Below, piece by piece: positions 1-64,000 of a stretch of DNA of 64,000 bases; positions within the stretch are counted from its first letter, which is position 1, and every line of letters starts with the position of its first letter. Location: assembly GCA_964017185.1 (NCBI GenBank), contig OZ024876.1:12959726-13023725 (forward strand), read 5' to 3'. Made by a program: the position numbers and the translations under genes. Origin of the DNA: Rugalucina vietnamica (lineage: Eukaryota > Mollusca > Bivalvia > Lucinida > Lucinidae). The notes beneath the pieces were generated by a model. It worked only from the letters and a program-made list of their open reading frames with translations. It made no database searches and was not told the origin of the DNA.

Positions 1-100
1 TCTACGCTTCGCATATATAAACTAGAATGTCAAAGAATCTGACCGTACTCCCATTTCATCGTAGTGCATTTGACTGAACAGAAATAAAACGCTGCGCTGT

Positions 101-286
101 GAAAGCATTCATACCTGACAATCGACCGTCACAATACTGTCGGTTCATTTCATTCCGTTGTGGCTTAGACAGAATGTAATTGGCTACACGACAGGTGGGG
201 CGCGGTCAAAGCGTTCATACCTGACCATATAGCGTCACAATACCGTCGGTTCATTTCATTCCGTTGTTGCTTAGATAGAATGCAAT
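101..286. repeat. two diverged direct repeat copies of about 78 bp
   Basis: Positions 101-180 and 209-286 share a block with the words TCGGTTCATTTCATTCCGTTG and TTAGA.AGAATG, spaced about 107 bp apart. No coding signal is visible; a 92-codon open frame at 288-566 has no recognisable motif. The rest of 1-600 shows nothing assignable. Confidence 0.6.
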
Positions 287-600
287 CATGCACCAGTTCC
301 ACGAATTTAACAATTTGCCCCATTTTGGTACCTACTGCACCATTGGTACAAATATACCAACCAAAGGGAGGTTTGCATGGGTGTTTGGGGGTGTTTACAC
401 GGTCCTTGGCGAAACGACCCGGAATCCTAGTAACACGATGGTCAAGCCACTAGACTCAAACCATGCAGTTGCAGTTGTAGAGAGGTGTATGAGTTGTCTT
501 GTAAGTAGGTCAATCTCAAACCTTAGATTAGTCTACGCGCTGGTAGACAATAACATTGACTTCTAAAATAATGAAGGGACAATTTGAAATGGATCACTAC

Positions 601-642
601 ACACATCTTTATTTTTTGTCTACACATCTTTATTTTTTGACA
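601..642. repeat. short tandem duplication
   Basis: The word CACATCTTTATTTTTTG occurs twice in direct succession, immediately left of a large fold-back. Confidence 0.6.
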
Positions 643-646
643 CTAA

Positions 647-830
647 GAGATTATCATATGGCAATTTTCATATCATACCCCGTATCAACCTGAGACTTCC
701 GTATCAGCCTGAGACTCCCATATAAGCCCGAGGGCCGAAGGCCCGAGGGCTGATATGGGAGTCGAGGGCTGATACGGAAGTCGAGGGTTGATACGGGGTA
801 TGATATGAAAATTGCCATATCATGATCTCT
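647..830. repeat. long fold-back (hairpin) element
   Basis: The two halves are nearly complementary over about 85 bases with a 3-nt loop at GGCC-GAA-GGCC near 740. The outer arms read CATATGGCAATTTTCATATC and its complement. The arms carry repeated CTGAGACT / AGTCGAGGG words. It looks like a palindromic MITE or fold-back element; no protein is encoded. Confidence 0.8.
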
Positions 831-1088
831 TTATCATATATTTTTATTGAAAAAAAAAGTGTTTGATACAGTTCAATGCACAAAATGTTTCCCAACATAA
901 TTTCAAGTGGAAAAAAGAAAGAATGAAAAAAAAATTCTGGTCACAAATTTTATTCAATAACATTTAACCATTAATACAGAAAATTCAAATACAAAAATTT
1001 GATTTATAAATTGAGAACAATTTACAACGTACTATTGAATAGAACAGAGCGCTCCGAATGTGGGGGTCACATGAGATGTGATATGAGG

Positions 1089-1272
1089 TTTGGGGTGTGA
1101 TATGGGGGTGTGATATGAGTCCATATCTCCCTAGGGAGATATGGATTTTGACAAATTTTGAACTGATACAGCTTTCGAGATTTGGGGTGTGATATGGGGG
1201 TGTGATATGAGTCCATATCTCCCAAGGGAGATATGGATTTTGACAAATTTTGAACTGATACAGCTTTCGAGA
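1089..1272. repeat. 92-bp tandem duplication
   Basis: Two copies, 1089-1180 and 1181-1272, differ by few bases. Each holds a palindrome of type CCATATCTCC-AGGGAGATATGG. The minus-strand open frames here are by-products of the duplication and show repeated peptides, not domains. Confidence 0.8.
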
Positions 1273-1755
1273 TATGGTGTCCCGATACGTGCATAGGACT
1301 TGCGCCTGTATCGCATATGTAAAAAGAACGTATTTTACAGTAAATATATGATAATAGCAATGATCATAGTAGTTGCGAAATCTCACTCCGCTATATTACA
1401 CATATGTTCCATATCTCTTCGTTGCGATCCCAGTTGGTTTTTCAATGGTGAAACGAAGTGTCGATAATTGCAACTTTTTCAAGATAAATCAAGAAGAATA
1501 CACTTCACCGATGCGTTACTAACATGTTTATTGTGCTTTTAGAAAAAAATCCAACCTTTTCTGTCCGTTTGAGCGATTTTATTCTCGTTTAAAAACTTCT
1601 GGCTGTCATTCTTTCAATGCACTTAATCATCCGTATATGTTCGTATGTTTACGCCGAGAATTGACCAACGGCCATTTCCTTATATGGAAAGTTAATTGTC
1701 AATTAATATTTAATTGATCAATTAGTATAATGAAGCGCGTGTTGCAACGTCACGA
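1273..1755. other. no gene seen
   Basis: AT-rich sequence without recognisable coding, RNA or repeat signal apart from a short TTAATT-rich stretch near 1690-1720. Confidence 0.5.
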
Positions 1756-1807
1756 TGACGTCAAACGCCACGCGGCGAAATCAAAATGGCTGACCTGATT
1801 GACGTCA
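1756..1807 (+). promoter_or_regulatory. two consensus CRE palindromes, possible promoter
   Basis: Perfect TGACGTCA sites occur at 1756-1763 and 1800-1807 in a locally CpG-rich stretch (ACGCCACGCGGCG). Between them is an ATG in a good context (AAAATGG at 1786), but its frame closes after 21 codons. Sites of this type bind CREB/ATF proteins. A promoter or first exon of a plus-strand gene is inferred only; the downstream gene is not established. Confidence 0.3.
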
Positions 1808-2253
1808 TTTGTAGAAATGCATGCATATCATTGGACAAGGCCAAATCTTGACCTTTCAACTGGAATAAAAATTAATGTTCGGCATATGTGTTCGGCTCGT
1901 TCCGGAAACGGCCCCACACGAGTGAACACGATTGACAAACAGCTGAAAAATGAATCCGTTAAAAAAGAAGACACAGAATTTTGTGGAGAAAACTTGATTG
2001 TTAGACAGTTAAATGTGTGTTTCATCAAATAACCAAGTATCGATGAGCATTTCTTTGTATTAACGATGGAATTCTAGGTGAAACAATCGTTATGTAAAAA
2101 CGGCTTATTCTCACCATCTTGATTTACGGATGGACACGAGGCTGAAAGTACATTCGGAATGGTGAAGAGACGTTTCGCTCCATGGAGATTGTACTCATCA
2201 GCCGAGTGTGCGAGTCTATGATCATAGATGCATGGTGTGGTTATAGAAACGAT

Positions 2254-2316
2254 GTCGTTACGCACGTGGGTCCCTCAAATGGCCTCAATAATTGAGGGAC
2301 CCACGTGCGTAACGAC
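2254..2316. repeat. perfect 25-bp inverted repeat with 13-nt loop
   Basis: GTCGTTACGCACGTGGGTCC at 2254 continues for 25 bases and is mirrored exactly at 2292-2316. The arms include the E-box CACGTG. Nothing coding overlaps it. A second, looser inverted pair, CCGAG.CTTCTCTG, lies at about 2383-2398 and 2474-2487. Confidence 0.85.
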
Positions 2317-3954
2317 AGTCAATTTCACTCGGTAGTGATATCATTTCTAGGTGTGGTTATTCCAAATATCCATGAAACATAACCCGAGTCTTCTCTGGCT
2401 GCTAAATTATTTTTGTTTTTGCAAAATAGTCAAAGTCGCAAAGTCAGTAATTAACAAAAGACTTTAAGACATCAGAGAAGTCTCGGATTACATGAAACAT
2501 AGTTTCACCATAGACACTCCCTAAAAGGATGTACATTCTAGAATAAAACCTTAAAAAGTGTATATCCTGTTCAAACCTACCATGATCAAAATTGCTCACC
2601 AGTCCCTGACGGTAAAACACTCTGCTCCATTGACACCTTATTTATAAATCACTGCTGTTTTGCAACAATCACTTTTAAATACACTTTGCCTTGGTGTCAG
2701 TTCACACCACAGTGATTTTTTCACCATTTTGGGAACGGTACCAGTACCGGTTCAATTGGGAAAAATAGCGTCGTTTTCCCATCAAATTGGGAAATTAAGC
2801 GGAAATAAGGACACACTCATATACCTAGGAAATAAAAGGACACACTCATATACCTAGAATAAACACCATTTACCATTCGTATTTCTTAATTCTTTAATGT
2901 CCAAACACCAAAACATGATAAAGTACCTTAATTATGGACATTTTAATTCAGAATTCAAGAAGGCTTAGAAATAAGGGTATTGGAAAGTTTAAAACTTTAC
3001 AAAAGTATTTGAATCCGGTTATTGTTATTTTTTTTCTCAAAGCCATTACCCCCTCCTACCCTCCCAACTCACACACATTTCAATTTATTTTGTATTTTTC
3101 TACACAGACAAACTCATGGTCTAATTGTCATGCTGTTTAAAAAGTTGTCCGGGGCCGGGGGTCAAGATGACTTTGACCCAAAAGTTTTGGACCGTGATGA
3201 CCAGGAACTGCACTTTCAATAAACCAGTCCACTAATGTAAACAACAAATTATGGCTGCCTGCTTCGTGCGAAAAACGATGTCAATTCAATTTATTGATTG
3301 GTAGGCATTTTATTCACAAGATTTCTATTGAAATTTACCAGAAAACTTAGAGAAAGACTTGATTTACAAAATATGCGGATGAACTGCAATCTAAATGGGA
3401 AATTGTCTCTTATTTTTGGAATTTTTCTAGCTTCAATTGGGGAAAAAAAGATACTTACATTGTATTTGCATTGGGAACGTGACCCCGGGATGACCTTGAC
3501 CTATTTTATGACAAGAACAGCTGAGTTCGCATATCCCAGATTTATGTTGTATGACTTTGTGGCCAGCCGAATATGATTTGTGCCTCCCCCCCCCCCCCCC
3601 CCCCCAGTAATTTTGTATTTAATACTGATCGTTCCAAGACGATACTTCTGTTGTGGTTCTTATTGTTTTGTGCTTGGGAGTCAATTTTTTGTGCTGTTTG
3701 AGCCTTATGTACTTTCATATTTTTGGTCTTTGGGAATAGCTGCTCACTCAGCTTACCATATATTTTCTTGTTGTAAGCACTTAAGAGTATAAATTTAAGC
3801 TTTTTCCCACCCCTCTGTTTGTGGAGTGAGAATTTCTTTCTGATTGCTCTATTTCCTGATCATTGCCTACTTGTACCTTCTTACAGTTACATGTATGGAT
3901 AATTTGACATGAACCACTTTTCCTGGGCAGGCTCAGACATGAAAGGTTAAACAG
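2317..3954. other. mostly unassigned; small repeats and poly-C
   Basis: No gene is recognised. Visible items are a duplicated GGACACACTCATATACCTAG near 2809-2858, a run of about 20 C at 3585-3605, and a short match near 3480-3520 to the Helentron-like repeats (TGACCTTGACCTATTTTA). Confidence 0.5.
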
Positions 3955-4032
3955 TTATCACATGGTCAGTCAGTAGCGAAGAAGCTTTGCATGGAGGCAC
4001 AAGCAGCTCATCTGTTTCTTAAGGCCCTAATG
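3955..4032 (+). CDS. candidate internal exon of an unknown gene
   Basis: An open stretch ends at a good donor (CTAATG|GTAGGT) in phase 0. It would read LSHGQSVAKK then LCMEAQAAHLFLKALM. The acceptor is uncertain: TTAAACAG| at 3954 fits the frame, and an in-frame TGA lies just upstream at 3940. It joins in frame to the exon at 4150. I do not recognise the protein. A short coding start at the ATG at 3991 is an alternative. Confidence 0.35.
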
Positions 4033-4149
4033 GTAGGTGGCCCCATGAGTTTATTATGTAATTGAAGTAAAATAAATACATTTTGTACTGTTTACGTTGT
4101 AATATGAATGCCTAAATTTTACATTTACTTCTTTTAATTTATTTTACAG

Positions 4150-4200
4150 ACTGTTCCACTTTTACTCAAGATGCATGTAGCAACAGATACATTTGCATAG
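4150..4200 (+). CDS. candidate last exon of the same unknown gene
   Basis: A strong acceptor (TTTAATTTATTTTACAG|) is followed by 16 codons, TVPLLLKMHVATDTFA, and a TAG stop at 4198-4200. The stop lies inside the 9-bp target duplication of the transposon that starts at 4201, so the stop predates or coincides with the insertion site. An AATAAA at about 5617 beyond the transposon could be the original poly(A) signal. No family is recognised. Confidence 0.35.
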   Translation, partial: TVPLLLKMHVATDTFA

Positions 4201-5547
4201 GGTAATGTATAATTTAGGGACTTTTCTTGAGGGACCAAGGGACCAGGGACTGGTCCCTCAAGGACCAAGAGCTATAATTTAGGGACCAGGTAACAGAGGG
4301 ACCAATACAAAACATGTGCATATAATGCCATATCTGTATGCATCTAATTTGCAAAAGGCTTTTGTGTGGACCAAATCAGCCTGTGCCAGTCCCTGATGAG
4401 GTTTGTCCCCAGGCTTATTTATTTATTTATTTTCATTGATTTTGTATCCACTTTATTAATTTAACTATTAAAATGTATAGTAAGATACGCCTGTAGGGAA
4501 AACCAAAGAAAGAGAGAAATTAGCAAGAAAGAAAATTAAAAGAAAATTGGAAGAAATAAGAAATGATAAGAAAGAAAAAATGGAGAGAAAGAAAAAATGA
4601 AATGAATAGAAAAAATATATAAAATTCTATTTACAAGCGTAGTTTGTGCAGTATTGTTTTAGAAGAAAAAAAATGGAGAGAGAAGGAAAAATGAAATGAA
4701 AAATATAAAATTCTATGTAAGATGTGTTTTAAAAGAATTAAGGAATACCAAGGAAAGAAAGAAAGACAGAAAGGAAAGAAAGACAAGAAGAGAAAAAATG
4801 AAATGAAAGAAAGAAAAATATAGAATTCTATTTTTTACTAGCTTACACAGTATTAGTTTCTGCAATAATATTTTTGTACCTTTTGAAAACTATCATGTCA
4901 TATTCTTGTATATTGTAAAAGTAAATCATCAACTATGACATACGTTTATTGCCTCCAATAGACACCATCTCTATTAAGTGCTACTGTATGATTTATGATA
5001 ATCTCTTACATTCAACAGAAGTCAGATAACAAAAGAAGAAAAACCAAAGACAGACAGAAAATAGTAGGAAAGAAAAATGAGCTTAAATAATCTTGAGAGG
5101 GACGTAAAATTAAATAATAAAACCTAAATTTAAAAACCAGGTCCCTTTAATTTTACTGATTAAAATGAAATCATCATGAAAATATCCATAAATATAACAT
5201 AAGTTTTACATAACCACCACTGACCACCAAATTACCAAAATTGTCATTTACCCAATTTAAAACGAAAAATATCTAATAAATTAATAGTTATACTGATAAA
5301 GTAGATTCAAAATCAATCAAATAAATCAGCCCAGTATAGGGAATAAAGACAAACGCCCCTCGGGGACTGGCACAGGCTGATTTTGGTCCACACTATTGCT
5401 CATTGCAAATAAGATATGCCATAAATGCACATATTTTGTATTTGGTCCCTCTATTACCTGGTCCCTAAATTATAGTCCTTGGTCCTTGAGGGACCAGGTC
5501 CCTGGTCCCTTGGTCCCTCAAGAAAAGTCCCTAAATTGTATATTATC
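4201..5547. mobile_element. Mutator-like (MULE) non-autonomous element, about 210-bp TIRs
   Basis: The ends GGTAATGTATAATTTAGGG and its near-complement at 5528-5547 begin inverted repeats of roughly 210 bp (to about 4412 and from about 5340). Both sides carry the identical 9-bp duplication TTTGCATAG (4192-4200 and 5548-5556), which is typical of the Mutator superfamily. The TIRs are built of iterated GGGACCA words. The interior is a GA-rich low-complexity tract (4480-4815) plus a SINE tail near 5090. No transposase is encoded. Confidence 0.85.
5085..5125 (+). mobile_element. SINE 3' tail fragment
   Basis: AATAATCTTGAGAGGGACGT followed by AAAATTAAATAAT matches the 3' end of the tRNA-derived SINEs at 14370-14622 and 50109-50353. 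It is nested in the MULE-like element. Confidence 0.5.
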
Positions 5548-5556
5548 TTTGCATAG

Positions 5557-7967
5557 TGCAGTATCAAGATGGTCATTAAGAGAAGTATTCCAACTGTATT
5601 CAAAGCTGTGGTAACTATAATAAATAGGACAGAATGACATGCTATCTTCGCTCACGATGCTTATACAACTTACATAACTTTGGCAGAAAAATGTTGGAAC
5701 GCAGTTGTCGAAGGATAAGTGGAGCAATTAGTACACAGATACAAAACAGGTAATTTGGAAAAATAGCATGTGCTTTGTGAAAATCTTTAATTTGTCCCTT
5801 ACTATACTTCTTTAACATTCACAGACAGTCTGCCTTAATCCTTAGGTGTGTCAGATGGACACCTCCTTATATGTGATGCATTGGTTGAAGTCTGTCATAT
5901 TTGCCTTAAGTTTGAGAAACCATTTAACATGACTTTCAATAGAAACAAATGGTAATGATAAAGTAGTAGTAGTTGCATATCAGAGGCAATGTTGATTGAA
6001 ATGCTTGCTATTATATTCAGTACCATATTTATTTCACCAATAAACACCTTTGGGTTGGTAAATTCATTGAAAAAGACACAAGTAACATATCAAGTTTTTG
6101 CACAATGATACTGCAAGAATCCCTCTTGGATGTCATATTGAAGTTTCTAGCACCTTAAGTGTGGCAAGCTGGCATCAACTGGGTTTTTGTCCTGCATATA
6201 TCTTTCTTGTACACACTTGATAAAGTAACCAATAGTGTAAAATTGTAATTTGTGGTCTGAAATATATTACTTTCCATTTTTGACGGCCATCTTGGATGCC
6301 ATTTATAATTCCGACTGACATAATTATAAGTCCTATATTAATTCCACTTGATCACAATATGATACATACGAGGTATAGCAGGAAAGTTCATAGACACTTC
6401 AGCTATCAGAAAAAGTAATGCGTTGTTGAAGAAGTGTTTAGCATAATTTCAAGCAGCAATATCTTCTGAGTATATTTCAGAAATTTTGTGCAATTTGAAG
6501 TAATAACACGCTTGGTATGGCCACTTTTCTGCTTGAGGGTAGGGCCGTGCGGGGCAGGTGTCAAAACGTGATAAAATGTGACGATTTTCTCATTCTGTTT
6601 TTGCTTGTGAAACGGCACGGAAGTGTGCTGTAACGTTAAAATATTTTGATCCTGAAAGAATGCTCAATCAACAACGTTTTCTGAATGTTTGGGCCTTGGC
6701 GGCAGTACAGTTTGATATCTGTGAATAAAATTTCAGATGCAGTCCTAAAAATTGTTTGAAAAAATGGCGTAATTTTGACGGAGAAGAACAGCCGATAACT
6801 ATAAAATTGTGTGTTTTTGTTATGGAAATGGCCAACAAACACGATGGAAATGATATAAACAACAACATAAAAGGCTAAGCTTTCAGCTTGTATGTCACTA
6901 GTTTACAAGTGGCAGAGTTTATTTTTGGATGCTTGATAGATCATCTAAGATGATAAATGGCGGCGGAAGGGCACTCGTCTTACATTTACAGCGAATGAAA
7001 ATGGTTTCATATGTTCAACTGGAGAACATCAGATCAGAGAACCAGAGGACAGTTGGCACAGATCTGCATTAGACAGCTGGATACACAAAATAAAATTGTA
7101 CCGATATCCAAGGACCCTATGTGGAATAACTCTGAAACATTGGTTAAACTTGTTACAAATATATAAAGCACTGATAGCAATAAACTTCAAGTAACGTCAC
7201 TGAAACTTGACCCTTGCCCCGCTCCCGGTTAGGGATGTGCACATAAAAGGCTGTAGAAGATGTCGTGTTGGCCAGATTTTCATAAAATTTCATCTATTTG
7301 CTCATGAAATATTTTTGCAAATCCAGATATATTCATTTTGACTGAATTTCTTTTCCTGTTGAAAATACTAATGGTGTCTACGAACTTTCCTGCCATACCT
7401 CGTAGACAACAGTTTTCGAATATTACTAATCAGAAAACACTTGGCTTTGGATTACACAGGCATAATACTCCAATGTGTTCAGATGGCAATCCTCTTGAGT
7501 GCCATATTGAATTATGCATGTGGCAAAGGGTGACAAGATAACACCTCCTTGATTCTTGAGTAGAAAATCCTTCTTGTACATCACCTGGCAAGTTTTATTG
7601 CTGCAAAAAACTGACATTTGGATCAGGAAATCAATTTTAACTTTTGGCAGTCATCTTGAATGCCATGTTATTTTTCAAATTGACTTATAATACACATGGA
7701 GGTGCAATTTTTCACCATGTTATACATTGATAATGGTTGTGGACAATTTCTGACCAGAAAACACTTGAGGTTGCACTATACAGGCCTAGTACTGTTAAGT
7801 TTAAAGAGATGGAAACCCTCCTGGACGCCATTTTGAATTATGCGAGTGGCCCAAGGATGACAAAATGACACCATCTGGGTTCTTGCATTGCATAGCCTTC
7901 CTATACATCACTTTAAAGTTATATAATACAGCCAAAAAACTGACATTTGGCCAGGAAAATCATTTTA
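5557..7967. other. no gene seen; old dispersed repeat blocks
   Basis: Blocks with GGCCATCTTGGATGCCAT-type words recur near 6115, 6285, 7480, 7650 and 7820 and again at 13860-14130, 30600-31130 and 32400-32770. They are ancient repeat material. No open frame shows a domain. Confidence 0.45.
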
Positions 7968-8698
7968 AGCTCACCCGAGCCGAAGGCTCAGAAGGTGAGC
8001 TTATAGGATGGCCATGCTCCCGTCATCTGTCGTCGTCGTTTTTCACACTTTTCAAAGATCTTCTCCTCTGAATCCCCTGGTCCAATCAATGCCAAACTTC
8101 ACGTGGAGCATCCTTAGGAAGGGGGAACTAAAGTTTGTATAAATGGTCCAGGTCACATGACCAAGATGGCCGCCATGCCCATATATGGTAAAAACCTTAA
8201 AAAATCTTCTTCTCTGGAACTGTTGGACCGATTTCAATAAAACTTGGTATGTAGCATCTGGGACTCTGGCCCATCATAGTTTGTATAAATCATGACCTTG
8301 GGTTGACCATGACATATTTTATGGCAAGGTCAACTTGGGTCAAATAGGCTTCTCAATGGAAAAATGGAAAAACATCGGATTTTTCAGGAAGTTTTGTGGC
8401 CTGTGACCTCAAAGTTGGTACATACATACAACTTATTGGTAGATACATACAACTTATTGGTAGATACATATAACTTATTGATTTAATGAAGTTATAGAAG
8501 TATTCAAGGTCAAGTTCTTGTCTTGACCTTGGCCAAAGGTCATTTACATACATGTATTAAATTTAAAACTTAATTTTCTCAGGAGCCACTTCACGAATCA
8601 AAGCTAAATTTCATATGTGGTATCCTTAGGAAGGGGAAATCAAAGTTTACATAAAAGGTCTGGGTCACATGACCAAGATGGCTGCCATGCCCATATAT
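7968..8698 (+). mobile_element. Helentron-like repeat (family 1), left part of a split copy
   Basis: It starts with the family hairpin AGCTCACCCGAGCCGAAGG and then GTGAGCT, and runs through GGTCACATGACCAAGATGG and CCATATATGG before breaking at CCATATAT. The matching right part resumes at 13084 with TATGGTAAAAACC. The open frames inside (recurring MTKMAAMPIYGKN-type peptides) are non-coding by-products. Confidence 0.75.
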
Positions 8699-8949
8699 CG
8701 ATGGCTCAGCGCAAAACTATGCTAACTCCACTTTTGGCCAAAAATGCTTTTATGAGAAATTATGATGGCATTTTCTTCTCCGCATAATCTCTCAAAGGCA
8801 TTTTAATATATTCAGAGTATTATTAAAGATATTTGATATTTCATAAAATGTTCTAAGTCAAACTGGTTAAAGAATAATCGCAAAACTGTATTTATGTTGA
8901 GTTGGCCTTAGTTTTGCTCTAAGATTCCTCTAGGATTCCTGAAATCTGT

Positions 8950-8995
8950 CAGTGCAAAACTAATACTATGAAGACTTAGAGATAGTTTTGCACTG
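8950..8995. repeat. 13-bp arm hairpin
   Basis: CAGTGCAAAACTA (8950-8962) is mirrored by TAGTTTTGCACTG (8983-8995) with a 20-nt spacer. A related word, CTCAGCGCAAAACTA, marks the start of the insertion near 8704. Confidence 0.6.
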
Positions 8996-9629
8996 AGAAA
9001 TAAGAACAAACCATGTGCTCTTTTTTATATTTTTATTCATTAGTGACGTAAAAATACAATTTAATCTTCATTTTCATAGGAAATAATTACCATCACCAAC
9101 AATGGAAAAAATATAAAAAGGAAAATAAAAAAAAAGAAAAATAAATTAATGAAATCTATTTTAAAAACTTGTGACCTTCAGGCATAGCTTTACCAGTTTA
9201 CTCGCCGCCTTAATTTGTGACTTTCGTAAGATTAAGACAATCTTGGTCTTAAAATTAAGGTCGACGCGGAACTAGGAACGTGACGTCAGTTATGTTTCAC
9301 TAACGCATTCATAAGAGCGCTGTACGTTCGTCTTTAATGTAAGAATCTTAACGACAACCGCAAGTGAATCTCACAAAGTTTGAACTTGTAGAACAGCATC
9401 TTTATTTTAAAACAAAAAGTTAAGCCCAAAATTTTAAAAGGTAATTGTGTTATAGACATTAATAAACTTTTATTTTGGTATGATAGTGTTGTCAGAATGG
9501 GAAATTAACGTTATTTGTGACATTTCATGAAAATGATGTCGCAAGGTAACATCACATTATGCACAAAATATGTCCCTGTGCAAACAGAACTGTGATTTAT
9601 CTCTACAATTTTTTATTCAGTTTAAATCA

Positions 9630-9852
9630 CTTTCAATATTATTTCAGCTCATATGAGACAGGTCAATCAGTATGTGGGGCAAAAATGGGAGAACCCCGAG
9701 AAAAACCTCCTGGTTCATCCGCAAGTAGAACTTGCCTTGTTTCTCATGTGCCACACATGGGCTCAAACCCACACCAGACACAGCAGTGAGATAATCGAAT
9801 CGTTAAGCGTGGTAATAGAATATCAGTGCTCCTTACCACTTGGCCACGGAAA
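9630..9852 (-). mobile_element. degraded tRNA-derived SINE
   Basis: Read on the minus strand it has the tRNA-like head (CGTGGCCAAGTGGTAAGG), a B-box-like GGTTTGAGCCC and the body words found in the copies at 14370 and 50109 (CTCATATGAGCT, CTCGGGGTTCTCCC). Confidence 0.65.
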
Positions 9853-10019
9853 CCGCCTACATACATGCATATATGTCAGTTACTTTTTTAAAATTTTCAC
9901 AAGGAGGCTTACCAAGGAAAATGATCTAGCTTAAAACTGTATGGCTATCAGTCATATCTACCTCATCATTCTACGAACGACATAAAGTATCAAATTCAAT
10001 CCAACAAATCATCGTTGAT

Positions 10020-10348
10020 GTACCAGTCATTTGTATTCACAGCTCCCCTAGGACCGTGAAAACGGGAGACACAGCGGGGCGAAAGTGCCATGATGCCGGG
10101 GATGTGCTGGTTCTCTTATTTCCAGCCAATACATGATCACATTAATTCAAAGTTAAATAATAGTTGTATTCTAACATTAAATTAGTTACTTTTATTGTCG
10201 TTATTTAATTGACAAAATAATGTGCCTGCATATTCACATGCAAAAAAAGAAAATGATTCTGCAGTGCAGAGCTTTTAAAACTGAAAAGTTAAATGCCCTG
10301 CTATTCCCCAGCCACAGAGGGGCTGTGAATACAAATGACCGGTGCATT
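10020..10348. mobile_element. MITE with ACCAGTCATTTGTA ends
   Basis: The left end TACCAGTCATTTGTATTCAC is mirrored by GTGAATACAAATGACCGGTG at the right. The same family occurs at 50577-50880. No protein is encoded. Confidence 0.6.
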
Positions 10349-10435
10349 ATCCGGCAATTTTGCAAGTTTAAAACTACAGAGCACCATTTCCTAAATAATT
10401 GCAATCCCCAAATTTTTTTTATTTTCCTCTTTATT

Positions 10436-11418
10436 AGCTCACCTGAGCCGAAGGCTCACTAGGTGAGCTTATAGTATACGACTCGAGCCGGCGTCCGTCC
10501 GTGGGTGCGTCCGTCCGTCCACACTTTCAAATATGTATATCTCGAAGACCAGCAGGCCGATTGCAATCAAACTTTATCAGAAGCATCATTGTGGTAGGGG
10601 ATTGCCTGTATTAGGTTTTGAAGCAGATAAGATCAGAACTCTGGTTTCCATGGCAACAGATAGCTCCCATAGGCTTATAATGGGGAAAAGTTTGTCAACA
10701 CTCTAGCAGCCTCAATTTTGATAGAAACTTCTTCATTCTTGCAGGTAATGAGGACAACCATAAAGTCTCGGATGAGTTCGAAATTCAGCCAGATCCATCC
10801 ATGGAGTGTGGAGTTAGCTGCCCTTGAGCATTTGAAAAAATCCCCATAGACTTACAATGGGAGAGAGGTTGTCAACACTCCAGCGCCTTCATTTCTGATC
10901 GGATCTTCTTCATTCTTGCAGGTAACAAGGACAGTCATAAGACCTCGGATGAGTTCGAAATTCAGCAAGATTCGACCATGGACTGTGGAGTTACCTGCCC
11001 TTGAGCGTTTGGAAAATGGTTGTTAAGTGTTGTCAACATTCTAGTGCCTACATTTTTGATCCGATCTTCTCCATTCTTTCATGTAACAAGGACAGCCATG
11101 AGATCTTGGATGAGTTCGAAATTTGTCGAGATTCGACCTTGGACTGCAGAGTTACCTGCCCTTGAGTATTTGGAAAAATGGCTGTTAAGTGTTGTCAGCA
11201 CTCTAGTGCCTACATTTTTGATCCAATCTTCTTCATTCTTTCATGTAACAAGGACATTTTTGACTGGATTGTCTTCATTCTTTTAATGTAACAAGGACAG
11301 CCATAAGGTCTCGGGTTAGTTCGAAGGTAAGTGAGATTCGACCATAGACTGCATAATGACTTTTAAGCTTACAATGAGGAAATCTATCAGGTGAGCTACA
11401 GGACCCTTGGTCCTCTTG
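10436..11418 (+). mobile_element. Helentron-like repeat (family 1), complete, variant core
   Basis: A T precedes AGCTCACCTGAGCCGAAGG; the 3' end is CAGGTGAGCTACAGGACCCT-TGGTCCT-CTTG followed by T. The core is a different tandem array of about 170 bp (GGACAGCCATAAGATCTCGGA, TTGTCAACACTCTAG). A fragment of this core recurs at about 23930-24120. Confidence 0.75.
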
Positions 11419-13083
11419 TTTTATGAACTATTAATGCCAAATCGCACTTGCACATATGTTTTGTTAAAGCATATTTTACGCATTTCTCGTGTTTTTAAGG
11501 CCTATAATACCACAATCGTTCTAATGAGCAGAAATTGCGTTTAAATTCTTACAGTTCAAGTAACATACTTCAAATTAAAGCACACACTTCAATGAAAGAT
11601 ATCAGAATGCAACGAAAGAACAATTACATGTATGCATGTTTTCTGGCTTGCAACATGTTTGTAATGTAATGCATCAAATTATGATTGTGAAGTTGGCAAT
11701 GGGGTCGAAATGTGCATGCTCCCCTCTATCGCAGAGATTTTCTTGATAGTACATGTAGTTGCTATTTAATCTTTATTTTATTTTCGTACAATGGAAACAC
11801 AATTCATTTACTTTTTTATTTATTTTTTTAATTTATTACTAAATTATAAACACACAATTTCCTTATAATTGGCTTATATAGCCGCAAAACCATGTGCAAC
11901 AGTAAGCCACACGTGTTACATGTGCCCCTCCGCCACAACATTGCTGTTAGAGTAAATCATCGCCTTACATGTGCTCTGTTCTGGACTCCAATAGGCGAGA
12001 AAAATTCATAAAAGCCTAAAATGGAGGAGCCAATTTTCAAAACATGTAATTAAAGCAAAATTGTATTTACTGTATTATTGCGTATATGACATTATGACAT
12101 GTAAATTTTAAAATGAAAAAAGAGGATTTGAGAGGATTTGGCAGCGTTCACAACTTCTGATTTTGCTTCGATTTATAGCAAAAATATGTGGTAAAATATT
12201 TTTGTGTCATGAACATTAGCTTGGCAAGGCATTGTAAATATTTTGGGTAGGTTCAAAAAGCAAATGTTAACTCCACCTACTGGCATCAATTTGGACATGC
12301 CCCCAAACCATTGTTATACCCATTAATACAGTTTGAAATTGCTGCTTCAATTACATGTGATAAAACTCGTCTTCTCGCTTCTAGGCATTTAGGGATTTTT
12401 CTTGGCTTATCAATAGAGGTTCTTTAGTATCATGACAAACATGTCTCTGGAAAAAAGTCATTGCTGAGTTCAGTCTACAAATACAAATTACTTACTACAC
12501 ATTCAGGATGATAAAGGTTGTTTTAAGTATTGGATTATTTTCACTTTTCATAACCAAACAAATTGATGTGGGGAACACAGCAGTCCAATGGTGAAACGTC
12601 AAGCTGGAGTGCCTGGGTTTAATACATACATGTATATGTACCTGCACATGCAGTGTCGTATTGCAAGACTATTTTTACTAGTAGTACATGGTGGGCTTTT
12701 TATGTCTTCTCTGGCTGGACGGACTTTATCCATGATCCCACCTCAAGGACGAGACTATTTTTACTATTGAAAGCAACGTATGCTGTCCTTAAGTCGTCAC
12801 CTTGGTGCATTTCATCTACATCCGTGGGCTACACACAAAGGCTGGCTAAGATTAACTTTCAATTTTACAGGACTGCTATAAAAATGCCCTGCACTGTGGG
12901 GGGTCAATATTTTCATTTTTGGTAAAGTACCTGCTAAAAGCACCCATGCCAGGAGGCTGACAATAACATGGGAGCTGTTTTGGTAAAAAAAGAAGTAGGG
13001 GCTTGAATTTCTGCATGTAAATGTACATTTGCAAATTAAATAAGGACATATTAATTCATTTGAATTAATGTTGTGCCTGTGTA

Positions 13084-13858
13084 TTATGGTAAAAACCTTA
13101 AAAATCTTCTTCTCTGGAACCGGTGGACCGATTTCAATAAAACTTGGTATGTAGCATCGGGAACTCTTGCCCATCATAATTTATATAAATCATGACCTTG
13201 GATTGACCTTGACCTATTTTATGGCAAGCTCAACATTGGTCTCATAGGCTTCTTAATGGTAAAATGGAAAACATTGGATTTTTCAGGAAGTTTTGTGGCC
13301 TGTGACCTCAAAGTTGGTACAAACATACAACTTATTGAGTTAATGAAGTTCTGTTAGTATTCAAGGTCAAGGTCATATCTTGACATTGGCCAAAGGTCAT
13401 TTACATATTAAATTTAAAACTTAATTTTCTCAGAAACCACTTCACAAATCAAAGCCAAATTTTATATGTGGTATCCTTAGGAAGGGGGAACCAAATTTGT
13501 ATAAATGGTCCAGGTCACATGACGAAGATGGCCGCCATACCCATAAATGTGGTAAAATCCTTTAAAAATCAACTTCTCTGGATTCGGTATGTAGCATTGG
13601 GGGCTCTCGCCCTTCGTAGTTTATATAAATCATGACCTTGGGTTGACCTTAACCTATTAAATTGTTAATTTAAACAGAAAGGTCTAATATTGCCAGAAAG
13701 ATCTGAAAGTTAGTAGATACACAGTTTATAGTGTTAATAATTATGTGAGTATTTGAGGTCAAGTTTACATTTTACATTGGCCAACATGGCCTTAGCCAAA
13801 GGTCATTCATCAAAGACAAAATCTCAGGTGAGCGATATCAGGAATATTGGTCCTCTGG
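13084..13858 (+). mobile_element. Helentron-like repeat (family 1), right part of the split copy
   Basis: It continues the copy begun at 7968 and ends with CTCAGGTGAGCGATATCAGG, an imperfect AATATTGGTCCT stem and CTCTGG followed by T. Confidence 0.7.
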
Positions 13859-14369
13859 TTTATAATTTTGGAGGCCATCTTGGATGCCATTTTTATTTCA
13901 TACTGACATAACCAATGAAAGTGCAACTTTTTCACCTTACGATACATTGATAATTGTCGTGGCCGACTATTTCTGATCAGAAAATGCAAGAATTTGCAGT
14001 TTATGGGCCTTACTAAGTACTGTAAGGCCTTAACAGAAGACAAACCTCTTGGATGCCATATTGAATTGTTAGAGTTGCCCAAGGATACCAAGGTGGCATC
14101 ATGCGGATTCTTGTTTCTGAAGGTGTTGGCTATCATAATCAGTCAAAACATTTTCTGTATACCCAAAATCCAGGTCTACCTCTGTTTCTACCGGACTACA
14201 TTTCAATTGTCTGTGTTGATTTTAGCAGTCTCAGTTGAATTGAGCATGATTTTTTTTCCAAAACCTCAGGGCCTGTTTGTAACCTGGTAGGAAACCCTAC
14301 AAACTTCATTTTAGTTGTCTTGCAATATATTACAAAAACAACATCTCCTTCAACCACACTTTTAAGTTT
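13859..14369. other. old dispersed repeat, no gene seen
   Basis: GGCCATCTTGGATGCCAT and AAGGTGGCATCATG words tie this stretch to blocks at 6285, 30580 and 34400. The open frames on both strands lack domain features. Confidence 0.45.
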
Positions 14370-14622
14370 GTTTTTTTTTTTGTTTTGTTTTTTATTAAGT
14401 TTTACGTCCCTTTCAAGATTATTTCAACTCATATGAGACGGGCCAATCAGTAGGTGGGCGAAAACGGGAAAACCCAGAGAAAAAACCACCTGGCACACAC
14501 GCAAGCAGAACTTGGCTTTTCTCACATGTAGCCAGAGCAGGGTTCGAACCCGCACCAGACACATGGATGAGATGATCGAATGATTAAGAAACAGCCCTCT
14601 TAACCGCTCGGCCACCGGGGCG
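14370..14622 (-). mobile_element. full-length tRNA-derived SINE
   Basis: On the minus strand it starts GCCCCGGTGGCCGAGCGGTT, a tRNA-Ser/Leu-like A box, with B box GGTTCGAACCC about 65 nt on. The body includes CTTGAAAGGGACGTAAAACTT, followed by an A-rich tail (the T-rich run at 14370-14400 on the plus strand). Such SINEs are transcribed by Pol III and mobilised by LINEs; that role is family knowledge. Confidence 0.85.
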
Positions 14623-14635
14623 CTACACTTTTAAG

Positions 14636-14872
14636 TGAGCCTGTGTGTGAGAAAACCAACAATTTGGGTTTCCGACCAGGTCCAACACAAACCGGGCTGT
14701 ACAGTCACAGAAGATGGTTAGAGGCTGGAAATTTTGGGTTTAGAAAGTAGACGAATTGTACTGTCCGTGTAGCGAAAACAAAGGGGCTGATCAGCTTTGC
14801 AGTTACTGCGAAGCTGATCTGCGCCATTGTTTTCGCCTATGCAGATTTTTGGTTTTCCCATGCGGCGGCTCA
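14636..14872. mobile_element. palindromic MITE family P
   Basis: The ends GAGCCTGTGTGTGAGAAAACC and GGTTTTCCCATGCGGCGGCTC are complementary. The core pairs AGCGAAAACAAAGGGGCTGA with its complement, and a central GCAGTTACTGC palindrome. This family generates spurious open frames of the MYCPCSENKGADQL type. Confidence 0.8.
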
Positions 14873-14879
14873 CCTTGTA

Positions 14880-15070
14880 AAACTGGGGTGTTCAAGGGTA
14901 TACCTACTTTTCTTTTTGCTCTAAAACAGATTGTAGGTTCTAACATGTACCCACAATCAGCATTTTTAGCAATTTTAAGCAAGAAAAAGAATCAGATTTT
15001 TTTTTCTCAGCTGAAATTTTTCATCTTCAGAAAATCCTATATTTAGCACAAGCATGTGTTTGTAATGATA
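14880..15070. mobile_element. MITE family Q copy next to FASTKD exon
   Basis: It contains GATTGTAGG-TTCTAACATGTACCCACAATC and ends with the family terminus GCATGTGTTTGTAATGATAG about 36 bp before the exon at 15107. Confidence 0.6.
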
Positions 15071-15106
15071 GTCTGTAACATATGTAATGCCTTTTTTTGT
15101 CTACAG

Positions 15107-16458
15107 GGGTATAGGTGATAGCTTTAAAACACAGTATCAAAAGCAGCAGACAACATGTAAAACAACATTTCGAGAGCGTTTACTCTCAGACACGGCCCAG
15201 ATTCTATATCGTTCTCTGAGGAAGAACAAGGTATTAAGAGGCAAGTCTCCAAGGCATTTTAAACAATTGTATTCATTTGAAACATGTGAAAGAAGTGATG
15301 CATATAACAATGTCTTGGAAATAATGCATAATTCCTTGGGTGTTGTGCATAATGTGACACACAACAGTTTTTACCATGGAAAGAAAAGTTTTCAAGTGAA
15401 CTGTGAAGCGATGGACAATCAAGAGTTGGTGTCTCTGGTTTATTATCTGACATACGAGTCAGGGTACCAGTATACAGCTCATAGTATGTCAGCAGAAGAG
15501 CTATGGTCTCCCCGTCATGGCAAATTGTTTAATTGTTTGGAGAAAGAATTAAGACAACGGTTATACTCTTGCTTCCAACATGATCATGATGATGAAAGTT
15601 TTGCTGTTTTCGAAAATGCATTACACATGATGCTGAATCAAAAAGTCGGTTTTTCGTTATTTCAAACATTTGTTAGTTACTGTATATATCGTTCAAATAG
15701 TGCTGTGACTTTGGATAATTTGCCACTGTTACTTTTAAGCATGTATAGAACTCAGTATGCTTCACTTAGTGCCTTTCAGTTTCTGGAAGATTTTGCAAGT
15801 GAACATTTTAGTCATCTAGATTTTCCTATTATTTCTCTGTTTTGTGTAACTTTCTTCGTTTGTAATATGCAAATAAGCTCAGGTGAATTGCTCAGTGAGA
15901 TAGGAGCAAGATTATTGCAACACTTACAAGAAACCAACAACTCAGACATTGAAGTAAATAGTGTTGTTAATATTCTTAAAATTTTACGCCATTCTGGCTA
16001 TGTGAAGAATTCATTTTACTCTCAATTAGAGGATTTACTTTCAAATCATGATTTCGTGAGCAAGTGTAACCCATCACAGGCTATGCATATTCTTAAGACA
16101 TTTGAAACATTCAGTATATATCCGTCCAAACTTTTAGAGCCTTTGACAAAAGGAGTAAAGTATTTTATAATAACATTAAAAGAGAGAAATTATAGCATAT
16201 TCAGACTCAAAGATATTGGATCATACATAAAGATGCTTGGTATCTATCAGTTCTGTGACAATGAGGAAGCGGATATTTTCTATGTCTGCAGTGATGTCAT
16301 ACTGCAACAATTACATACGGGGAGGTCATCTGAATCAGCGAAATACACTGCCATGTATCTGATGAACTATGCCATAGGAATGTTGTATGCTGGGAAATTC
16401 AATGATGCTATAATTGATGCTCTTCATAGGATACCAAACGTTGTGGACCTTCTTGAAG
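15107..16458 (+). CDS. FASTKD-like: FAST kinase domain-containing protein, large exon
   Basis: FASTKD proteins act in mitochondria, where they bind RNA and control mitochondrial mRNA processing, stability or translation. This exon gives about 450 residues of helical, leucine-rich repeat-like sequence with FAST_1-like character towards its end (from about LLEPLTKGVKYFI to NVVDLLEG). The exon starts after the acceptor TTTTTTTGTCTACAG|, so the ATG at 15087 lies in the intron and is probably not used. One or more upstream exons ending in phase 2 are required; they and the targeting peptide were not found. The donor is TTGAAG|GTAGGT, leaving phase 1. Phases match through the following five exons to a RAP domain; the joined product is about 646 residues, within the family range before its N-terminus is added. 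The family is well supported; which paralogue (FASTKD1-5) cannot be decided here. Confidence 0.85.
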
Positions 16459-16529
16459 GTAGGTTCATTGGTTGATTTATGCTTTTTGTACTCTACAATT
16501 GTCATTTGGGATGAGTTTAGTCTCCTGGG

Positions 16530-16774
16530 CCCGAGGTTATAAAACTTTTTTCGTGCTCAGCTCAGCTGAGAATAAAATTTATCCTGCCCATAAATGTTAA
16601 AATGCCAACAATAAATTGTTGGCATTTTAACATTTATCAGCAGGATAAATTACAGGCTTTGGAGTCTTTAAGTAAACCTTCAATTTCAATATATTTGCGC
16701 TATTTCAGCATCTATGAGGAATTGAAATTTCAAGCTCAGCTGAGATGAGCATTAAAAAAGTTTTATAACCCCGG
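16530..16774. mobile_element. palindromic MITE family R
   Basis: The ends CCCGAGGTTATAAAACTTTT and AAAAGTTTTATAACCCCGGG are complementary, with CTCAGCTGAG inside and a central palindrome of AATGCCAACAAT and ATTGTTGGCATT. It lies in FASTKD intron 1. A full second copy is at 61562-61800. Confidence 0.8.
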
Positions 16775-16936
16775 GACCTGCAAGAAAGACTGTTGAAGCA
16801 TAGGATCAGACCCTGGCATGACCCCTGGTACACAAGGCAAGTGGCTTAACCACCTTGTCAGGGAGGCTTCTCTTGATTGCAGAGTGTCAGTCCCTGGAGT
16901 AATACAGTTATTGGTCTCCAAACCAGGCCCAGGCCC

Positions 16937-17071
16937 CAAGGTTATAAAACTTTTTTCATGCTCAGCTGAGCTGAGCATGAAATTTCAACTGCTCATAAAT
17001 GTTGAAATAGTCAAAATTAGTGGAAAAATTCAGGTTCAAAACTCAAAATCTAGCAATTTATCCTGCTTATT
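16937..17071. mobile_element. MITE family R, half copy cut by a Helentron-like insertion
   Basis: The sequence from AAGGTTATAAAACTTTTTTC to AATTTATCCTGCTTAT matches the left half of family R and stops exactly where the Helentron-like copy begins at 17072. Confidence 0.65.
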
Positions 17072-18564
17072 AGCTCACCTGAGCCGTTAGGCTCACAAGG
17101 TGAGCTTATAGGATGGCCATGATCCGGCGTCCGTCCATCTTCCGTCCGTCGTCGTCCACCATTTTCAAAGATCTTCTTCTCTGAAACCGCTTGGCCAATC
17201 AAAGCCAAATTTTATATGAAGCATCTATAGGAAGGGGGAACCAATGTGTTTATAAATAATCCAGGTCACATGACCAAGATGGCCGCCATGCCCATATATG
17301 GTAAAAACCCTTCAAAATTATTCTTCTCCGGAACCACTGGACCGATTTCAATTGGCATGAAGCATCGGGGACTAGAGTACTACAATGTGTTTATAAATTA
17401 TGATCTTTGGATGACCTTGACCTATTTTACAGCAAGGTCAACATAGGTCGCCCATGCATTTGAATGGGGAAAATTGTTAAAATGTTATTTGAAAGGCAAA
17501 ACTTGCAGGAAATGGGCAAATGGACTGAAGGTAGGTAATTCTGAAAAAAAAAAATTGGACCTCAGGGGTTGGTCTGCCCCCACCCCGGGGCAATATACAT
17601 GTATATTACAAAAATATTCAAAGATCTTCTTCTCTGAAACCACTTGGCCAATCAAAGCCCAATTTTAGAGGAAGCATCTATGGGAAGGGGAAATCAATGT
17701 GTTCATAAATAATCCAGGTCACATGACCAAGATGGCCGCTATGCCCATATATGGAAAAAACCCTTTAAAATTCTTCTTCTCCTGAACCAATGGACCAATT
17801 TCAACAAAACTTGGCATGAAGCATTGGGGACTGAAGTACTACAATGTATTTATAAATTATGACCTTGACCTATTTTACGGCAAGGTCAACATAGGTCACC
17901 AATGCATTTGAATGGGGAAAACCTTTAAAATGTCATTTAAAGTGAAAGTCTTGCAGAAAATTGGCAGTAGGACTGACTATAAATGAATCTGAAAAAAATT
18001 GGACCCCAGGGGCATATTTGCCCCAACCCCGGGGCATTATACATGTATATTACCATACTATTCAAACATCTTCTCTGAAACCGCTTGGCCAATCAAAGCC
18101 AAATTTCATGTGAAGCATCCTTAGAATGTGGGAATCAATGTATATATATGACGAAGATGGCCGCCATGCCCATATATGGTAAAAACCCTTCAAAAATCTT
18201 CTTCTCCAGAACCGGTGGACCTATTTCAAAGAAACTTGGTGTGAAGCATCTATGGCTTAAGTACTACAATGTATACATAAATCATAGACCCTGTGATGAC
18301 CTTGACCCAGTTTATGGCAAGGTCAACATAGGTTGACCATGCATTTAAATGGGGAAAATTGTTAAAATGTCATTTGAAGGGAAAAGCCAGCAGGAAATTG
18401 GCAAATGGACAGAATATTGATTATTCTGAAAAAAAAAAGAAGAAAATGGCCCAAGGGCTTCATCTGCCCCTGCACTGGGGTTAAATACCATAATATTCAA
18501 ACATGTTTATTTGGTATATGCAGCAGATGTCAGGTGAGCGTTTACAGGACCATTGGTCCTCTTG
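17072..18564 (+). mobile_element. Helentron-like repeat (family 1), complete
   Basis: The 5' hairpin is AGCTCACCTGAGCCG-TTAGGCTCA; the 3' end is TCAGGTGAGCGTTTACAGGA, a CCATTGG loop, TCCTCTTG and T. There are three internal units of about 455 bp, each with GGTCACATGACCAAGATGG and CCATATATGG or close variants. It ends 27 bp before FASTKD exon 2. Confidence 0.8.
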
Positions 18565-18591
18565 TTTTAAAACTTTCAATCTTTTTTTCAG

Positions 18592-18674
18592 AAACAAATT
18601 TAACAGAATTGCTCATTCTTCACTACAGCATTCAGATTGAATATCCGCAGTACAAAGGCAAGCAATTGTCAGAG
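18592..18674 (+). CDS. FASTKD-like: FASTKD-like exon 2
   Basis: Acceptor TTTTTTTCAG|, donor TCAGAG|GTAATG. The split codon G|AA gives E, then 27 codons including ELLILHYSIQIEYPQYKGKQ, where the EYPQYKG stretch resembles the conserved segment between FAST_1 and FAST_2 in this family. It ends in phase 0. Confidence 0.8.
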
Positions 18675-18679
18675 GTAAT

Positions 18680-18890
18680 GAGCTGAATCATGAGAAAACC
18701 AACATTTTGCATAAGCAAAAATAAATACTCAGATCATTCAGCTCCTTTGTTTTCTCTACAGGAATAGTTAAGTTCCTCTTCTTTCTAAATATAAAATTTC
18801 CAGCCTCTAGCCAATTTCTGTGCTTGTACAGCTCCATTTATGTCAAAACTGTCCAGAAACCTGATTTTTGGTTTTCTCATGACGAGGGCC
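18680..18890. mobile_element. diverged MITE family P at a splice donor
   Basis: GAGCTGAATCATGAGAAAACC at the left and GGTTTTCTCATGACGAGGGCC at the right are the family ends. It begins 5 bases inside intron 2. Confidence 0.65.
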
Positions 18891-19142
18891 CTAATGTCGG
18901 GTGGGCAATTATAAGAGAGAAGGGGAAATATATATATATACATGTACACTTTAATTAGGATTGGAATGAAGCCTGGACCTTATTTATTTCCTGTCTTGTT
19001 TATGTAAGTCTATACAATGAGACATGTACTGGTCACATGATAAAGATGGCAGCCATGCCAAACTTTGGCAGAAATTTTCAAATCTCCAAAATCTTGAAAC
19101 TTTGTATGTAGCATTGAGGACTCAAGCTTTTAACATCAGGAA

Positions 19143-19410
19143 AACATGTCCGTGAAATGTATACGCCTGTATACCCCACTTTTATGAGTTAAACTGGGGT
19201 TTACAGGGTTATATCTTTTTTCTTATTTTTGATCCAAAACATAGATTGTGGGTACTTGTGAGGCGAGGCGGTTCTAACATGTACCCACAATCTATGTTTT
19301 GAGCAAAAATAGGAAAAGTATCCAAAATTTTCTGCTGAAATTTTCAATTTTTTCAACTTAAGAAAATCTATATAATTCATGGACGTGTTTTGGTAATGAT
19401 AATTTCTATG
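19143..19410. mobile_element. MITE family Q, full copy
   Basis: The centre is palindromic: AACATAGATTGTGGGTACTTG and its complement, flanking GAGGCGAGGCGG. The right end is CATGGACGTGTTTTGGTAATG. Confidence 0.7.
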
Positions 19411-19515
19411 CAAATGATCACAAGCCTGTGGTGACCTTTGATCTTAATTTGCAATATTAAGGTCCACTTTGGTTGCATATGCAAACTTTTATTATATTTG
19501 GCCCCATTTGGAATG

Positions 19516-20025
19516 ATGCGAAATAAAAATTCTCTTTGGCTCCAGGTTGCCAAATTTTTAGGGTCACTGAAGGGGCTTAAATAGCTGAAACCACGGTATG
19601 GCCCATCCCCTTTCTCATCATGTTCGCTGCTGTTTAAGGATCTCAGTTTTAATTTTATTTGCTATTACTGCAGCTGGTGTTGTGCCGTGTGGTGGCCGTA
19701 AAACGTCTCCCCGTACATCATCCATAGTGCAGATTATATTTTCCTTTTGGTCCTTTGAGATCAGCGAGGGTATTTTGAGAAATCAAAAAATTATTATCGG
19801 TTTAGATTTATTTTCTAATCAACTTTTAATATATTTGGCACGATTTTGATTATACTAGTCTTTGTATCGACTATCCTGTTGAATGATGCAAAATTGCAGT
19901 AATTCTCTTTGGCTCCATGTTGCCAAATTTTAAGGCTTAAGTAGCCGAAACCATGGTATGGCCCATCCCCTTTCTCATTATGTTCGCTGCTCTTTAAGGA
20001 TCTCAGTTTTAATTTTATTTTATAT
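19516..20025. repeat. two direct copies of a dispersed repeat
   Basis: TTCTCTTTGGCTCCA-GTTGCCAAATTTT and CCACGGTATGGCCCATCCCC occur at 19516-19650 and again at 19882-20020. A related block is at 61030-61100. Confidence 0.6.
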
Positions 20026-20174
20026 CAAAATCATTTAATGGGGAGAACATGCAAAAGTTGGCTGATGGATTAAGGATTTATGTTTCTGCAACTATTTTTT
20101 TCAGTGGATTCTCTGCCCTTGCCCTGGGGATTATCTATATGTATTTAAACCACTTGGCCACCAAAAGCGACATT

Positions 20175-20412
20175 TGAGCCGCCTCGTGGGAAAACCAACA
20201 ATGTTGTTTCCGAACAGGTCTGACACAAATCAGGCTGCACAGTCACAGAAAAGGGCTAGAAGCTTGAAATTTCGGATTTAAGTAGAAGAGTAATTGTACT
20301 ATCCGTGTAGCGAAAACAAAGGCGCTGATCAGCTTGACAGCTTCGCGGTTACCGCGAAGCTGTCTTTGTTTTCGCCTATGCAGATTGTTGGTTTTCCCAT
20401 GGGGCGGCTCAT
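20175..20412. mobile_element. palindromic MITE family P, well preserved
   Basis: TIRs GAGCCGCCTCGTGGGAAAACC and GGTTTTCCCATGGGGCGGCTC; core AGCGAAAACAAAGGCGCTGA with its mirror and a central CGCGGTTACCGCG palindrome. Confidence 0.85.
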
Positions 20413-20417
20413 TTAAT

Positions 20418-20652
20418 AAGCCACAACCCAAAAAAGACGATGTTTGGCATCTCTGACCTAAGGTCCGTAATAAACCAACCTGTACATTCATAGAAGAAGG
20501 CTAGAAGCTTGAAATTTCAAATTTAAGAAGATAAGGGATTTTTCTTTCTGTGAAGCGAATGCAAAGGCGCTGATCAGCAGTAACTGTACAGCTGATCTGC
20601 GCCTTTGTTTTCGCATGGGTAAAAATCAGATTTTCTCACAACAAGACTCAAA
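20418..20652. mobile_element. MITE family P, diverged copy
   Basis: It carries AGAAGGCTAGAAGCTTGAAAT, GCAAAGGCGCTGATCAGC and the mirrored GCGCCTTTGTTTTCGC. The ends are worn. Confidence 0.65.
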
Positions 20653-20679
20653 TGTGAAGCTTCTTACAAGATCTTTTTT

Positions 20680-22806
20680 AGCTCACCTGAGCCGAGTATG
20701 GTAGTCGAGTTGTCATCCGTTGTCATCTGTCGTCTTCAACATTTTCAAACAACTTCTCCTCTGAAGCTGCCAAGCCGAATCTTTTCATATTTCACATATA
20801 GCATCTACAGATGTGGGGAACGAATATTTGTGTTTTTTATTTCGATTGGATAAGAACTCTGGATGCTATGGCAACTTGAAGTTTCCATTGACTTGTATGG
20901 AGAAAAGTGGAAATTGGCATTTTCCGTTGTCAGGCACGGGATATTTGAATTTTGTTTTTACATAATGGTTTATTGAGTAGTCCCATACGTTTAAGGCAAC
21001 TTGTAAAAATCACTTTATTCGTTTGGTTGCTATAGCAACCTAATGGTAAATTTTCGAAAAAGTATTCAAAAATCTTCTCCTCAGAAGCCGTATGGGGGAT
21101 GAAGCTGAAATTAACATACATCCTTATTTCTGACATTAGCCTGTACAAAGTTTGTGTTTTTTATTGTCTTTGTCCAACTACTTTGGGTGCTATGGTAACT
21201 TGAAGTTTCCATTGACTTATAAGGCAAAAAGTGGAAATTTGCAATTTCTGCCGTTTCATTGAGGATATTGAAATTTTGTTTTTACATAAATGTTTATTGA
21301 GTAGTCCTCCCAATTTTAGGCAACGTTTGTCAAAATCGCTTTATTCGTTTGGTTGCTATAGCAACGTAAAGGGTAAATTTTCAAAAAAAATTTCTTCTCA
21401 GAAGCTGTACGGCGGATGAAGCTGAAACTTTGCATACATGCTTCTGGTATTAGCCTCTACAAAGTTTGTGTTTTTTATTGTCCTTGTCCCACTACTTTGG
21501 TTGCTATGGCAACTTTTAAAAGTTTACATTGACTTATAAGACGAAAAGCGGAAAATTGCGATTTTTTGAAAAACTATTGCAGCCTGAGACCTGAAAAGTG
21601 GTAGATGCAAACAACTAATGGAGTAGATGAAGGTATGTGATTAATTTAGGCCAAGGTCATCTCTTGACCTTGAAGGGTCTGTCATCCATACACACTTTTC
21701 AAAGATCTTCTTCTCTGAAACCGCTTGGCCAATCAAAGTGAAATTTTATGTGGAGCATCCCTGGGTAGTGAAGACGAAAATTTGGTCGCAAAATCTGGGT
21801 AACATGACTAAGATGGCCGCCACGCCCATATATGGTAAAAACCACTCAAAAATCTTCTTCTCCAGAACGGGCAGGCCAATTTTCACGAAGCATTTGGGAC
21901 TCCATCCCATCGTAGTTTGATCAAATAATTGACCCTAGGATGACCTTGACCTATTTAACGGCAAGGTCAATTTTGGAAACATAGGCTTTTACATGGGAAA
22001 AAGTGAAAAATATGGATTTTTTGAAAACTATTGCAGCCTGAGACCTGAAAATTGGTAGATGCAAAGCAACTAATGAAAGTATGTGATTAATTTAGGTCAA
22101 GGTCATCTCTTGACTTTGGCCGATCTGTCGTCTATACACACTTTTCAAAGATCTTCTCTGAAACGGCATGCATGGCCAATCAAACTGAAATTTTATGTGG
22201 AGCATCCCTTGGTAGGGGTTATGAAAGCTTGATCCCGAAATCTAGGTCACTTGACCAGGATGGCTGCCACGCCCATATATGGTAAAAACCACTCAAAAAT
22301 CTTCTTCTCCAGAACCAGCAGGCCGATTTTCATGAAACTTGGTATGTAGCATTTGGGACTCCAGCCCATCATAGTTCAGGTAAAATGATGACCCTAGGAT
22401 GACCTTGATCTATTTTATGGCAAGGTCAATTTTGGAAACATAGGCTTTTACATGGGAAAAAGTGAAAACAATAGATATTTTGTAAACTAAATGCAGCCTG
22501 AGACCTGAAAAGTGGTAGATGCAAACAACTAATAGAGTAGATGAAGGTATGTGATTAATTTAGGTCAAGGTCAATTTTGGAAACATAGGCAAACATGGAA
22601 ACATGGGGAAAAGTGACAACTAGGTCTCAGGTAAGCGTTTACAGGACCGATGATCCTATAGTAACTATTGCAGCCATAGACCTGAAACATTACCAAGATG
22701 GCCATCATACCCATTTAGGGTAAAAATAAAGAGAAAAAAATTCACTTTGTCCAGTGACTGTACTTGTTGACTCTCAGGTGAGCGATTGTTGCCCTTGGGC
22801 TACTTG
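20680..22806 (+). mobile_element. Helentron-like repeat (family 1) with two 3' termini
   Basis: It starts AGCTCACCTGAGCCG. One terminus ends at about 22661 (CAGGTAAGCGTTTACAGGAC ... ATCCTATAG) and a second at 22806 (CTCAGGTGAGCGATTG, TTGCCCTTGGGC, TACTTG|T). The interior mixes units with TGCTATGGCAACTTGAAGT and the standard GACCAAGATGGC units. Confidence 0.7.
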
Positions 22807-22817
22807 TTTGAATATAT

Positions 22818-23052
22818 GAGCCGCCTCATGGGAAAACCAACAATCTGCCTATGCGAAAACAAAGGCGCAGATCAGCTTCGCAGTAACTGCGAAGCTGATC
22901 AGCGCCTTTGTTTTCACTACCCGGATAGTACAATTCTTCTTCTACTTAAGTTGGAAATTTCAAGCTTCTAGCTCTTTTCTGTGCTTGTACAGGTCGGTTT
23001 GTGTCGGACCTGTTCGGAAACCACATTGTTGGTTTTCCCACGAGGCGGCTCA
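22818..23052. mobile_element. palindromic MITE family P
   Basis: Full copy: GAGCCGCCTCATGGGAAAACC to GGTTTTCCCACGAGGCGGCTC, with GCTTCGCAGTAACTGCGAAGC at the centre. Confidence 0.85.
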
Positions 23053-23297
23053 TATTTTAACCAGGTTAAGAAGTAGAAGATCCTGTCATGCCCATTGCGA
23101 AGCATTTTTGTTCACTTTTGAAGCAACTACTTATAAAAAATTTCATAGATATCAATAGTTTTGACGATACCTGAAGGTAAAAGTTGGCAATGATCAGGAA
23201 ATGGCGCAATCAAGAAATTCCCACTACTAAAACAGAGGTGGGGAAAAAATAAAATTAACAAATAGGTACTTCACCGTACTTGTACTAAAAAATAAAT

Positions 23298-23520
23298 GAG
23301 CCACCTCGTGGAAAAAACCAACAATGTGGTTTCCGGACAGGCCCGACACAAACCGACCTGTACAAGCACAGAAGCAAGCTAGAAGCTTGAAATTTCGGAT
23401 TTAAGTAGAAGAGGAATTGTACTATCAGAGTAGCGAAAACAAAGGCGCTGACTCAGCTTCGCAGATCTGCGCCTTTGTTTTCGCCTATGCAGATTGTTGG
23501 TTTTCCCATGTGGCGGCTCA
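23298..23520. mobile_element. palindromic MITE family P next to FASTKD exon 3
   Basis: Full-length ends with a shortened centre. The right end, GGCGGCTCA at 23520, is about 23 bp upstream of the exon 3 acceptor, so the element supplies or abuts the acceptor region. Confidence 0.8.
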
Positions 23521-23543
23521 TATATTGTAAGCCGAATGAGCAG

Positions 23544-23748
23544 CTGTTTTCCAATAGGTCACGCAGGGTACATAAACTTTTTCAGAAAACTGTGGATTAC
23601 CTTCAGAACAAATTGGATAGTAACTGGACTATTGACATTGAGATGGATGTCTCGGCAGATTTAAGGGAGCAGGTTAATATATTGAGGGATATTGTGGGAA
23701 GTGATAAAATGGAAGTGGGCTATATCTTGCCATACTTGAGGAGTGCAG
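23544..23748 (+). CDS. FASTKD-like: FASTKD-like exon 3
   Basis: The acceptor is a NAGNAG (ATGAG|CAG|CTG), so the start is 23541 or 23544; both keep phase 0. The donor is AGTGCAG|GTAGGT (phase 1). It encodes LFSNRSRRVHKLFQKTVDYL ... DLREQVNILRDIVG ... VGYILPYLRSA, with FAST_2-like spacing ahead of the RAP domain. The acceptor has a poor pyrimidine tract, the weakest junction of the model. Confidence 0.75.
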
Positions 23749-23755
23749 GTAGGTG

Positions 23756-23922
23756 TCATTACAAAAACACACCCATGCAATTAATATACAGAGATTTTTT
23801 ATAACAGTTAAAACTGAAAATTTCATTTTTAAATTTTGATATTTCTTTTTTTTTCCTGAAACATAGATTGTGTGTACAAGTGAGAACCACCTCAGCGAGG
23901 CAGTTCCAATGAGTATCCACTA
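23756..23922. mobile_element. MITE family Q half copy at a splice donor
   Basis: ATTACAAAAACACACCCATGC is the inverted family terminus and starts 8 bp after exon 3 ends. It runs to CATAGATTGTGTGTAC and AACCACCTCAGCGAGG. Confidence 0.65.
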
Positions 23923-23929
23923 TCAGCTG

Positions 23930-24125
23930 AACAACTGGGGAGTTAGCTGCCCTTATGAATGTCTGAAAAATTGATATTTAGTGTTGTTAACACATCAGCA
24001 CCTTTATTTTTGTTACATTTTCATTCTTTGCAGTAACAAGGACATCTGTATATCTCTAATGAATTTTGAATTTCAACCAGATCAACTGATTGGGGAGGTA
24101 ACTGCTCTTGAGTGTTTGAAAAATC
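23930..24125 (+). repeat. fragment of the variant Helentron-like core
   Basis: AGTTAGCTGCCCTTATGAATG, TGTTGTTAACACATCAGCACC and AACAAGGACATCTG match the core units of the copy at 10436-11418. Confidence 0.5.
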
Positions 24126-24357
24126 ACTGTTATAAGGGTGCTGAAGATGGTTCTGATCATGTTAATGCTCAGATGAAGGATCGTTACTTTGGGCGAGATG
24201 TTCAACAAATTTTTTCAGCTTCAAAAATATATTACATATAGACATATTTTCATATTAAAAACACATTTTACTCTTCTCCCTGATCAGCTGCAGTTTTGTC
24301 TTGGTTACATTAAGAGAAATTATTTCCCTGGTTCACCTCCACTTCATCAGGAAAACA

Positions 24358-24625
24358 TGTCTGTGACATGTATACCTCTGAAACCCCACTATTATATAGC
24401 AAAACTGGGGTATGCAGGGGTATAACTATTTTGCTTATGTTTGCTCCAAAACATAGATTGTGGGTACTTGTTAGAACCGCCTCAGCAAGGTGGTTCTACC
24501 ATATATCCAGGATCTATGTTTTGAGCAAAAATGAAAAATATAAAAAATTTTCTACTAAAATTTTTCAATTTTTACAACCAGTAAAGTCTGTATGTTACAT
24601 GAGCTGTTTTTGCAATGCTTTGCTC
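24358..24625. mobile_element. MITE family Q, full copy
   Basis: Central AACATAGATTGTGGGTACTTG and a mirrored block around CGCCTCAGCAAGGTGG; the right end is GTTACATGAGCTGTTTTTGC. Confidence 0.65.
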
Positions 24626-24783
24626 TTTGTTCCTCAAGAAGAGGGTATAGTCGAATCAAAACTTGAAAGTTGATAAAGATCTTAAATGCCAAATTGATGC
24701 AGCTTGCTGTATGTAAGTATGGGCCTGTATTCAAGAGAACTTATAAGAAGCTATCTAAATTACTTGAGGTTTTACATTGACAG

Positions 24784-24856
24784 ATTATTTTCCAGATATA
24801 ACTCTGTTCTTGGATGCAAATGACAGACTGGTGCAATCAAGATTTGCCAAGAAAAG
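24784..24856 (+). CDS. FASTKD-like: FASTKD-like exon 4
   Basis: Acceptor TTACATTGACAG|, donor GAAAAG|GTAAAG. The codon split G|AT gives D, followed by YFPDITLFLDANDRLVQSRF and AKK, leaving phase 2. This leads into the RAP domain. The upstream and downstream phases agree. Confidence 0.8.
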
Positions 24857-24889
24857 GTAAAGAATTTTTTCTTAATTCTAAGAAGAAAT

Positions 24890-25093
24890 AAGCCTTGACG
24901 TGCAAAAAGTGGTCTATGGGTTTCCAACCAGGTCTGACACAAGCGGTCCCTTTAGTCTCAAAAGAAAGCTAGATGTTTAAAATTTCGGATTTTAGAAGAA
25001 GAGGGATTTACTATCCATGTAGCGAAAATAAAGGGAATCTGCACCTTTGTTTTTGCATAGGCAAAAATCCAGTTTTCACAAGACGCGGCTCAA
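24890..25093. mobile_element. MITE family P, diverged
   Basis: It has AGCTAGATGTTTAAAATTTCG, GTAGCGAAAATAAAGG and the end AGACGCGGCTCA. It begins about 33 bp after exon 4. Confidence 0.55.
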
Positions 25094-25394
25094 GTATGAA
25101 AGAAAAGTATGAAATCTGTCTCTATTCTTGACTGCATGTTTTGCCTGCTCTGCCTCAGCCTCAATATCAGAATCAAAGAAAACAAAAACATATACAGTTC
25201 AATAGAACACATATCTACACATGCAATCAAACTGGGCAAGCCCTTCTTTTAAAAGGAAAATTATTGAAAAGTTCATCTATAAGCATGATCGACTGGGTCT
25301 TGATAGACAAGTCATGTTTTGATAATCTGGCCATAGACGTTATGGGTGTCCAGAACAACAAAATTTGACATGCCCATGCAGTAAACGTGGAATT

Positions 25395-25600
25395 TTTGAA
25401 AAATAAGGTTTAAATATTTCAGATGAATTTTACTTACAGTTTTACTGTAAAAATGAAAATGTTTATATATGTATTAGTTTTAATGTTTGCTCAAAACATA
25501 GATTGCATGTACACATTAGAACCACTTTGGGTGGCAGTTCTAACGTGTACCCACAATGTTTTGAGCAAAAATTCTGTAAACCGTTAAAAAAAATACTGAT
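25395..25600. mobile_element. MITE family Q copy
   Basis: It has CTCAAAACATAGATTGCATGT and AACGTGTACCCACAATG around a CACTTTGGGTGG centre, and lies directly left of a Helentron-like copy. The short stretch at 25094-25394 holds no recognisable gene. Confidence 0.55.
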
Positions 25601-25608
25601 TTTTTTTT

Positions 25609-27295
25609 AGCTCACCTGAGCCGAAGGCTCACAAGGTGAGCTAATAGGATGGCCATGATCCGGCGTCCGTCCGTCGTCGTCCGTCGTCGTCCGTCGTCGT
25701 CCACAATTTAAAAAATCTTCTTCTCTGAAACCGCTTGGCCGATCTAGTTGAAATTTTATGTGGAGCCTCCTTGGGTAGTGGCATTTCAAGTTTGATCGCG
25801 AAATCCAGGTCACATGACCAAGATGGCCGCCACGCCCATATATGTTAAAAACCGCTCAAAAATCTTCTTCTCCAGAACCGGTGGGCCGATTTCCTCTAAA
25901 CTTGGTATGTAGCATCGGGGACTTAAGCCCATCATAGTTTGACAAAATGATGACCCTTGGATGACCTTGACCTATTTTACGGCAAGGTCAAATTTGGAAA
26001 CATAGGCTTTTACATGGGAAAAAGTGAAAACTATGGATTTTTTGAAAACTATTGCAGCCTGAGGCCTGAAAAGTGGTAGATGCAAACAACTAATGGAGTA
26101 GAAGAAGGTATGTGATTAATTTAGGTCAAGGTCATCTCTTGACCTTGGCCAGTCTGTCGTCCATACACACTTTTCAAAGATCTTCTTCTCTGAAATTGCT
26201 GGGCCAATCAAAGTGAAATTTTATGTGGAGCATCCATGGGTAGGGGAGACGAAAGTTTGATCGCGAAATCCAGGTCACATGACCAAGATGGCCGCCACGC
26301 CCATATATGGTAAAAACCACTCAAAAATCTTCTTCTCCAGAACCGGCAGGCCGATTTTCATGAAATTTGGTATGTAGCATTTGGGACTCCAGCCCATCAT
26401 AGTTTGATAAAATGATGACCCTAGGATGACCTTGACTTATTTTACGGCAAGGTCAATTTTGGAAACATAGGCTTTTACATGTGAAAAAGTGAAAACTATG
26501 GATTTTTTGAAAACTATTGCAGCCTGATGCCTGAAAAGTGGTGGATGCAAACAACTAATGGAGTAGATGAAGGTATATGATTAATTTAGGTCAAGGTCAT
26601 CTCTTGACCTTGGCCAGTCTGTCGTCCATACACACTTTTCACAGATCTTCTTCTCTGAAACTGCTGGGCCAATCAAAGTGAAATTTTATGTGGAGCATCC
26701 ATGGGTAGGGGAGACGAAAGTTTGATCGTGAAATCCAGGTAACATGACCAAGATGGCTGCCACGCCCATATATGGTAAAACCACTCAAAAATCTTCTTCT
26801 CCAGAACCGGCAGGCCAATTTTCGCGAAAGTTTGTATGTAGCATTTTGGACTCCAGCCCATCATAGTTTGATCAAATGCTGACCATAGGATGACCTTGAC
26901 CTATTTTGCGGCAAGGTCAATTTTGGAAACATAGGCTTTTTCATGGGAAAAGGCGAAAACAATGGATATTTTGGAAACTGTTGCAGTCTGAGACCTGAAA
27001 GTTGCTAGATGCAGACAACTGATGGAGTCAATGAAGGTAAGTAATTAATGATGGCCAAGGTCATTTCTTGACCTTGACCCAAGGTCATTTGAATATCAAA
27101 ATTAAAATTATAGTTTTCTCAGAAATCACTGGGTTTGGAAACTATTGCAGCCTGAGACCTGAATCTTTGCAGATGCAGACAACTTATGAATTCAATAAAG
27201 GTGTGTGAGTATTCAAGGTCAAGGTCATTTCATGATGACTTAATACTCCAGGATCAGGCTTCAGGTGAGCGTTCTCAGGACCATTGGTCCTCTGG
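25609..27295 (+). mobile_element. Helentron-like repeat (family 1), complete
   Basis: AGCTCACCTGAGCCGAAGG start, a CCGTCGTCGT run, three units of about 465 bp, then TCAGGTGAGCGTTCTCAGGA, CCATTGG, TCCTCTGG and T. Confidence 0.85.
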
Positions 27296-27309
27296 TTTTT
27301 TTTTCATTT

Positions 27310-27350
27310 TCATAGCCTAATTATGTTACATGGGTGTGTTTTCGTAATGT
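27310..27350. mobile_element. MITE family Q terminus remnant
   Basis: TTACATGGGTGTGTTTTCGT-AATG is the family end; it stops about 18 bp before FASTKD exon 5. Confidence 0.5.
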
Positions 27351-27367
27351 TTGACTGTCGTTTGTAG

Positions 27368-27482
27368 AGTAGCAGTTGAAGTTGTAGGCTGGGGTCAGTG
27401 CGTCAGAGGAACAGACAAGCTGCTCGGGAAGTATGTCCTCAAGTTACGTCACCTCGAAAAGTTAGGATATAAGACCATTGTG
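27368..27482 (+). CDS. FASTKD-like: FASTKD-like exon 5, RAP domain
   Basis: Acceptor GTTTGTAG|, donor ATTGTG|GTAAGA. AG|A gives R, then VAVEVVGWGQCVRGTDKLLG and KYVLKLRHLEKLGYKTIV. The VAVEV-G pattern followed by LK-RHLE-LGYK-IV is the diagnostic core of the RAP domain, a nuclease-like RNA-binding fold at the C-terminus of FASTKD proteins. It ends in phase 0. Confidence 0.9.
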
Positions 27483-27577
27483 GTAAGACTCATATACAGT
27501 GTTAAAAAAAGTCTTTCACAGTTGCACTACACTGATTAATGTCCAGTACGTTTTTAACAAATATTGGCTCTTTAGAA

Positions 27578-28300
27578 ACAGGTGAGCTTCTAGAATAGCA
27601 AGGCTTCGTCATTGCCCATCCGTTCATCCACAATTTTAAAGAAGAATAGTTCTGAAGCTAGTGGGCCAATCTTGATCAAATTTAAGGTGAACCATCATTG
27701 GGTTGGGGAATTGACTGTGCTAGGTTCTGGAGCAGATTGAATAAAAATTGTGGTTTCCATGGCAACAGATAGCTCCCATAGTCTTACATTAGGAAAAACT
27801 GAAAACATCTTCTCTGAAACCACAAGACCCAGAGCTTCTATATTTTGTATGTAGCAATGTTTGGTAGTCCTCTTCATAAATCCTGCCAACCATGCCCCTG
27901 GGGTCCAAATTGACCATGCCTCGGGGTGTCAATATCTGCCATAGGCTTATAATGGGAAAAAATCTTCTTCTCACAAGAGCCTGTGTATTTAGCATGTAAA
28001 AATGTTTAGTGGTACCGTACATAAATCCTGCCTATCATGCCCCTGGGGTCAAAAATGGCCCACCCTCTGAGGGTCATTAGTCCCAATAGACTTACAATAG
28101 GAAAAAAAAATCTTCTCTGAAACCATATAGCCCATAGCTTTTATGGGGGGGGGGGGGGAATATATGCAGTAGATTATATATAACATGAGAAACATGAAAA
28201 ATCTTCTGCTATGAAACCACAAGGCCCAAAGCTTGTACGAGTATAGTAAGTATGCAGCAATGTTATGTGGTGCTTTATATTACATAAATCCTGCCAATTA
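27578..28300 (+). mobile_element. Helentron-like repeat, 5'-truncated copy of the 167-bp type
   Basis: GGTGAGCTTCTAGAATAGC, TCCATGGCAACAGATAG and repeated CATGCCCCTGGGGTC units match the elements at 35908 and 39490. A run of G occurs at 28147-28158. No 3' terminus is visible. Confidence 0.65.
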
Positions 28301-28639
28301 TTGTTACTCACATCACACAAGGGTTATACATGAGGATATGATACAATACATTTCAATTTCAAAGGCGATAGTGAAAGTCATTTTAACGAAAAGCACATTG
28401 TGGAATTAAGTGAGTGGCATGATCAGGGCTGAGAATATAAACAATCCAAGGATGTTGAGCTATCAAAGCCATTTGCATCAATTTAAACAACAGCTCCGTT
28501 GCAATGCAAAAATCGAACTGCCGCAAAAACTATCAGCAAAATTCGTCCAGATGGTTTGTGTGCAATATTACCAGTCAATGAGCGTAACCTTGAATAAACC
28601 TATGTTTTATGCTATATAGGAAGTTATATCACAGCTGAG
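28301..28639. other. no gene recognised
   Basis: A 69-codon open frame (28410-28619) has ordinary amino-acid composition but no recognisable motif and no convincing splice context. Confidence 0.4.
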
Positions 28640-28757
28640 AATCACATGGTATTGTATACATACAAACCGATAAATGATCACACAGTGAAATTCTGCCCGA
28701 AGTTGAGACGAGAAATTAGTTTTCTCCTATAGCGTTTACTCTATTGACTGATAGATA

Positions 28758-28962
28758 GGTGCAGTCAATGCAGAAATTGAACATTTATTGAATGAAAGTA
28801 AGATATGGAATCCAGGCCATTTTGTTTTCACAAACACTTCCGCCCCATGAACATATAGCACTTCCAACACAATAGCATTGAAGTGTTTGTGAAAACAAAA
28901 TAACCGGGATTTCTTATGTTACTTTCTTTTAATAAATTATCAATTTCTGCATTGACTGCACC
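28758..28962. mobile_element. MITE nested in a TIR, TA target duplication
   Basis: The arms start GGTGCAGTCAATGCAGAAAT and match for about 85 bp, including TTTTGTTTTCACAAACACTTC. TA flanks both sides (28756-57 and 28963-64), as in the Tc1/mariner group. It interrupts the left arm of the larger element. Confidence 0.8.
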
Positions 28963-29139
28963 TACCCTTACGAAATTTTCTTAGAAGTGAGACTTATATG
29001 TCACATGTATGTGGCTTATAAGTTTCAGACTTGTTAAACCTGTATGTGAGTTGTTGGGTATTTATATGCAAATGAGCTGCCACATACAAGTTTTGTATGC
29101 AAATGAGCAGGGAGCTAGGATATCATTTCCATTCACATA

Positions 29140-29370
29140 TACATGTAAGTCACTTATAAGTGGCATATAAGCCACATACATCTCACTTGTATGTCACTTA
29201 TAAGCCACTTGTAAGTCTCTCACATACATCTACTTGTATGTCACTTATAAGCCACTTGTAAGTCTCCCACATACATCTACTTGTATGTCACTTATAAGCC
29301 ACTTGTAAGTCTCCCACATACATCTACTTGTATGTCACTTATAAGCCACTTGTAAGTCTCCCACATACAA
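29140..29370. repeat. 47-bp tandem satellite
   Basis: Units carry ACTTATAAGCCACTTGTAAG and CACATACATCTACTTGTATG; exact spacing of 47 bp is seen at 29227, 29274 and 29321. Related inverted units occur at 28980-29110 and 30015-30260. Confidence 0.85.
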
Positions 29371-30412
29371 CTTGAAAGGTCAGAGGTTAGCATAGCATAA
29401 AGTAGGTCAACAGGTAACAACGAAAATTTGAATTTGAATTCACAAAAAATTACTATGGTCAATCATATTCTAAAGATTACAGCAAAAGGGGTAAACTATT
29501 GCTTCATATTTAACACTGGCGGTTACCTAATAATAATAATAAAATGTCCATAATAATAGTTAAAAAAAAACCTTGTTGTCTTAAGTATTTAAAGTGCATA
29601 TTTATGTAAAGTTGCTTTGAATCATTCACACTTTTGTAAATATAATTGTTCAAGTGATCCACTTTTTTCTGCTGCTAATGCCCAATGGCATGTACGCCAT
29701 TTATACATACAGATATTTTGTTCCATGTTTTATGGGTGGATGGGGAACATACACTTCAGAACTTCATTACAGGCAGCTTTATTTGTATTTTACACAGTTT
29801 TCTTTGCACTTTGAAGCTTGGTTAAATATGCTCTAAACTTTTGCTAAAGGAAATAATCTAAAATTACTTACTCAAATGATAAAATCCAAGAAACTTTGCA
29901 ATTTTTAAAGAAATTAAAATGCACCAGATCTTTCCTTTTCCCTCCAATTTCAAAAACAGGAAATGAGTACAGTATCTATCACCAAATTGTCAGTCCAAAC
30001 TTGCATCTTTTGTCTGAAACTTACATCTCACTTGTATGTGACTTGTATGTGGCGTATAAGTCTGAGATTCTTACTGGGAATTTCACAGACTTGTAAGCCA
30101 CTTGTATGTCACATATAAGCCACTTATAAGCGATATGTATGTGACTTACAAGTTTCAGAAACTTACATCTCACATACACCAAATTTCTGAAACTTGTATG
30201 TCACTTATAAGCCACATACAAGCCACATACAAGTACTTGTATGTGGCTTATAAGTCTGAGTAAGTTGATTTCGTAAGGGTATATATCAGTCAGTAGAAGA
30301 AACTCTGTAGAAGAATACTCGAAAATCTAACCTCAACTTGTTCTCAATGCAGTGTGTATCACCCATCATTTATCGCTTTGTTTGTATACAATACCACGTG
30401 ATTGTACATGTA

Positions 30413-30476
30413 TATATGGTCCAGGTCACATGACCAAGATGGCCGCTTTGCCCATATGGTAAAAACCTTTATAGTC
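30413..30476 (+). repeat. Helentron-like fragment
   Basis: GGTCACATGACCAAGATGG and a shortened CATATGGTAAAAACC unit directly follow the 1.76-kb element, suggesting that the element landed in a family-1 copy. Confidence 0.6.
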
Positions 30477-31140
30477 CAGTTTCCATCAGCATAACCTGGA
30501 AGATGGTGCCGCATGAAATTTTATTGTGGTTTCCAGTTTACTAGACCATGCTTGTTCAAGAACTGCATGATGCCACCCTGGCATCATTGAGCATTTTGGA
30601 AAAATCAAGATGGCGTCCAAGATGGCCACCGTAAACAAGAAAAGAGAACCCCAGAGTTGAATATGAACATCGATCTCTGTTTAAATGATCATTTTATGTT
30701 GTAAACATCGTAATAAAATTGTTCGAAGTGTTGGTACCCACGTAGTAATATGAATGCAAGATGGTGTCCAAGATGGCTGCCGTAATCATTATAAAAGAGG
30801 CATTCTCTGGTTAAAGCGGCATTTAATTGTTGAATATATATATACAGTGTCTTGTGTTTCAAATGTCTATTTCTTGTTTTACACATACATGTAATAGTTA
30901 AATGTGGTGGCTTTAGTTACGGCCCCACATCATATAAACAAAGAAAGATGAGGATCAAGATGGCCACCGTAATTACAATTTAAAAGAACATGTTCTCTGA
31001 TTGAAATACCATTACTGTGCTTTATACACCAAACATAATGTGTTTAAAATATTCATATAATGATGTGAACAGCACGATTTAGTGTTTATTCTCAAATTAT
31101 AACAATAAGCCAAGAAGGCGGCCATAATCATATCATATAA
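30477..31140. repeat. old repeat with CAAGATGGC units
   Basis: About four units of 150-190 bp carry AAGATGG-GTCCAAGATGGC or similar. Inverted relatives are at 32400-32770. No gene seen. Confidence 0.5.
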
Positions 31141-31344
31141 GGACACAAGTATCAGCTTTTACAAAAAGCGGCTAGCCCTATATATATGGAATGAAAGCTG
31201 ACCTTACACGGTATCTGATCGAACAACAACAGACGACACTCTTCTTTAAATTTGGTGTGGATCTTTAGATACTCTTGAACACGGCAGCATAGGAGTCAGA
31301 AACAAGCCTTGGGGAGAAACGTTCCAAAACCTCACGTTCGCAAG

Positions 31345-31650
31345 ATAGATATGTTAATGGGGCGGCAAAAGAACGTGGCTCGACCGGAAAACCAGGGTCT
31401 TTTGCTTACCGTTGGAGCACTCTACCACTAAGCTACCAAGCCACATGTCGACCGGTTACATTTTCTCCTGCTTAGTTAGATTCGCCCCCAAATCTGCTCG
31501 GAACCATACTGCAACCGACAAAACAGTCTCTTTCGTGGACCAACGGGTCGAGTTCGGACCCACACTGGCCACCAAATGTCACAGGGCCGGGAAAAAAAAT
31601 GGCCCGACCAGAACTCGAACCCAGGGTCTCTCACTTATCGGTTGATACAG
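31345..31650 (-). mobile_element. miniature LTR-type element with tRNA-like unit in the LTR
   Basis: Read on the minus strand: a partial LTR ends in CCCTGTGACA (31577). Next are TTTGGTGGCCAGTGTGGG, a primer-site-like segment, a 116-bp interior (31461-31576) without coding, and a purine-rich GCAGGAGAAAA. A second partial LTR then starts TGTAACCGGTCGACATGTGG (31460). The LTR carries a tRNA-like stretch: GGCTTGGTAGCTTAGTGGTA (A box) in one copy and GGGTTCGAGTTC (B box) with GGGCC-A-TTTTTTTT in the other. Both copies are incomplete at the outer side. Confidence 0.55.
31374..31444 (-). ncRNA. tRNA-like sequence inside the LTR
   Basis: The A-box region GGTAGCTTAGTGGTAGAGTG and acceptor-stem pairing (GTGGCTT with GAGCCAC) are visible; the T-arm is decayed in this copy (GGTTTTCC). 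It is a pseudogene-like unit, not a functional tRNA call. Confidence 0.4.
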
Positions 31651-32214
31651 TGATGTCTGCAGGGGGCGGGAGCCTGGGGGATGTCCATTCCACCATCCGT
31701 TCACGATCTGACCTTTTTCTTTAATAGTATACAGAAAAAGTTAGTAAATGTGGTGAATAGACTTACCTGTGATTCATTAATAGGGTTGGTTATTCGCTCG
31801 ATTTTCATCAGCTAATGACTTATGATGATGCATGGGGCAACAATCGGTTCAGTCTAATTCCAAATTGATGTGTGTTTAGCACAACTCCTATATATGTCTG
31901 ATTAAGCCAGCATTCCTTTGCTGTATTTTGTTTTGACACCAAATAATAGCAATGAGTCATATTGGCCAAGATGCCCTATGCAATCATAATAGCACTGAAG
32001 GGCGTAACATTTGGGTTTGATGGTAAAATCAGAAGGTCCAGTTTGGGGCAAGGGACCATGATCTTTGTCTTCTTTGTGTGCACCCGCAGGCATGTCATCT
32101 CCATTTCTGCTTTCCAACTTTCCCATTAGTTCCTCCATGGACTCGGTCATTGCACACAACATCTCCTAAGGGCATCCTGTTTGAAACTCCCTGGATAAAG
32201 CCTCTAACACATTG
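31651..32214. other. no gene recognised
   Basis: An 86-codon minus-strand open frame (31902-32162) has no motif I can name. No repeat structure stands out. Confidence 0.35.
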
Positions 32215-32224
32215 ATGAAGAGTA

Positions 32225-32303
32225 GCGTGCTAAGGGCTACATGCAAATCAGCACCTTAAGTTTCGCTCAGGCAAAATCCGATATTCTCATGATGCGGCTC
32301 AAA
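32225..32303. mobile_element. MITE family P, right-end fragment
   Basis: GCTCAGGCAAAATCCGATATTC and CATGATGCGGCTCA match the right third of the family. Confidence 0.45.
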
Positions 32304-32779
32304 ATATGTAAATTGTTTTGCATCCCTCTTTTTACTCTGCTTACTTAAAACTTAACAAATATACATTTAGATGAGGTTTTTTGAATGAAATGCCATGTTC
32401 TCTTATATTATGATTAAGGCGGCCATCTTGACCACCATCTTGCATCATTGTTATGGTGTTGGGTCAAAACGTAACAAAATCTCTACCTTATGCTGTAAAC
32501 AAAATAAAGTGAACATTCCAAACACGAGGTATTGATTATATGCAGCACAAGAATGATGCTTTAATCAGAGAACAAGTTCTTTATATCATGATTCTGGCGG
32601 CCATCTTGGCCACCATCTTGCCTTATTGTTATGTTAAGAGGGTCAAAACATAAAACAAACCAAACTATGATGTTTAGAACATAAAACGGGCGTTTTAATC
32701 AGAGATCATTGGGTATATGCAATTCTGTGAGACTGTTTTCATGTTAATCTCGGCCATCTTGGATGCCATTATGATTTTT

Positions 32780-34249
32780 AGCTCACCCGAGCCGTTAGGC
32801 TCACAAGGTGAGCTTATAGGATGGCCATGATCCGGCATCCGTCCGTCGTCGTCCACCATTTTCAAAGATTTTCTCTGAAACCGCTTGGCCAATCAAAGCC
32901 AAATTTTATATGAAGCATCTATAGGAAGGGGGAACCAATGTGTTTATAAAATAATCCAGGTCACTTGACCAAGATGGCGGCCATGCCCATATATGGTAAA
33001 AACACTTCAAAATTCTTCTTCTCCGGAACCACTGGACCAATTTCAACGAAACGTGGCATGAAGCATCGGGGACTAGAGTGCTACAATGTGTATATAAATT
33101 ATGACCTTTTGATGACCTTGACCTATTTTACGGCAAGGTCAACATAGGTCGCCCATGCATTTGAATGGGAAAATTGTTAGAGTGTCATTTGAAAGGCAAA
33201 TCTTGCAGGAAATGGGCAAATGGACTGAAGGTAGGTAATTCTGAAAAAAAAATTGGACCCCAGGGGTTGGTCTGCCCCCACCCCTGGGCAATATACATGT
33301 ATATTACAAAAATATTCAAAGATCCTCTTCTCTGAAACCACTTGGCCTATCAAAGCTCAATTTTATAGGAAGCATCTATGGGAAGCGGGAATCAGTATGT
33401 TTATAAATAATCCATGTCACATGACCAAGATGGCCGCCATGCCCATATATGGTAAAAACACTTCAAAATTCTTCTTCTCCGGAACCACTGGACCGATTTC
33501 AACGAAACTTGGCATGAAGCATTGGGGACTAGAGTACTATAATGTGTTAATAAATTATGACCTTTGGATGACCTTGACCTATTTTACAGCAAGGTCAACA
33601 TAGGTTGCCAATGCATTTGAATGGGGAAAACTTTTATAATGTCATTTAAAGTGAAAGTCTTGCAGGAAATGGGCGATAGGACCGAATATTAATGATTCTG
33701 AAAAAAATTGGACTCCAGGGGCTCATTTGCTCCAGCCCTTGGGCATTATACATGTATATTACCATAATATTCATACATCTTCTCCTCTAAAACCACATAG
33801 CCAATCAAAGCCAAATTTCATGTGAAGCATCTATAGAATGGGGGAATCATTGTGTATATAAATGATCAAGGTCACGTGACCAAGATGGCCACCATGCCCA
33901 AATGGTATAAACCCTTCAAAAATCGTCTTCTCCGGAACCGGTGGACCGATTTCGAAGAAACTTGGCATGAAGCATCTATGACTCAAGTACTACAATGTAT
34001 GTATAAATCATGACCCTGTGATGACCTTGACCTATTTTAAGGTAAGGTCAACATGGGTTGCCTATGTATTTGAATGGGTAAACTGTTAAAATGTCATTTG
34101 AAGGGGAAAACTTGTATGGACAGTATATTGATCTGAAAAAAAAAAATGGTCCAAGGGCTTCATCTGCCCCTATACTGGGACTATTTTCTATAACATTTGT
34201 ATATACATCAGATGTCAGGTGAGCGTTTACAGGACCATTGGTCCTCTGG
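32780..34249 (+). mobile_element. Helentron-like repeat (family 1), complete
   Basis: AGCTCACCCGAGCCGTTAGG start, three units of about 455 bp closely matching the copy at 17072, and GTCAGGTGAGCGTTTACAGG, CCATTGG, TCCTCTGG|T at the end. Confidence 0.85.
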
Positions 34250-34547
34250 TTTTCAAATCATGTAATGATGCGCGAATGCCGTCATGCAGGCATGGTCTGA
34301 TGAACCAGAAAGAGGATAAGGACAACAAGAGAAGTGTATTTTTGCTTTCACATACAAATGTTATGTTGATTTTTGCGATATTTTCTGCCATTGGTTAGCC
34401 ATTTTGAATATTTCAAAATGCTCAATGATGCCAAGGTGGCATCACTTGGTTTCTTTATCTGAAAGGTGTCAAGAAGTGAAAATCATAAAAACATTTTATG
34501 CTGCACACATTTCCAGGTCACAGGCCAAATCCATGTTTGGCAACTGG

Positions 34548-34870
34548 ACTATTAAAAAATCTTCTTCTCTGGAACCAGTGAACCGATTTCAATGAGACTT
34601 GGTATGTAGAATCAGGGACTCTGGCCCATCATAGTTTTTATAAATCATTACCTTGGGTTGACCTTGACCTATTTTACGGCAAGGTCAATTTTGGTCACAT
34701 AGGCATTTCAATGGAAAAAAAAAAGAAGAAAACATTAGGTTTTTCAGGAAGTTTTATAGCCAGTGAGCGGAAACTTGGTAGATATAAACAACATACTGCG
34801 AATAAAGTTGTGTGAGTATTCAATGTCAATGTCATTTCTTGACCTTGGCCAAAGGTCATTTACATATTGC
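34548..34870 (+). repeat. Helentron-like fragment before the last FASTKD exon
   Basis: AATCTTCTTCTCTGGAACCAG, TTGACCTTGACCTATTTTAC and TTGACCTTGGCCAAAGGTCA match family-1 units; neither end is present. Confidence 0.65.
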
Positions 34871-34914
34871 ATGATTGTGTGAATGTAGAACTTATTTTCT
34901 CAGAAACTGCTTGA

Positions 34915-34940
34915 TATTGCATGGACAAGTTTTTGTAATG
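34915..34940. mobile_element. MITE family Q terminus remnant
   Basis: TTGCATGGACAAGTTTTTGT-AATG resembles the family end and lies about 22 bp before the acceptor of the last exon. Confidence 0.4.
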
Positions 34941-34961
34941 TGTTTTCATTATGAATTCCAG

Positions 34962-35072
34962 GTTGGTCCACAGGAACGCTACCATGTAAGACAGTATGGG
35001 AGTAGGCAAGAAAAGAAGGACTTTTGGGTTGGAAAACTACAGGACAGTGGCATATCTATCACATCAAAATGA
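34962..35072 (+). CDS. FASTKD-like: FASTKD-like last exon
   Basis: The acceptor ATGAATTCCAG| enters in phase 0 and the frame reads 36 codons to TGA at 35070-35072: VGPQERYHVRQYGSRQEKKD then FWVGKLQDSGISITSK. The basic segment and closing FW-KL fit the end of a RAP domain. A MITE begins 3 bases after the stop, so an originally longer tail cannot be excluded. The first usable AATAAA is at 35449-35454. Confidence 0.75.
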   Translation, partial: VGPQERYHVRQYGSRQEKKDFWVGKLQDSGISITSK

Positions 35073-35074
35073 AA

Positions 35075-35305
35075 TGAGCCGCATCGTGAGAAAACCGGAT
35101 ATTTGCCTAGGCGAAAACAAAGGCGCAGATCAGCTTCACGGTTAAGCTGATCAGCGCCTTTGTTTTCGCTACTCGGACAGTACAATTCCTCTTCTACTTA
35201 AATCTGAAATTTCAAGCTTCTAGCTCTTTTCTGAGCTTGTACAGGCCGGTTTGTGTCGGACCTGGTCGGAAACCCCGAAGACCGGTTTTCTCGCGTCGAG
35301 GCTCA
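35075..35305. mobile_element. palindromic MITE family P abutting the FASTKD stop codon
   Basis: Full copy from GAGCCGCATCGTGAGAAAACC to GGTTTTCTCGCGTCGAGGCTC; it lies in the presumed 3' UTR. Confidence 0.85.
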
Positions 35306-35448
35306 AATATCAGCATGAAACACAGCTCAGATAAACAGTTATGGCCAAGTGGAGAAGGGACATGGACTTATTTGAATTATTCAAAGTATTGCGTTTTTTA
35401 AGACAAAAAAAAATATAGTCTGCTGTAGACAGAAGTGATAAAGCACAG

Positions 35449-35454
35449 AATAAA
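35449..35454 (+). terminator. candidate poly(A) signal of the FASTKD gene
   Basis: AATAAA about 377 bp after the stop codon; another occurs near 35486. No transcript evidence. Confidence 0.35.
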
Positions 35455-35907
35455 TCATCAACAATAATCTGATAGATTTTCTCAGAAAATAAATCAACAC
35501 TAGCCATCAGAAACAGCATAACCTAATTTTTGCTCAAAAAAAAAAATTGTCATTTAGGATATTCTCCAAAACAACACATAAGTGGGCTGTTCAAGTAAAT
35601 CGTGGACATTCCTGATATTTCTTATTTGACATCTGATCAGCATTAAATTTTATAAAATTAATGCCTGCCCCAGTTCAAATTCATTATAAATGATGCATAA
35701 AGGGTAGGATTTTATGTACAACTTGTAAATTTTGCATGATTGATTAGGTCTATGTATGAAAACCCTGGACAACCCAATAAACACATCGCAATAAAATAAT
35801 ATTTTATAACCCTTGTACAGTTTAGCACAAAAACCAGCTATCTGCCTATATAGCAATGTTATTTTGGTGCAACCACAGAAAATTTCGAATGTCACATACT
35901 ATTTGTT
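35455..35907. other. AT-rich, no gene seen
   Basis: No domain-bearing frame, repeat or RNA signal is recognised. Confidence 0.4.
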
Positions 35908-38246
35908 AGCTCACCTGAGCCGAAGGCTCACAGGTGAGCTTATAGGATAGGCAGGCATCCGTCGTCCGTCGTCGTCCGTCCGTCGTCCGTCCGTCCGTCC
36001 GTCCACAATTTCAAAGAAGAATATTTCTGAAGCTAGTAGGCCGATCTTGATCAAATTTAATGTGAACCATAATTGGGTTGGGGGATTGATGGCATTAGGT
36101 TTTGGAGCAGATTGTATCAAAATTGTGGTTTCCATGGCAACAGATAGGTCCCATAGACTTACAATTGGAAAAACTAAAAAAATCTTCTTCTCTGAAACCA
36201 CTAGGCCCACAGCTTTGATATTTGGTATGTAGCAATGGCTAATGGTCCTCTACATAAATTGTGCCATTCGTGCCCCTGGGGTCAAATTTGGCCACGCCCT
36301 GGGGGGTCGATAGTCTCCATAGACTTACTATGGGAAAAAAATTCAAAAATCTTCTTCTCTGAAACCACAGGTCCCACAGCTTTGATATTTGGTATGTGGC
36401 AATGGCTAATGGCCCTCTACATAAATTGTGCCAGCCATGCCTCTGGGGTCAAATTTGGCCACGCCCCAGGGGTCGATAGTCTCCATAGACTTACAATTGG
36501 AAAAACTAAAAAAATCTTCTTCTCTGAAACCACAAGGCCCACAGCTTTGATATTTGGTATGTAGCAATGGCTAATGGTCCTCTACATAAATTGTGCCATT
36601 CATGCCCCTGGGGTCAAATTTGGCCACGCCCCGGGGGTTGATAGTCTCCATAGACTTACTATGGGAAAAAAATTAAAAAATCTTCTTCTCTGAAACCACA
36701 GGGCCCACAGCTTTGATATTTTGTAGGTGGCAATGTCTAATGGTCCTCTACATAAATTGTGCCAATCATGCCCCTGGGGTCAAATTTGGCCACGCCCCGG
36801 GGGTCGATAGTCTCCATAGACCTACAATAGGAAAAAAACTAAAAAAATCTTCTTCTCTGAAACCACTTGGCCAACAGCTTTGATATTTGGTATGTAGCAA
36901 TGGCTAATGGTCCTCTACATAAATTGTGCCATTCATGCCCCTGGGGTCAAATTTGGCCACGCCCCGGGGGTTGATAGTCTCCATAGACTTACTATGGGAA
37001 AAAAAAAATAAAAAATCTTCTTCTCTGAAACCACAGGGCCCACAGCTTTGATATTTTGTATGTGGCAATGGCTAATGGTCCTCTACATAAATTGTGCCAA
37101 TCATGCCCCTGGGGTCAAATTTGGCCACGCCCCGGGGGTTGATAGTCTCCATAGACCTACAATAGGAAAAAAAACTAAAAAAATCTTCTTCTCTGAAACC
37201 ACTAGGCCAACAGCTTTGATATTTGGTATGTAGCAATGGCTAATGGTCCTCTACATAAATTGTGCCATTCATGCCCCTGGGGTCAAATTTGGCCACGCCC
37301 CGGGGGTTGATAGTCTCCATAGACTTACTATGGGAAAAAAAATAAAAAATCTTCTTCTCTGAAACCACAGGGCCCACAGCTTTGATATTTTGTATGTGGC
37401 AATGGCTAATGGTCCTCTACATAAATTGTGCCAATCATGTCCCCGGGGTCAAATTTGGCTACACCCCGGGGGTCGATAGTCTCCATAGACCTACAATAGG
37501 AAAAACTAAAAAAAATCTTCTTCTCTGAAACCACTAGGCCCACAGCTTTGATATTTGGTATGTAACAATGGCTAATGGTCCTCTACATAAATTGTGCCAT
37601 TCATGCCCCTGGGGTCAAATTTGGCCACGCCCCGGGGGTTGATAGTCTCCATAGACTTACTATGGGAAACAAATTAAAAAATCTTCTTCTCTGAAACCAC
37701 TAGGCCCATAGCTTTTATATTTGGTATGTAGCAATGGCTAATGGTCCTCTACATAAATTGTGCCATTCATGCCCCTGGGGTCAAATTTGGCCAGGCCCCG
37801 GAGGTTGATAGTCTCAATAGACTTGCTATGGGAAAAAAATTCAAAAATCTTCTTCTCTGAAACCACAGGGCACACAGCTTTGATATTTTGTATGTGGCAA
37901 TGGCTAATGGTCCTCTACATAAATTGTGCCAGCCATGCCCCTGGGGTCAAATTTGGCCACGCCCCGGGGGTAGATAGTCTCCATAGACCTACAATGGGAA
38001 AAACTAACAAAAATCTTCTTCTCTGAAACCAAAAGGTCCAGAGCATCTATATTTTGTATGTAGCAATGTTTGGTAGTCCCCATTATAAATTGTGCCAGTC
38101 ATGCCCCTGGGTCAAATTTGGCCATGCCCCGGGGGTCAATAGTGTCCATGCATAGACTTTCATTGGTCGATTCTCAATTAATTTAAATCTCATGAGCTTA
38201 CAATGTGATAATATCTCAGGTGAGCTACAGGACCAATGGTCCTCTA
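35908..38246 (+). mobile_element. Helentron-like repeat (family 1) with 167-bp tandem array, copy 1
   Basis: The standard 5' hairpin and a CCGTC run are followed by about 12 monomers of roughly 167 bp. Two monomer types largely alternate (CACAGGGCCCACAGC ... TATTTTGTATGTGGC and CACTAGGCCAACAGC ... TATTTGGTATGTAGC), a dimeric higher-order array. The end is CTCAGGTGAGCTACAGGACC, AATGG, TCCTCTAG|T. Confidence 0.9.
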
Positions 38247-38700
38247 GTTTAAAAATGGCACACATTTGAATTTTGTCCGTTGAACCAACAACAAAGTGAA
38301 AATGGCAACGTTTGTGGAAGATGAATAGGGATAAAACGTTCTGTCTGTCGGCAACAAAAGACATCAATGATGGCGACAGGCGTAAGACAGTGAGAGAAGT
38401 GGCAGAGTGTATTAAAACAGCTTGCACCATAAATGCTACTGTAAGCAAATTTATTAACAATAAACAATTTTTTTATTGGTTCAAAGCAGAGAGTTTTTAA
38501 AGACAAGACTTCAGTTTCTAGTTCCTCTCAGTATATTTGTAAATTTGAAGCATATACTTGTATTTGAAGCTTGTACATTAGATAATTTCATACGGTAAGC
38601 AAAGTCCACGATTCACAGGGCTTTGGTGTCTACTGGAACATTATTTGCCTCTATACTTAAGCAGATTCTGTGATAATTCATCTCATAAAGACACTATAAA
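38247..38700. other. unassigned, with a 62-codon open frame
   Basis: The plus-strand frame 38312-38500 includes ATKDINDGDRRKTVREVAEC and reaches a GCTACT|GTAAGC donor-like site, so it could be an exon. No family is recognised and the minus strand is open as well. Confidence 0.25.
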
Positions 38701-38868
38701 TGAGCCTTCGCATGAGAAAACCAACAATCTTGATTTCTCACCAGGCCTGACACAAACCGGTCACAGAAGCAGGCTAGAAGCTTGAAATTTCAGATTAAAG
38801 AAAAAGAGGGATTGTACTATCCATGTAGTGAAAACAAAGGTGCTGATCAGCTTTGAAGCTACTGGAAA
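38701..38868. mobile_element. MITE family P, truncated
   Basis: The left end GAGCCTTCGCATGAGAAAACC and the body to AAACAAAGGTGCTGATCAGC are present; the right half is missing. Confidence 0.65.
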
Positions 38869-38884
38869 TTGTTTACTCAGTTTT

Positions 38885-39110
38885 TATCATTACTTAAACA
38901 CACCCATGCAATATACAGAAAATTTTTTGGTTGTAAAAATGAAAATTTTCACTTGACAAAAATTAATATTTTTCTTATTTTTGCTCAAAACATAGACTGT
39001 GGGTACACATTAGAACTGCCTCCATGAAATAAGAAAAATAAAAAAAAAATTCTGGTGAACATTTTCAATTTTTCAAACATTATATATATTACATGGGCAT
39101 GTTTCCATGT
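38885..39110. mobile_element. MITE family Q copy
   Basis: Left ATCATTACTTAAACACACCC, centre AACATAGACTGTGGGTACAC, right TTACATGGGCATGTTTCC. Confidence 0.6.
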
Positions 39111-39393
39111 TTGGTTTCACTTTTTTTTCTCATTCAATGATTGGCCAGGGGATTGGCCTAACATATTCCATCAATACCAATAAGATTGGCACTACCATAA
39201 CAGGCTTTATTCGATTTGTATCAATATATGTAATCCTATAAACTGATTGTATTTTGAAAACCTTGACAAGAATGCGATGAAATGCATGTTCCTGTAAATA
39301 CGCGAGCTGTAAGCCAGGCTCACAAGATTAATTTATAGAAATAAAGATCATTTGCTGTCATACCCTTGTCGGTGCATCTGTCGTACCCTTGTC

Positions 39394-42301
39394 GGTGCAT
39401 TCCTTTACCGGAATGGAACGTAATGGGCCTAATTACCGGAATGGACTACCGGAATGGACATTTATATGTGTCTTGGGGCACTTTATATTAGCTCACCTGA
39501 GCCGAAGGCTCACAGGTGAGCTTATAGGATAGGCAGGCATCCGTCGTCGTCCGTCCGTCGTCCGTCCGTCCGTCCGTCCGTCGTCCGTCCACAATTTCAA
39601 AGAAGAATATTTCTGAAGCTAGTAGGCCGATCTTGATCAAATTTAATGTGAACCATAATTGGGTTGGGGGATTGATGGTATTAGGTTTTGGAGCAGATTG
39701 TATCAAAATTGTGGTTTCCATGGCAACAGATAGGTCCCATAGACTTACAATGGGAAAAACTAAAAAAATCTTCTTCTCTGAAACCACTAGGCCCACAGCT
39801 TTGATATTTGGTATGTAGCAATGGCTAATGGTCCTCTACATAAATTGTTCCAGTCATGCCCCTGGGGTCAAATTTGGCCACGCCCCGGGGGGTCGATAGT
39901 CTCCATAGACTTACTATGGGAAAAAAATAAAAAATCTTCTTCTCTGAAACCACAGGGCCCACAGCTTTGATATTTGGTATGTGGCAATGGCTAATGGTCT
40001 TCTATATAAATTGTGCCAGCCATGCCCCTGGGGTCAAATTTGGCCACGCCCCGGGGGTGTATAGTTTCCATAGACTTTCAATTGGAAAATCTAAAAAAAA
40101 ATCTTCTTCTCTGAAACCACTAGGCCCACAGCTTTGATATTTGGTATGTAGCAATGGCTAATGGTCCTCTACAAAAATTGTGCCATTCATGCCCCTGGGG
40201 TCAAATTTGGCCACGCCCCGAGGGTTGATAGTCTCCATAGACTTACTATGGGAAAAAAAATAAAAAATCTTCTTCTCTGAAACCACAGGGCCCACAGCTT
40301 TGATATTTTGTAGGTGGCAATGGCTAATGGTCCTCTACATAAATTGTGCCAATCATGCCCCTGGGGTCAAATTTGGCCACGCCCCGGGAGTTGATAGTCT
40401 CCATAGACCTACAATAGGAAAAAAACTAAAAAAATCTTCTTCTCTGAAACCACTAGGCCAACAGCTTTGATATTTGGTATGTAGCAATAACTAATAGTCT
40501 TCTACATAAATTGTGCCATTAATGCCCCTGGGGTCAAATTTGGCCACGCCCCGGGGGTTGATAGTCTCCATAGACTTACTATGGGAAAAAAATAAAAAAA
40601 TCTTCTTCTCTGAAACCACAGGGCCCACAGCTTTGATATTTTGTAGGTGGCAATGGCTAATTGTCCTCTACATAAATTGTGCCAATCATGCCCCTGGGGT
40701 CAAATTTGGCCACGCCCCGGGGGTCGATAGTCTCCATAGACCTACAATAGGAAAAAAACTAAAAAAATCTTCTTCTCTGAAACCACTAGGCCAACAGCTT
40801 TGATATTTGGTATGTAGCAATGGCTAATGGTCCTCTACATAAATTGTGCCATTCATGCCCCTGGGGTCAAATTTGGCCACGCCCCGGGAGTTGATAGTCT
40901 CCATAGACTTACTATGGGAAAAAAAAATAAAAAATCTTCTCTGAAACCACAGGGCCCACAGCTTTGATATTTTGTATGTGGCAATGGCTAATTGTCCTCT
41001 ACATAAATTGTGCCAATCATGTCCCCGGGGTCAAATTTGGCCACGCCCCGGGGGTCGATAGTCTCCATAGACCTACAATAGGAAAAACTAAAAAAATCTT
41101 CTTCTCTGAAACCACAGGGCCCACAGCTTTGATATTGGGTATGTAGCAATGGCTAATGGTCCTCTACATTAATTGTGCCATTCATGCCCCTGGGGTCAAA
41201 TTTGGCCACGCCCCGGGGGTTGATAGTCTCCATAGACTTACTATGGGAAAAAAAAAAAAAAATCTTCTCTGAAACCACTAGGCCCACAGCTTTGATATTT
41301 GGTATGTAGCAATGGCTAATGGTCCTCTACATAAATTGTGCCATTCATGCCCCTGGGGTCAAATTTGGCCAGGCCCCGGAGGTTGATAGTCTCAATAGAC
41401 TTGCTATGGGAAAAAAAATCAAAAATCTTCTTCTCTGAAACCACAGGGCACACAGCTTTGATATTTTGTATGTGGCAATGGCTAATGGTCCTCTACATAA
41501 ATTGTGCCAGCCATGCCCCTGGGGTCAAATTTGGCCACGCCCCGGGGGTAGATAGTCTCCATAGACTTACAATGGGAAAAACTAACAAAAATCTTCTTCT
41601 CTGAAACCAAAAGGCCCAGAGCTTCTATATTTTGTATGTAGCAATGTTTGGTAGTCCCCATTATAAATTGTGCCAGTCATGCCCCTGGGTCAAATTTGGC
41701 CATGCCCCAGGGGTCAATAGTGTCCATGCATAGACTTTCATTGGTTGATTCTCAATTAATTTAAATCTCATGAGCTTACAATGTGATAATCTCTCAGGTG
41801 AGCTACAGGACCAATGGTCCTCTAGTTTTAATTTTTTGAAGACAAGATGACCTAGAATATGCAAAGACTGTGATTAGTTGGAGAATAGTGTGGTTTATAT
41901 AACGCAAAATTGTGTTCCAAATGATGGGGTAGAAGCCTAGCTCAAACCCCCTTATACCGGCGCTTGGGTTACTGTCACAGTGCCAACACTTTTTACTCAT
42001 TTTTATTTGCACCTACGATGTAGAATAACCCATGAGATCTCTATTTGATTTCTATCAAAGAATAAAAATAAAACTGGGATCCTTTGAACAATTACTGCAC
42101 CCCAGACCCCACCCCTACTGAGCCACCGCGGCGAGCAATTTTGCAATAGTTAGATGGAAAATATTTTTCGCAAACTACTAATTTGACTTCAAAAGTAATT
42201 CTGTGCATATAAAATGCATTCAAAGTACTCAATGCCACTGAGAAATATCCATTCTGGTAGTCCATTCCGGTAATTAGGCCCATTCCGGTAAAGGAATGCA
42301 C
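39394..42301. mobile_element. iterated-motif TIR transposon (TACCGGAATGG type)
   Basis: The left arm GGTGCATTCCTTTACCGGAA continues with further ACCGGAATGGA words; the right arm at 42246-42301 is its inverse. The flanks CCCTTGTC (39386-39393 and 42302-42309) form an 8-bp target duplication. A Helentron-like copy (39490-41825) is nested inside; without it the element is about 570 bp and has no transposase. Confidence 0.75.
39490..41825 (+). mobile_element. Helentron-like repeat (family 1) with 167-bp tandem array, copy 2
   Basis: Nearly the same length, monomer order and end sequence as the copy at 35908-38246, including the same variant last units (AACCAAAAGG-CCAGAGC). Confidence 0.9.
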
Positions 42302-42952
42302 CCCTTGTCATCGACCATTTAATTAGATCTCCTCCTGACACTTCTTGACCAAATTTCAGGTGAAGCCTCGAACAAATGTGTGTGTGGGTTTATGGTCGAT
42401 TCGCGACCTTCCTGTTCGCACCCTTTACCTGTTCGCTACCTGACATGTTCGCTACCAACGCGTTCGCTACCTGTACATGTTCGAAACCTGACATTTTCGC
42501 TACCTTACATTTTCGCTACCTGAGTTTCTAAAATGTAAATAATAGGTTATAGAAGTGATGGTGAAGTCATATAGATCTATATCATATTCAATTTTGTTTC
42601 ATGAAAATATGTACAACAGAAATTTTATAAACTATATTCATGGTTTAATACACATAAAATAATGATCGGTGAAGCCTAAAAGGGTAATTACAGGTGACAA
42701 TTATTTACATACAAACACTTTACACACACAATGTAGACAATTATAATTATTTATTTTCATAGACAATTAAAAGATGAGATCTGCTGATTGAGGTTATAAT
42801 TTTAGCATAAAATATATTAAATATGTTAAAAAGAAATGTACATTATGATTCTCTTAAAATAAAAAAAACCTTAAAAAACATGAGCAATGATTAAAACATC
42901 TCAAAAAGGAAGAAATGTAATTTAGCATATATTTACTAATATACAGAGAATC

Positions 42953-42955
42953 AAA

Positions 42956-42994
<39 letters not shown>

Positions 42995-42995
42995 A
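42953..42995. repeat. (AAAT)n microsatellite
   Basis: About ten AAAT units. Confidence 0.9.
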
Positions 42996-43123
42996 AACAC
43001 TAAAATATATAGATGGCATTAAAAATGAAATCACGACATTAAAAATGAAATCCATTTTGCAAAGATTAACTTACTATAAAAAGGGAAGAAACGTAATTTA
43101 GCATAAATTACCTTAACTATAAA

Positions 43124-43190
43124 ATGAGCCGCTTCGTGAGAAAATGGGATTAATGCCTATGCGAAAACAAAGGCGCAGTTCAGCTTTGCA
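43124..43190. mobile_element. MITE family P fragment
   Basis: GAGCCGCTTCGTGAGAAAAT and GCGAAAACAAAGGCGCAGTTC. Confidence 0.55.
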
Positions 43191-43642
43191 GTGGGATTTA
43201 CAAGGGTTTACCATTACTCATTAGAACCGCCTCGTCGAGTCGAGTCTAACGTGTATCCACAATCATGTTTGGAGAGACAAATAGTAGAAATATCAAAGAA
43301 AAGAAATCCTATGAAATTTTCAATTTTTTACTCATGAAAAGATATCAAAGTTAAAACATCTTTTAAAGCATAATATTCTAAAACATTCTAAAATCGAATT
43401 ATTTAAAAACCATATTTTTAAAATTTAAAAGTACGACTCATGAGTAGGCTATTAATCAACTGTGAAGTTTGGTAGTGAGTGAATAATTAACGGGGGAAGC
43501 CGCGAAAAACATCGTGGTAGCGAACCGACTAAGGTCGATAAGGTGCGAAAAGGTGAGAAAAATACAGAGTAGCGAACGGACCAATGGGAGGTAGCGAACG
43601 GACTAAGTGCGAACGAACCAGGTCGCGAAAGATCCTGTTACC

Positions 43643-43670
43643 TGTGTGTGTGTGTGTGTGTGTGTGTGTT
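43643..43670. repeat. (TG)n microsatellite
   Basis: About 13 TG units at the right border of the iterated-motif transposon. Confidence 0.9.
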
Positions 43671-43671
43671 T

Positions 43672-43730
43672 AGCTCACCTGAGCCGTAGGTGAACTTATA
43701 CGATAGGCAGACGCCCGTCGTACCTACAAA
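43672..43730 (+). mobile_element. Helentron-like repeat (family 1), 5' end only
   Basis: AGCTCACCTGAGCCGTAGG and ATAGGCAG, truncated after about 60 bp. 43731-44258 holds no recognised gene. Confidence 0.6.
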
Positions 43731-45242
43731 ATCATTGTATGTAGACAAGTTAATTGTCTGTGACTATTCAGACTGGTACAGACTGGCCATATGTATATTC
43801 GAATGGGATTACTTAGACATAATTGGTGTTTCAAAGTTAAAAACATTTTAAAATCTATTGATTTGGGAGAAAAATATACCAGAACCCTTAATACCGACAG
43901 GCGAAGTGCCATCATACTTACCGATAGACGATACTAAAGATAAACTTGTTAAAATATAAAACAATAATGGAGAAACGATATAAAGTCACAAAATAAACTT
44001 TATAAAATTATAAAAACATTATCAAACATGACTTTGATGGCTGAAGAATATGTGACGCTGATGTAACCCCCATTGCCATTTCTCCGGCATTACCGAATTA
44101 GTGTGTGTGCATTCATTAGTGCATGAAGCAAATCTGCACCACTTTCAGATCTTACATCCATGTTTAAAGTGTCTCGTGATAGGCTATCCCAACCCACCGT
44201 ACCATTGGTCTTTTTCTACCAGGTGGATTGAAAAAGAATAAAAAATAGGGCTCTTTTTAGCTCGACTGCACGACGTGCAAAGAGCTATTGTAGTCACCTC
44301 GGTCGTCCGCGTTCCCGTTACCGTTCCTGTCACACTGCGTCAAAGTTTTCTAGAAGTGCACAGCTTGGCAACTACTTATGATAGAGGGTTCAAACTTGGA
44401 CCATAGGTACCTTGGAGGGTTGGCTTTCATTACATGTTATCAGACTCCTGGGTCCATGCCCGGGGGTGGGGCTGGGGGTTAATATCTAGAACACTGTAAA
44501 AAATTGTCTGTACTGCGTCAGAGTTTTCTAGCAGTCCAGATCTTGGCAACTACTTATCAATAAGAGTTCAAACTTGGACCATAGGTACCTTTGGAGGGTT
44601 GGCTTTCATTCCATTGCATCGGATCCCCGGGTTCATGCCAGTGGGTGGGGCTAGAGGTTAAAATCTAGAACATTATTAATAATGGCTTTTCTGTGGTATA
44701 GTATTCTAGAAGTCTATATCTTGAAAACCTTTTATCTGAGGGCTTTCGTACTTGGACCATAGGTACCCTGTAGGATTGAGTTTCATTTCATGGCATCGGA
44801 TCCCTAGGTCCATGCCTAGGGGTGGGGCTAGAGGTTAAAAACTAGAACACTGTAAAAAATGGGTGTACTGCTGTGTAACTTTTACAAAGAGTCTATATCT
44901 TGACAACAATTTATCATAAAGCATTCATACTTCATACACTTTAGGTTCCATGACATCGTACCTCTGGGTCTGAGTCAGGGGGGTGGGGCTAGAGGTCAAA
45001 ATCTAGAACTCTCTGAAAATATTTTTTTCTTTTTTATTTCTACATTAAAACAGCTTAGGAAGATGCTTGGTCATTCATCTTTTAACTTAGTGACACTAAC
45101 TTAGTGTCATGACAGTTACTGTTGGTTGACCTACTTTCCATGGTCCAGTGGTTTTGCCTTATATCTTGACACTCAATAAGTATATTTTCATACTTCTTTC
45201 AGATTATGAGTATGACCAGACCTTTGACCCCAATAAACTTAT

Positions 45243-46023
45243 AGGTCACTGTGACCTAATTTCATGGTTCAGTGATTTTGCCTTATATCTTGACACTCAA
45301 TAAGTATATTACTTCTATCAGATTATGAGTGAGTATGACCAGAGCTTTGACCCCAATATACTTGTAGGTCACTGTGATCTAATTTCACAGTTCAGTGATT
45401 TTACCTTATATCTTGACATTCAATTAGTATATTTTTGTACTTCTTTCAGATTATGAGTTGGTATGACTAGACCTATGTCCTTTGACCCCAATATACTTAT
45501 AGGTCAGTGTGACCTAATTTCATGCTTCAGTGATTTTGCCTTACATCTTGACACTCAATTATTATATTTTCATGCTTCCTTCAGATTATGAGTGAGTATG
45601 AACAGGCCTTTGACCACAGTATACTTATAGGTCACTGTGACCTAATTTCATGGTTCGGTGATTTTGCCTTATATCTTTGCACTCAATTGGTTGATGAACG
45701 TAATTCTTTCACACTATGTTTGTGTATGACAAGACCTTGGACCCTAAAGTAGTCCTAGGTCATTGTGACCTGATTACATGGTTAAGTGATTTTGCCTTTT
45801 ATCTCGGGTTTCTTTTGGTATATGAGCATATTTCTTTCACATTATGTTTGCGTATGACAAGACCTTTGACCCTAAAGTATTCCTGGGTCACTGTGACCTA
45901 ATTCCATGCTTCAGTGACTTGGCCTTATATCTTGACACTCGGTATATTTTCATACGTCTTTATTATTATAAGTAAGTATGATAAAACCTTGGACCCTAAA
46001 GTACCTATAGGTCAGTGTGAGCT
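45243..46023. promoter_or_regulatory. array of ERE-like palindromes in family 2 units
   Basis: Perfect GGTCANNNTGACC cores at 45243, 45501, 45629, 45757 and 45885 (15-bp windows); near-perfect ones at 45366 and 46009. These match the vertebrate estrogen response element. Sequence match only; no evidence of binding. Confidence 0.6.
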
Positions 46024-46132
46024 TATTTCACGGTTCAGTGATTTTGCCTTGTATCTTGGCACTCAGTTGGTGTATTATAACATTCTTCATGTACAATATG
46101 ATTGGGACGTTTAAACCTTCAGTAGTTATAAG

Positions 46133-46641
46133 TGTAACGAACAGCCGAGCCGAGCCACAGAAACCCCGTCGGTGGAAAAGCATGCTCATCCACCAAGGGT
46201 GGTTTACTGCGCTATATACCTAACACTTACTCTAATCACAAAGTTTCGAGTTTCTAATTTGCATATTACTACCCGCTAATATGCCGCTAGTACGTTGCAC
46301 CAACGTATTCTACAAGGGAGACTATCCCGTTACATTACTTCCCCCTCCGAGAAGACTCGCCCCGAGTCTTGGCCTGGGGACTACATGGGTAAGGTAACTC
46401 CGTTCTGGCAGTTGTCATCATCCCACCGCTGCCACCAAATGTAACGTGCAGCCGAGGCAGCCACAGCAAACCCCGTCGGTGGAAAAGCATGCTCATCTAC
46501 CAAGGCTGGTTTACTGCGCTATATACCTAACACTTACTCTAATCACAAAGTTTCGAGTTTCTAATTTGCATATTACTACCCGCTAATATGCCGCTAATAC
46601 GTTGCACCAACGTATTCTACAAGGGAGACTATCCCGTTACA
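46133..46641 (-). mobile_element. TRIM (miniature LTR retrotransposon) with TAAG duplication
   Basis: Two 202-bp LTRs (46133-46334 and 46440-46641) start TGTAACG and end CCCGTTACA; they differ at only about eight positions. The interior is 105 bp. On the minus strand it begins TTTGGTGGCAGCGGTGGGAT, a primer-site-like segment, and ends GGAGGGGGAAGTAA, a polypurine tract. Both flanks are TAAG (46129-46132 and 46642-46645), a 4-bp duplication. No coding capacity, so it depends on another element. Confidence 0.9.
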
Positions 46642-46914
46642 TAAGTTATAGTTAACTGTCATGGTTCAGTGATTTTGTTCTGTATAACATCAAGGCAAAA
46701 AGATGTATGAGCATAATGCTTTGGGTTACAGGTCGAGTTTGGCCCTATGTTTGACAAAGGTCAGAAGCAGTCGAGCATGCTGTCCTGCGACAGCTCTTAT
46801 TTGACTTGGGACTGCTTATAGTATCTAAAATCGTATATTGAAGAATTTTTGTCATAACAATCCAAGACTGAAGCGAGTAAGCTCTATTGAACATTTTTGT
46901 TGGTATTTCTATTG

Positions 46915-46920
46915 TTTATT
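46915..46920 (-). terminator. candidate poly(A) signal
   Basis: TTTATT on the plus strand is AATAAA on the minus strand, about 114 bp beyond the stop codon of the cysteine-rich gene. Confidence 0.4.
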
Positions 46921-47033
46921 TACTTACTTTTTCATGTTTATGATATCACTACAAGAATAATGTTTTTTAGTTTACAGTATTAAGAACGTTGTACAAACAT
47001 GTAGCCGTCCAAGGAAAGCTAATAGCAGTTAAA

Positions 47034-47570
47034 TCATTTCTGTGTGCGCGAATATGAACAAACTCTCTTTTCACAAATCATCTTGTACTTGGGGAAAGCT
47101 GTATTTTGACAGGCATGTCGACACAACCCAGTAGGCGGATCCATTGAGCAAATCTCGCAGATGCTTCTATACCATGAAAATGCCGTTCGGTCACACGAAT
47201 GAATACACATGATTGCTGTGACCGGAGGATTTTCCTCGCATCTCAAGCAAATTTCCATGTATTCTCCGATGAAGGTCGAGTCACATGCATGCACACACAT
47301 CGGCGATGTTGGTGGTGCTCGTTTAGCACATGTTTGACAAATCCTGTCCAGCACTGGTTCCCCAGTAAGGTCGTCGCAAGCAAACGTGCACATCTGGTAA
47401 GTTAGCGGCGGATTTCTGGAACATTTACGACAAAGTGTGGCGTTGTCGGCAAACTGTTGATTGCTGCATGCGCTTACACACTGGTCGCTGGTGTATCTTA
47501 CCGATGAAAATGCGCTGATGGTATTAACCATTACAGAGAAAATGAGAACTTTTGATTCAGCTATCAACAT
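47034..47570 (-). CDS. five-repeat cysteine-rich, probably secreted protein
   Basis: The 178-residue frame begins with a hydrophobic leader (KVLIFSVMVNTISAFSS) that looks like a signal peptide. Five tandem units of about 30 residues follow, of pattern C-x3-C-x11-12-C-x2-C-x3-4-P-P. The first four units end in PP and the fifth has C-x4-C and no PP. All 20 cysteines fall in this pattern, which suggests two disulfides per unit outside the cell. I recognise no named family; a matrix, defence or binding peptide are all possible. On the minus strand GGAATTTTTCAG stands directly before the ATG, an acceptor-like site, so an upstream exon may exist. Codon regularity and repeat conservation argue that it is a real gene. 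Confidence 0.65.
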   Translation of the reverse strand: MLIAESKVLIFSVMVNTISAFSSVRYTSDQCVSACSNQQFADNATLCRKCSRNPPLTYQMCTFACDDLTGEPVLDRICQTCAKRAPPTSPMCVHACDSTFIGEYMEICLRCEENPPVTAIMCIHSCDRTAFSWYRSICEICSMDPPTGLCRHACQNTAFPKYKMICEKRVCSYSRTQK

Positions 47571-48482
47571 CTGAAAAATTCCAAATAGCGTTCAGGAGTG
47601 GCAGTTTAAACATATTTTGTAGTATGACTTTCTGCTTTTCCTTTGAGGTTTCTGTAACATTAAATCCAATTCAAGTGAATATCTACGAAGGCGGGCCTAC
47701 ATATTGATACTCAGGAAGGAGGCGGAATGAAAACTGTACTGTAGCTTCTTGATATTATGGTACAGAGAGCTGTCAACTGATGGTCTGTCATACTGCAAGT
47801 TAATTAAAGGCCTCGTAGAAAAAAATAAGTAAAAACAGCTCGTCTTCGACTCACTTTCATTTACTTATTTTTTCTACTGGGTACTTTAACTATTGCCTTT
47901 TAATGTACAATGGGGTTGGGCTACACGTTCTATCAGCATTAGGTTCATGTGTATAAACATACAGCTGCATATTAAACTTGAGAGACAAGAATATGTCGGC
48001 TTTACACGGGTCGAAAATCTATCAAGTTTCGTTCTTAAAAAATATTTGTTTCGCGTTACACGCCGCATATACAAGATTATTGTGGTCTCTTCATATGATG
48101 TAGAATCGTTTTTTCCATACAGCTTAATTATTACCTTTCAGTAATCCAAAATTATAACGGTGTATTTTGTCTTATGTATTGCTATAATACGAGCTTTTTA
48201 AAGCCTAATCATGATGAAAAAATTTTGATACTGGCTCTTTGAAATGTTATATCATGGTGTTGTGTGGTTAAAAAAAAATCTGCCCTTGTGAGTTTCAGAC
48301 TCAATTTAGCAGCCAAAAAGATAGTTATATCGATAGATTTGATAGGCGCGGTACTAAGGCATGACACCATTTCATCGGTGGGCAATGCTTATCAGACTTT
48401 GTAGATATGCAGGCTTATCTACATACGTGGCGTACATCTTCAGATATAGACAAGTTTAATCACAATATTGTACGCTTACATT
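47571..48482. other. no gene recognised
   Basis: Presumed upstream region of the cysteine-rich gene. An inverted pair AAAAATAAGTAAA and TTTACTTATTTTTTC occurs at 47820-47875. An 83-codon plus-strand frame (47893-48144) has no motif. Confidence 0.4.
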
Positions 48483-48718
48483 TGAGCAGCTGCATGAGAA
48501 AACCAACAATCTCGAATTCCGACCGGGTCTGACACAAACCGACCTGTACAATCAAAAAGGTCAGCTAGAAGTTTGAAACTAGATAAAAGTAGAAGAGCAA
48601 TTGTACTATCCATGTGTCGCAAACAAAGGCGCTGATCAGCTGTGCAGTTACTGCACAGCTGATCTGCGTCTTTGTTTTCGCATATGTAAATTGTTGGTTT
48701 TCTCAAGCGGCGGCTCAT
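48483..48718. mobile_element. palindromic MITE family P
   Basis: Ends GAGCAGCTGCATGAGAAAACC and GGTTTTCTCAAGCGGCGGCTC, centre GCTGTGCAGTTACTGCACAGC. Confidence 0.85.
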
Positions 48719-48899
48719 GAATGATATTGCATGATACCATCCAATGTAAGACAATATGGTAAAACAATACTTTTTGTATCAAAATTACAATAACATGAAG
48801 TTAATGAAACGTGATAAGCCTGGTGTTATTAGATTTTGTATACACTAGGCCTCGCTCATTGGGGCCTAAAGAGCCAACAGCTCAATATGTAAAGGCTTG

Positions 48900-49905
48900 T
48901 GCCTCCAGGCAGCTTTTACGCTACTGATAGTCGTTCGTCTGTCACTAATGAGAAAGACATCATTATTTCATGAATAGGTTCGTGTGTGTTGGTGAGTTTG
49001 ATGGCTGACTAGGCCAATTCTAGCTCTAAACTGTCGGTTGCAAGTAGAGCAAGTCAATGTCATGGAATCAGCTGGTGGCCCATTGGTATTGGCTTTGCGT
49101 TCTCTGCGCTTTCTTTCAGCTTCACAGATTCTCTTTTTATATAGAGAGCTGCTCCTTTGTTGATGAAACCTCGCCACTTTGATCGATCCTGTGCAGTCTG
49201 TTCCCAAGCTCCAACTGGTATGTCAAAATCATTCAGAGCGGCTTTGAGTGTGTCTTTGTAGCGTTTCTTCTGGCCAGCTTGAGAGCGCTTTCCCTCTTGT
49301 AGTTCTCCATAGAAGACTGTCTTTGGGGGTCGCTCATCAGGCATTCTATAATACGGCCAGTCCACCTTAGCTGTGCTTGCTTTAAGACAGTATACATGCT
49401 TTGCATCCCAGCTTTCTTCAGGACCTCCGTGTCTGGAATCTTGTCTTGCTACTTGATTTTTAACAGCTTTCTCAAACAGCTTAAATGGAAATGATTAAGT
49501 CTCTTTGCATGACGATGGTATACTGTCCAGGTCTCACATGCATACAAGAGGGTTGGCAGTACCACAGGCTTGTAGACTTTCAGCTTGGTGTCAAGCTTGA
49601 TTCCATTTCGCACCTTCAGACATTTGCACGGAGTCTTCCAAATGCCACACTGGCTTTTGCAATTCTGGCAGTAACTCATCATCAATATGCAGTGCTTCCC
49701 AGGTAGGTAAATTTATCAACAACTTTCAGTTTTTGTCCATTCACAGTGATGGTTCGTTCATTGTACAGTTTTCCAGGTGCTGGTTGGTGTACAACTTCTG
49801 TCTTTTTTGTGCTGATTGTGAGATCACTGTAAGACTTGATCCATGGCTCTTTGCATTTTTGCCTCTGAGCTGGCAGTCTTATCCATGCCATCTGCATAGA
49901 AAAGC
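48900..49905 (-). pseudogene. LINE (non-LTR retrotransposon) 3' end, frameshifted
   Basis: In transcription order on the minus strand: a reverse-transcriptase segment ([31 protein letters not shown]), a thumb/linker part ([30 protein letters not shown]), KKRYKDTLKAALNDFDI, DRSKWRGFI, and a terminal C2H2 finger (CSTCNRQFRARIGLVSH, then QTHQH). The pieces lie in different frames and the catalytic upstream part is missing, so it is a dead 5'-truncated copy. Domain order fits the widespread invertebrate LINE with a C-terminal zinc finger. Confidence 0.85.
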
Positions 49906-49927
49906 TAATCTAGCACAGTATGCACCT

Positions 49928-49949
49928 TGGTTGGTTGGTTGGTTGGTTG
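49928..49949. repeat. (TTGG)n tract
   Basis: About five TTGG units; similar CCAA tails follow LINE 3' ends here (see 53890). Confidence 0.8.
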
Positions 49950-50108
49950 GTATATATTCCGCCGGATTACGACGCACCTCGTTTATCCCACGAGTTCGGG
50001 AATCCCTTCACCTATCCCTTCACCACTCCGCAGTGGCAGGATTAATGCCCACCACCAGACATTGATAACCTTAACACATATTTGGATCCTGCCAATGCGG
50101 ATTTCGGC

Positions 50109-50353
50109 GGCCCCCGTGGCCGAGTGGTTAAGGTCGCTGACTTCAGTGCTCTTGATTATTCGATCATCTCACCGATGTGGGTTCGCGCCCCGCACGGGGC
50201 ACGAATTCATATGTGAGACAAGCCATGTTTTGCTTGTGGTTTTTCCCCGTGTACTCCGGTTTTCGCCCCACCTACCGATTGATTCGTCTCGATATGAGTG
50301 AAAACGCTTGAAAGGGACGTAAAACTGAATCAAAAAAAAAAAAAAAAAAAAAA
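50109..50353 (+). mobile_element. full-length tRNA-derived SINE with poly(A)
   Basis: Head GCCCCCGTGGCCGAGTGGTT (A box), B box GGTTCGCGCC at 50179-50188, body TGTACTCCGGTTTTCGCCCC and CTTGAAAGGGACGTAAAACT, and a poly(A) tract of about 24. It has the longest pure tail of the copies here, so it is probably the youngest. Confidence 0.9.
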
Positions 50354-50576
50354 TGCGGATTTCCCTCCCTTGTTCATTAACCTTACCACGTCACTGTTAT
50401 ACCATACTACCCAAAGCCCCCCGCCCCCCCCCCCCCCCGATACAGGATACAGGAAAGCCAGGACACATCAAAACGGTACCTGATTGGAAAACCAGTGTCA
50501 CTGTCCTGAAAAGGCAGAAAACATCATGCTGAACAGTGTTGGTGATAGGGTACGCTACTGATAGGGCATCTGATTA

Positions 50577-50880
50577 TGCACCAGTCATTTGTAACCACGG
50601 CTCCCCCACCTACGGGGAAGGGCGGGGATTATGACTTTCCAGGTTTTCAATGCCCTGTTATAGACACCACCCCAGGCAACAAAATGGGGGTCAAAACCAT
50701 GTTCTTTGCCCGGTCCTTCATAACGGAAAATCACCCTGGGATATGGATCTTAAAAGCAAAACACTGACATTTCCTCTGCACTTCCTGGACAATATATTTA
50801 GTTGTCCCGCACTTTAGCCCGGCTATCCCCGACCCTTCCCCGTAGATGGGAGGAGGGCGTGGTTACAAATGACTGGTGTA
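50577..50880. mobile_element. MITE with CACCAGTCATTTGTAA ends
   Basis: TGCACCAGTCATTTGTAACC and GGTTACAAATGACTGGTGTA are complementary. Same family as 10020-10348. Confidence 0.75.
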
Positions 50881-51076
50881 TTCCCTTTAGTCAACTCGTA
50901 CTTTTTTTTTGGTCAACTCGTACTTTTGAAATAATCTTATATATTTTATGAATATTTATTTGACAAATATGATGTTTTGCATTTTATTGTGCCTTTTCTT
51001 GAAAAAAAAAAACATGTAATCACAAGCACTACATGCATGACATATTTATGCTTTAGTTAATTAAATCATTGACCGT

Positions 51077-51284
51077 GTGAGCAGAATTCTAGCATCAAAA
51101 GAGCAGTTATCTCAGCTCAACAAATGCAAAAGGTGGTTCGTTGATGGGACATTCAAGATCGTTAAACGGCCATTCTACCGGCTCTTCAGTATCCATGGAT
51201 TCATTCACAAAGACGAGCGCGTTAGACAGATACCACTTACGTTTGTTCTGATGACCCGTAGGACTTTGAAGGATTATGAAGAGG
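51077..51284 (+). pseudogene. MULE-type transposase exon fragment
   Basis: The frame reads EQLSQLNKCKRWFVDGTFKI, VKRPFYRLFSIHGFI and PLTFVLMTRRTLKDYEE, ending at a donor-like GAAGAG|GTAAAA. The FVDGTFK segment followed by LF-IHGF and PL-F-LM matches the start of the MULE transposase catalytic core, where the D of DGTF is the first acidic residue. The later catalytic residues are not found downstream, so this is a remnant of the enclosing transposon or of a domesticated gene. Confidence 0.6.
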
Positions 51285-51307
51285 TAAAACATATTCTATA
51301 CTGACCT

Positions 51308-51345
<38 letters not shown>
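51308..51345. repeat. poly(A) run
   Basis: About 37 consecutive A residues. Confidence 0.95.
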
Positions 51346-51347
<2 letters not shown>

Positions 51348-51384
51348 GCCTCAGTCAAGCTGGAAATGTCATACTCATACTGCC

Positions 51385-52350
51385 TTGATTAATAAGTATA
51401 TTTTTCATGTATTGATCATATCTTTTGGTAACATTTTGGACCTTACCGCTAAGCAAATTAGCAGCTTTCCATGCTCACACGCCAAAGCGCGCGCCGTGAC
51501 ATCATGGCACCCCCGTGACGTCAAGGTCGAGTTCGGATGCACTCACCACGTGTCCACCATGTATAATCCTGTTTTATTTAACAGGAAATTGTTTTGATCA
51601 AATAGAACCATCAAGGTCCGCAACGGAACGTTGTGGAGTGAGGTTCCTTAACTAGCTCATCCTTGTGTTAAAAATACATTCGGGTCGAATTAGTTTCCAT
51701 AGGCAACTGTCACTGTGTTACTCAGTCATGTGCTTGATGTACATAATCTTGCATGAACTATATTTTATTTTATTTAGAGATAAATCAATATCATTATACC
51801 TTAGAAACTATTTTTTTAATGTTTTAGCTATAAATTAACTCATTTTAAGGTTGTGTCATCGAATTATTTTAGCAAATTTATCACTCAGCTGTGTGGTATT
51901 ATCATTTTAACGGTTGTAAACTTGCTTGTGCTGGCATTAAAACTTTTTATTTAGAATTAAACATTTTTTATATCTTAGAAAACGCACTTTTAATTTTTGC
52001 AAAACAGTTTTAGCTAGAAACAAATTAATTTTAAAATTGTGCCCTCCAAATTGTTTTATAAAAATAAGATGATTTGTATGATTACTTGCATTACAAATAT
52101 TAGTTTGACATTTTATTAATTTTTGTTTAAACTTCAGTAGAAAATAATGCTAATAAAGCTATTGTTGTACATTTTATGAAGTTGCTTTGATCTTTGTAAC
52201 CAGTTTTGCAAGAAATAAATATATGAATAAATTCTTATTTGCTTTTATGTCTGAAAAACGTAGTCTAACCCCCAACAAAGACTCACTGATTGCTCCATAA
52301 TTGGATACAATTATCTACTCTAATTAAACTCAAGATAACAAAAGGGGTGC
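51385..52350. other. AT-rich transposon interior, no gene seen
   Basis: No second transposase exon was recognised. A TGACGTCA site is at about 51516. Confidence 0.4.
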
Positions 52351-52984
52351 GATTTGACAAAAGTACGACTTGACCAATTATAAAGTACGAGTTGACCAAA
52401 GTATAAAGTACGAGTTGACTAAGGTAAAATGCGGTACGAGTTTTTTTAGTACGAGTCGACCACAGTACGAGAAAAAAAGTACGAGTTGACCAGCACCCAC
52501 TGGTTAACCACTCAGTTCATATAATAATAATAATGATAAAAGTACGGGTTGACCAAAAATAAAGTACGAGTTGACTTAAGGTACGATTTTACGACAGTAC
52601 GAGTTGACCGATTGACCAGGGACGAGTTGGAAAAAGTACAAGTTGACCATAAACCCGGTGGGATATGAAAGCCCCTACCGAGCCGAGCTGCCGAGCCTAG
52701 TATGCCGAGCCAGGTTTTTGACTACTTACTGCGGCTTAAAGCTCGATATCTTCATGGAAAATAATATTCAGAATGATATTAATAACATTCGAAATGATTT
52801 TATATAATTGGAAACCGTTTATGCTATTAAATGAACTCGCCAGTAGAAGCAGGCTACTAGTCAAATAGAAACAATTCCATCACAATTTGTTTTCAAATTA
52901 ATCATAATAAACAATATCTTTAATATCTGTGCCATTTTATCTATTTCAACATGAAACCATTAATTTTTGGTATTTTGAGTTTTA

Positions 52985-53895
52985 ATGTTTTTTGAGAACA
53001 CTCCCGGCTGAAGCAATGATACATCAAAGAGCTCTTTCTTTCTTTGGCAATATTGCTTCGACTACCGGATACATCTGTGGAGAGACAGTTGGCATTGCGG
53101 CAGCTTTCAGTGAAATCCATGAGCAGCTCCAGTTGATATATTGCCATAAAGAAACTATGCATACTGTACGACCTTCCAGAATGTACAGAGATTCTACACA
53201 ATACCCCAACTAAGGCAAAGTGGAGATCTACAGTACACAAAGCAGTTAAGAAATTCTGGTCTGATAGGATTCAAGCTGTGGTTCCATTATACCCAAGTCT
53301 CAAATGGTTAGAGTGTTCTCCTGGACAGTGTGCAAATAACCATCCACTGATAGTGTCATCTGGCAGTCTTCGGGATGTCGCGCATATAGCTGTTCACCTG
53401 AAGATAGTCACCGGAACATACATTCTTCAAACGAATCGGGTAGCTTTTAACCAGAACCAGATTGATCCAACGTGTGTGCTGTGTAAGTCTGGTGTAGAGA
53501 CTCTTAGACATTTCCTGCTGGAGTGTGAAACCTTAAACTGTGTCAGACACCCGAATACTTAGAGACTTGAAGTATTACCTTAAAGACAGTAACATAAACC
53601 TCAGTGACAAAGATACATTGATACAAATCATAACAGACTGTACTGCAGTAGTTGATCCCAAGATTGTTGGTGAAGTTATCGCCCTTGGCAGAAGACTATG
53701 TTATGCGCTACATATAGAGAGATATAAAAGACTGTCAATTATTCCGAGAAGAAAACGTAAAAAGAAGTCAGTATAGAGCGTACGAAGGCCGTGGTGCACC
53801 CAAGCTAATGCACACTTTTTAGAGACTTTTTTAAGCTGTAAATACGGTGATGGTGAATCGTTTTAACCCTGGTTGTAAAGAAAGATAAACAACCA
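52985..53895 (+). pseudogene. LINE 3' end, frameshifted
   Basis: Reverse-transcriptase C-terminal pieces in shifting frames: AEAMIHQRALSFFGNIAS, then RQLALRQLSVKS after a frameshift near 53055, a TGA in place of Trp, KIVTGTYILQTNRVAFNQNQ, DPTCVLCKSGVETLRHFLLE (a zinc-knuckle-like CxxC...H...C segment), and ILRDLKYYLKDSNINLSDKD. It ends near an AACAACCAACCAAT tail. A dead copy of a different LINE from that at 48900. Confidence 0.8.
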
Positions 53896-54571
53896 ACCAA
53901 TGGCGATTACAAGTCAAAAACCTGGCTCGGCAGGGTCTTCTTCTTCTTCTTGTATCGTAGTGTTGATTGATTGATAGATATTTATTCGGTAAAATCAACA
54001 CATACATACATACATATATAGAAACATAAAAAGTATAAAGCACATTGCCTATCACAGTTAATTGTTATGAATAAATTAAATATATATAAAGACATTTTGA
54101 AAGACACTATTTATAAATCAATCTAAAATGTATAAATAAACATTTTTGAAAAACACTTTTTATAAATTAATTTAAAAAATATAAATATACATTTTTGAAA
54201 GACGTCACTGTATAAAAATAGTTCTGGGGGAAAATACGTTGCTAAAAATAACAAGTTAAAGAGGCAAGTAATAAAAAAATATCACAGCATAATCATGTCT
54301 CACACTCCCGGACCAAAGGAGTGTAGCAAAGCGTCACGTCAAGCTTCTTCGCCTACACCCACCGTCTCTGGAAGTGACCAAGCCTGGTGCCGCCAGCAGA
54401 ACGGTGCCCAAGTGTATGAGACATGAAAAAAAAATGCATAAAATGCATAAAATATATTGTTATGTATGCGTGTTGAAATAACCCAGGATAGCCCATGAAA
54501 GCCCAAAGGCTTATTTCCTTGTTCCGCCGTTGACTTGTCGGCGAACCCATAACCGGTAAAATAGTGGGGAT
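53896..54571. other. no gene seen
   Basis: AT-rich with a CTTCTTCTTCTTCTT run at 53939 and CATACATACATACATA near 54002. Confidence 0.5.
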
Positions 54572-54577
54572 TTTATT
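54572..54577 (-). terminator. candidate poly(A) signal for the MYND gene
   Basis: TTTATT on the plus strand (AATAAA on the minus) lies about 184 bp beyond the MYND stop codon. Confidence 0.3.
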
Positions 54578-54760
54578 GGATAGAAGTTTGTTATTTCAAA
54601 CCACTGTACACTGTTAGTCTGACACTTGTTGCAAAATTCTGGTGAATAAAAGTCTGAACACACGTGAATAAAACACTTAAAACTGAGTTTGATTTTTTTC
54701 ACATGTGAATAAAACACTTAAAACTGTGAGTTTTTACAAAGTTTCTTTCAATCCGGGAAG

Positions 54761-55065
54761 TCACTGAACTATGATTGCTTTACACAGTTCCCTGTGAGAA
54801 GGCCAATCAGCTGCTTGGCACTTCTTGGAGCAATATCTGGCAAACTTGCATCCAGTGCACTTTTTGAATTCCTCTTCTTCGTCACAATTTGAACAAATAT
54901 CTGGTGGTTAAATGTCCGGTTCAATGTCTCTTTTAATACTGCTCGGCTCGGCATGGTTGTTGTTGTTAGTAGACCCCTCCTCTTCCAGGAGAACCACGTT
55001 GATACGTGTGAATTTCTCATATTTAATACTTTGAGGCTTAATACTTGCACCCCCACCGATTTCAA
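54761..55065 (-). CDS. MYND zinc-finger protein, terminal exon(s), one in-frame stop
   Basis: On the minus strand the frame ending at the TGA complement at 54761-54763 reads DICSNCDEEEEFKKCTGC, KFARYCSKKCQAADW, PSHRELCKAIIVQ. This is a complete MYND finger: C-x2-C-x8-C-x2-C-x5-C-x3-C-x7-H-x3-C. MYND domains bind two zincs and proline-rich partners and are common in chromatin and signalling proteins. The same frame is open upstream from 55065 (GGGASIKPQSIKYEKFTRIN, VVLLEEEGSTNNNHAEPSSI) apart from one TAA just before PPDIC (about 54906). So this may be a pseudogene, two exons split there, or a sequence error. Longer frames on the same strand are shadows. Confidence 0.65.
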
Positions 55066-55923
55066 GCTCTTATATTGTTCTTGCTATCAAGTGTTTTCCC
55101 ATACACCACGATAAACATGCAACTAACTTCAACTTATGTGGGCAGAGACCTCTAATTATCGTTCCCATAGACTCCCATTGTAATTTGCCCCAAAACAATA
55201 CTCATTCTTAGGCTTCACAGCTTATAGTAGACCCCGACACATTCAGAAGACGAGAGATCGCCCCAGGCCGTGTACAAGTGCAGCAAAAAAAAAAAAATAG
55301 GGCGTTAGCCAGCATTCAAGGACGGTACTTTTCGCTGTTTAGGGACACCCCAAAATCGCTCGACAATGAAAAAATAATTATTCAAAAATAACTACATCCG
55401 CAATGTGGTCATAGCATGGCAAAACAGCAGCCGATTAAATAGAAATATATAGCAAAATATTCAAGAACGACCATACTATCATGTGACAAAAGACATTTGA
55501 TAGATACGCATTTAAGACCAATGGTAGGTAGCGTTACATCTTAAATTTGCCGCGGTAGATCCTGCCCACACTTCGGGCCAATCACAGGCAACGTTACATT
55601 TACTGGTCTCTGTCCATGTACACTTGTATATACAAGTTCGTAACAGTTCAGTTTTCACAAAGGCTTTCACGCCTCACCCATTTGCTACCCACGTTACAGT
55701 TGTGGTTATAGTTATATATGAAAGAGTTATTCCTCATCTTTTTTGAAGGTAATAGTTCTTCCTGAAGCCTGAACATAATTAGTTGAGAGTATTCCTGTTT
55801 GATCTTTCATAGAATCATTTCAATGTTTTAATTGACTACAGTGGAATTGGGTTACATTTTCTACATCTACATCTACATCTATACGTTGAACCGTCATGCT
55901 TGACTATTACTCATGCTTGACTA
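55066..55923. other. upstream of the MYND exon; no gene seen
   Basis: A CCAATCACAGG segment (CCAAT box on the plus strand) lies near 55579, and CTACATCTACATCTACATCT is a short microsatellite at 55862. No coding exon is recognised on either strand. Confidence 0.35.
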
Positions 55924-55932
55924 TGACCACAG

Positions 55933-56048
55933 TAGTCTGGCGGGTCAGCCGTCAAAATGAATTTTTGATAACTGATTAAATTTTATCATTTTGACAAAAT
56001 GAGCCACTGGGTATGATACTTCATTTTGACGGCTGACCAGTCAGACTA
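55933..56048. mobile_element. 116-bp MITE with 9-bp target duplication
   Basis: The ends TAGTCTGGCGGGTCAGCCGT and ACGGCTGACCAGTCAGACTA are inverted; TGACCACAG flanks both sides (55924-55932 and 56049-56057). GCCGTCAAAATGA extends the arms. Confidence 0.8.
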
Positions 56049-56057
56049 TGACCACAG

Positions 56058-56408
56058 ATCTGAATCTGAATAGTTTACTTTTGACACGCCAAATGACATT
56101 ATTTCACCAGGGGGTTCGGATGGGGGGAAATTAGTTCCTTGAACGCACGAGTGAAGCGAACTTGGACACGCAGTCATCAGGGAGGTCATTCCAGTCCCTG
56201 ATAGTCTGTGGAAAGAAACTACTTTTGTAAGCTTCTTTGCTAGCTGAAGGTATCTGAAAAGCCAAAGAGTGTTGATTTCTACAACGCCTATACAGATACT
56301 TGGGGTTACTGTTTAGACTTTTTTTTCAAAAGCTCATACTTGTACTTTTTTTTCAAAACTTACAATTATATTTTTTATCGCATCTGCTTATTATCCGCAC
56401 GGCTTTTT
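56058..56408. other. no gene seen
   Basis: GAATGCACGA/GTCATTCCAGTCCCTGATAG-like words suggest old LINE 3' sequence, but no frame supports this. Confidence 0.3.
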
Positions 56409-58562
56409 AGCTCACCTGAGCCGAAGGCTCACAAGGTGAGCTTATAGGATGGCCATGATCCGGCGTCCGTCCGTCCGTCCGTCGTCCGTCCGTCCGTCGT
56501 CCGTCCGTCCGTCGTCCACAATTTCAAAGATCTTCTTCTCTGAAACCGCTTGGCCGATCTAGTTGAAATTTTATGTGGAGCCTCCTTGGGTAGTGGCATT
56601 TCAAGTTTGTTCACGAAATCCAGGTCACATGACCAAGATGGCCGCCACGCCCATATATGGTAAAAACCCTTCAAAAATCTTCTTCTCCAGAACCGGTGGG
56701 TCGATTTCCACGAAACTTGGTATGTAGCATTTGGGACTTCAGCCCATCATAGTTTGATAAAATGATGACCCTTGGATTACCTTGACCTATTTTACGGCAA
56801 GGTCAAATTTGGAAACATAAGCTTTTACATGGGAAAAAGTGAAAACTATGGATTTTTTGAAAACTATTGCAGCCTGAGGCCTGAAAAGTGGTAGATGCAA
56901 ACAACTAATGGAGTAGATGAAGGTATGTGATTAATATAGGTCAAGGTCATCTCTTGACCTTGGCCAGTCTATTGTCCATACACACTTTTCAAAGATCTTC
57001 TTCTCTGAAACTGCTAGGCCAATCAAAGTGAAATTTTATGTGGAGCATCCATGGGTAGCGGAGACGAAAGTTTGATCGCGGAATCCAGGTCACATGACCA
57101 AGATGGCCGCCACGCCCATATATGGTAAAAAACACTCAAAAATCTTCTTTTCCAGAACCGGTGGGCCGATTTCCACGAAACTTGGTATGTAGCATCAAGG
57201 ACCTCAGCCCATCATAGTTTGATAAAATGATTACCCTTGGATGACCTTGACCTATTTAACGGCAAGGTCAAATTTGGAAACATAGGCTTTTACATAGGAA
57301 AAAGTGAAAACTATGGATTTTTTGAAAACTATTGCAGCCTGAGGCCTGAAAAGTGGTAGATGCAAACAACTAATGGAGTAGATGAAGGTATATGATTAAT
57401 ATAGGTCAAGGTCATCTCTTGACCTTGGCCAGTCTATTGTCCATACACACTTTACAAAGATCTTCTTCTCTGAAACTGCGTGGCCAATCAAAGTGAAATT
57501 TTATGTGGAGCATCCATGGGTAGGGGAGACGAAAGTTTGATCGCGAAATCCAGGTCACATGACCAAGATGGCCGCCACACCCATATATGGTAAAAAGCAC
57601 TCAAAAATCTTCTTTTCCAGAACCGGTGGGCCGATTTCCACGAAACTTAGTATGTAGCATCAAGGACCTCAGCCCATCATAGTTTGATAAAATGATGACC
57701 CTAGGATGACCTTGACCTATTTTACGGCAAGGTCAAATTTGGAAACATAGGCTTTTACATAGGAAGAAGTGAAAACTGTGGATTTTTTGAAAACTATTGC
57801 AGCCTGAGGCCTAAAAAGTGGTAGATGCAAACAACTAATGGAGTAGATGGAGGTATGTGATTAATATAGGTCAAGGTCATCTCTTGACCTTGGCCAGTCT
57901 GTTGTCCATACACACTTTTCAAAGATCTTCTTCTCTGAAACTGCTTGGCAAATCAAAGTGAAATTTTATGTGGAGCATCCATGGGTAGGGGAGACAAAAG
58001 TTTGATCGCGAAATCCAGGTCACATGACCAAGATGGCCGCCACACCCATATATGGTAAAAACCTTTCAAAAATCTTCTTCTCCAGAACCGGCAGGCCAAT
58101 TTTCATGAAACTTGGTATGTAGCATTTGGGACTCCAGCCCATCATAGTTTGTTGAAATGATGACCCTAAGATGACCTTGACCTCTTTTACGGCAAGGTCA
58201 ATTTTGGAAACATAGGCTTTCACATGGGAAAAGGCGAAAACAAACTGTTGCAGCCTGAGACCTGAAAGTTGCTAGATGCAGACAACTAATGGAGTCAATG
58301 AAGGTAAGTAATTAATGAAGGCCAAGGTCATGTCGTGACCTTGGCCCAAGGTCATTTAAATATCAAAATTAAAATTATGGTTTTCTCAGAAATCACTGGG
58401 TTTGGAAACTATTGCAGCCTGAGACCTGAAACTTTGCAGATGCAGACAACTTATGAAGTCAATGAAGGTGTGTGAGTATTCAAGGTCAAGGTCATTTCAT
58501 TATGACTTAATACTCCAAGATCAGGCTTCAGGTGAGCGTTCTCAGGACCAATGGTCCTCTGG
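56409..58562 (+). mobile_element. Helentron-like repeat (family 1), complete
   Basis: AGCTCACCTGAGCCGAAGG start, a CCGTCCGTCCGTCGT run, four units of about 465 bp with GGTCACATGACCAAGATGG and CCATATATGG, and the end TTCAGGTGAGCGTTCTCAGG, ACCAATGGTCCTCTGG|T. Confidence 0.9.
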
Positions 58563-59098
58563 TATTACATTTGAAGCAGGTATGTGGCTACATTTGTCGA
58601 AATAAATGGCGACTAATGTGCTTGGTCGTGTCAACACACTACACAGTAGCCATGTTGTTGTTCTTGATGTAACTGTTAAAGACCGAAAATATCCGAAAAT
58701 CAGCGCGGACAAATTCTCGTAACGAAATGGTTTTGACTTTTGATAAAAACCGGAATCGTTGAACAGGGTCGGTCGCCGACTTTTTTTTTTTTTTTTTTTT
58801 CTGAGCACTAAAAAAGTTGCAGTCGGCGCAGATTTTGACCAGTCGGTCGGGAAATTGGAAATATAACATTTTTTTTAAGCCTTACATAAGTGATTGCTTA
58901 TCAGTTTTTCTAATGCTTTCTATGTATTCTAGAAATGTTTTTTCTAATTGTAAAAGTTCAGGACTAATGCAGAAAAGCTAAATGAAGAAAAAAATACAAG
59001 TATAAGTTTCGTGTTTTTTTTTTTTTAAAAAAAAAGTACAAGTATAAGCTTTTTGAAAAGTCTAAAATGTAACCCCAAGTATCTGTGATTTTGACTGG
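58563..59098. other. no gene seen
   Basis: Poly(T) at about 58780-58800 and an AAAAAAAA/TTTTTTTT-rich stretch at 59016-59038. The open frames here depend on these runs. Confidence 0.5.
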
Positions 59099-59107
59099 AC
59101 TGTGGAC

Positions 59108-59845
59108 GGCTGAGGCTATCCGCACAACGGTCGTGCTGATAAGCGGCGTTATCCGCACGACGGTCGTGCCGATAAGCGGCGTTATCGGCCCGACCGTCGT
59201 GCGGATAGCCAATGCTACAGGTTTTGGCTATCGGCACGACGGGACTATAAGATTTTCGAATAAGCATACGTATGCATTGAACTATTAATTTGTCATTACA
59301 TAGATTGATTATGTGTTTATCTATTAAAATGTATTCAAAATTAACATTTTTTATTAATTATGAATAAGAAAACTAATCCAGCTGATTTAAACTGAATCAC
59401 AGTAGATTTCTAACAGCGGAGAAAAATATAACAATTGCATTTTTTTTTAATTGTGTTACTGAAATGTTTCCATACTGCATTGTTAAAATAAAAGGCTGTT
59501 TATTCTTTTGGATTACCACATTATTTTATTATTTAGTTTAAGATAATTACTCTCATTTATGCTTACGCATGACTGATTATTACAGGTAAATTCACAGGTA
59601 GGCCAATTTCAGCAAAATAACAATTTTGTTAATCAAAAAGTGAAAAATTCCTGCATTTGTAATATCATGTGTCAGTTTTGAAGCCAGTCTGTAATATTTA
59701 TCAACTTAAAATGTATCCACTTCTGAAATTTTTTAACATTTAGATATCGATTTCCCTGTCGTGCGGATAACACCGCTTATCCGCACGACGGTCGTGCCGA
59801 TAAGCAGCGTTATCGGCACGACCGTCGTGCGGATAGCCAGTGTCG
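59108..59845. mobile_element. iterated-motif TIR transposon (TATCCGCACGAC type)
   Basis: The left arm (GGCTGAGGCTATCCGCAC, to about 59215) and right arm (from about 59757, ending GCGGATAGCCAGTGTCG) are made of alternating TATCCGCACGAC / GTCGTGCCGATA words. ACTGTGGAC flanks both ends (59099-59107 and 59846-59854), a 9-bp duplication as in Mutator-like elements. The AT-rich interior has no coding. Confidence 0.8.
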
Positions 59846-60183
59846 ACTGTGGACACTGAATCTGCCGATACTCCATACACCTCAAAAAGAGTAACTATGT
59901 TTATTATGTGGAGTGCAACTGGAAAGCCGAAAGGGTCACATTTTAAGAGAAGAACACACTGAAAATGAGGGTCAATTCAAAATGCCGATCACACTGTGTA
60001 GGGTATGTTCGACAATTCCCTTTTCCGTGTATGTAGATCCGAATAGGCTAGTGCTTAATTACGCTGACATGAACTCTTTCGATATTTATAATAAACGTTT
60101 TTCTTACCCGGTCCAAATAATTTCCTCCAAAAGTGGCGGCGAATCCAATAGAAACTGCCGCAATCCGTAGTTAAAACAACGCT

Positions 60184-60590
60184 TTGACTGTTCTTCTGGC
60201 GTTCCGAATGGACACGGTGAAGATGGCAAATAGCACTCTTGGATTTCTGCAACATAACCTAAAGGCCAGTACAGAAGAGACAAAAGCCAGCGCCTACTTT
60301 TGCATGGTCCACTCTAATTTGGAATACTGCAGTAGTGTATGGAGCCCCCACAACAAAGACCAAATTAAGAAAGTGGAAACCACCTGAAATGGGAGCCTCT
60401 AGAAACCAGACAGTCAAAGATACAAGTCAGCCTCCTATGTAAAGTAGATGAGGATTTAATTGACATACCAGTCACCAAGTATCTTATCCCTTCAACAGCC
60501 AAAACCAGAGCAGCCCATTCTTAACAGAATTTAACATCAACAGATTCTTTCAAATATACCCCCCCCCCCCACCATCTATAAGTACTTGTG
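60184..60590 (+). pseudogene. LINE reverse-transcriptase C-terminal fragment
   Basis: ANSTLGFLQHNLKAS, HSNLEYCSSVWSPHNKDQIK and, in another frame, KYLIPSTAKTRAAHS are typical CR1/Jockey-type RT C-terminal words. The copy is truncated upstream, frameshifted near 60385, and followed by poly(C) at 60559. Confidence 0.75.
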
Positions 60591-61561
60591 CTTTCGCTCT
60601 CATCCTATGATTTGTAAAAATGTGTCATTATGTTTGTATGTAGTATTGAATATTGAATATATACATGTATGTTTAAAATAAGTTAGGTAGGGGCCCATTT
60701 GCTTAGTAACTCACCAAGGCGGGGAGCTATGCTGTCTAGAACGTAAGGGCCCTGGTACCTGCAAGGAAGGCAGTTTGGTGTAGGAACACATTCTTCCTTC
60801 TCTCTCCCTTTTATTGTATTCTTATTATCATGATTATATATCATCATTTTAATATGTTCATGCTTGATAATTTAATTACTATGAAACATCTTATCCTTGT
60901 GTGTACTTCTGACTGCCTGTATTCTCTTGTTTTTCATCTTTTTTCTTGCATTACCATCCAAAGTCAAAACGGTTGAGTATTAGTCAAGCATGATGGTTCA
61001 ACATACAAATGCTGACCAGGGAGCAGTAGCCGAAACCGCGGTATGGCCCATTCCTTTTCTCATTAATATGCTCACTGCACTTTAAAGGATCTCAGTTTTA
61101 TTTTTTATCTACTCATCTCAGTTTCCATTTTCAGAGCCAGTAAATTAAGTTTGAATCTTCTCTGACAAAGTTATATGCAATAGAGAAGAAAAGTAAAGCC
61201 TGTTAATGTGACTGGTTTTTGAATGTTTTTAATATTTTTTTACATTTTTGGATAAAAATTTGATCTGAAATAGGATATATGGAAACATAATATATTTTTC
61301 ACAAAGAAAATCAAAAATAGAAAAGAAATAAAAAATTTCTGGAGATCTGAAGAGCCCAGATTGTCGACAAAAATGGCCATCAACAGCTTATACTTTCCGG
61401 CTATGTATGTTGCAATGCCTATATCATAAAGCAAACACAAACATATTGTGTGTTTTCTATAATCCAACAAAACTCATAAATTAAATTTGATAAAAATAAC
61501 AAGAAACTATCTGAGATAATCTTGAGTGATCCATCATTTCTGGCAAGCCATGAGACATGAT
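60591..61561. other. LINE-tail-like and unassigned sequence
   Basis: GTAACTCACCAAGGCGGGGA and GTAAGGGCCCTGGTACCTGC look like LINE 3' UTR. A block at 61030-61100 (CCGCGGTATGGCCCATTCC) matches the repeat at 19570-20020. No gene seen. Confidence 0.4.
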
Positions 61562-61800
61562 CCCGAGGTTATAAAACTTTTTTCATGCTCAAATCAGCTG
61601 AGCATGAAATTTCAACTGCTCATAAATGCCGAAATAGCAAAAATAAATGGAAATTTCAGATTTATATAAACATGTAGCCTGTAATTTATCCTGATAATAA
61701 ATGTTAAAATGCCAACAATTGTTGGCATTTTAATATTTATGAGCAGGATAAATTTTAGTCTCAGCTGAGCTGAGCTTGAAAAAAGCTAAATATAACCTCA
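61562..61800. mobile_element. palindromic MITE family R, full copy
   Basis: CCCGAGGTTATAAAACTTTT start, CTCAGCTGAGCTGAGC near the end, centre AATGCCAACAATTGTTGGCATT-like (an uninterrupted palindrome). Confidence 0.8.
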
Positions 61801-61904
61801 GAAACTGATCAGGCAATGCCATCAGATCAAAGCTGTGTATATACTAAACTAATTTGATGAAATTGTTCGGAGAGCGTAACAGTCTTTGCGAAAAGCACAG
61901 GTCT

Positions 61905-61972
61905 GTCTGTCAGACAAAAACAGCAAAATTTCATTCTGTCTAACAAAATATTAAATTCTGTCTGACAGACAT
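61905..61972. repeat. short repeated words
   Basis: TCTGTCTGTCAGACA, TTCTGTCTAACA and TTCTGTCTGACAGACA repeat within 70 bp. Confidence 0.5.
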
Positions 61973-61979
61973 AAGAGCA

Positions 61980-62211
61980 GTGTCATGAGAAAACCAACAT
62001 TATGCATATGCGAAGACAAAGGCGCAGATCAGCTTCGCAATAACTGCGAAGCATGATCTGCACCATTGTTTTCACTACATGGATAGAACGATTCCTCTAC
62101 TTTCTTAATCCAAAATTTCAAGCTTCTAGCCATCAGCTTCTGCGACTGAACAGATCGGTTTATGTCGGACCTGTTTGAAAACCACACTTGGTTTTCTCAT
62201 GACATGGCTCA
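61980..62211. mobile_element. palindromic MITE family P
   Basis: TCATGAGAAAACCAACATTA start and TTGGTTTTCTCATGACATGG end; core GCGCAGATCAGCTTCGCAAT with its mirror. Confidence 0.75.
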
Positions 62212-62372
62212 AGTGTCTGATAAAAAAAAAACAACACCAGAAAAACACACCATCTAGTATGGAGCTGTACTACAAAATAAGGTTTTTTCCTGCCAAAACT
62301 TGCAATCTGCCAGATTTCCCAAAAGACTGTTGTAATAAAGAAATTAATGATTAAAGGTATAAAAGAGAAGAC

Positions 62373-62495
62373 ATGAGGAGACATGGTGCAAGGCTTACCA
62401 TCAGCGAGGCCCTTGGTCGACAGTCGGCGCTCGACCCACTGCAGTCAGGCGGACAAACGAACAGTGCAAGTCTCTCAAAAGCTGAGAAAGAAATT
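62373..62495 (+). CDS. candidate coding exon, unknown product
   Basis: The frame MRRHGARLTISEALGRQSAL then DPLQSGGQTNSASLSKAEKE is GC-richer than its surroundings and reaches a donor-like ATTAAG|GTACCT. No upstream start context, family or partner exon is evident. The call is weak. Confidence 0.25.
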
Positions 62496-62630
62496 AAGGT
62501 ACCTATTTTTATGAGCTTTGTTCCAACCTTATTTGTTGGTTCCCATTATGAAAACTTGCACATGTAATATTCAAAGATTTTTTCAGCTTTAAAAATTGAA
62601 AATTTTATGCTGAAAAGTTTTGATATTTTT

Positions 62631-64000
62631 AGCTCGACTGCACGAAGTGCATAGAGCTATTGCAGTCACCCCGGTCGTCCACGTTCCCGTTCCCGTGCGC
62701 GTGCGCGTTCCCGTGCGCGTCACACTTGCGTTAAAGTTTTCTAGAAGTCCATATCTTGACAACCACTCATCAGAAAGCATTCATACTCGGACCATAGATA
62801 CCCTGTAGGGTTAGCTTTCATTCCATGGCATCGGGCCCCTGGGTCCAGGCCAGGGGGTGGGGCTGGAGGTTAAAATCTAGAACACCTTCAAAAATGGCAA
62901 TTCTTGTGTTAAAGTTTTCTAGAAGTCCATATCTTGACAACCACTCATCAGAAAGCATTGATACTTGGGCCATTGACACCCTGTAGGGTTGGCTTTCATT
63001 CCATGGCATCAGATCCCTGGGTCCATGCCAGGGGGTGGGGCTAGAGGTTAAAATCTAGAACACCATTAATAATAATGGCTTTTCTGTGATATAGTATTCT
63101 AGAAGTCTATATCTTGAAAACTTTTTATCAGAAGGCTTTCATACTCGGACCATAGGTACCCTGTAGGGTTGCGTTTCATTTCATGGCATCGGATCTCTGG
63201 GTCCATGCCTGGGGGGTGGGGCTGGAGGTTAAAAACTAGAACACTGTAAAAAATAGATGTACTGCTGTTTAACTTTTACAAAGAGTCCATATCTTGACAA
63301 CAACTTATCATAAAGCATTCATACTTCATACACTTTAGGTTCCATGACATCGAACCTCTGGGTCGGAGTCAGGGGGGCGGGGCTAGAGGTCAAAATCTAG
63401 AACTCCCCGATTTTTTTTCTTTTTATTTCTTAATAGAAACAACTTAGGAAGATGGTTGGTCATTCATCTTTTGACTTTGTGACACTGACTTGTGTGTCAT
63501 GACGGTAAGGGTCGGTTGACCTACTTTCCATGGTTCAGTGATTTTGCCTTATATCTTGACACTCAATTAGTATTTGTTCTTACTTCTTTCAGATTATGAG
63601 TGAGTACGACCAGGCCTTTGACCCCAATATACTTATAGGTCACTGTGACCTAATTTCACGGTTCAGTGATTTTGCCTTATATCTTGACACTCAATTAATA
63701 TATTTTCATACTTTTTTCAGATTATGAGTGAGTATGACCAGACCTTTGACCCCAATATACTTATAGGTCACTGTGACCTAATTTCACGGTTCAGTGATTT
63801 TGCCTTATATCTCGGTACTCAAATGGTTTATGAACAAACTCCTTTCTAAGTATGTTTGCATATGACAAGACCTTTGACCCTGAAGTAGTCCTAGGTCACT
63901 GTGACCTTATTTCATGGTTCAGTGATTTTACCTTATATCTTGACACTCAATTAGTATATTTTCATACTTTTTTCAGATTATGAGTGAGTATGACCAGACT
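62631..64000 (+). mobile_element. Helentron-like repeat (family 2), cut by window end
   Basis: It starts AGCTCGACTGCACGAAGTGC and repeats the order of the copy at 44259: CGTTCCCGTTCCCG, units of about 180 bp with GGGGTGGGGCTAGAGG, then ~128-bp units with AGGTCACTGTGACCT. The 3' end lies outside the window. Confidence 0.8.
63637..63907. promoter_or_regulatory. three perfect ERE-like palindromes
   Basis: AGGTCACTGTGACCT at 63637-63651, 63765-63779 and 63893-63907, one per monomer at exactly 128-bp spacing, in the second copy of repeat family 2. Confidence 0.6.

Follow-up and report, generated by a model that had tools for sequence, protein, structure and literature searches.

Five elements lie in the 64-kb window (the whole stretch of DNA analysed), each with a short word of its own iterated towards its ends (Table 1). 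Element A proper is about 570–600 bp long and is split by a 2.3 kb nested repeat that is foreign to it. The nested repeat holds about 12 units of 166 bp (TRF) and shares 96.7% identity over 2323 columns with a copy at 35912-38226; the following 27 bp match too. Within the window no second copy of any of the five elements was seen, and their boundaries and words are therefore unreplicated.

Table 1. Elements A–E and features within them. Words were counted over whole elements with at most 2 mismatches for 11–12 bp words (A, C, D) and at most 1 for 7–9 bp words (B, E), against 300 shuffles. Arm scores are for the left arm aligned to the inverted right arm.
Feature	Coordinates	Strand	Word or description	Word copies (shuffles: mean; max)	Word orientation (left; right)	Arm score (shuffle max)	Flanking duplication
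Element A	39394..42302		Word TACCGGAATGG; terminal repeats GGTGCATTCCTTTACCGG...; interrupted by nested repeat	6 (0.73; 4)	3 forward; 3 reverse	89 (23), arms 39394-39484 and 42222-42302	CCTTGTC, 7 bp if the repeats are symmetric; 8 bp requires an asymmetry of one base (end at 42301)
Nested repeat within A	39494..41804 (right border perhaps ~41831)
Element B	42386..43642		Word TTCGCTACC; left terminus GGGTTTATGGTC; right terminus (inverted) GGTAACAGG	10 (0.24; 2)	6 forward; 4 reverse	39 (28)	TGTGTGTGT, 9 bp
Left terminus of B, 12 bp	42386..42397	+	Identical to right terminus of D
Element C	59108..59844		Word TATCCGCACGAC within a nearly self-inverse 33-bp unit	12 (0.07; 2)	4 forward and 3 reverse; 2 forward and 3 reverse	105 (22)	GACTGTGGAC, 10 bp as bounded here, alternatively 9 bp
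Element D	50884..52656		Word TACGAGTTGACC; left array short, right array long	11 (0.11; 2)	2 reverse; 9 forward	81 (37)	None; at most 4 bp even with 8 bp slack
Possible MULE transposase exon fragment in D	51065..51283	+	Donor-like 3' end GAG/GTAAAA, splice site read by eye
Right terminus of D, 12 bp	52645..52656	-	GGGTTTATGGTC, common to B
Element E	4201..5547		Word GGGACCA, on the outer side of a ~270-bp terminal repeat	17, 4 of them interior (2.78; 9)	5:1; 1:6 (mostly opposite)	281 (28), arms 4194-4471 and 5281-5553	TTTGCATAG, 9 bp

Word arrays and inverted ends

The words are far commoner in all five elements than in shuffled DNA and are gathered at the element ends, in agreement with the earlier note. 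At the same stringency, scattered matches occur in the remaining ~60–63 kb (6 for A, 10 for B, 2 each for C and D, 134 for E), and the one exact copy of any word outside the elements is of E's. The 7-bp word of E is thus common in its own right and is set apart solely by its clustering, with 13 copies in the two ends. A blind scan for k-mers that cluster first in one orientation and further on in the other, with 20 shuffled windows as control, recovered all five elements at k=7 (5 of 35 merged groups), four at k=8 (C missed; 4 of 13) and A, B and D at k=9 (3 of 6). The k-mers numbered 154 against 0–4 in shuffled windows at k=7, 66 against 0 (except one window with 2) at k=8, and 38 against 0 at k=9.

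The remaining groups of the scan are other repeats or chance, and include two further groups at 29006-30226 and 54095-56351 (k=8). A group with CAAGGTCA (25962-27214 and 57242-58481) was rejected, as it consists of tandem repeats of 465-bp period and not of word-array ends, and another (39799-43343) pairs the nested repeat with B.

Opposite orientation of the words at the two ends, proposed for every element, is strict in A, B and D and predominant in E, but is not found in C, which has both orientations at both ends because its 33-bp unit is the word plus a near-inverse of the word. The ends themselves are inverted repeats in that the left arm aligned to the inverted right arm beats 200 of 200 single-base shuffles in each of A–E, although the outermost bases are unaligned in B and C. 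The alignment is weakest in B, whose left and right termini are unlike each other, and the left end of D best fits an internal stretch of its right array (52516-52581) and not its right terminus. The design is real in that words cluster at inverted-repeat ends (5 of 5), but it is not uniform: C is near-palindromic, and D is without a duplication and its arrays are lopsided.

The uneven copy numbers (2 versus 9 in D) would also fit arrays that are slippage by-products in long terminal repeats and play no part in transposition, and the tandem repeats in the TIR of Galileo F are described as expanding, contracting and differing between the two ends of one copy. We think such an origin unlikely, as the words keep their orientation and sequence over irregular spacing (word starts in D are 22 to 63 bp apart), which simple slippage does not predict, and two repeat-borne Galileo sites are reported to bind its transposase domain.

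The words could also be targets of a TE-encoded regulator with an anti-silencing function, such as VANC of the Arabidopsis VANDALs, and not of a transposase. In favour of this, CpG is enriched in three of the arrays, with observed/expected of 1.46–1.68 in B, C and D where the window as a whole has 0.58. VANC is reported to bind short motifs in tandem arrays that differ between VANDAL families and co-evolve with the protein (PMC5735166), and VANDAL is listed as a MULE group. This is nonetheless a highly improbable reading of A–E: the plant motifs are described in introns and upstream of genes, not in inverted termini, and serve anti-silencing and not transposition (PMC5735166); the arrays of E are without CpG and those of A reach 0.68–1.05; the interiors of B (1.0) and D (0.87) also lie above the window; and a second gene was not found in the scanned frames.

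Array patterns of A, C, D and E have no match in viral_contigs. Arrays of TTCGCTACC, the word of B, matched eight stretches there, all rejected as relatives from about 150 bp on each side of the match. In six (L002, L003, L004, L006, L007 and L008) the match falls within an open frame that encodes repeats of Gly-Ser-Glu or Ser-Pro type. L005 is a repeat of 18-bp period, with one stop in its best frame, and the 22-bp tandem repeat of L001 has no open frame.

Target duplications and the terminus common to B and D

Duplications of 8 or 9 bp had been attributed to the elements. Relative to the 8–10 bp range of MULEs, those of E (9 bp) and C (9–10 bp) are clear; that of A is 7 or 8 bp, that of B (9 bp) is weak because it lies inside a TG run (a microsatellite), and D has none. 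Among random placements with exact boundaries, 14 of 6,000 gave a duplication of at least 7 bp. The 7-bp form in A would presumably also suit the P/Galileo type.

The left end of B and the right end of D have the same 12 bp, GGGTTTATGGTC, but different words, a detail that the earlier note does not mention. In the window this sequence occurs in just two places at 0–1 mismatch; eight more at 2 mismatches are all in 166-bp tandem repeats. The inner 4 of the 12 bp also belong to the outermost word of D (52637-52648). A shared terminus of at least 12 bp arose in 2 of 20,000 sets of shuffled termini and in 193 of 20,000 sets of random segments, figures that concern a single pair noticed after the fact. 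This pair is the one case that supports the proposal that words diverge while the architecture stays fixed; common descent of the five is not shown, because no transposase match turned up in those parts of A, B, C and E that were scanned. B and D could be sister families of MULEs in which the cleavage terminus was retained while the whole word array was replaced, end recognition being modular, but we hold this to be quite doubtful.

A possible MULE-like exon in D and the probable class of the elements

The earlier note assigned a MULE-type transposase exon to one element. D does have a match to PF10551, but below threshold (E 0.081, 0.088 and 0.044; 13.7–14.7 bits, about half the Pfam cut-off of 27.6). 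Over 24,736 models, E-values of 0.044–0.088 correspond to about 2–4 per million for that one model, which is the family named beforehand, albeit from the same residues. None of three hand-scrambled controls matched anything. Against the assignment, unrelated families reach matches of this size here as well, with five of nine other frames best at E 0.058–0.086 to families without evident link, and the exon itself hits a hypothetical-protein model of NCBIfam at E 0.012, with 14 bits where the cut-off is 578. A longer read-through of its frame gave no match (D was scanned on plus-strand frames), none of 20 pattern stretches in viral_contigs and none of 89 in genome_contigs was confirmed as a relative, and PDB sequences gave no match at E up to 10. 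D is too short for the N-terminal part of a transposase, where FLYWCH would sit. The word of D contains TTGACC, the plant WRKY W-box; with five words and any motif open to comparison, the likeness is weak. Six-frame Pfam scans found no transposase in E or in the interiors of A (right part), B and C, and the frames that were scanned gave neither a P nor a THAP match, an absence that says little in gutted elements.

Inverted terminal repeats composed of short iterated repeats, the foldback-type structure, are present in A, B, D and E, and in C with its nearly self-inverse unit; a terminal motif followed by subterminal repeats, a Phantom/Muta trait, is seen in A, B, E and the right end of D. We consider it probable that A–E are non-autonomous, decayed foldback-type DNA transposons of the MULE superfamily, near the Phantom/Muta/Tm1 group, a judgement that covers the whole explanation, namely class, superfamily, docking on the arrays and mobilisation in trans.

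Foldback-like ends might instead have had independent origins in different superfamilies (MULE in the case of D, perhaps P-type or hAT in that of others), with the shared design answering a common functional need and not marking one lineage. Such structure is reported as convergent between the P-type Galileo and the MULE FARE in the Tm1 discussion (PMC3169594) and in that of Galileo; the differing duplication lengths (7–8, 9 and 9–10 bp), the nearly self-inverse unit of C and the restriction of the coding trace, itself weak, to D are all consistent with it. The 12-bp terminus common to B and D speaks against convergence, as do the termini as drawn, of which nine of ten start with G and eight with GG or GA (boundaries drawn by eye), and the duplications of C and E suit MULEs. 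We find convergence somewhat unlikely.

Known word-array ends and a proposed docking model

The statement that no named group has this property does not stand: Muta, Tm1, Tetris (PMC4079207) and, as cited by the papers on these, Phantom/Foldback all have it, and with the architecture already known in other animals, the five elements mostly add a new sighting. Of the MULE families with long TIRs in Aedes aegypti, 10 of 12 are reported to have 9–15 bp subterminal tandem repeats, and 8–9 bp duplications are reported in 14 of 14 families. Muta1, which that paper classes among type 2 Foldback elements, combines a 10-bp terminal motif with nine copies of a 12-bp subterminal repeat (PMC5225508). Muta resembles A–E, by description and not by sequence, in its short terminal motif followed by a 9–15 bp repeat array inside the TIR, its 8–9 bp duplications, and its many non-autonomous derivatives of variable array length and interior. 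It differs in that Muta1 and Muta5 have intact multi-exon transposases, with FLYWCH predicted in 13 of 14 families, whereas here there is one weak exon fragment; a nearly self-inverse unit like that of C is not described for Muta in the excerpt used.

Tm1 of Meloidogyne has outer motifs A1, A2 and B and then 1–9 copies of a ~14 bp motif, with unequal ends, 9-bp duplications and a MITE-like majority, and one copy is reported without duplications and with a truncated TIR, as D may be (PMC3169594). Its word is described as nearly the same in two Meloidogyne species, in contrast to five different words in 64 kb here, and its purine-rich motif D and histone-hairpin members, as described, are unlike A–E. 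Phantom and FB, known to us via citing papers, have FB-like or subterminal inverted repeats, as A–E do, and also a MULE transposase and, where given, 8–10 bp duplications, which A–E may share. A literature search that included parts of PMC10294476 brought up no foldback MULEs of this word-array kind from molluscs or bivalves, and we do not claim their absence from print.

It is reasonable to predict that the words are transposase-binding arrays, because analogous binding is shown in Galileo of Drosophila, where transposase binds sites inside the TIR; these lie beyond a ~40 bp terminus that different families have in common, and two of the sites are in direct repeats (PMC3688188). The same paper, of 2013, gives the question of whether Foldback/Phantom repeats act as binding sites as untested (PMC3688188). 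Galileo also has a conserved ~40 bp end and a family-specific inner TIR with THAP sites (PMC3688188, PMC3573991), much as the model below would have it, but it belongs to the P superfamily, the TIR described for Galileo-G is 1.2 kb in length and holds four long direct repeats, and the sites shown or tested number three, against the dense arrays of short words here.

In the docking model, each family would have a short outer terminus, mostly starting with G[GA], as a would-be cleavage site, followed by its own array of a 7–13 bp word. The array would provide several docking sites for the DNA-binding domain of the transposase, a short site gaining specificity by repetition, and each family would depend for its mobility on a transposase supplied in trans from another locus, whose action leaves duplications of about 8–10 bp. 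The words may turn over together through slippage or unequal exchange while the terminus stays constant.

Were B and D indeed sisters, the ends in their lineage would combine a constant catalytic terminus with an address array that can be exchanged and that evolves in step with the DNA-binding domain of the transposase, and the window would catch word replacement inside one lineage. If the pair holds genome-wide, it would offer a natural test of how the recognition of ends by transposase changes, namely whether a new word comes with a new DNA-binding domain while the cleavage end remains constant.

Word arrays in the inverted ends

The window is AT-rich (38.5% G+C), eukaryotic-looking and crowded with repeats, and an earlier note described in it five transposons of a single design, here A to E, each with its own short word arrayed at inverted ends. 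The arrays are real in the main, as shown by shuffled controls, a word-blind scan and alignment of the arms (the left and inverted right terminal repeats). All results here refer to a single copy per element. With mismatches allowed and 300 dinucleotide shuffles as the control, the count inside the elements was 6 copies in A (shuffle mean 0.73, maximum 4), 10 in B (0.24, 2), 12 in C (0.07, 2), 11 in D (0.11, 2) and 17 in E (2.78, 9). Scattered matches at equal stringency in the ~60–63 kb outside the elements number 6, 10, 2, 2 and 134 respectively, and for E it is therefore the clustering that counts. The word-blind scan, which sought k-mers that form a cluster in one orientation followed by a cluster in the other, found 154, 66 and 38 k-mers at k=7, 8 and 9, against 0–4, 0 (once 2) and 0 in 20 shuffled windows; it regained all five words at k=7, four at k=8 and three at k=9, among 35, 13 and six merged groups respectively. 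Left arm and inverted right arm align better than 200 of 200 shuffles in every element. The words were also said to lie in opposite orientation at the two ends; C departs from this, having both orientations at both ends because its 33 bp repeat unit holds the word and a near-inverse of it.

The B, C and D arrays have a CpG observed/expected of 1.46–1.68, versus 0.58 for the window and 0.68–1.05 for the arrays of A; the E arrays are without CpG, and the interiors of B and D have values of 1.0 and 0.87. A sixth inverted-repeat structure has paired CAAGATGGC words, spaced ~150–190 bp apart, that run forward in the left arm and in reverse in the right one; its arms score 176 versus a shuffle maximum of 33, and its right end adjoins a different repeat starting AGCTCACC.

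Coordinates of the elements and associated features (window positions)
Feature	Position	Remarks
A	39394-42302	11-12 bp word; right end corrected (symmetric)
B	42386-43642	7-9 bp word; start corrected
C	59108-59844	11-12 bp word
D	50884-52656	11-12 bp word; both boundaries corrected
E	4201-5547	word GGGACCA
Candidate MULE exon in D	51065-51283	followed by GTAAAA donor-like site; Pfam PF10551 match
Sixth inverted-repeat structure	30600-32779	
Tandem-unit carrier	35912-38226	
Tandem-unit carrier	39494-41804	within A
23 bp tandem copies	39355-39400	just outside A left end
Dispersed-repeat fragments	43119-43340	inside B
185-aa open frame	47034-47591	minus strand

Boundaries and target duplications

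The earlier note proposed target duplications of 8–9 bp. E has 9 bp; B has 9 bp, but its TGTGTGTGT sits in a TG run; C has 10 bp at the boundaries used, or 9 bp; A has 7 bp when its terminal repeats are kept symmetric, and reaches 8 bp only when one end gives up a base; and none was found at the flanks of D. Duplications of at least 7 bp arise by chance in 14 of 6,000 random placements with boundaries fixed, 40 of 6,000 with 3 bp slack and 50 of 1,500 with 8 bp slack. In B and C, the two ends do not align at their outermost bases. The left end of D aligns best with an inner stretch of the right array, so this element may be truncated on that side.

A nested 2.3 kb repeat, of which the window has a second, 97% identical copy, interrupts A; without the repeat, A measures ~570–600 bp. 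Both copies of the repeat carry about twelve 166 bp tandem units, start AGCTCACCTGAGC and include a CCGTCGTCC microsatellite. Beside A, two 23 bp tandem copies (CTGTCRTACCCTTGTCGGTGCAT) repeat its target duplication and first 7 bp, possibly a trace of faulty insertion or excision. The fragments inside B come from a different family of dispersed repeats, present several times in the window, and are probably a nested insertion.

A possible coding trace in D

One element was reported to hold a MULE-type transposase exon. The candidate in D matches the Pfam MULE model (E 0.081 for the full piece, 0.088 and 0.044 for two trimmed versions) at 13.7–14.7 bits, below the cut-off of 27.6, and three hand-scrambled versions of the peptide gave no matches. 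In its favour, the earlier note had already named this family, though from the same residues, and the chance of such a match to one named model is a few in a million. Three results speak against it: five of the nine other frames searched alongside gave best E values of 0.058–0.086 to families with no obvious connection, the exon also matches an NCBIfam hypothetical-protein model (E 0.012), and a longer read-through of its frame has no match. These background and NCBIfam matches lower the confidence in the MULE identity, which is likely but short of shown. No transposase appeared when E, B, C and the right-hand part of A were scanned in six frames; the scan of D was confined to plus-strand frames. 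Only ~180 bp separate the D left end from the MULE-like fragment. An N-terminal DNA-binding region would not fit there, so the word and the binding domain are not comparable in D. Elsewhere, the 185-aa open frame has a cysteine-rich repeat pattern and nothing above threshold in Pfam.

Known systems and a terminus common to B and D

Contrary to the earlier note, named groups with this property exist: the same architecture is established in the Aedes aegypti Muta families (PMC5225508), Meloidogyne Tm1 (PMC3169594), Tetris (PMC4079207), Phantom and FB (as cited in PMC3169594 and PMC3688188) and, by convergence, Galileo (PMC3573991). In Aedes aegypti, 10 of 12 long-TIR MULE families have 9–15 bp subterminal repeats and 8–9 bp duplications (PMC5225508), close to the design given in the earlier note. 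A–E form a cluster of decayed foldback-type elements that are probably MULEs and differ in their words; their architecture is already known, and the elements themselves are new examples.

In the probable mechanism, cleavage would take place at the outermost few bases, and the word array would offer several docking sites to the DNA-binding domain of the transposase. A–E would be mobilised in trans, and their arrays could be replaced as a block, as is reported for VANC targets (PMC5735166). In Galileo, transposase sites lie within the TIR, past a ~40 bp terminus kept between families; the G-family domain binds the D. ananassae TIR but binds those of the K family only weakly and shows no binding to N-family TIRs (PMC3688188).

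The first 12 bp from outside in, GGGTTTATGGTC, are identical in the B left and D right termini, after which the sequences diverge. These are the only sites in the window at 0–1 mismatch; eight more, in the 166 bp tandem repeats, appear at two mismatches. Because the last four bases (GGTC) are also part of the outermost D word, only 8 of the 12 bp lie strictly outside both arrays. A shared run of at least 12 among ten 24 bp termini occurred in 2 of 20,000 shuffled sets, but in 193 of 20,000 when random stretches of the window (its repeats included) were drawn instead, values that apply to a match spotted before testing, with termini drawn with it in view. This terminus is the sole point of the case that merits follow-up, and it suggests, short of proving it, a relationship between B and D as families that share a terminus but differ in their word.
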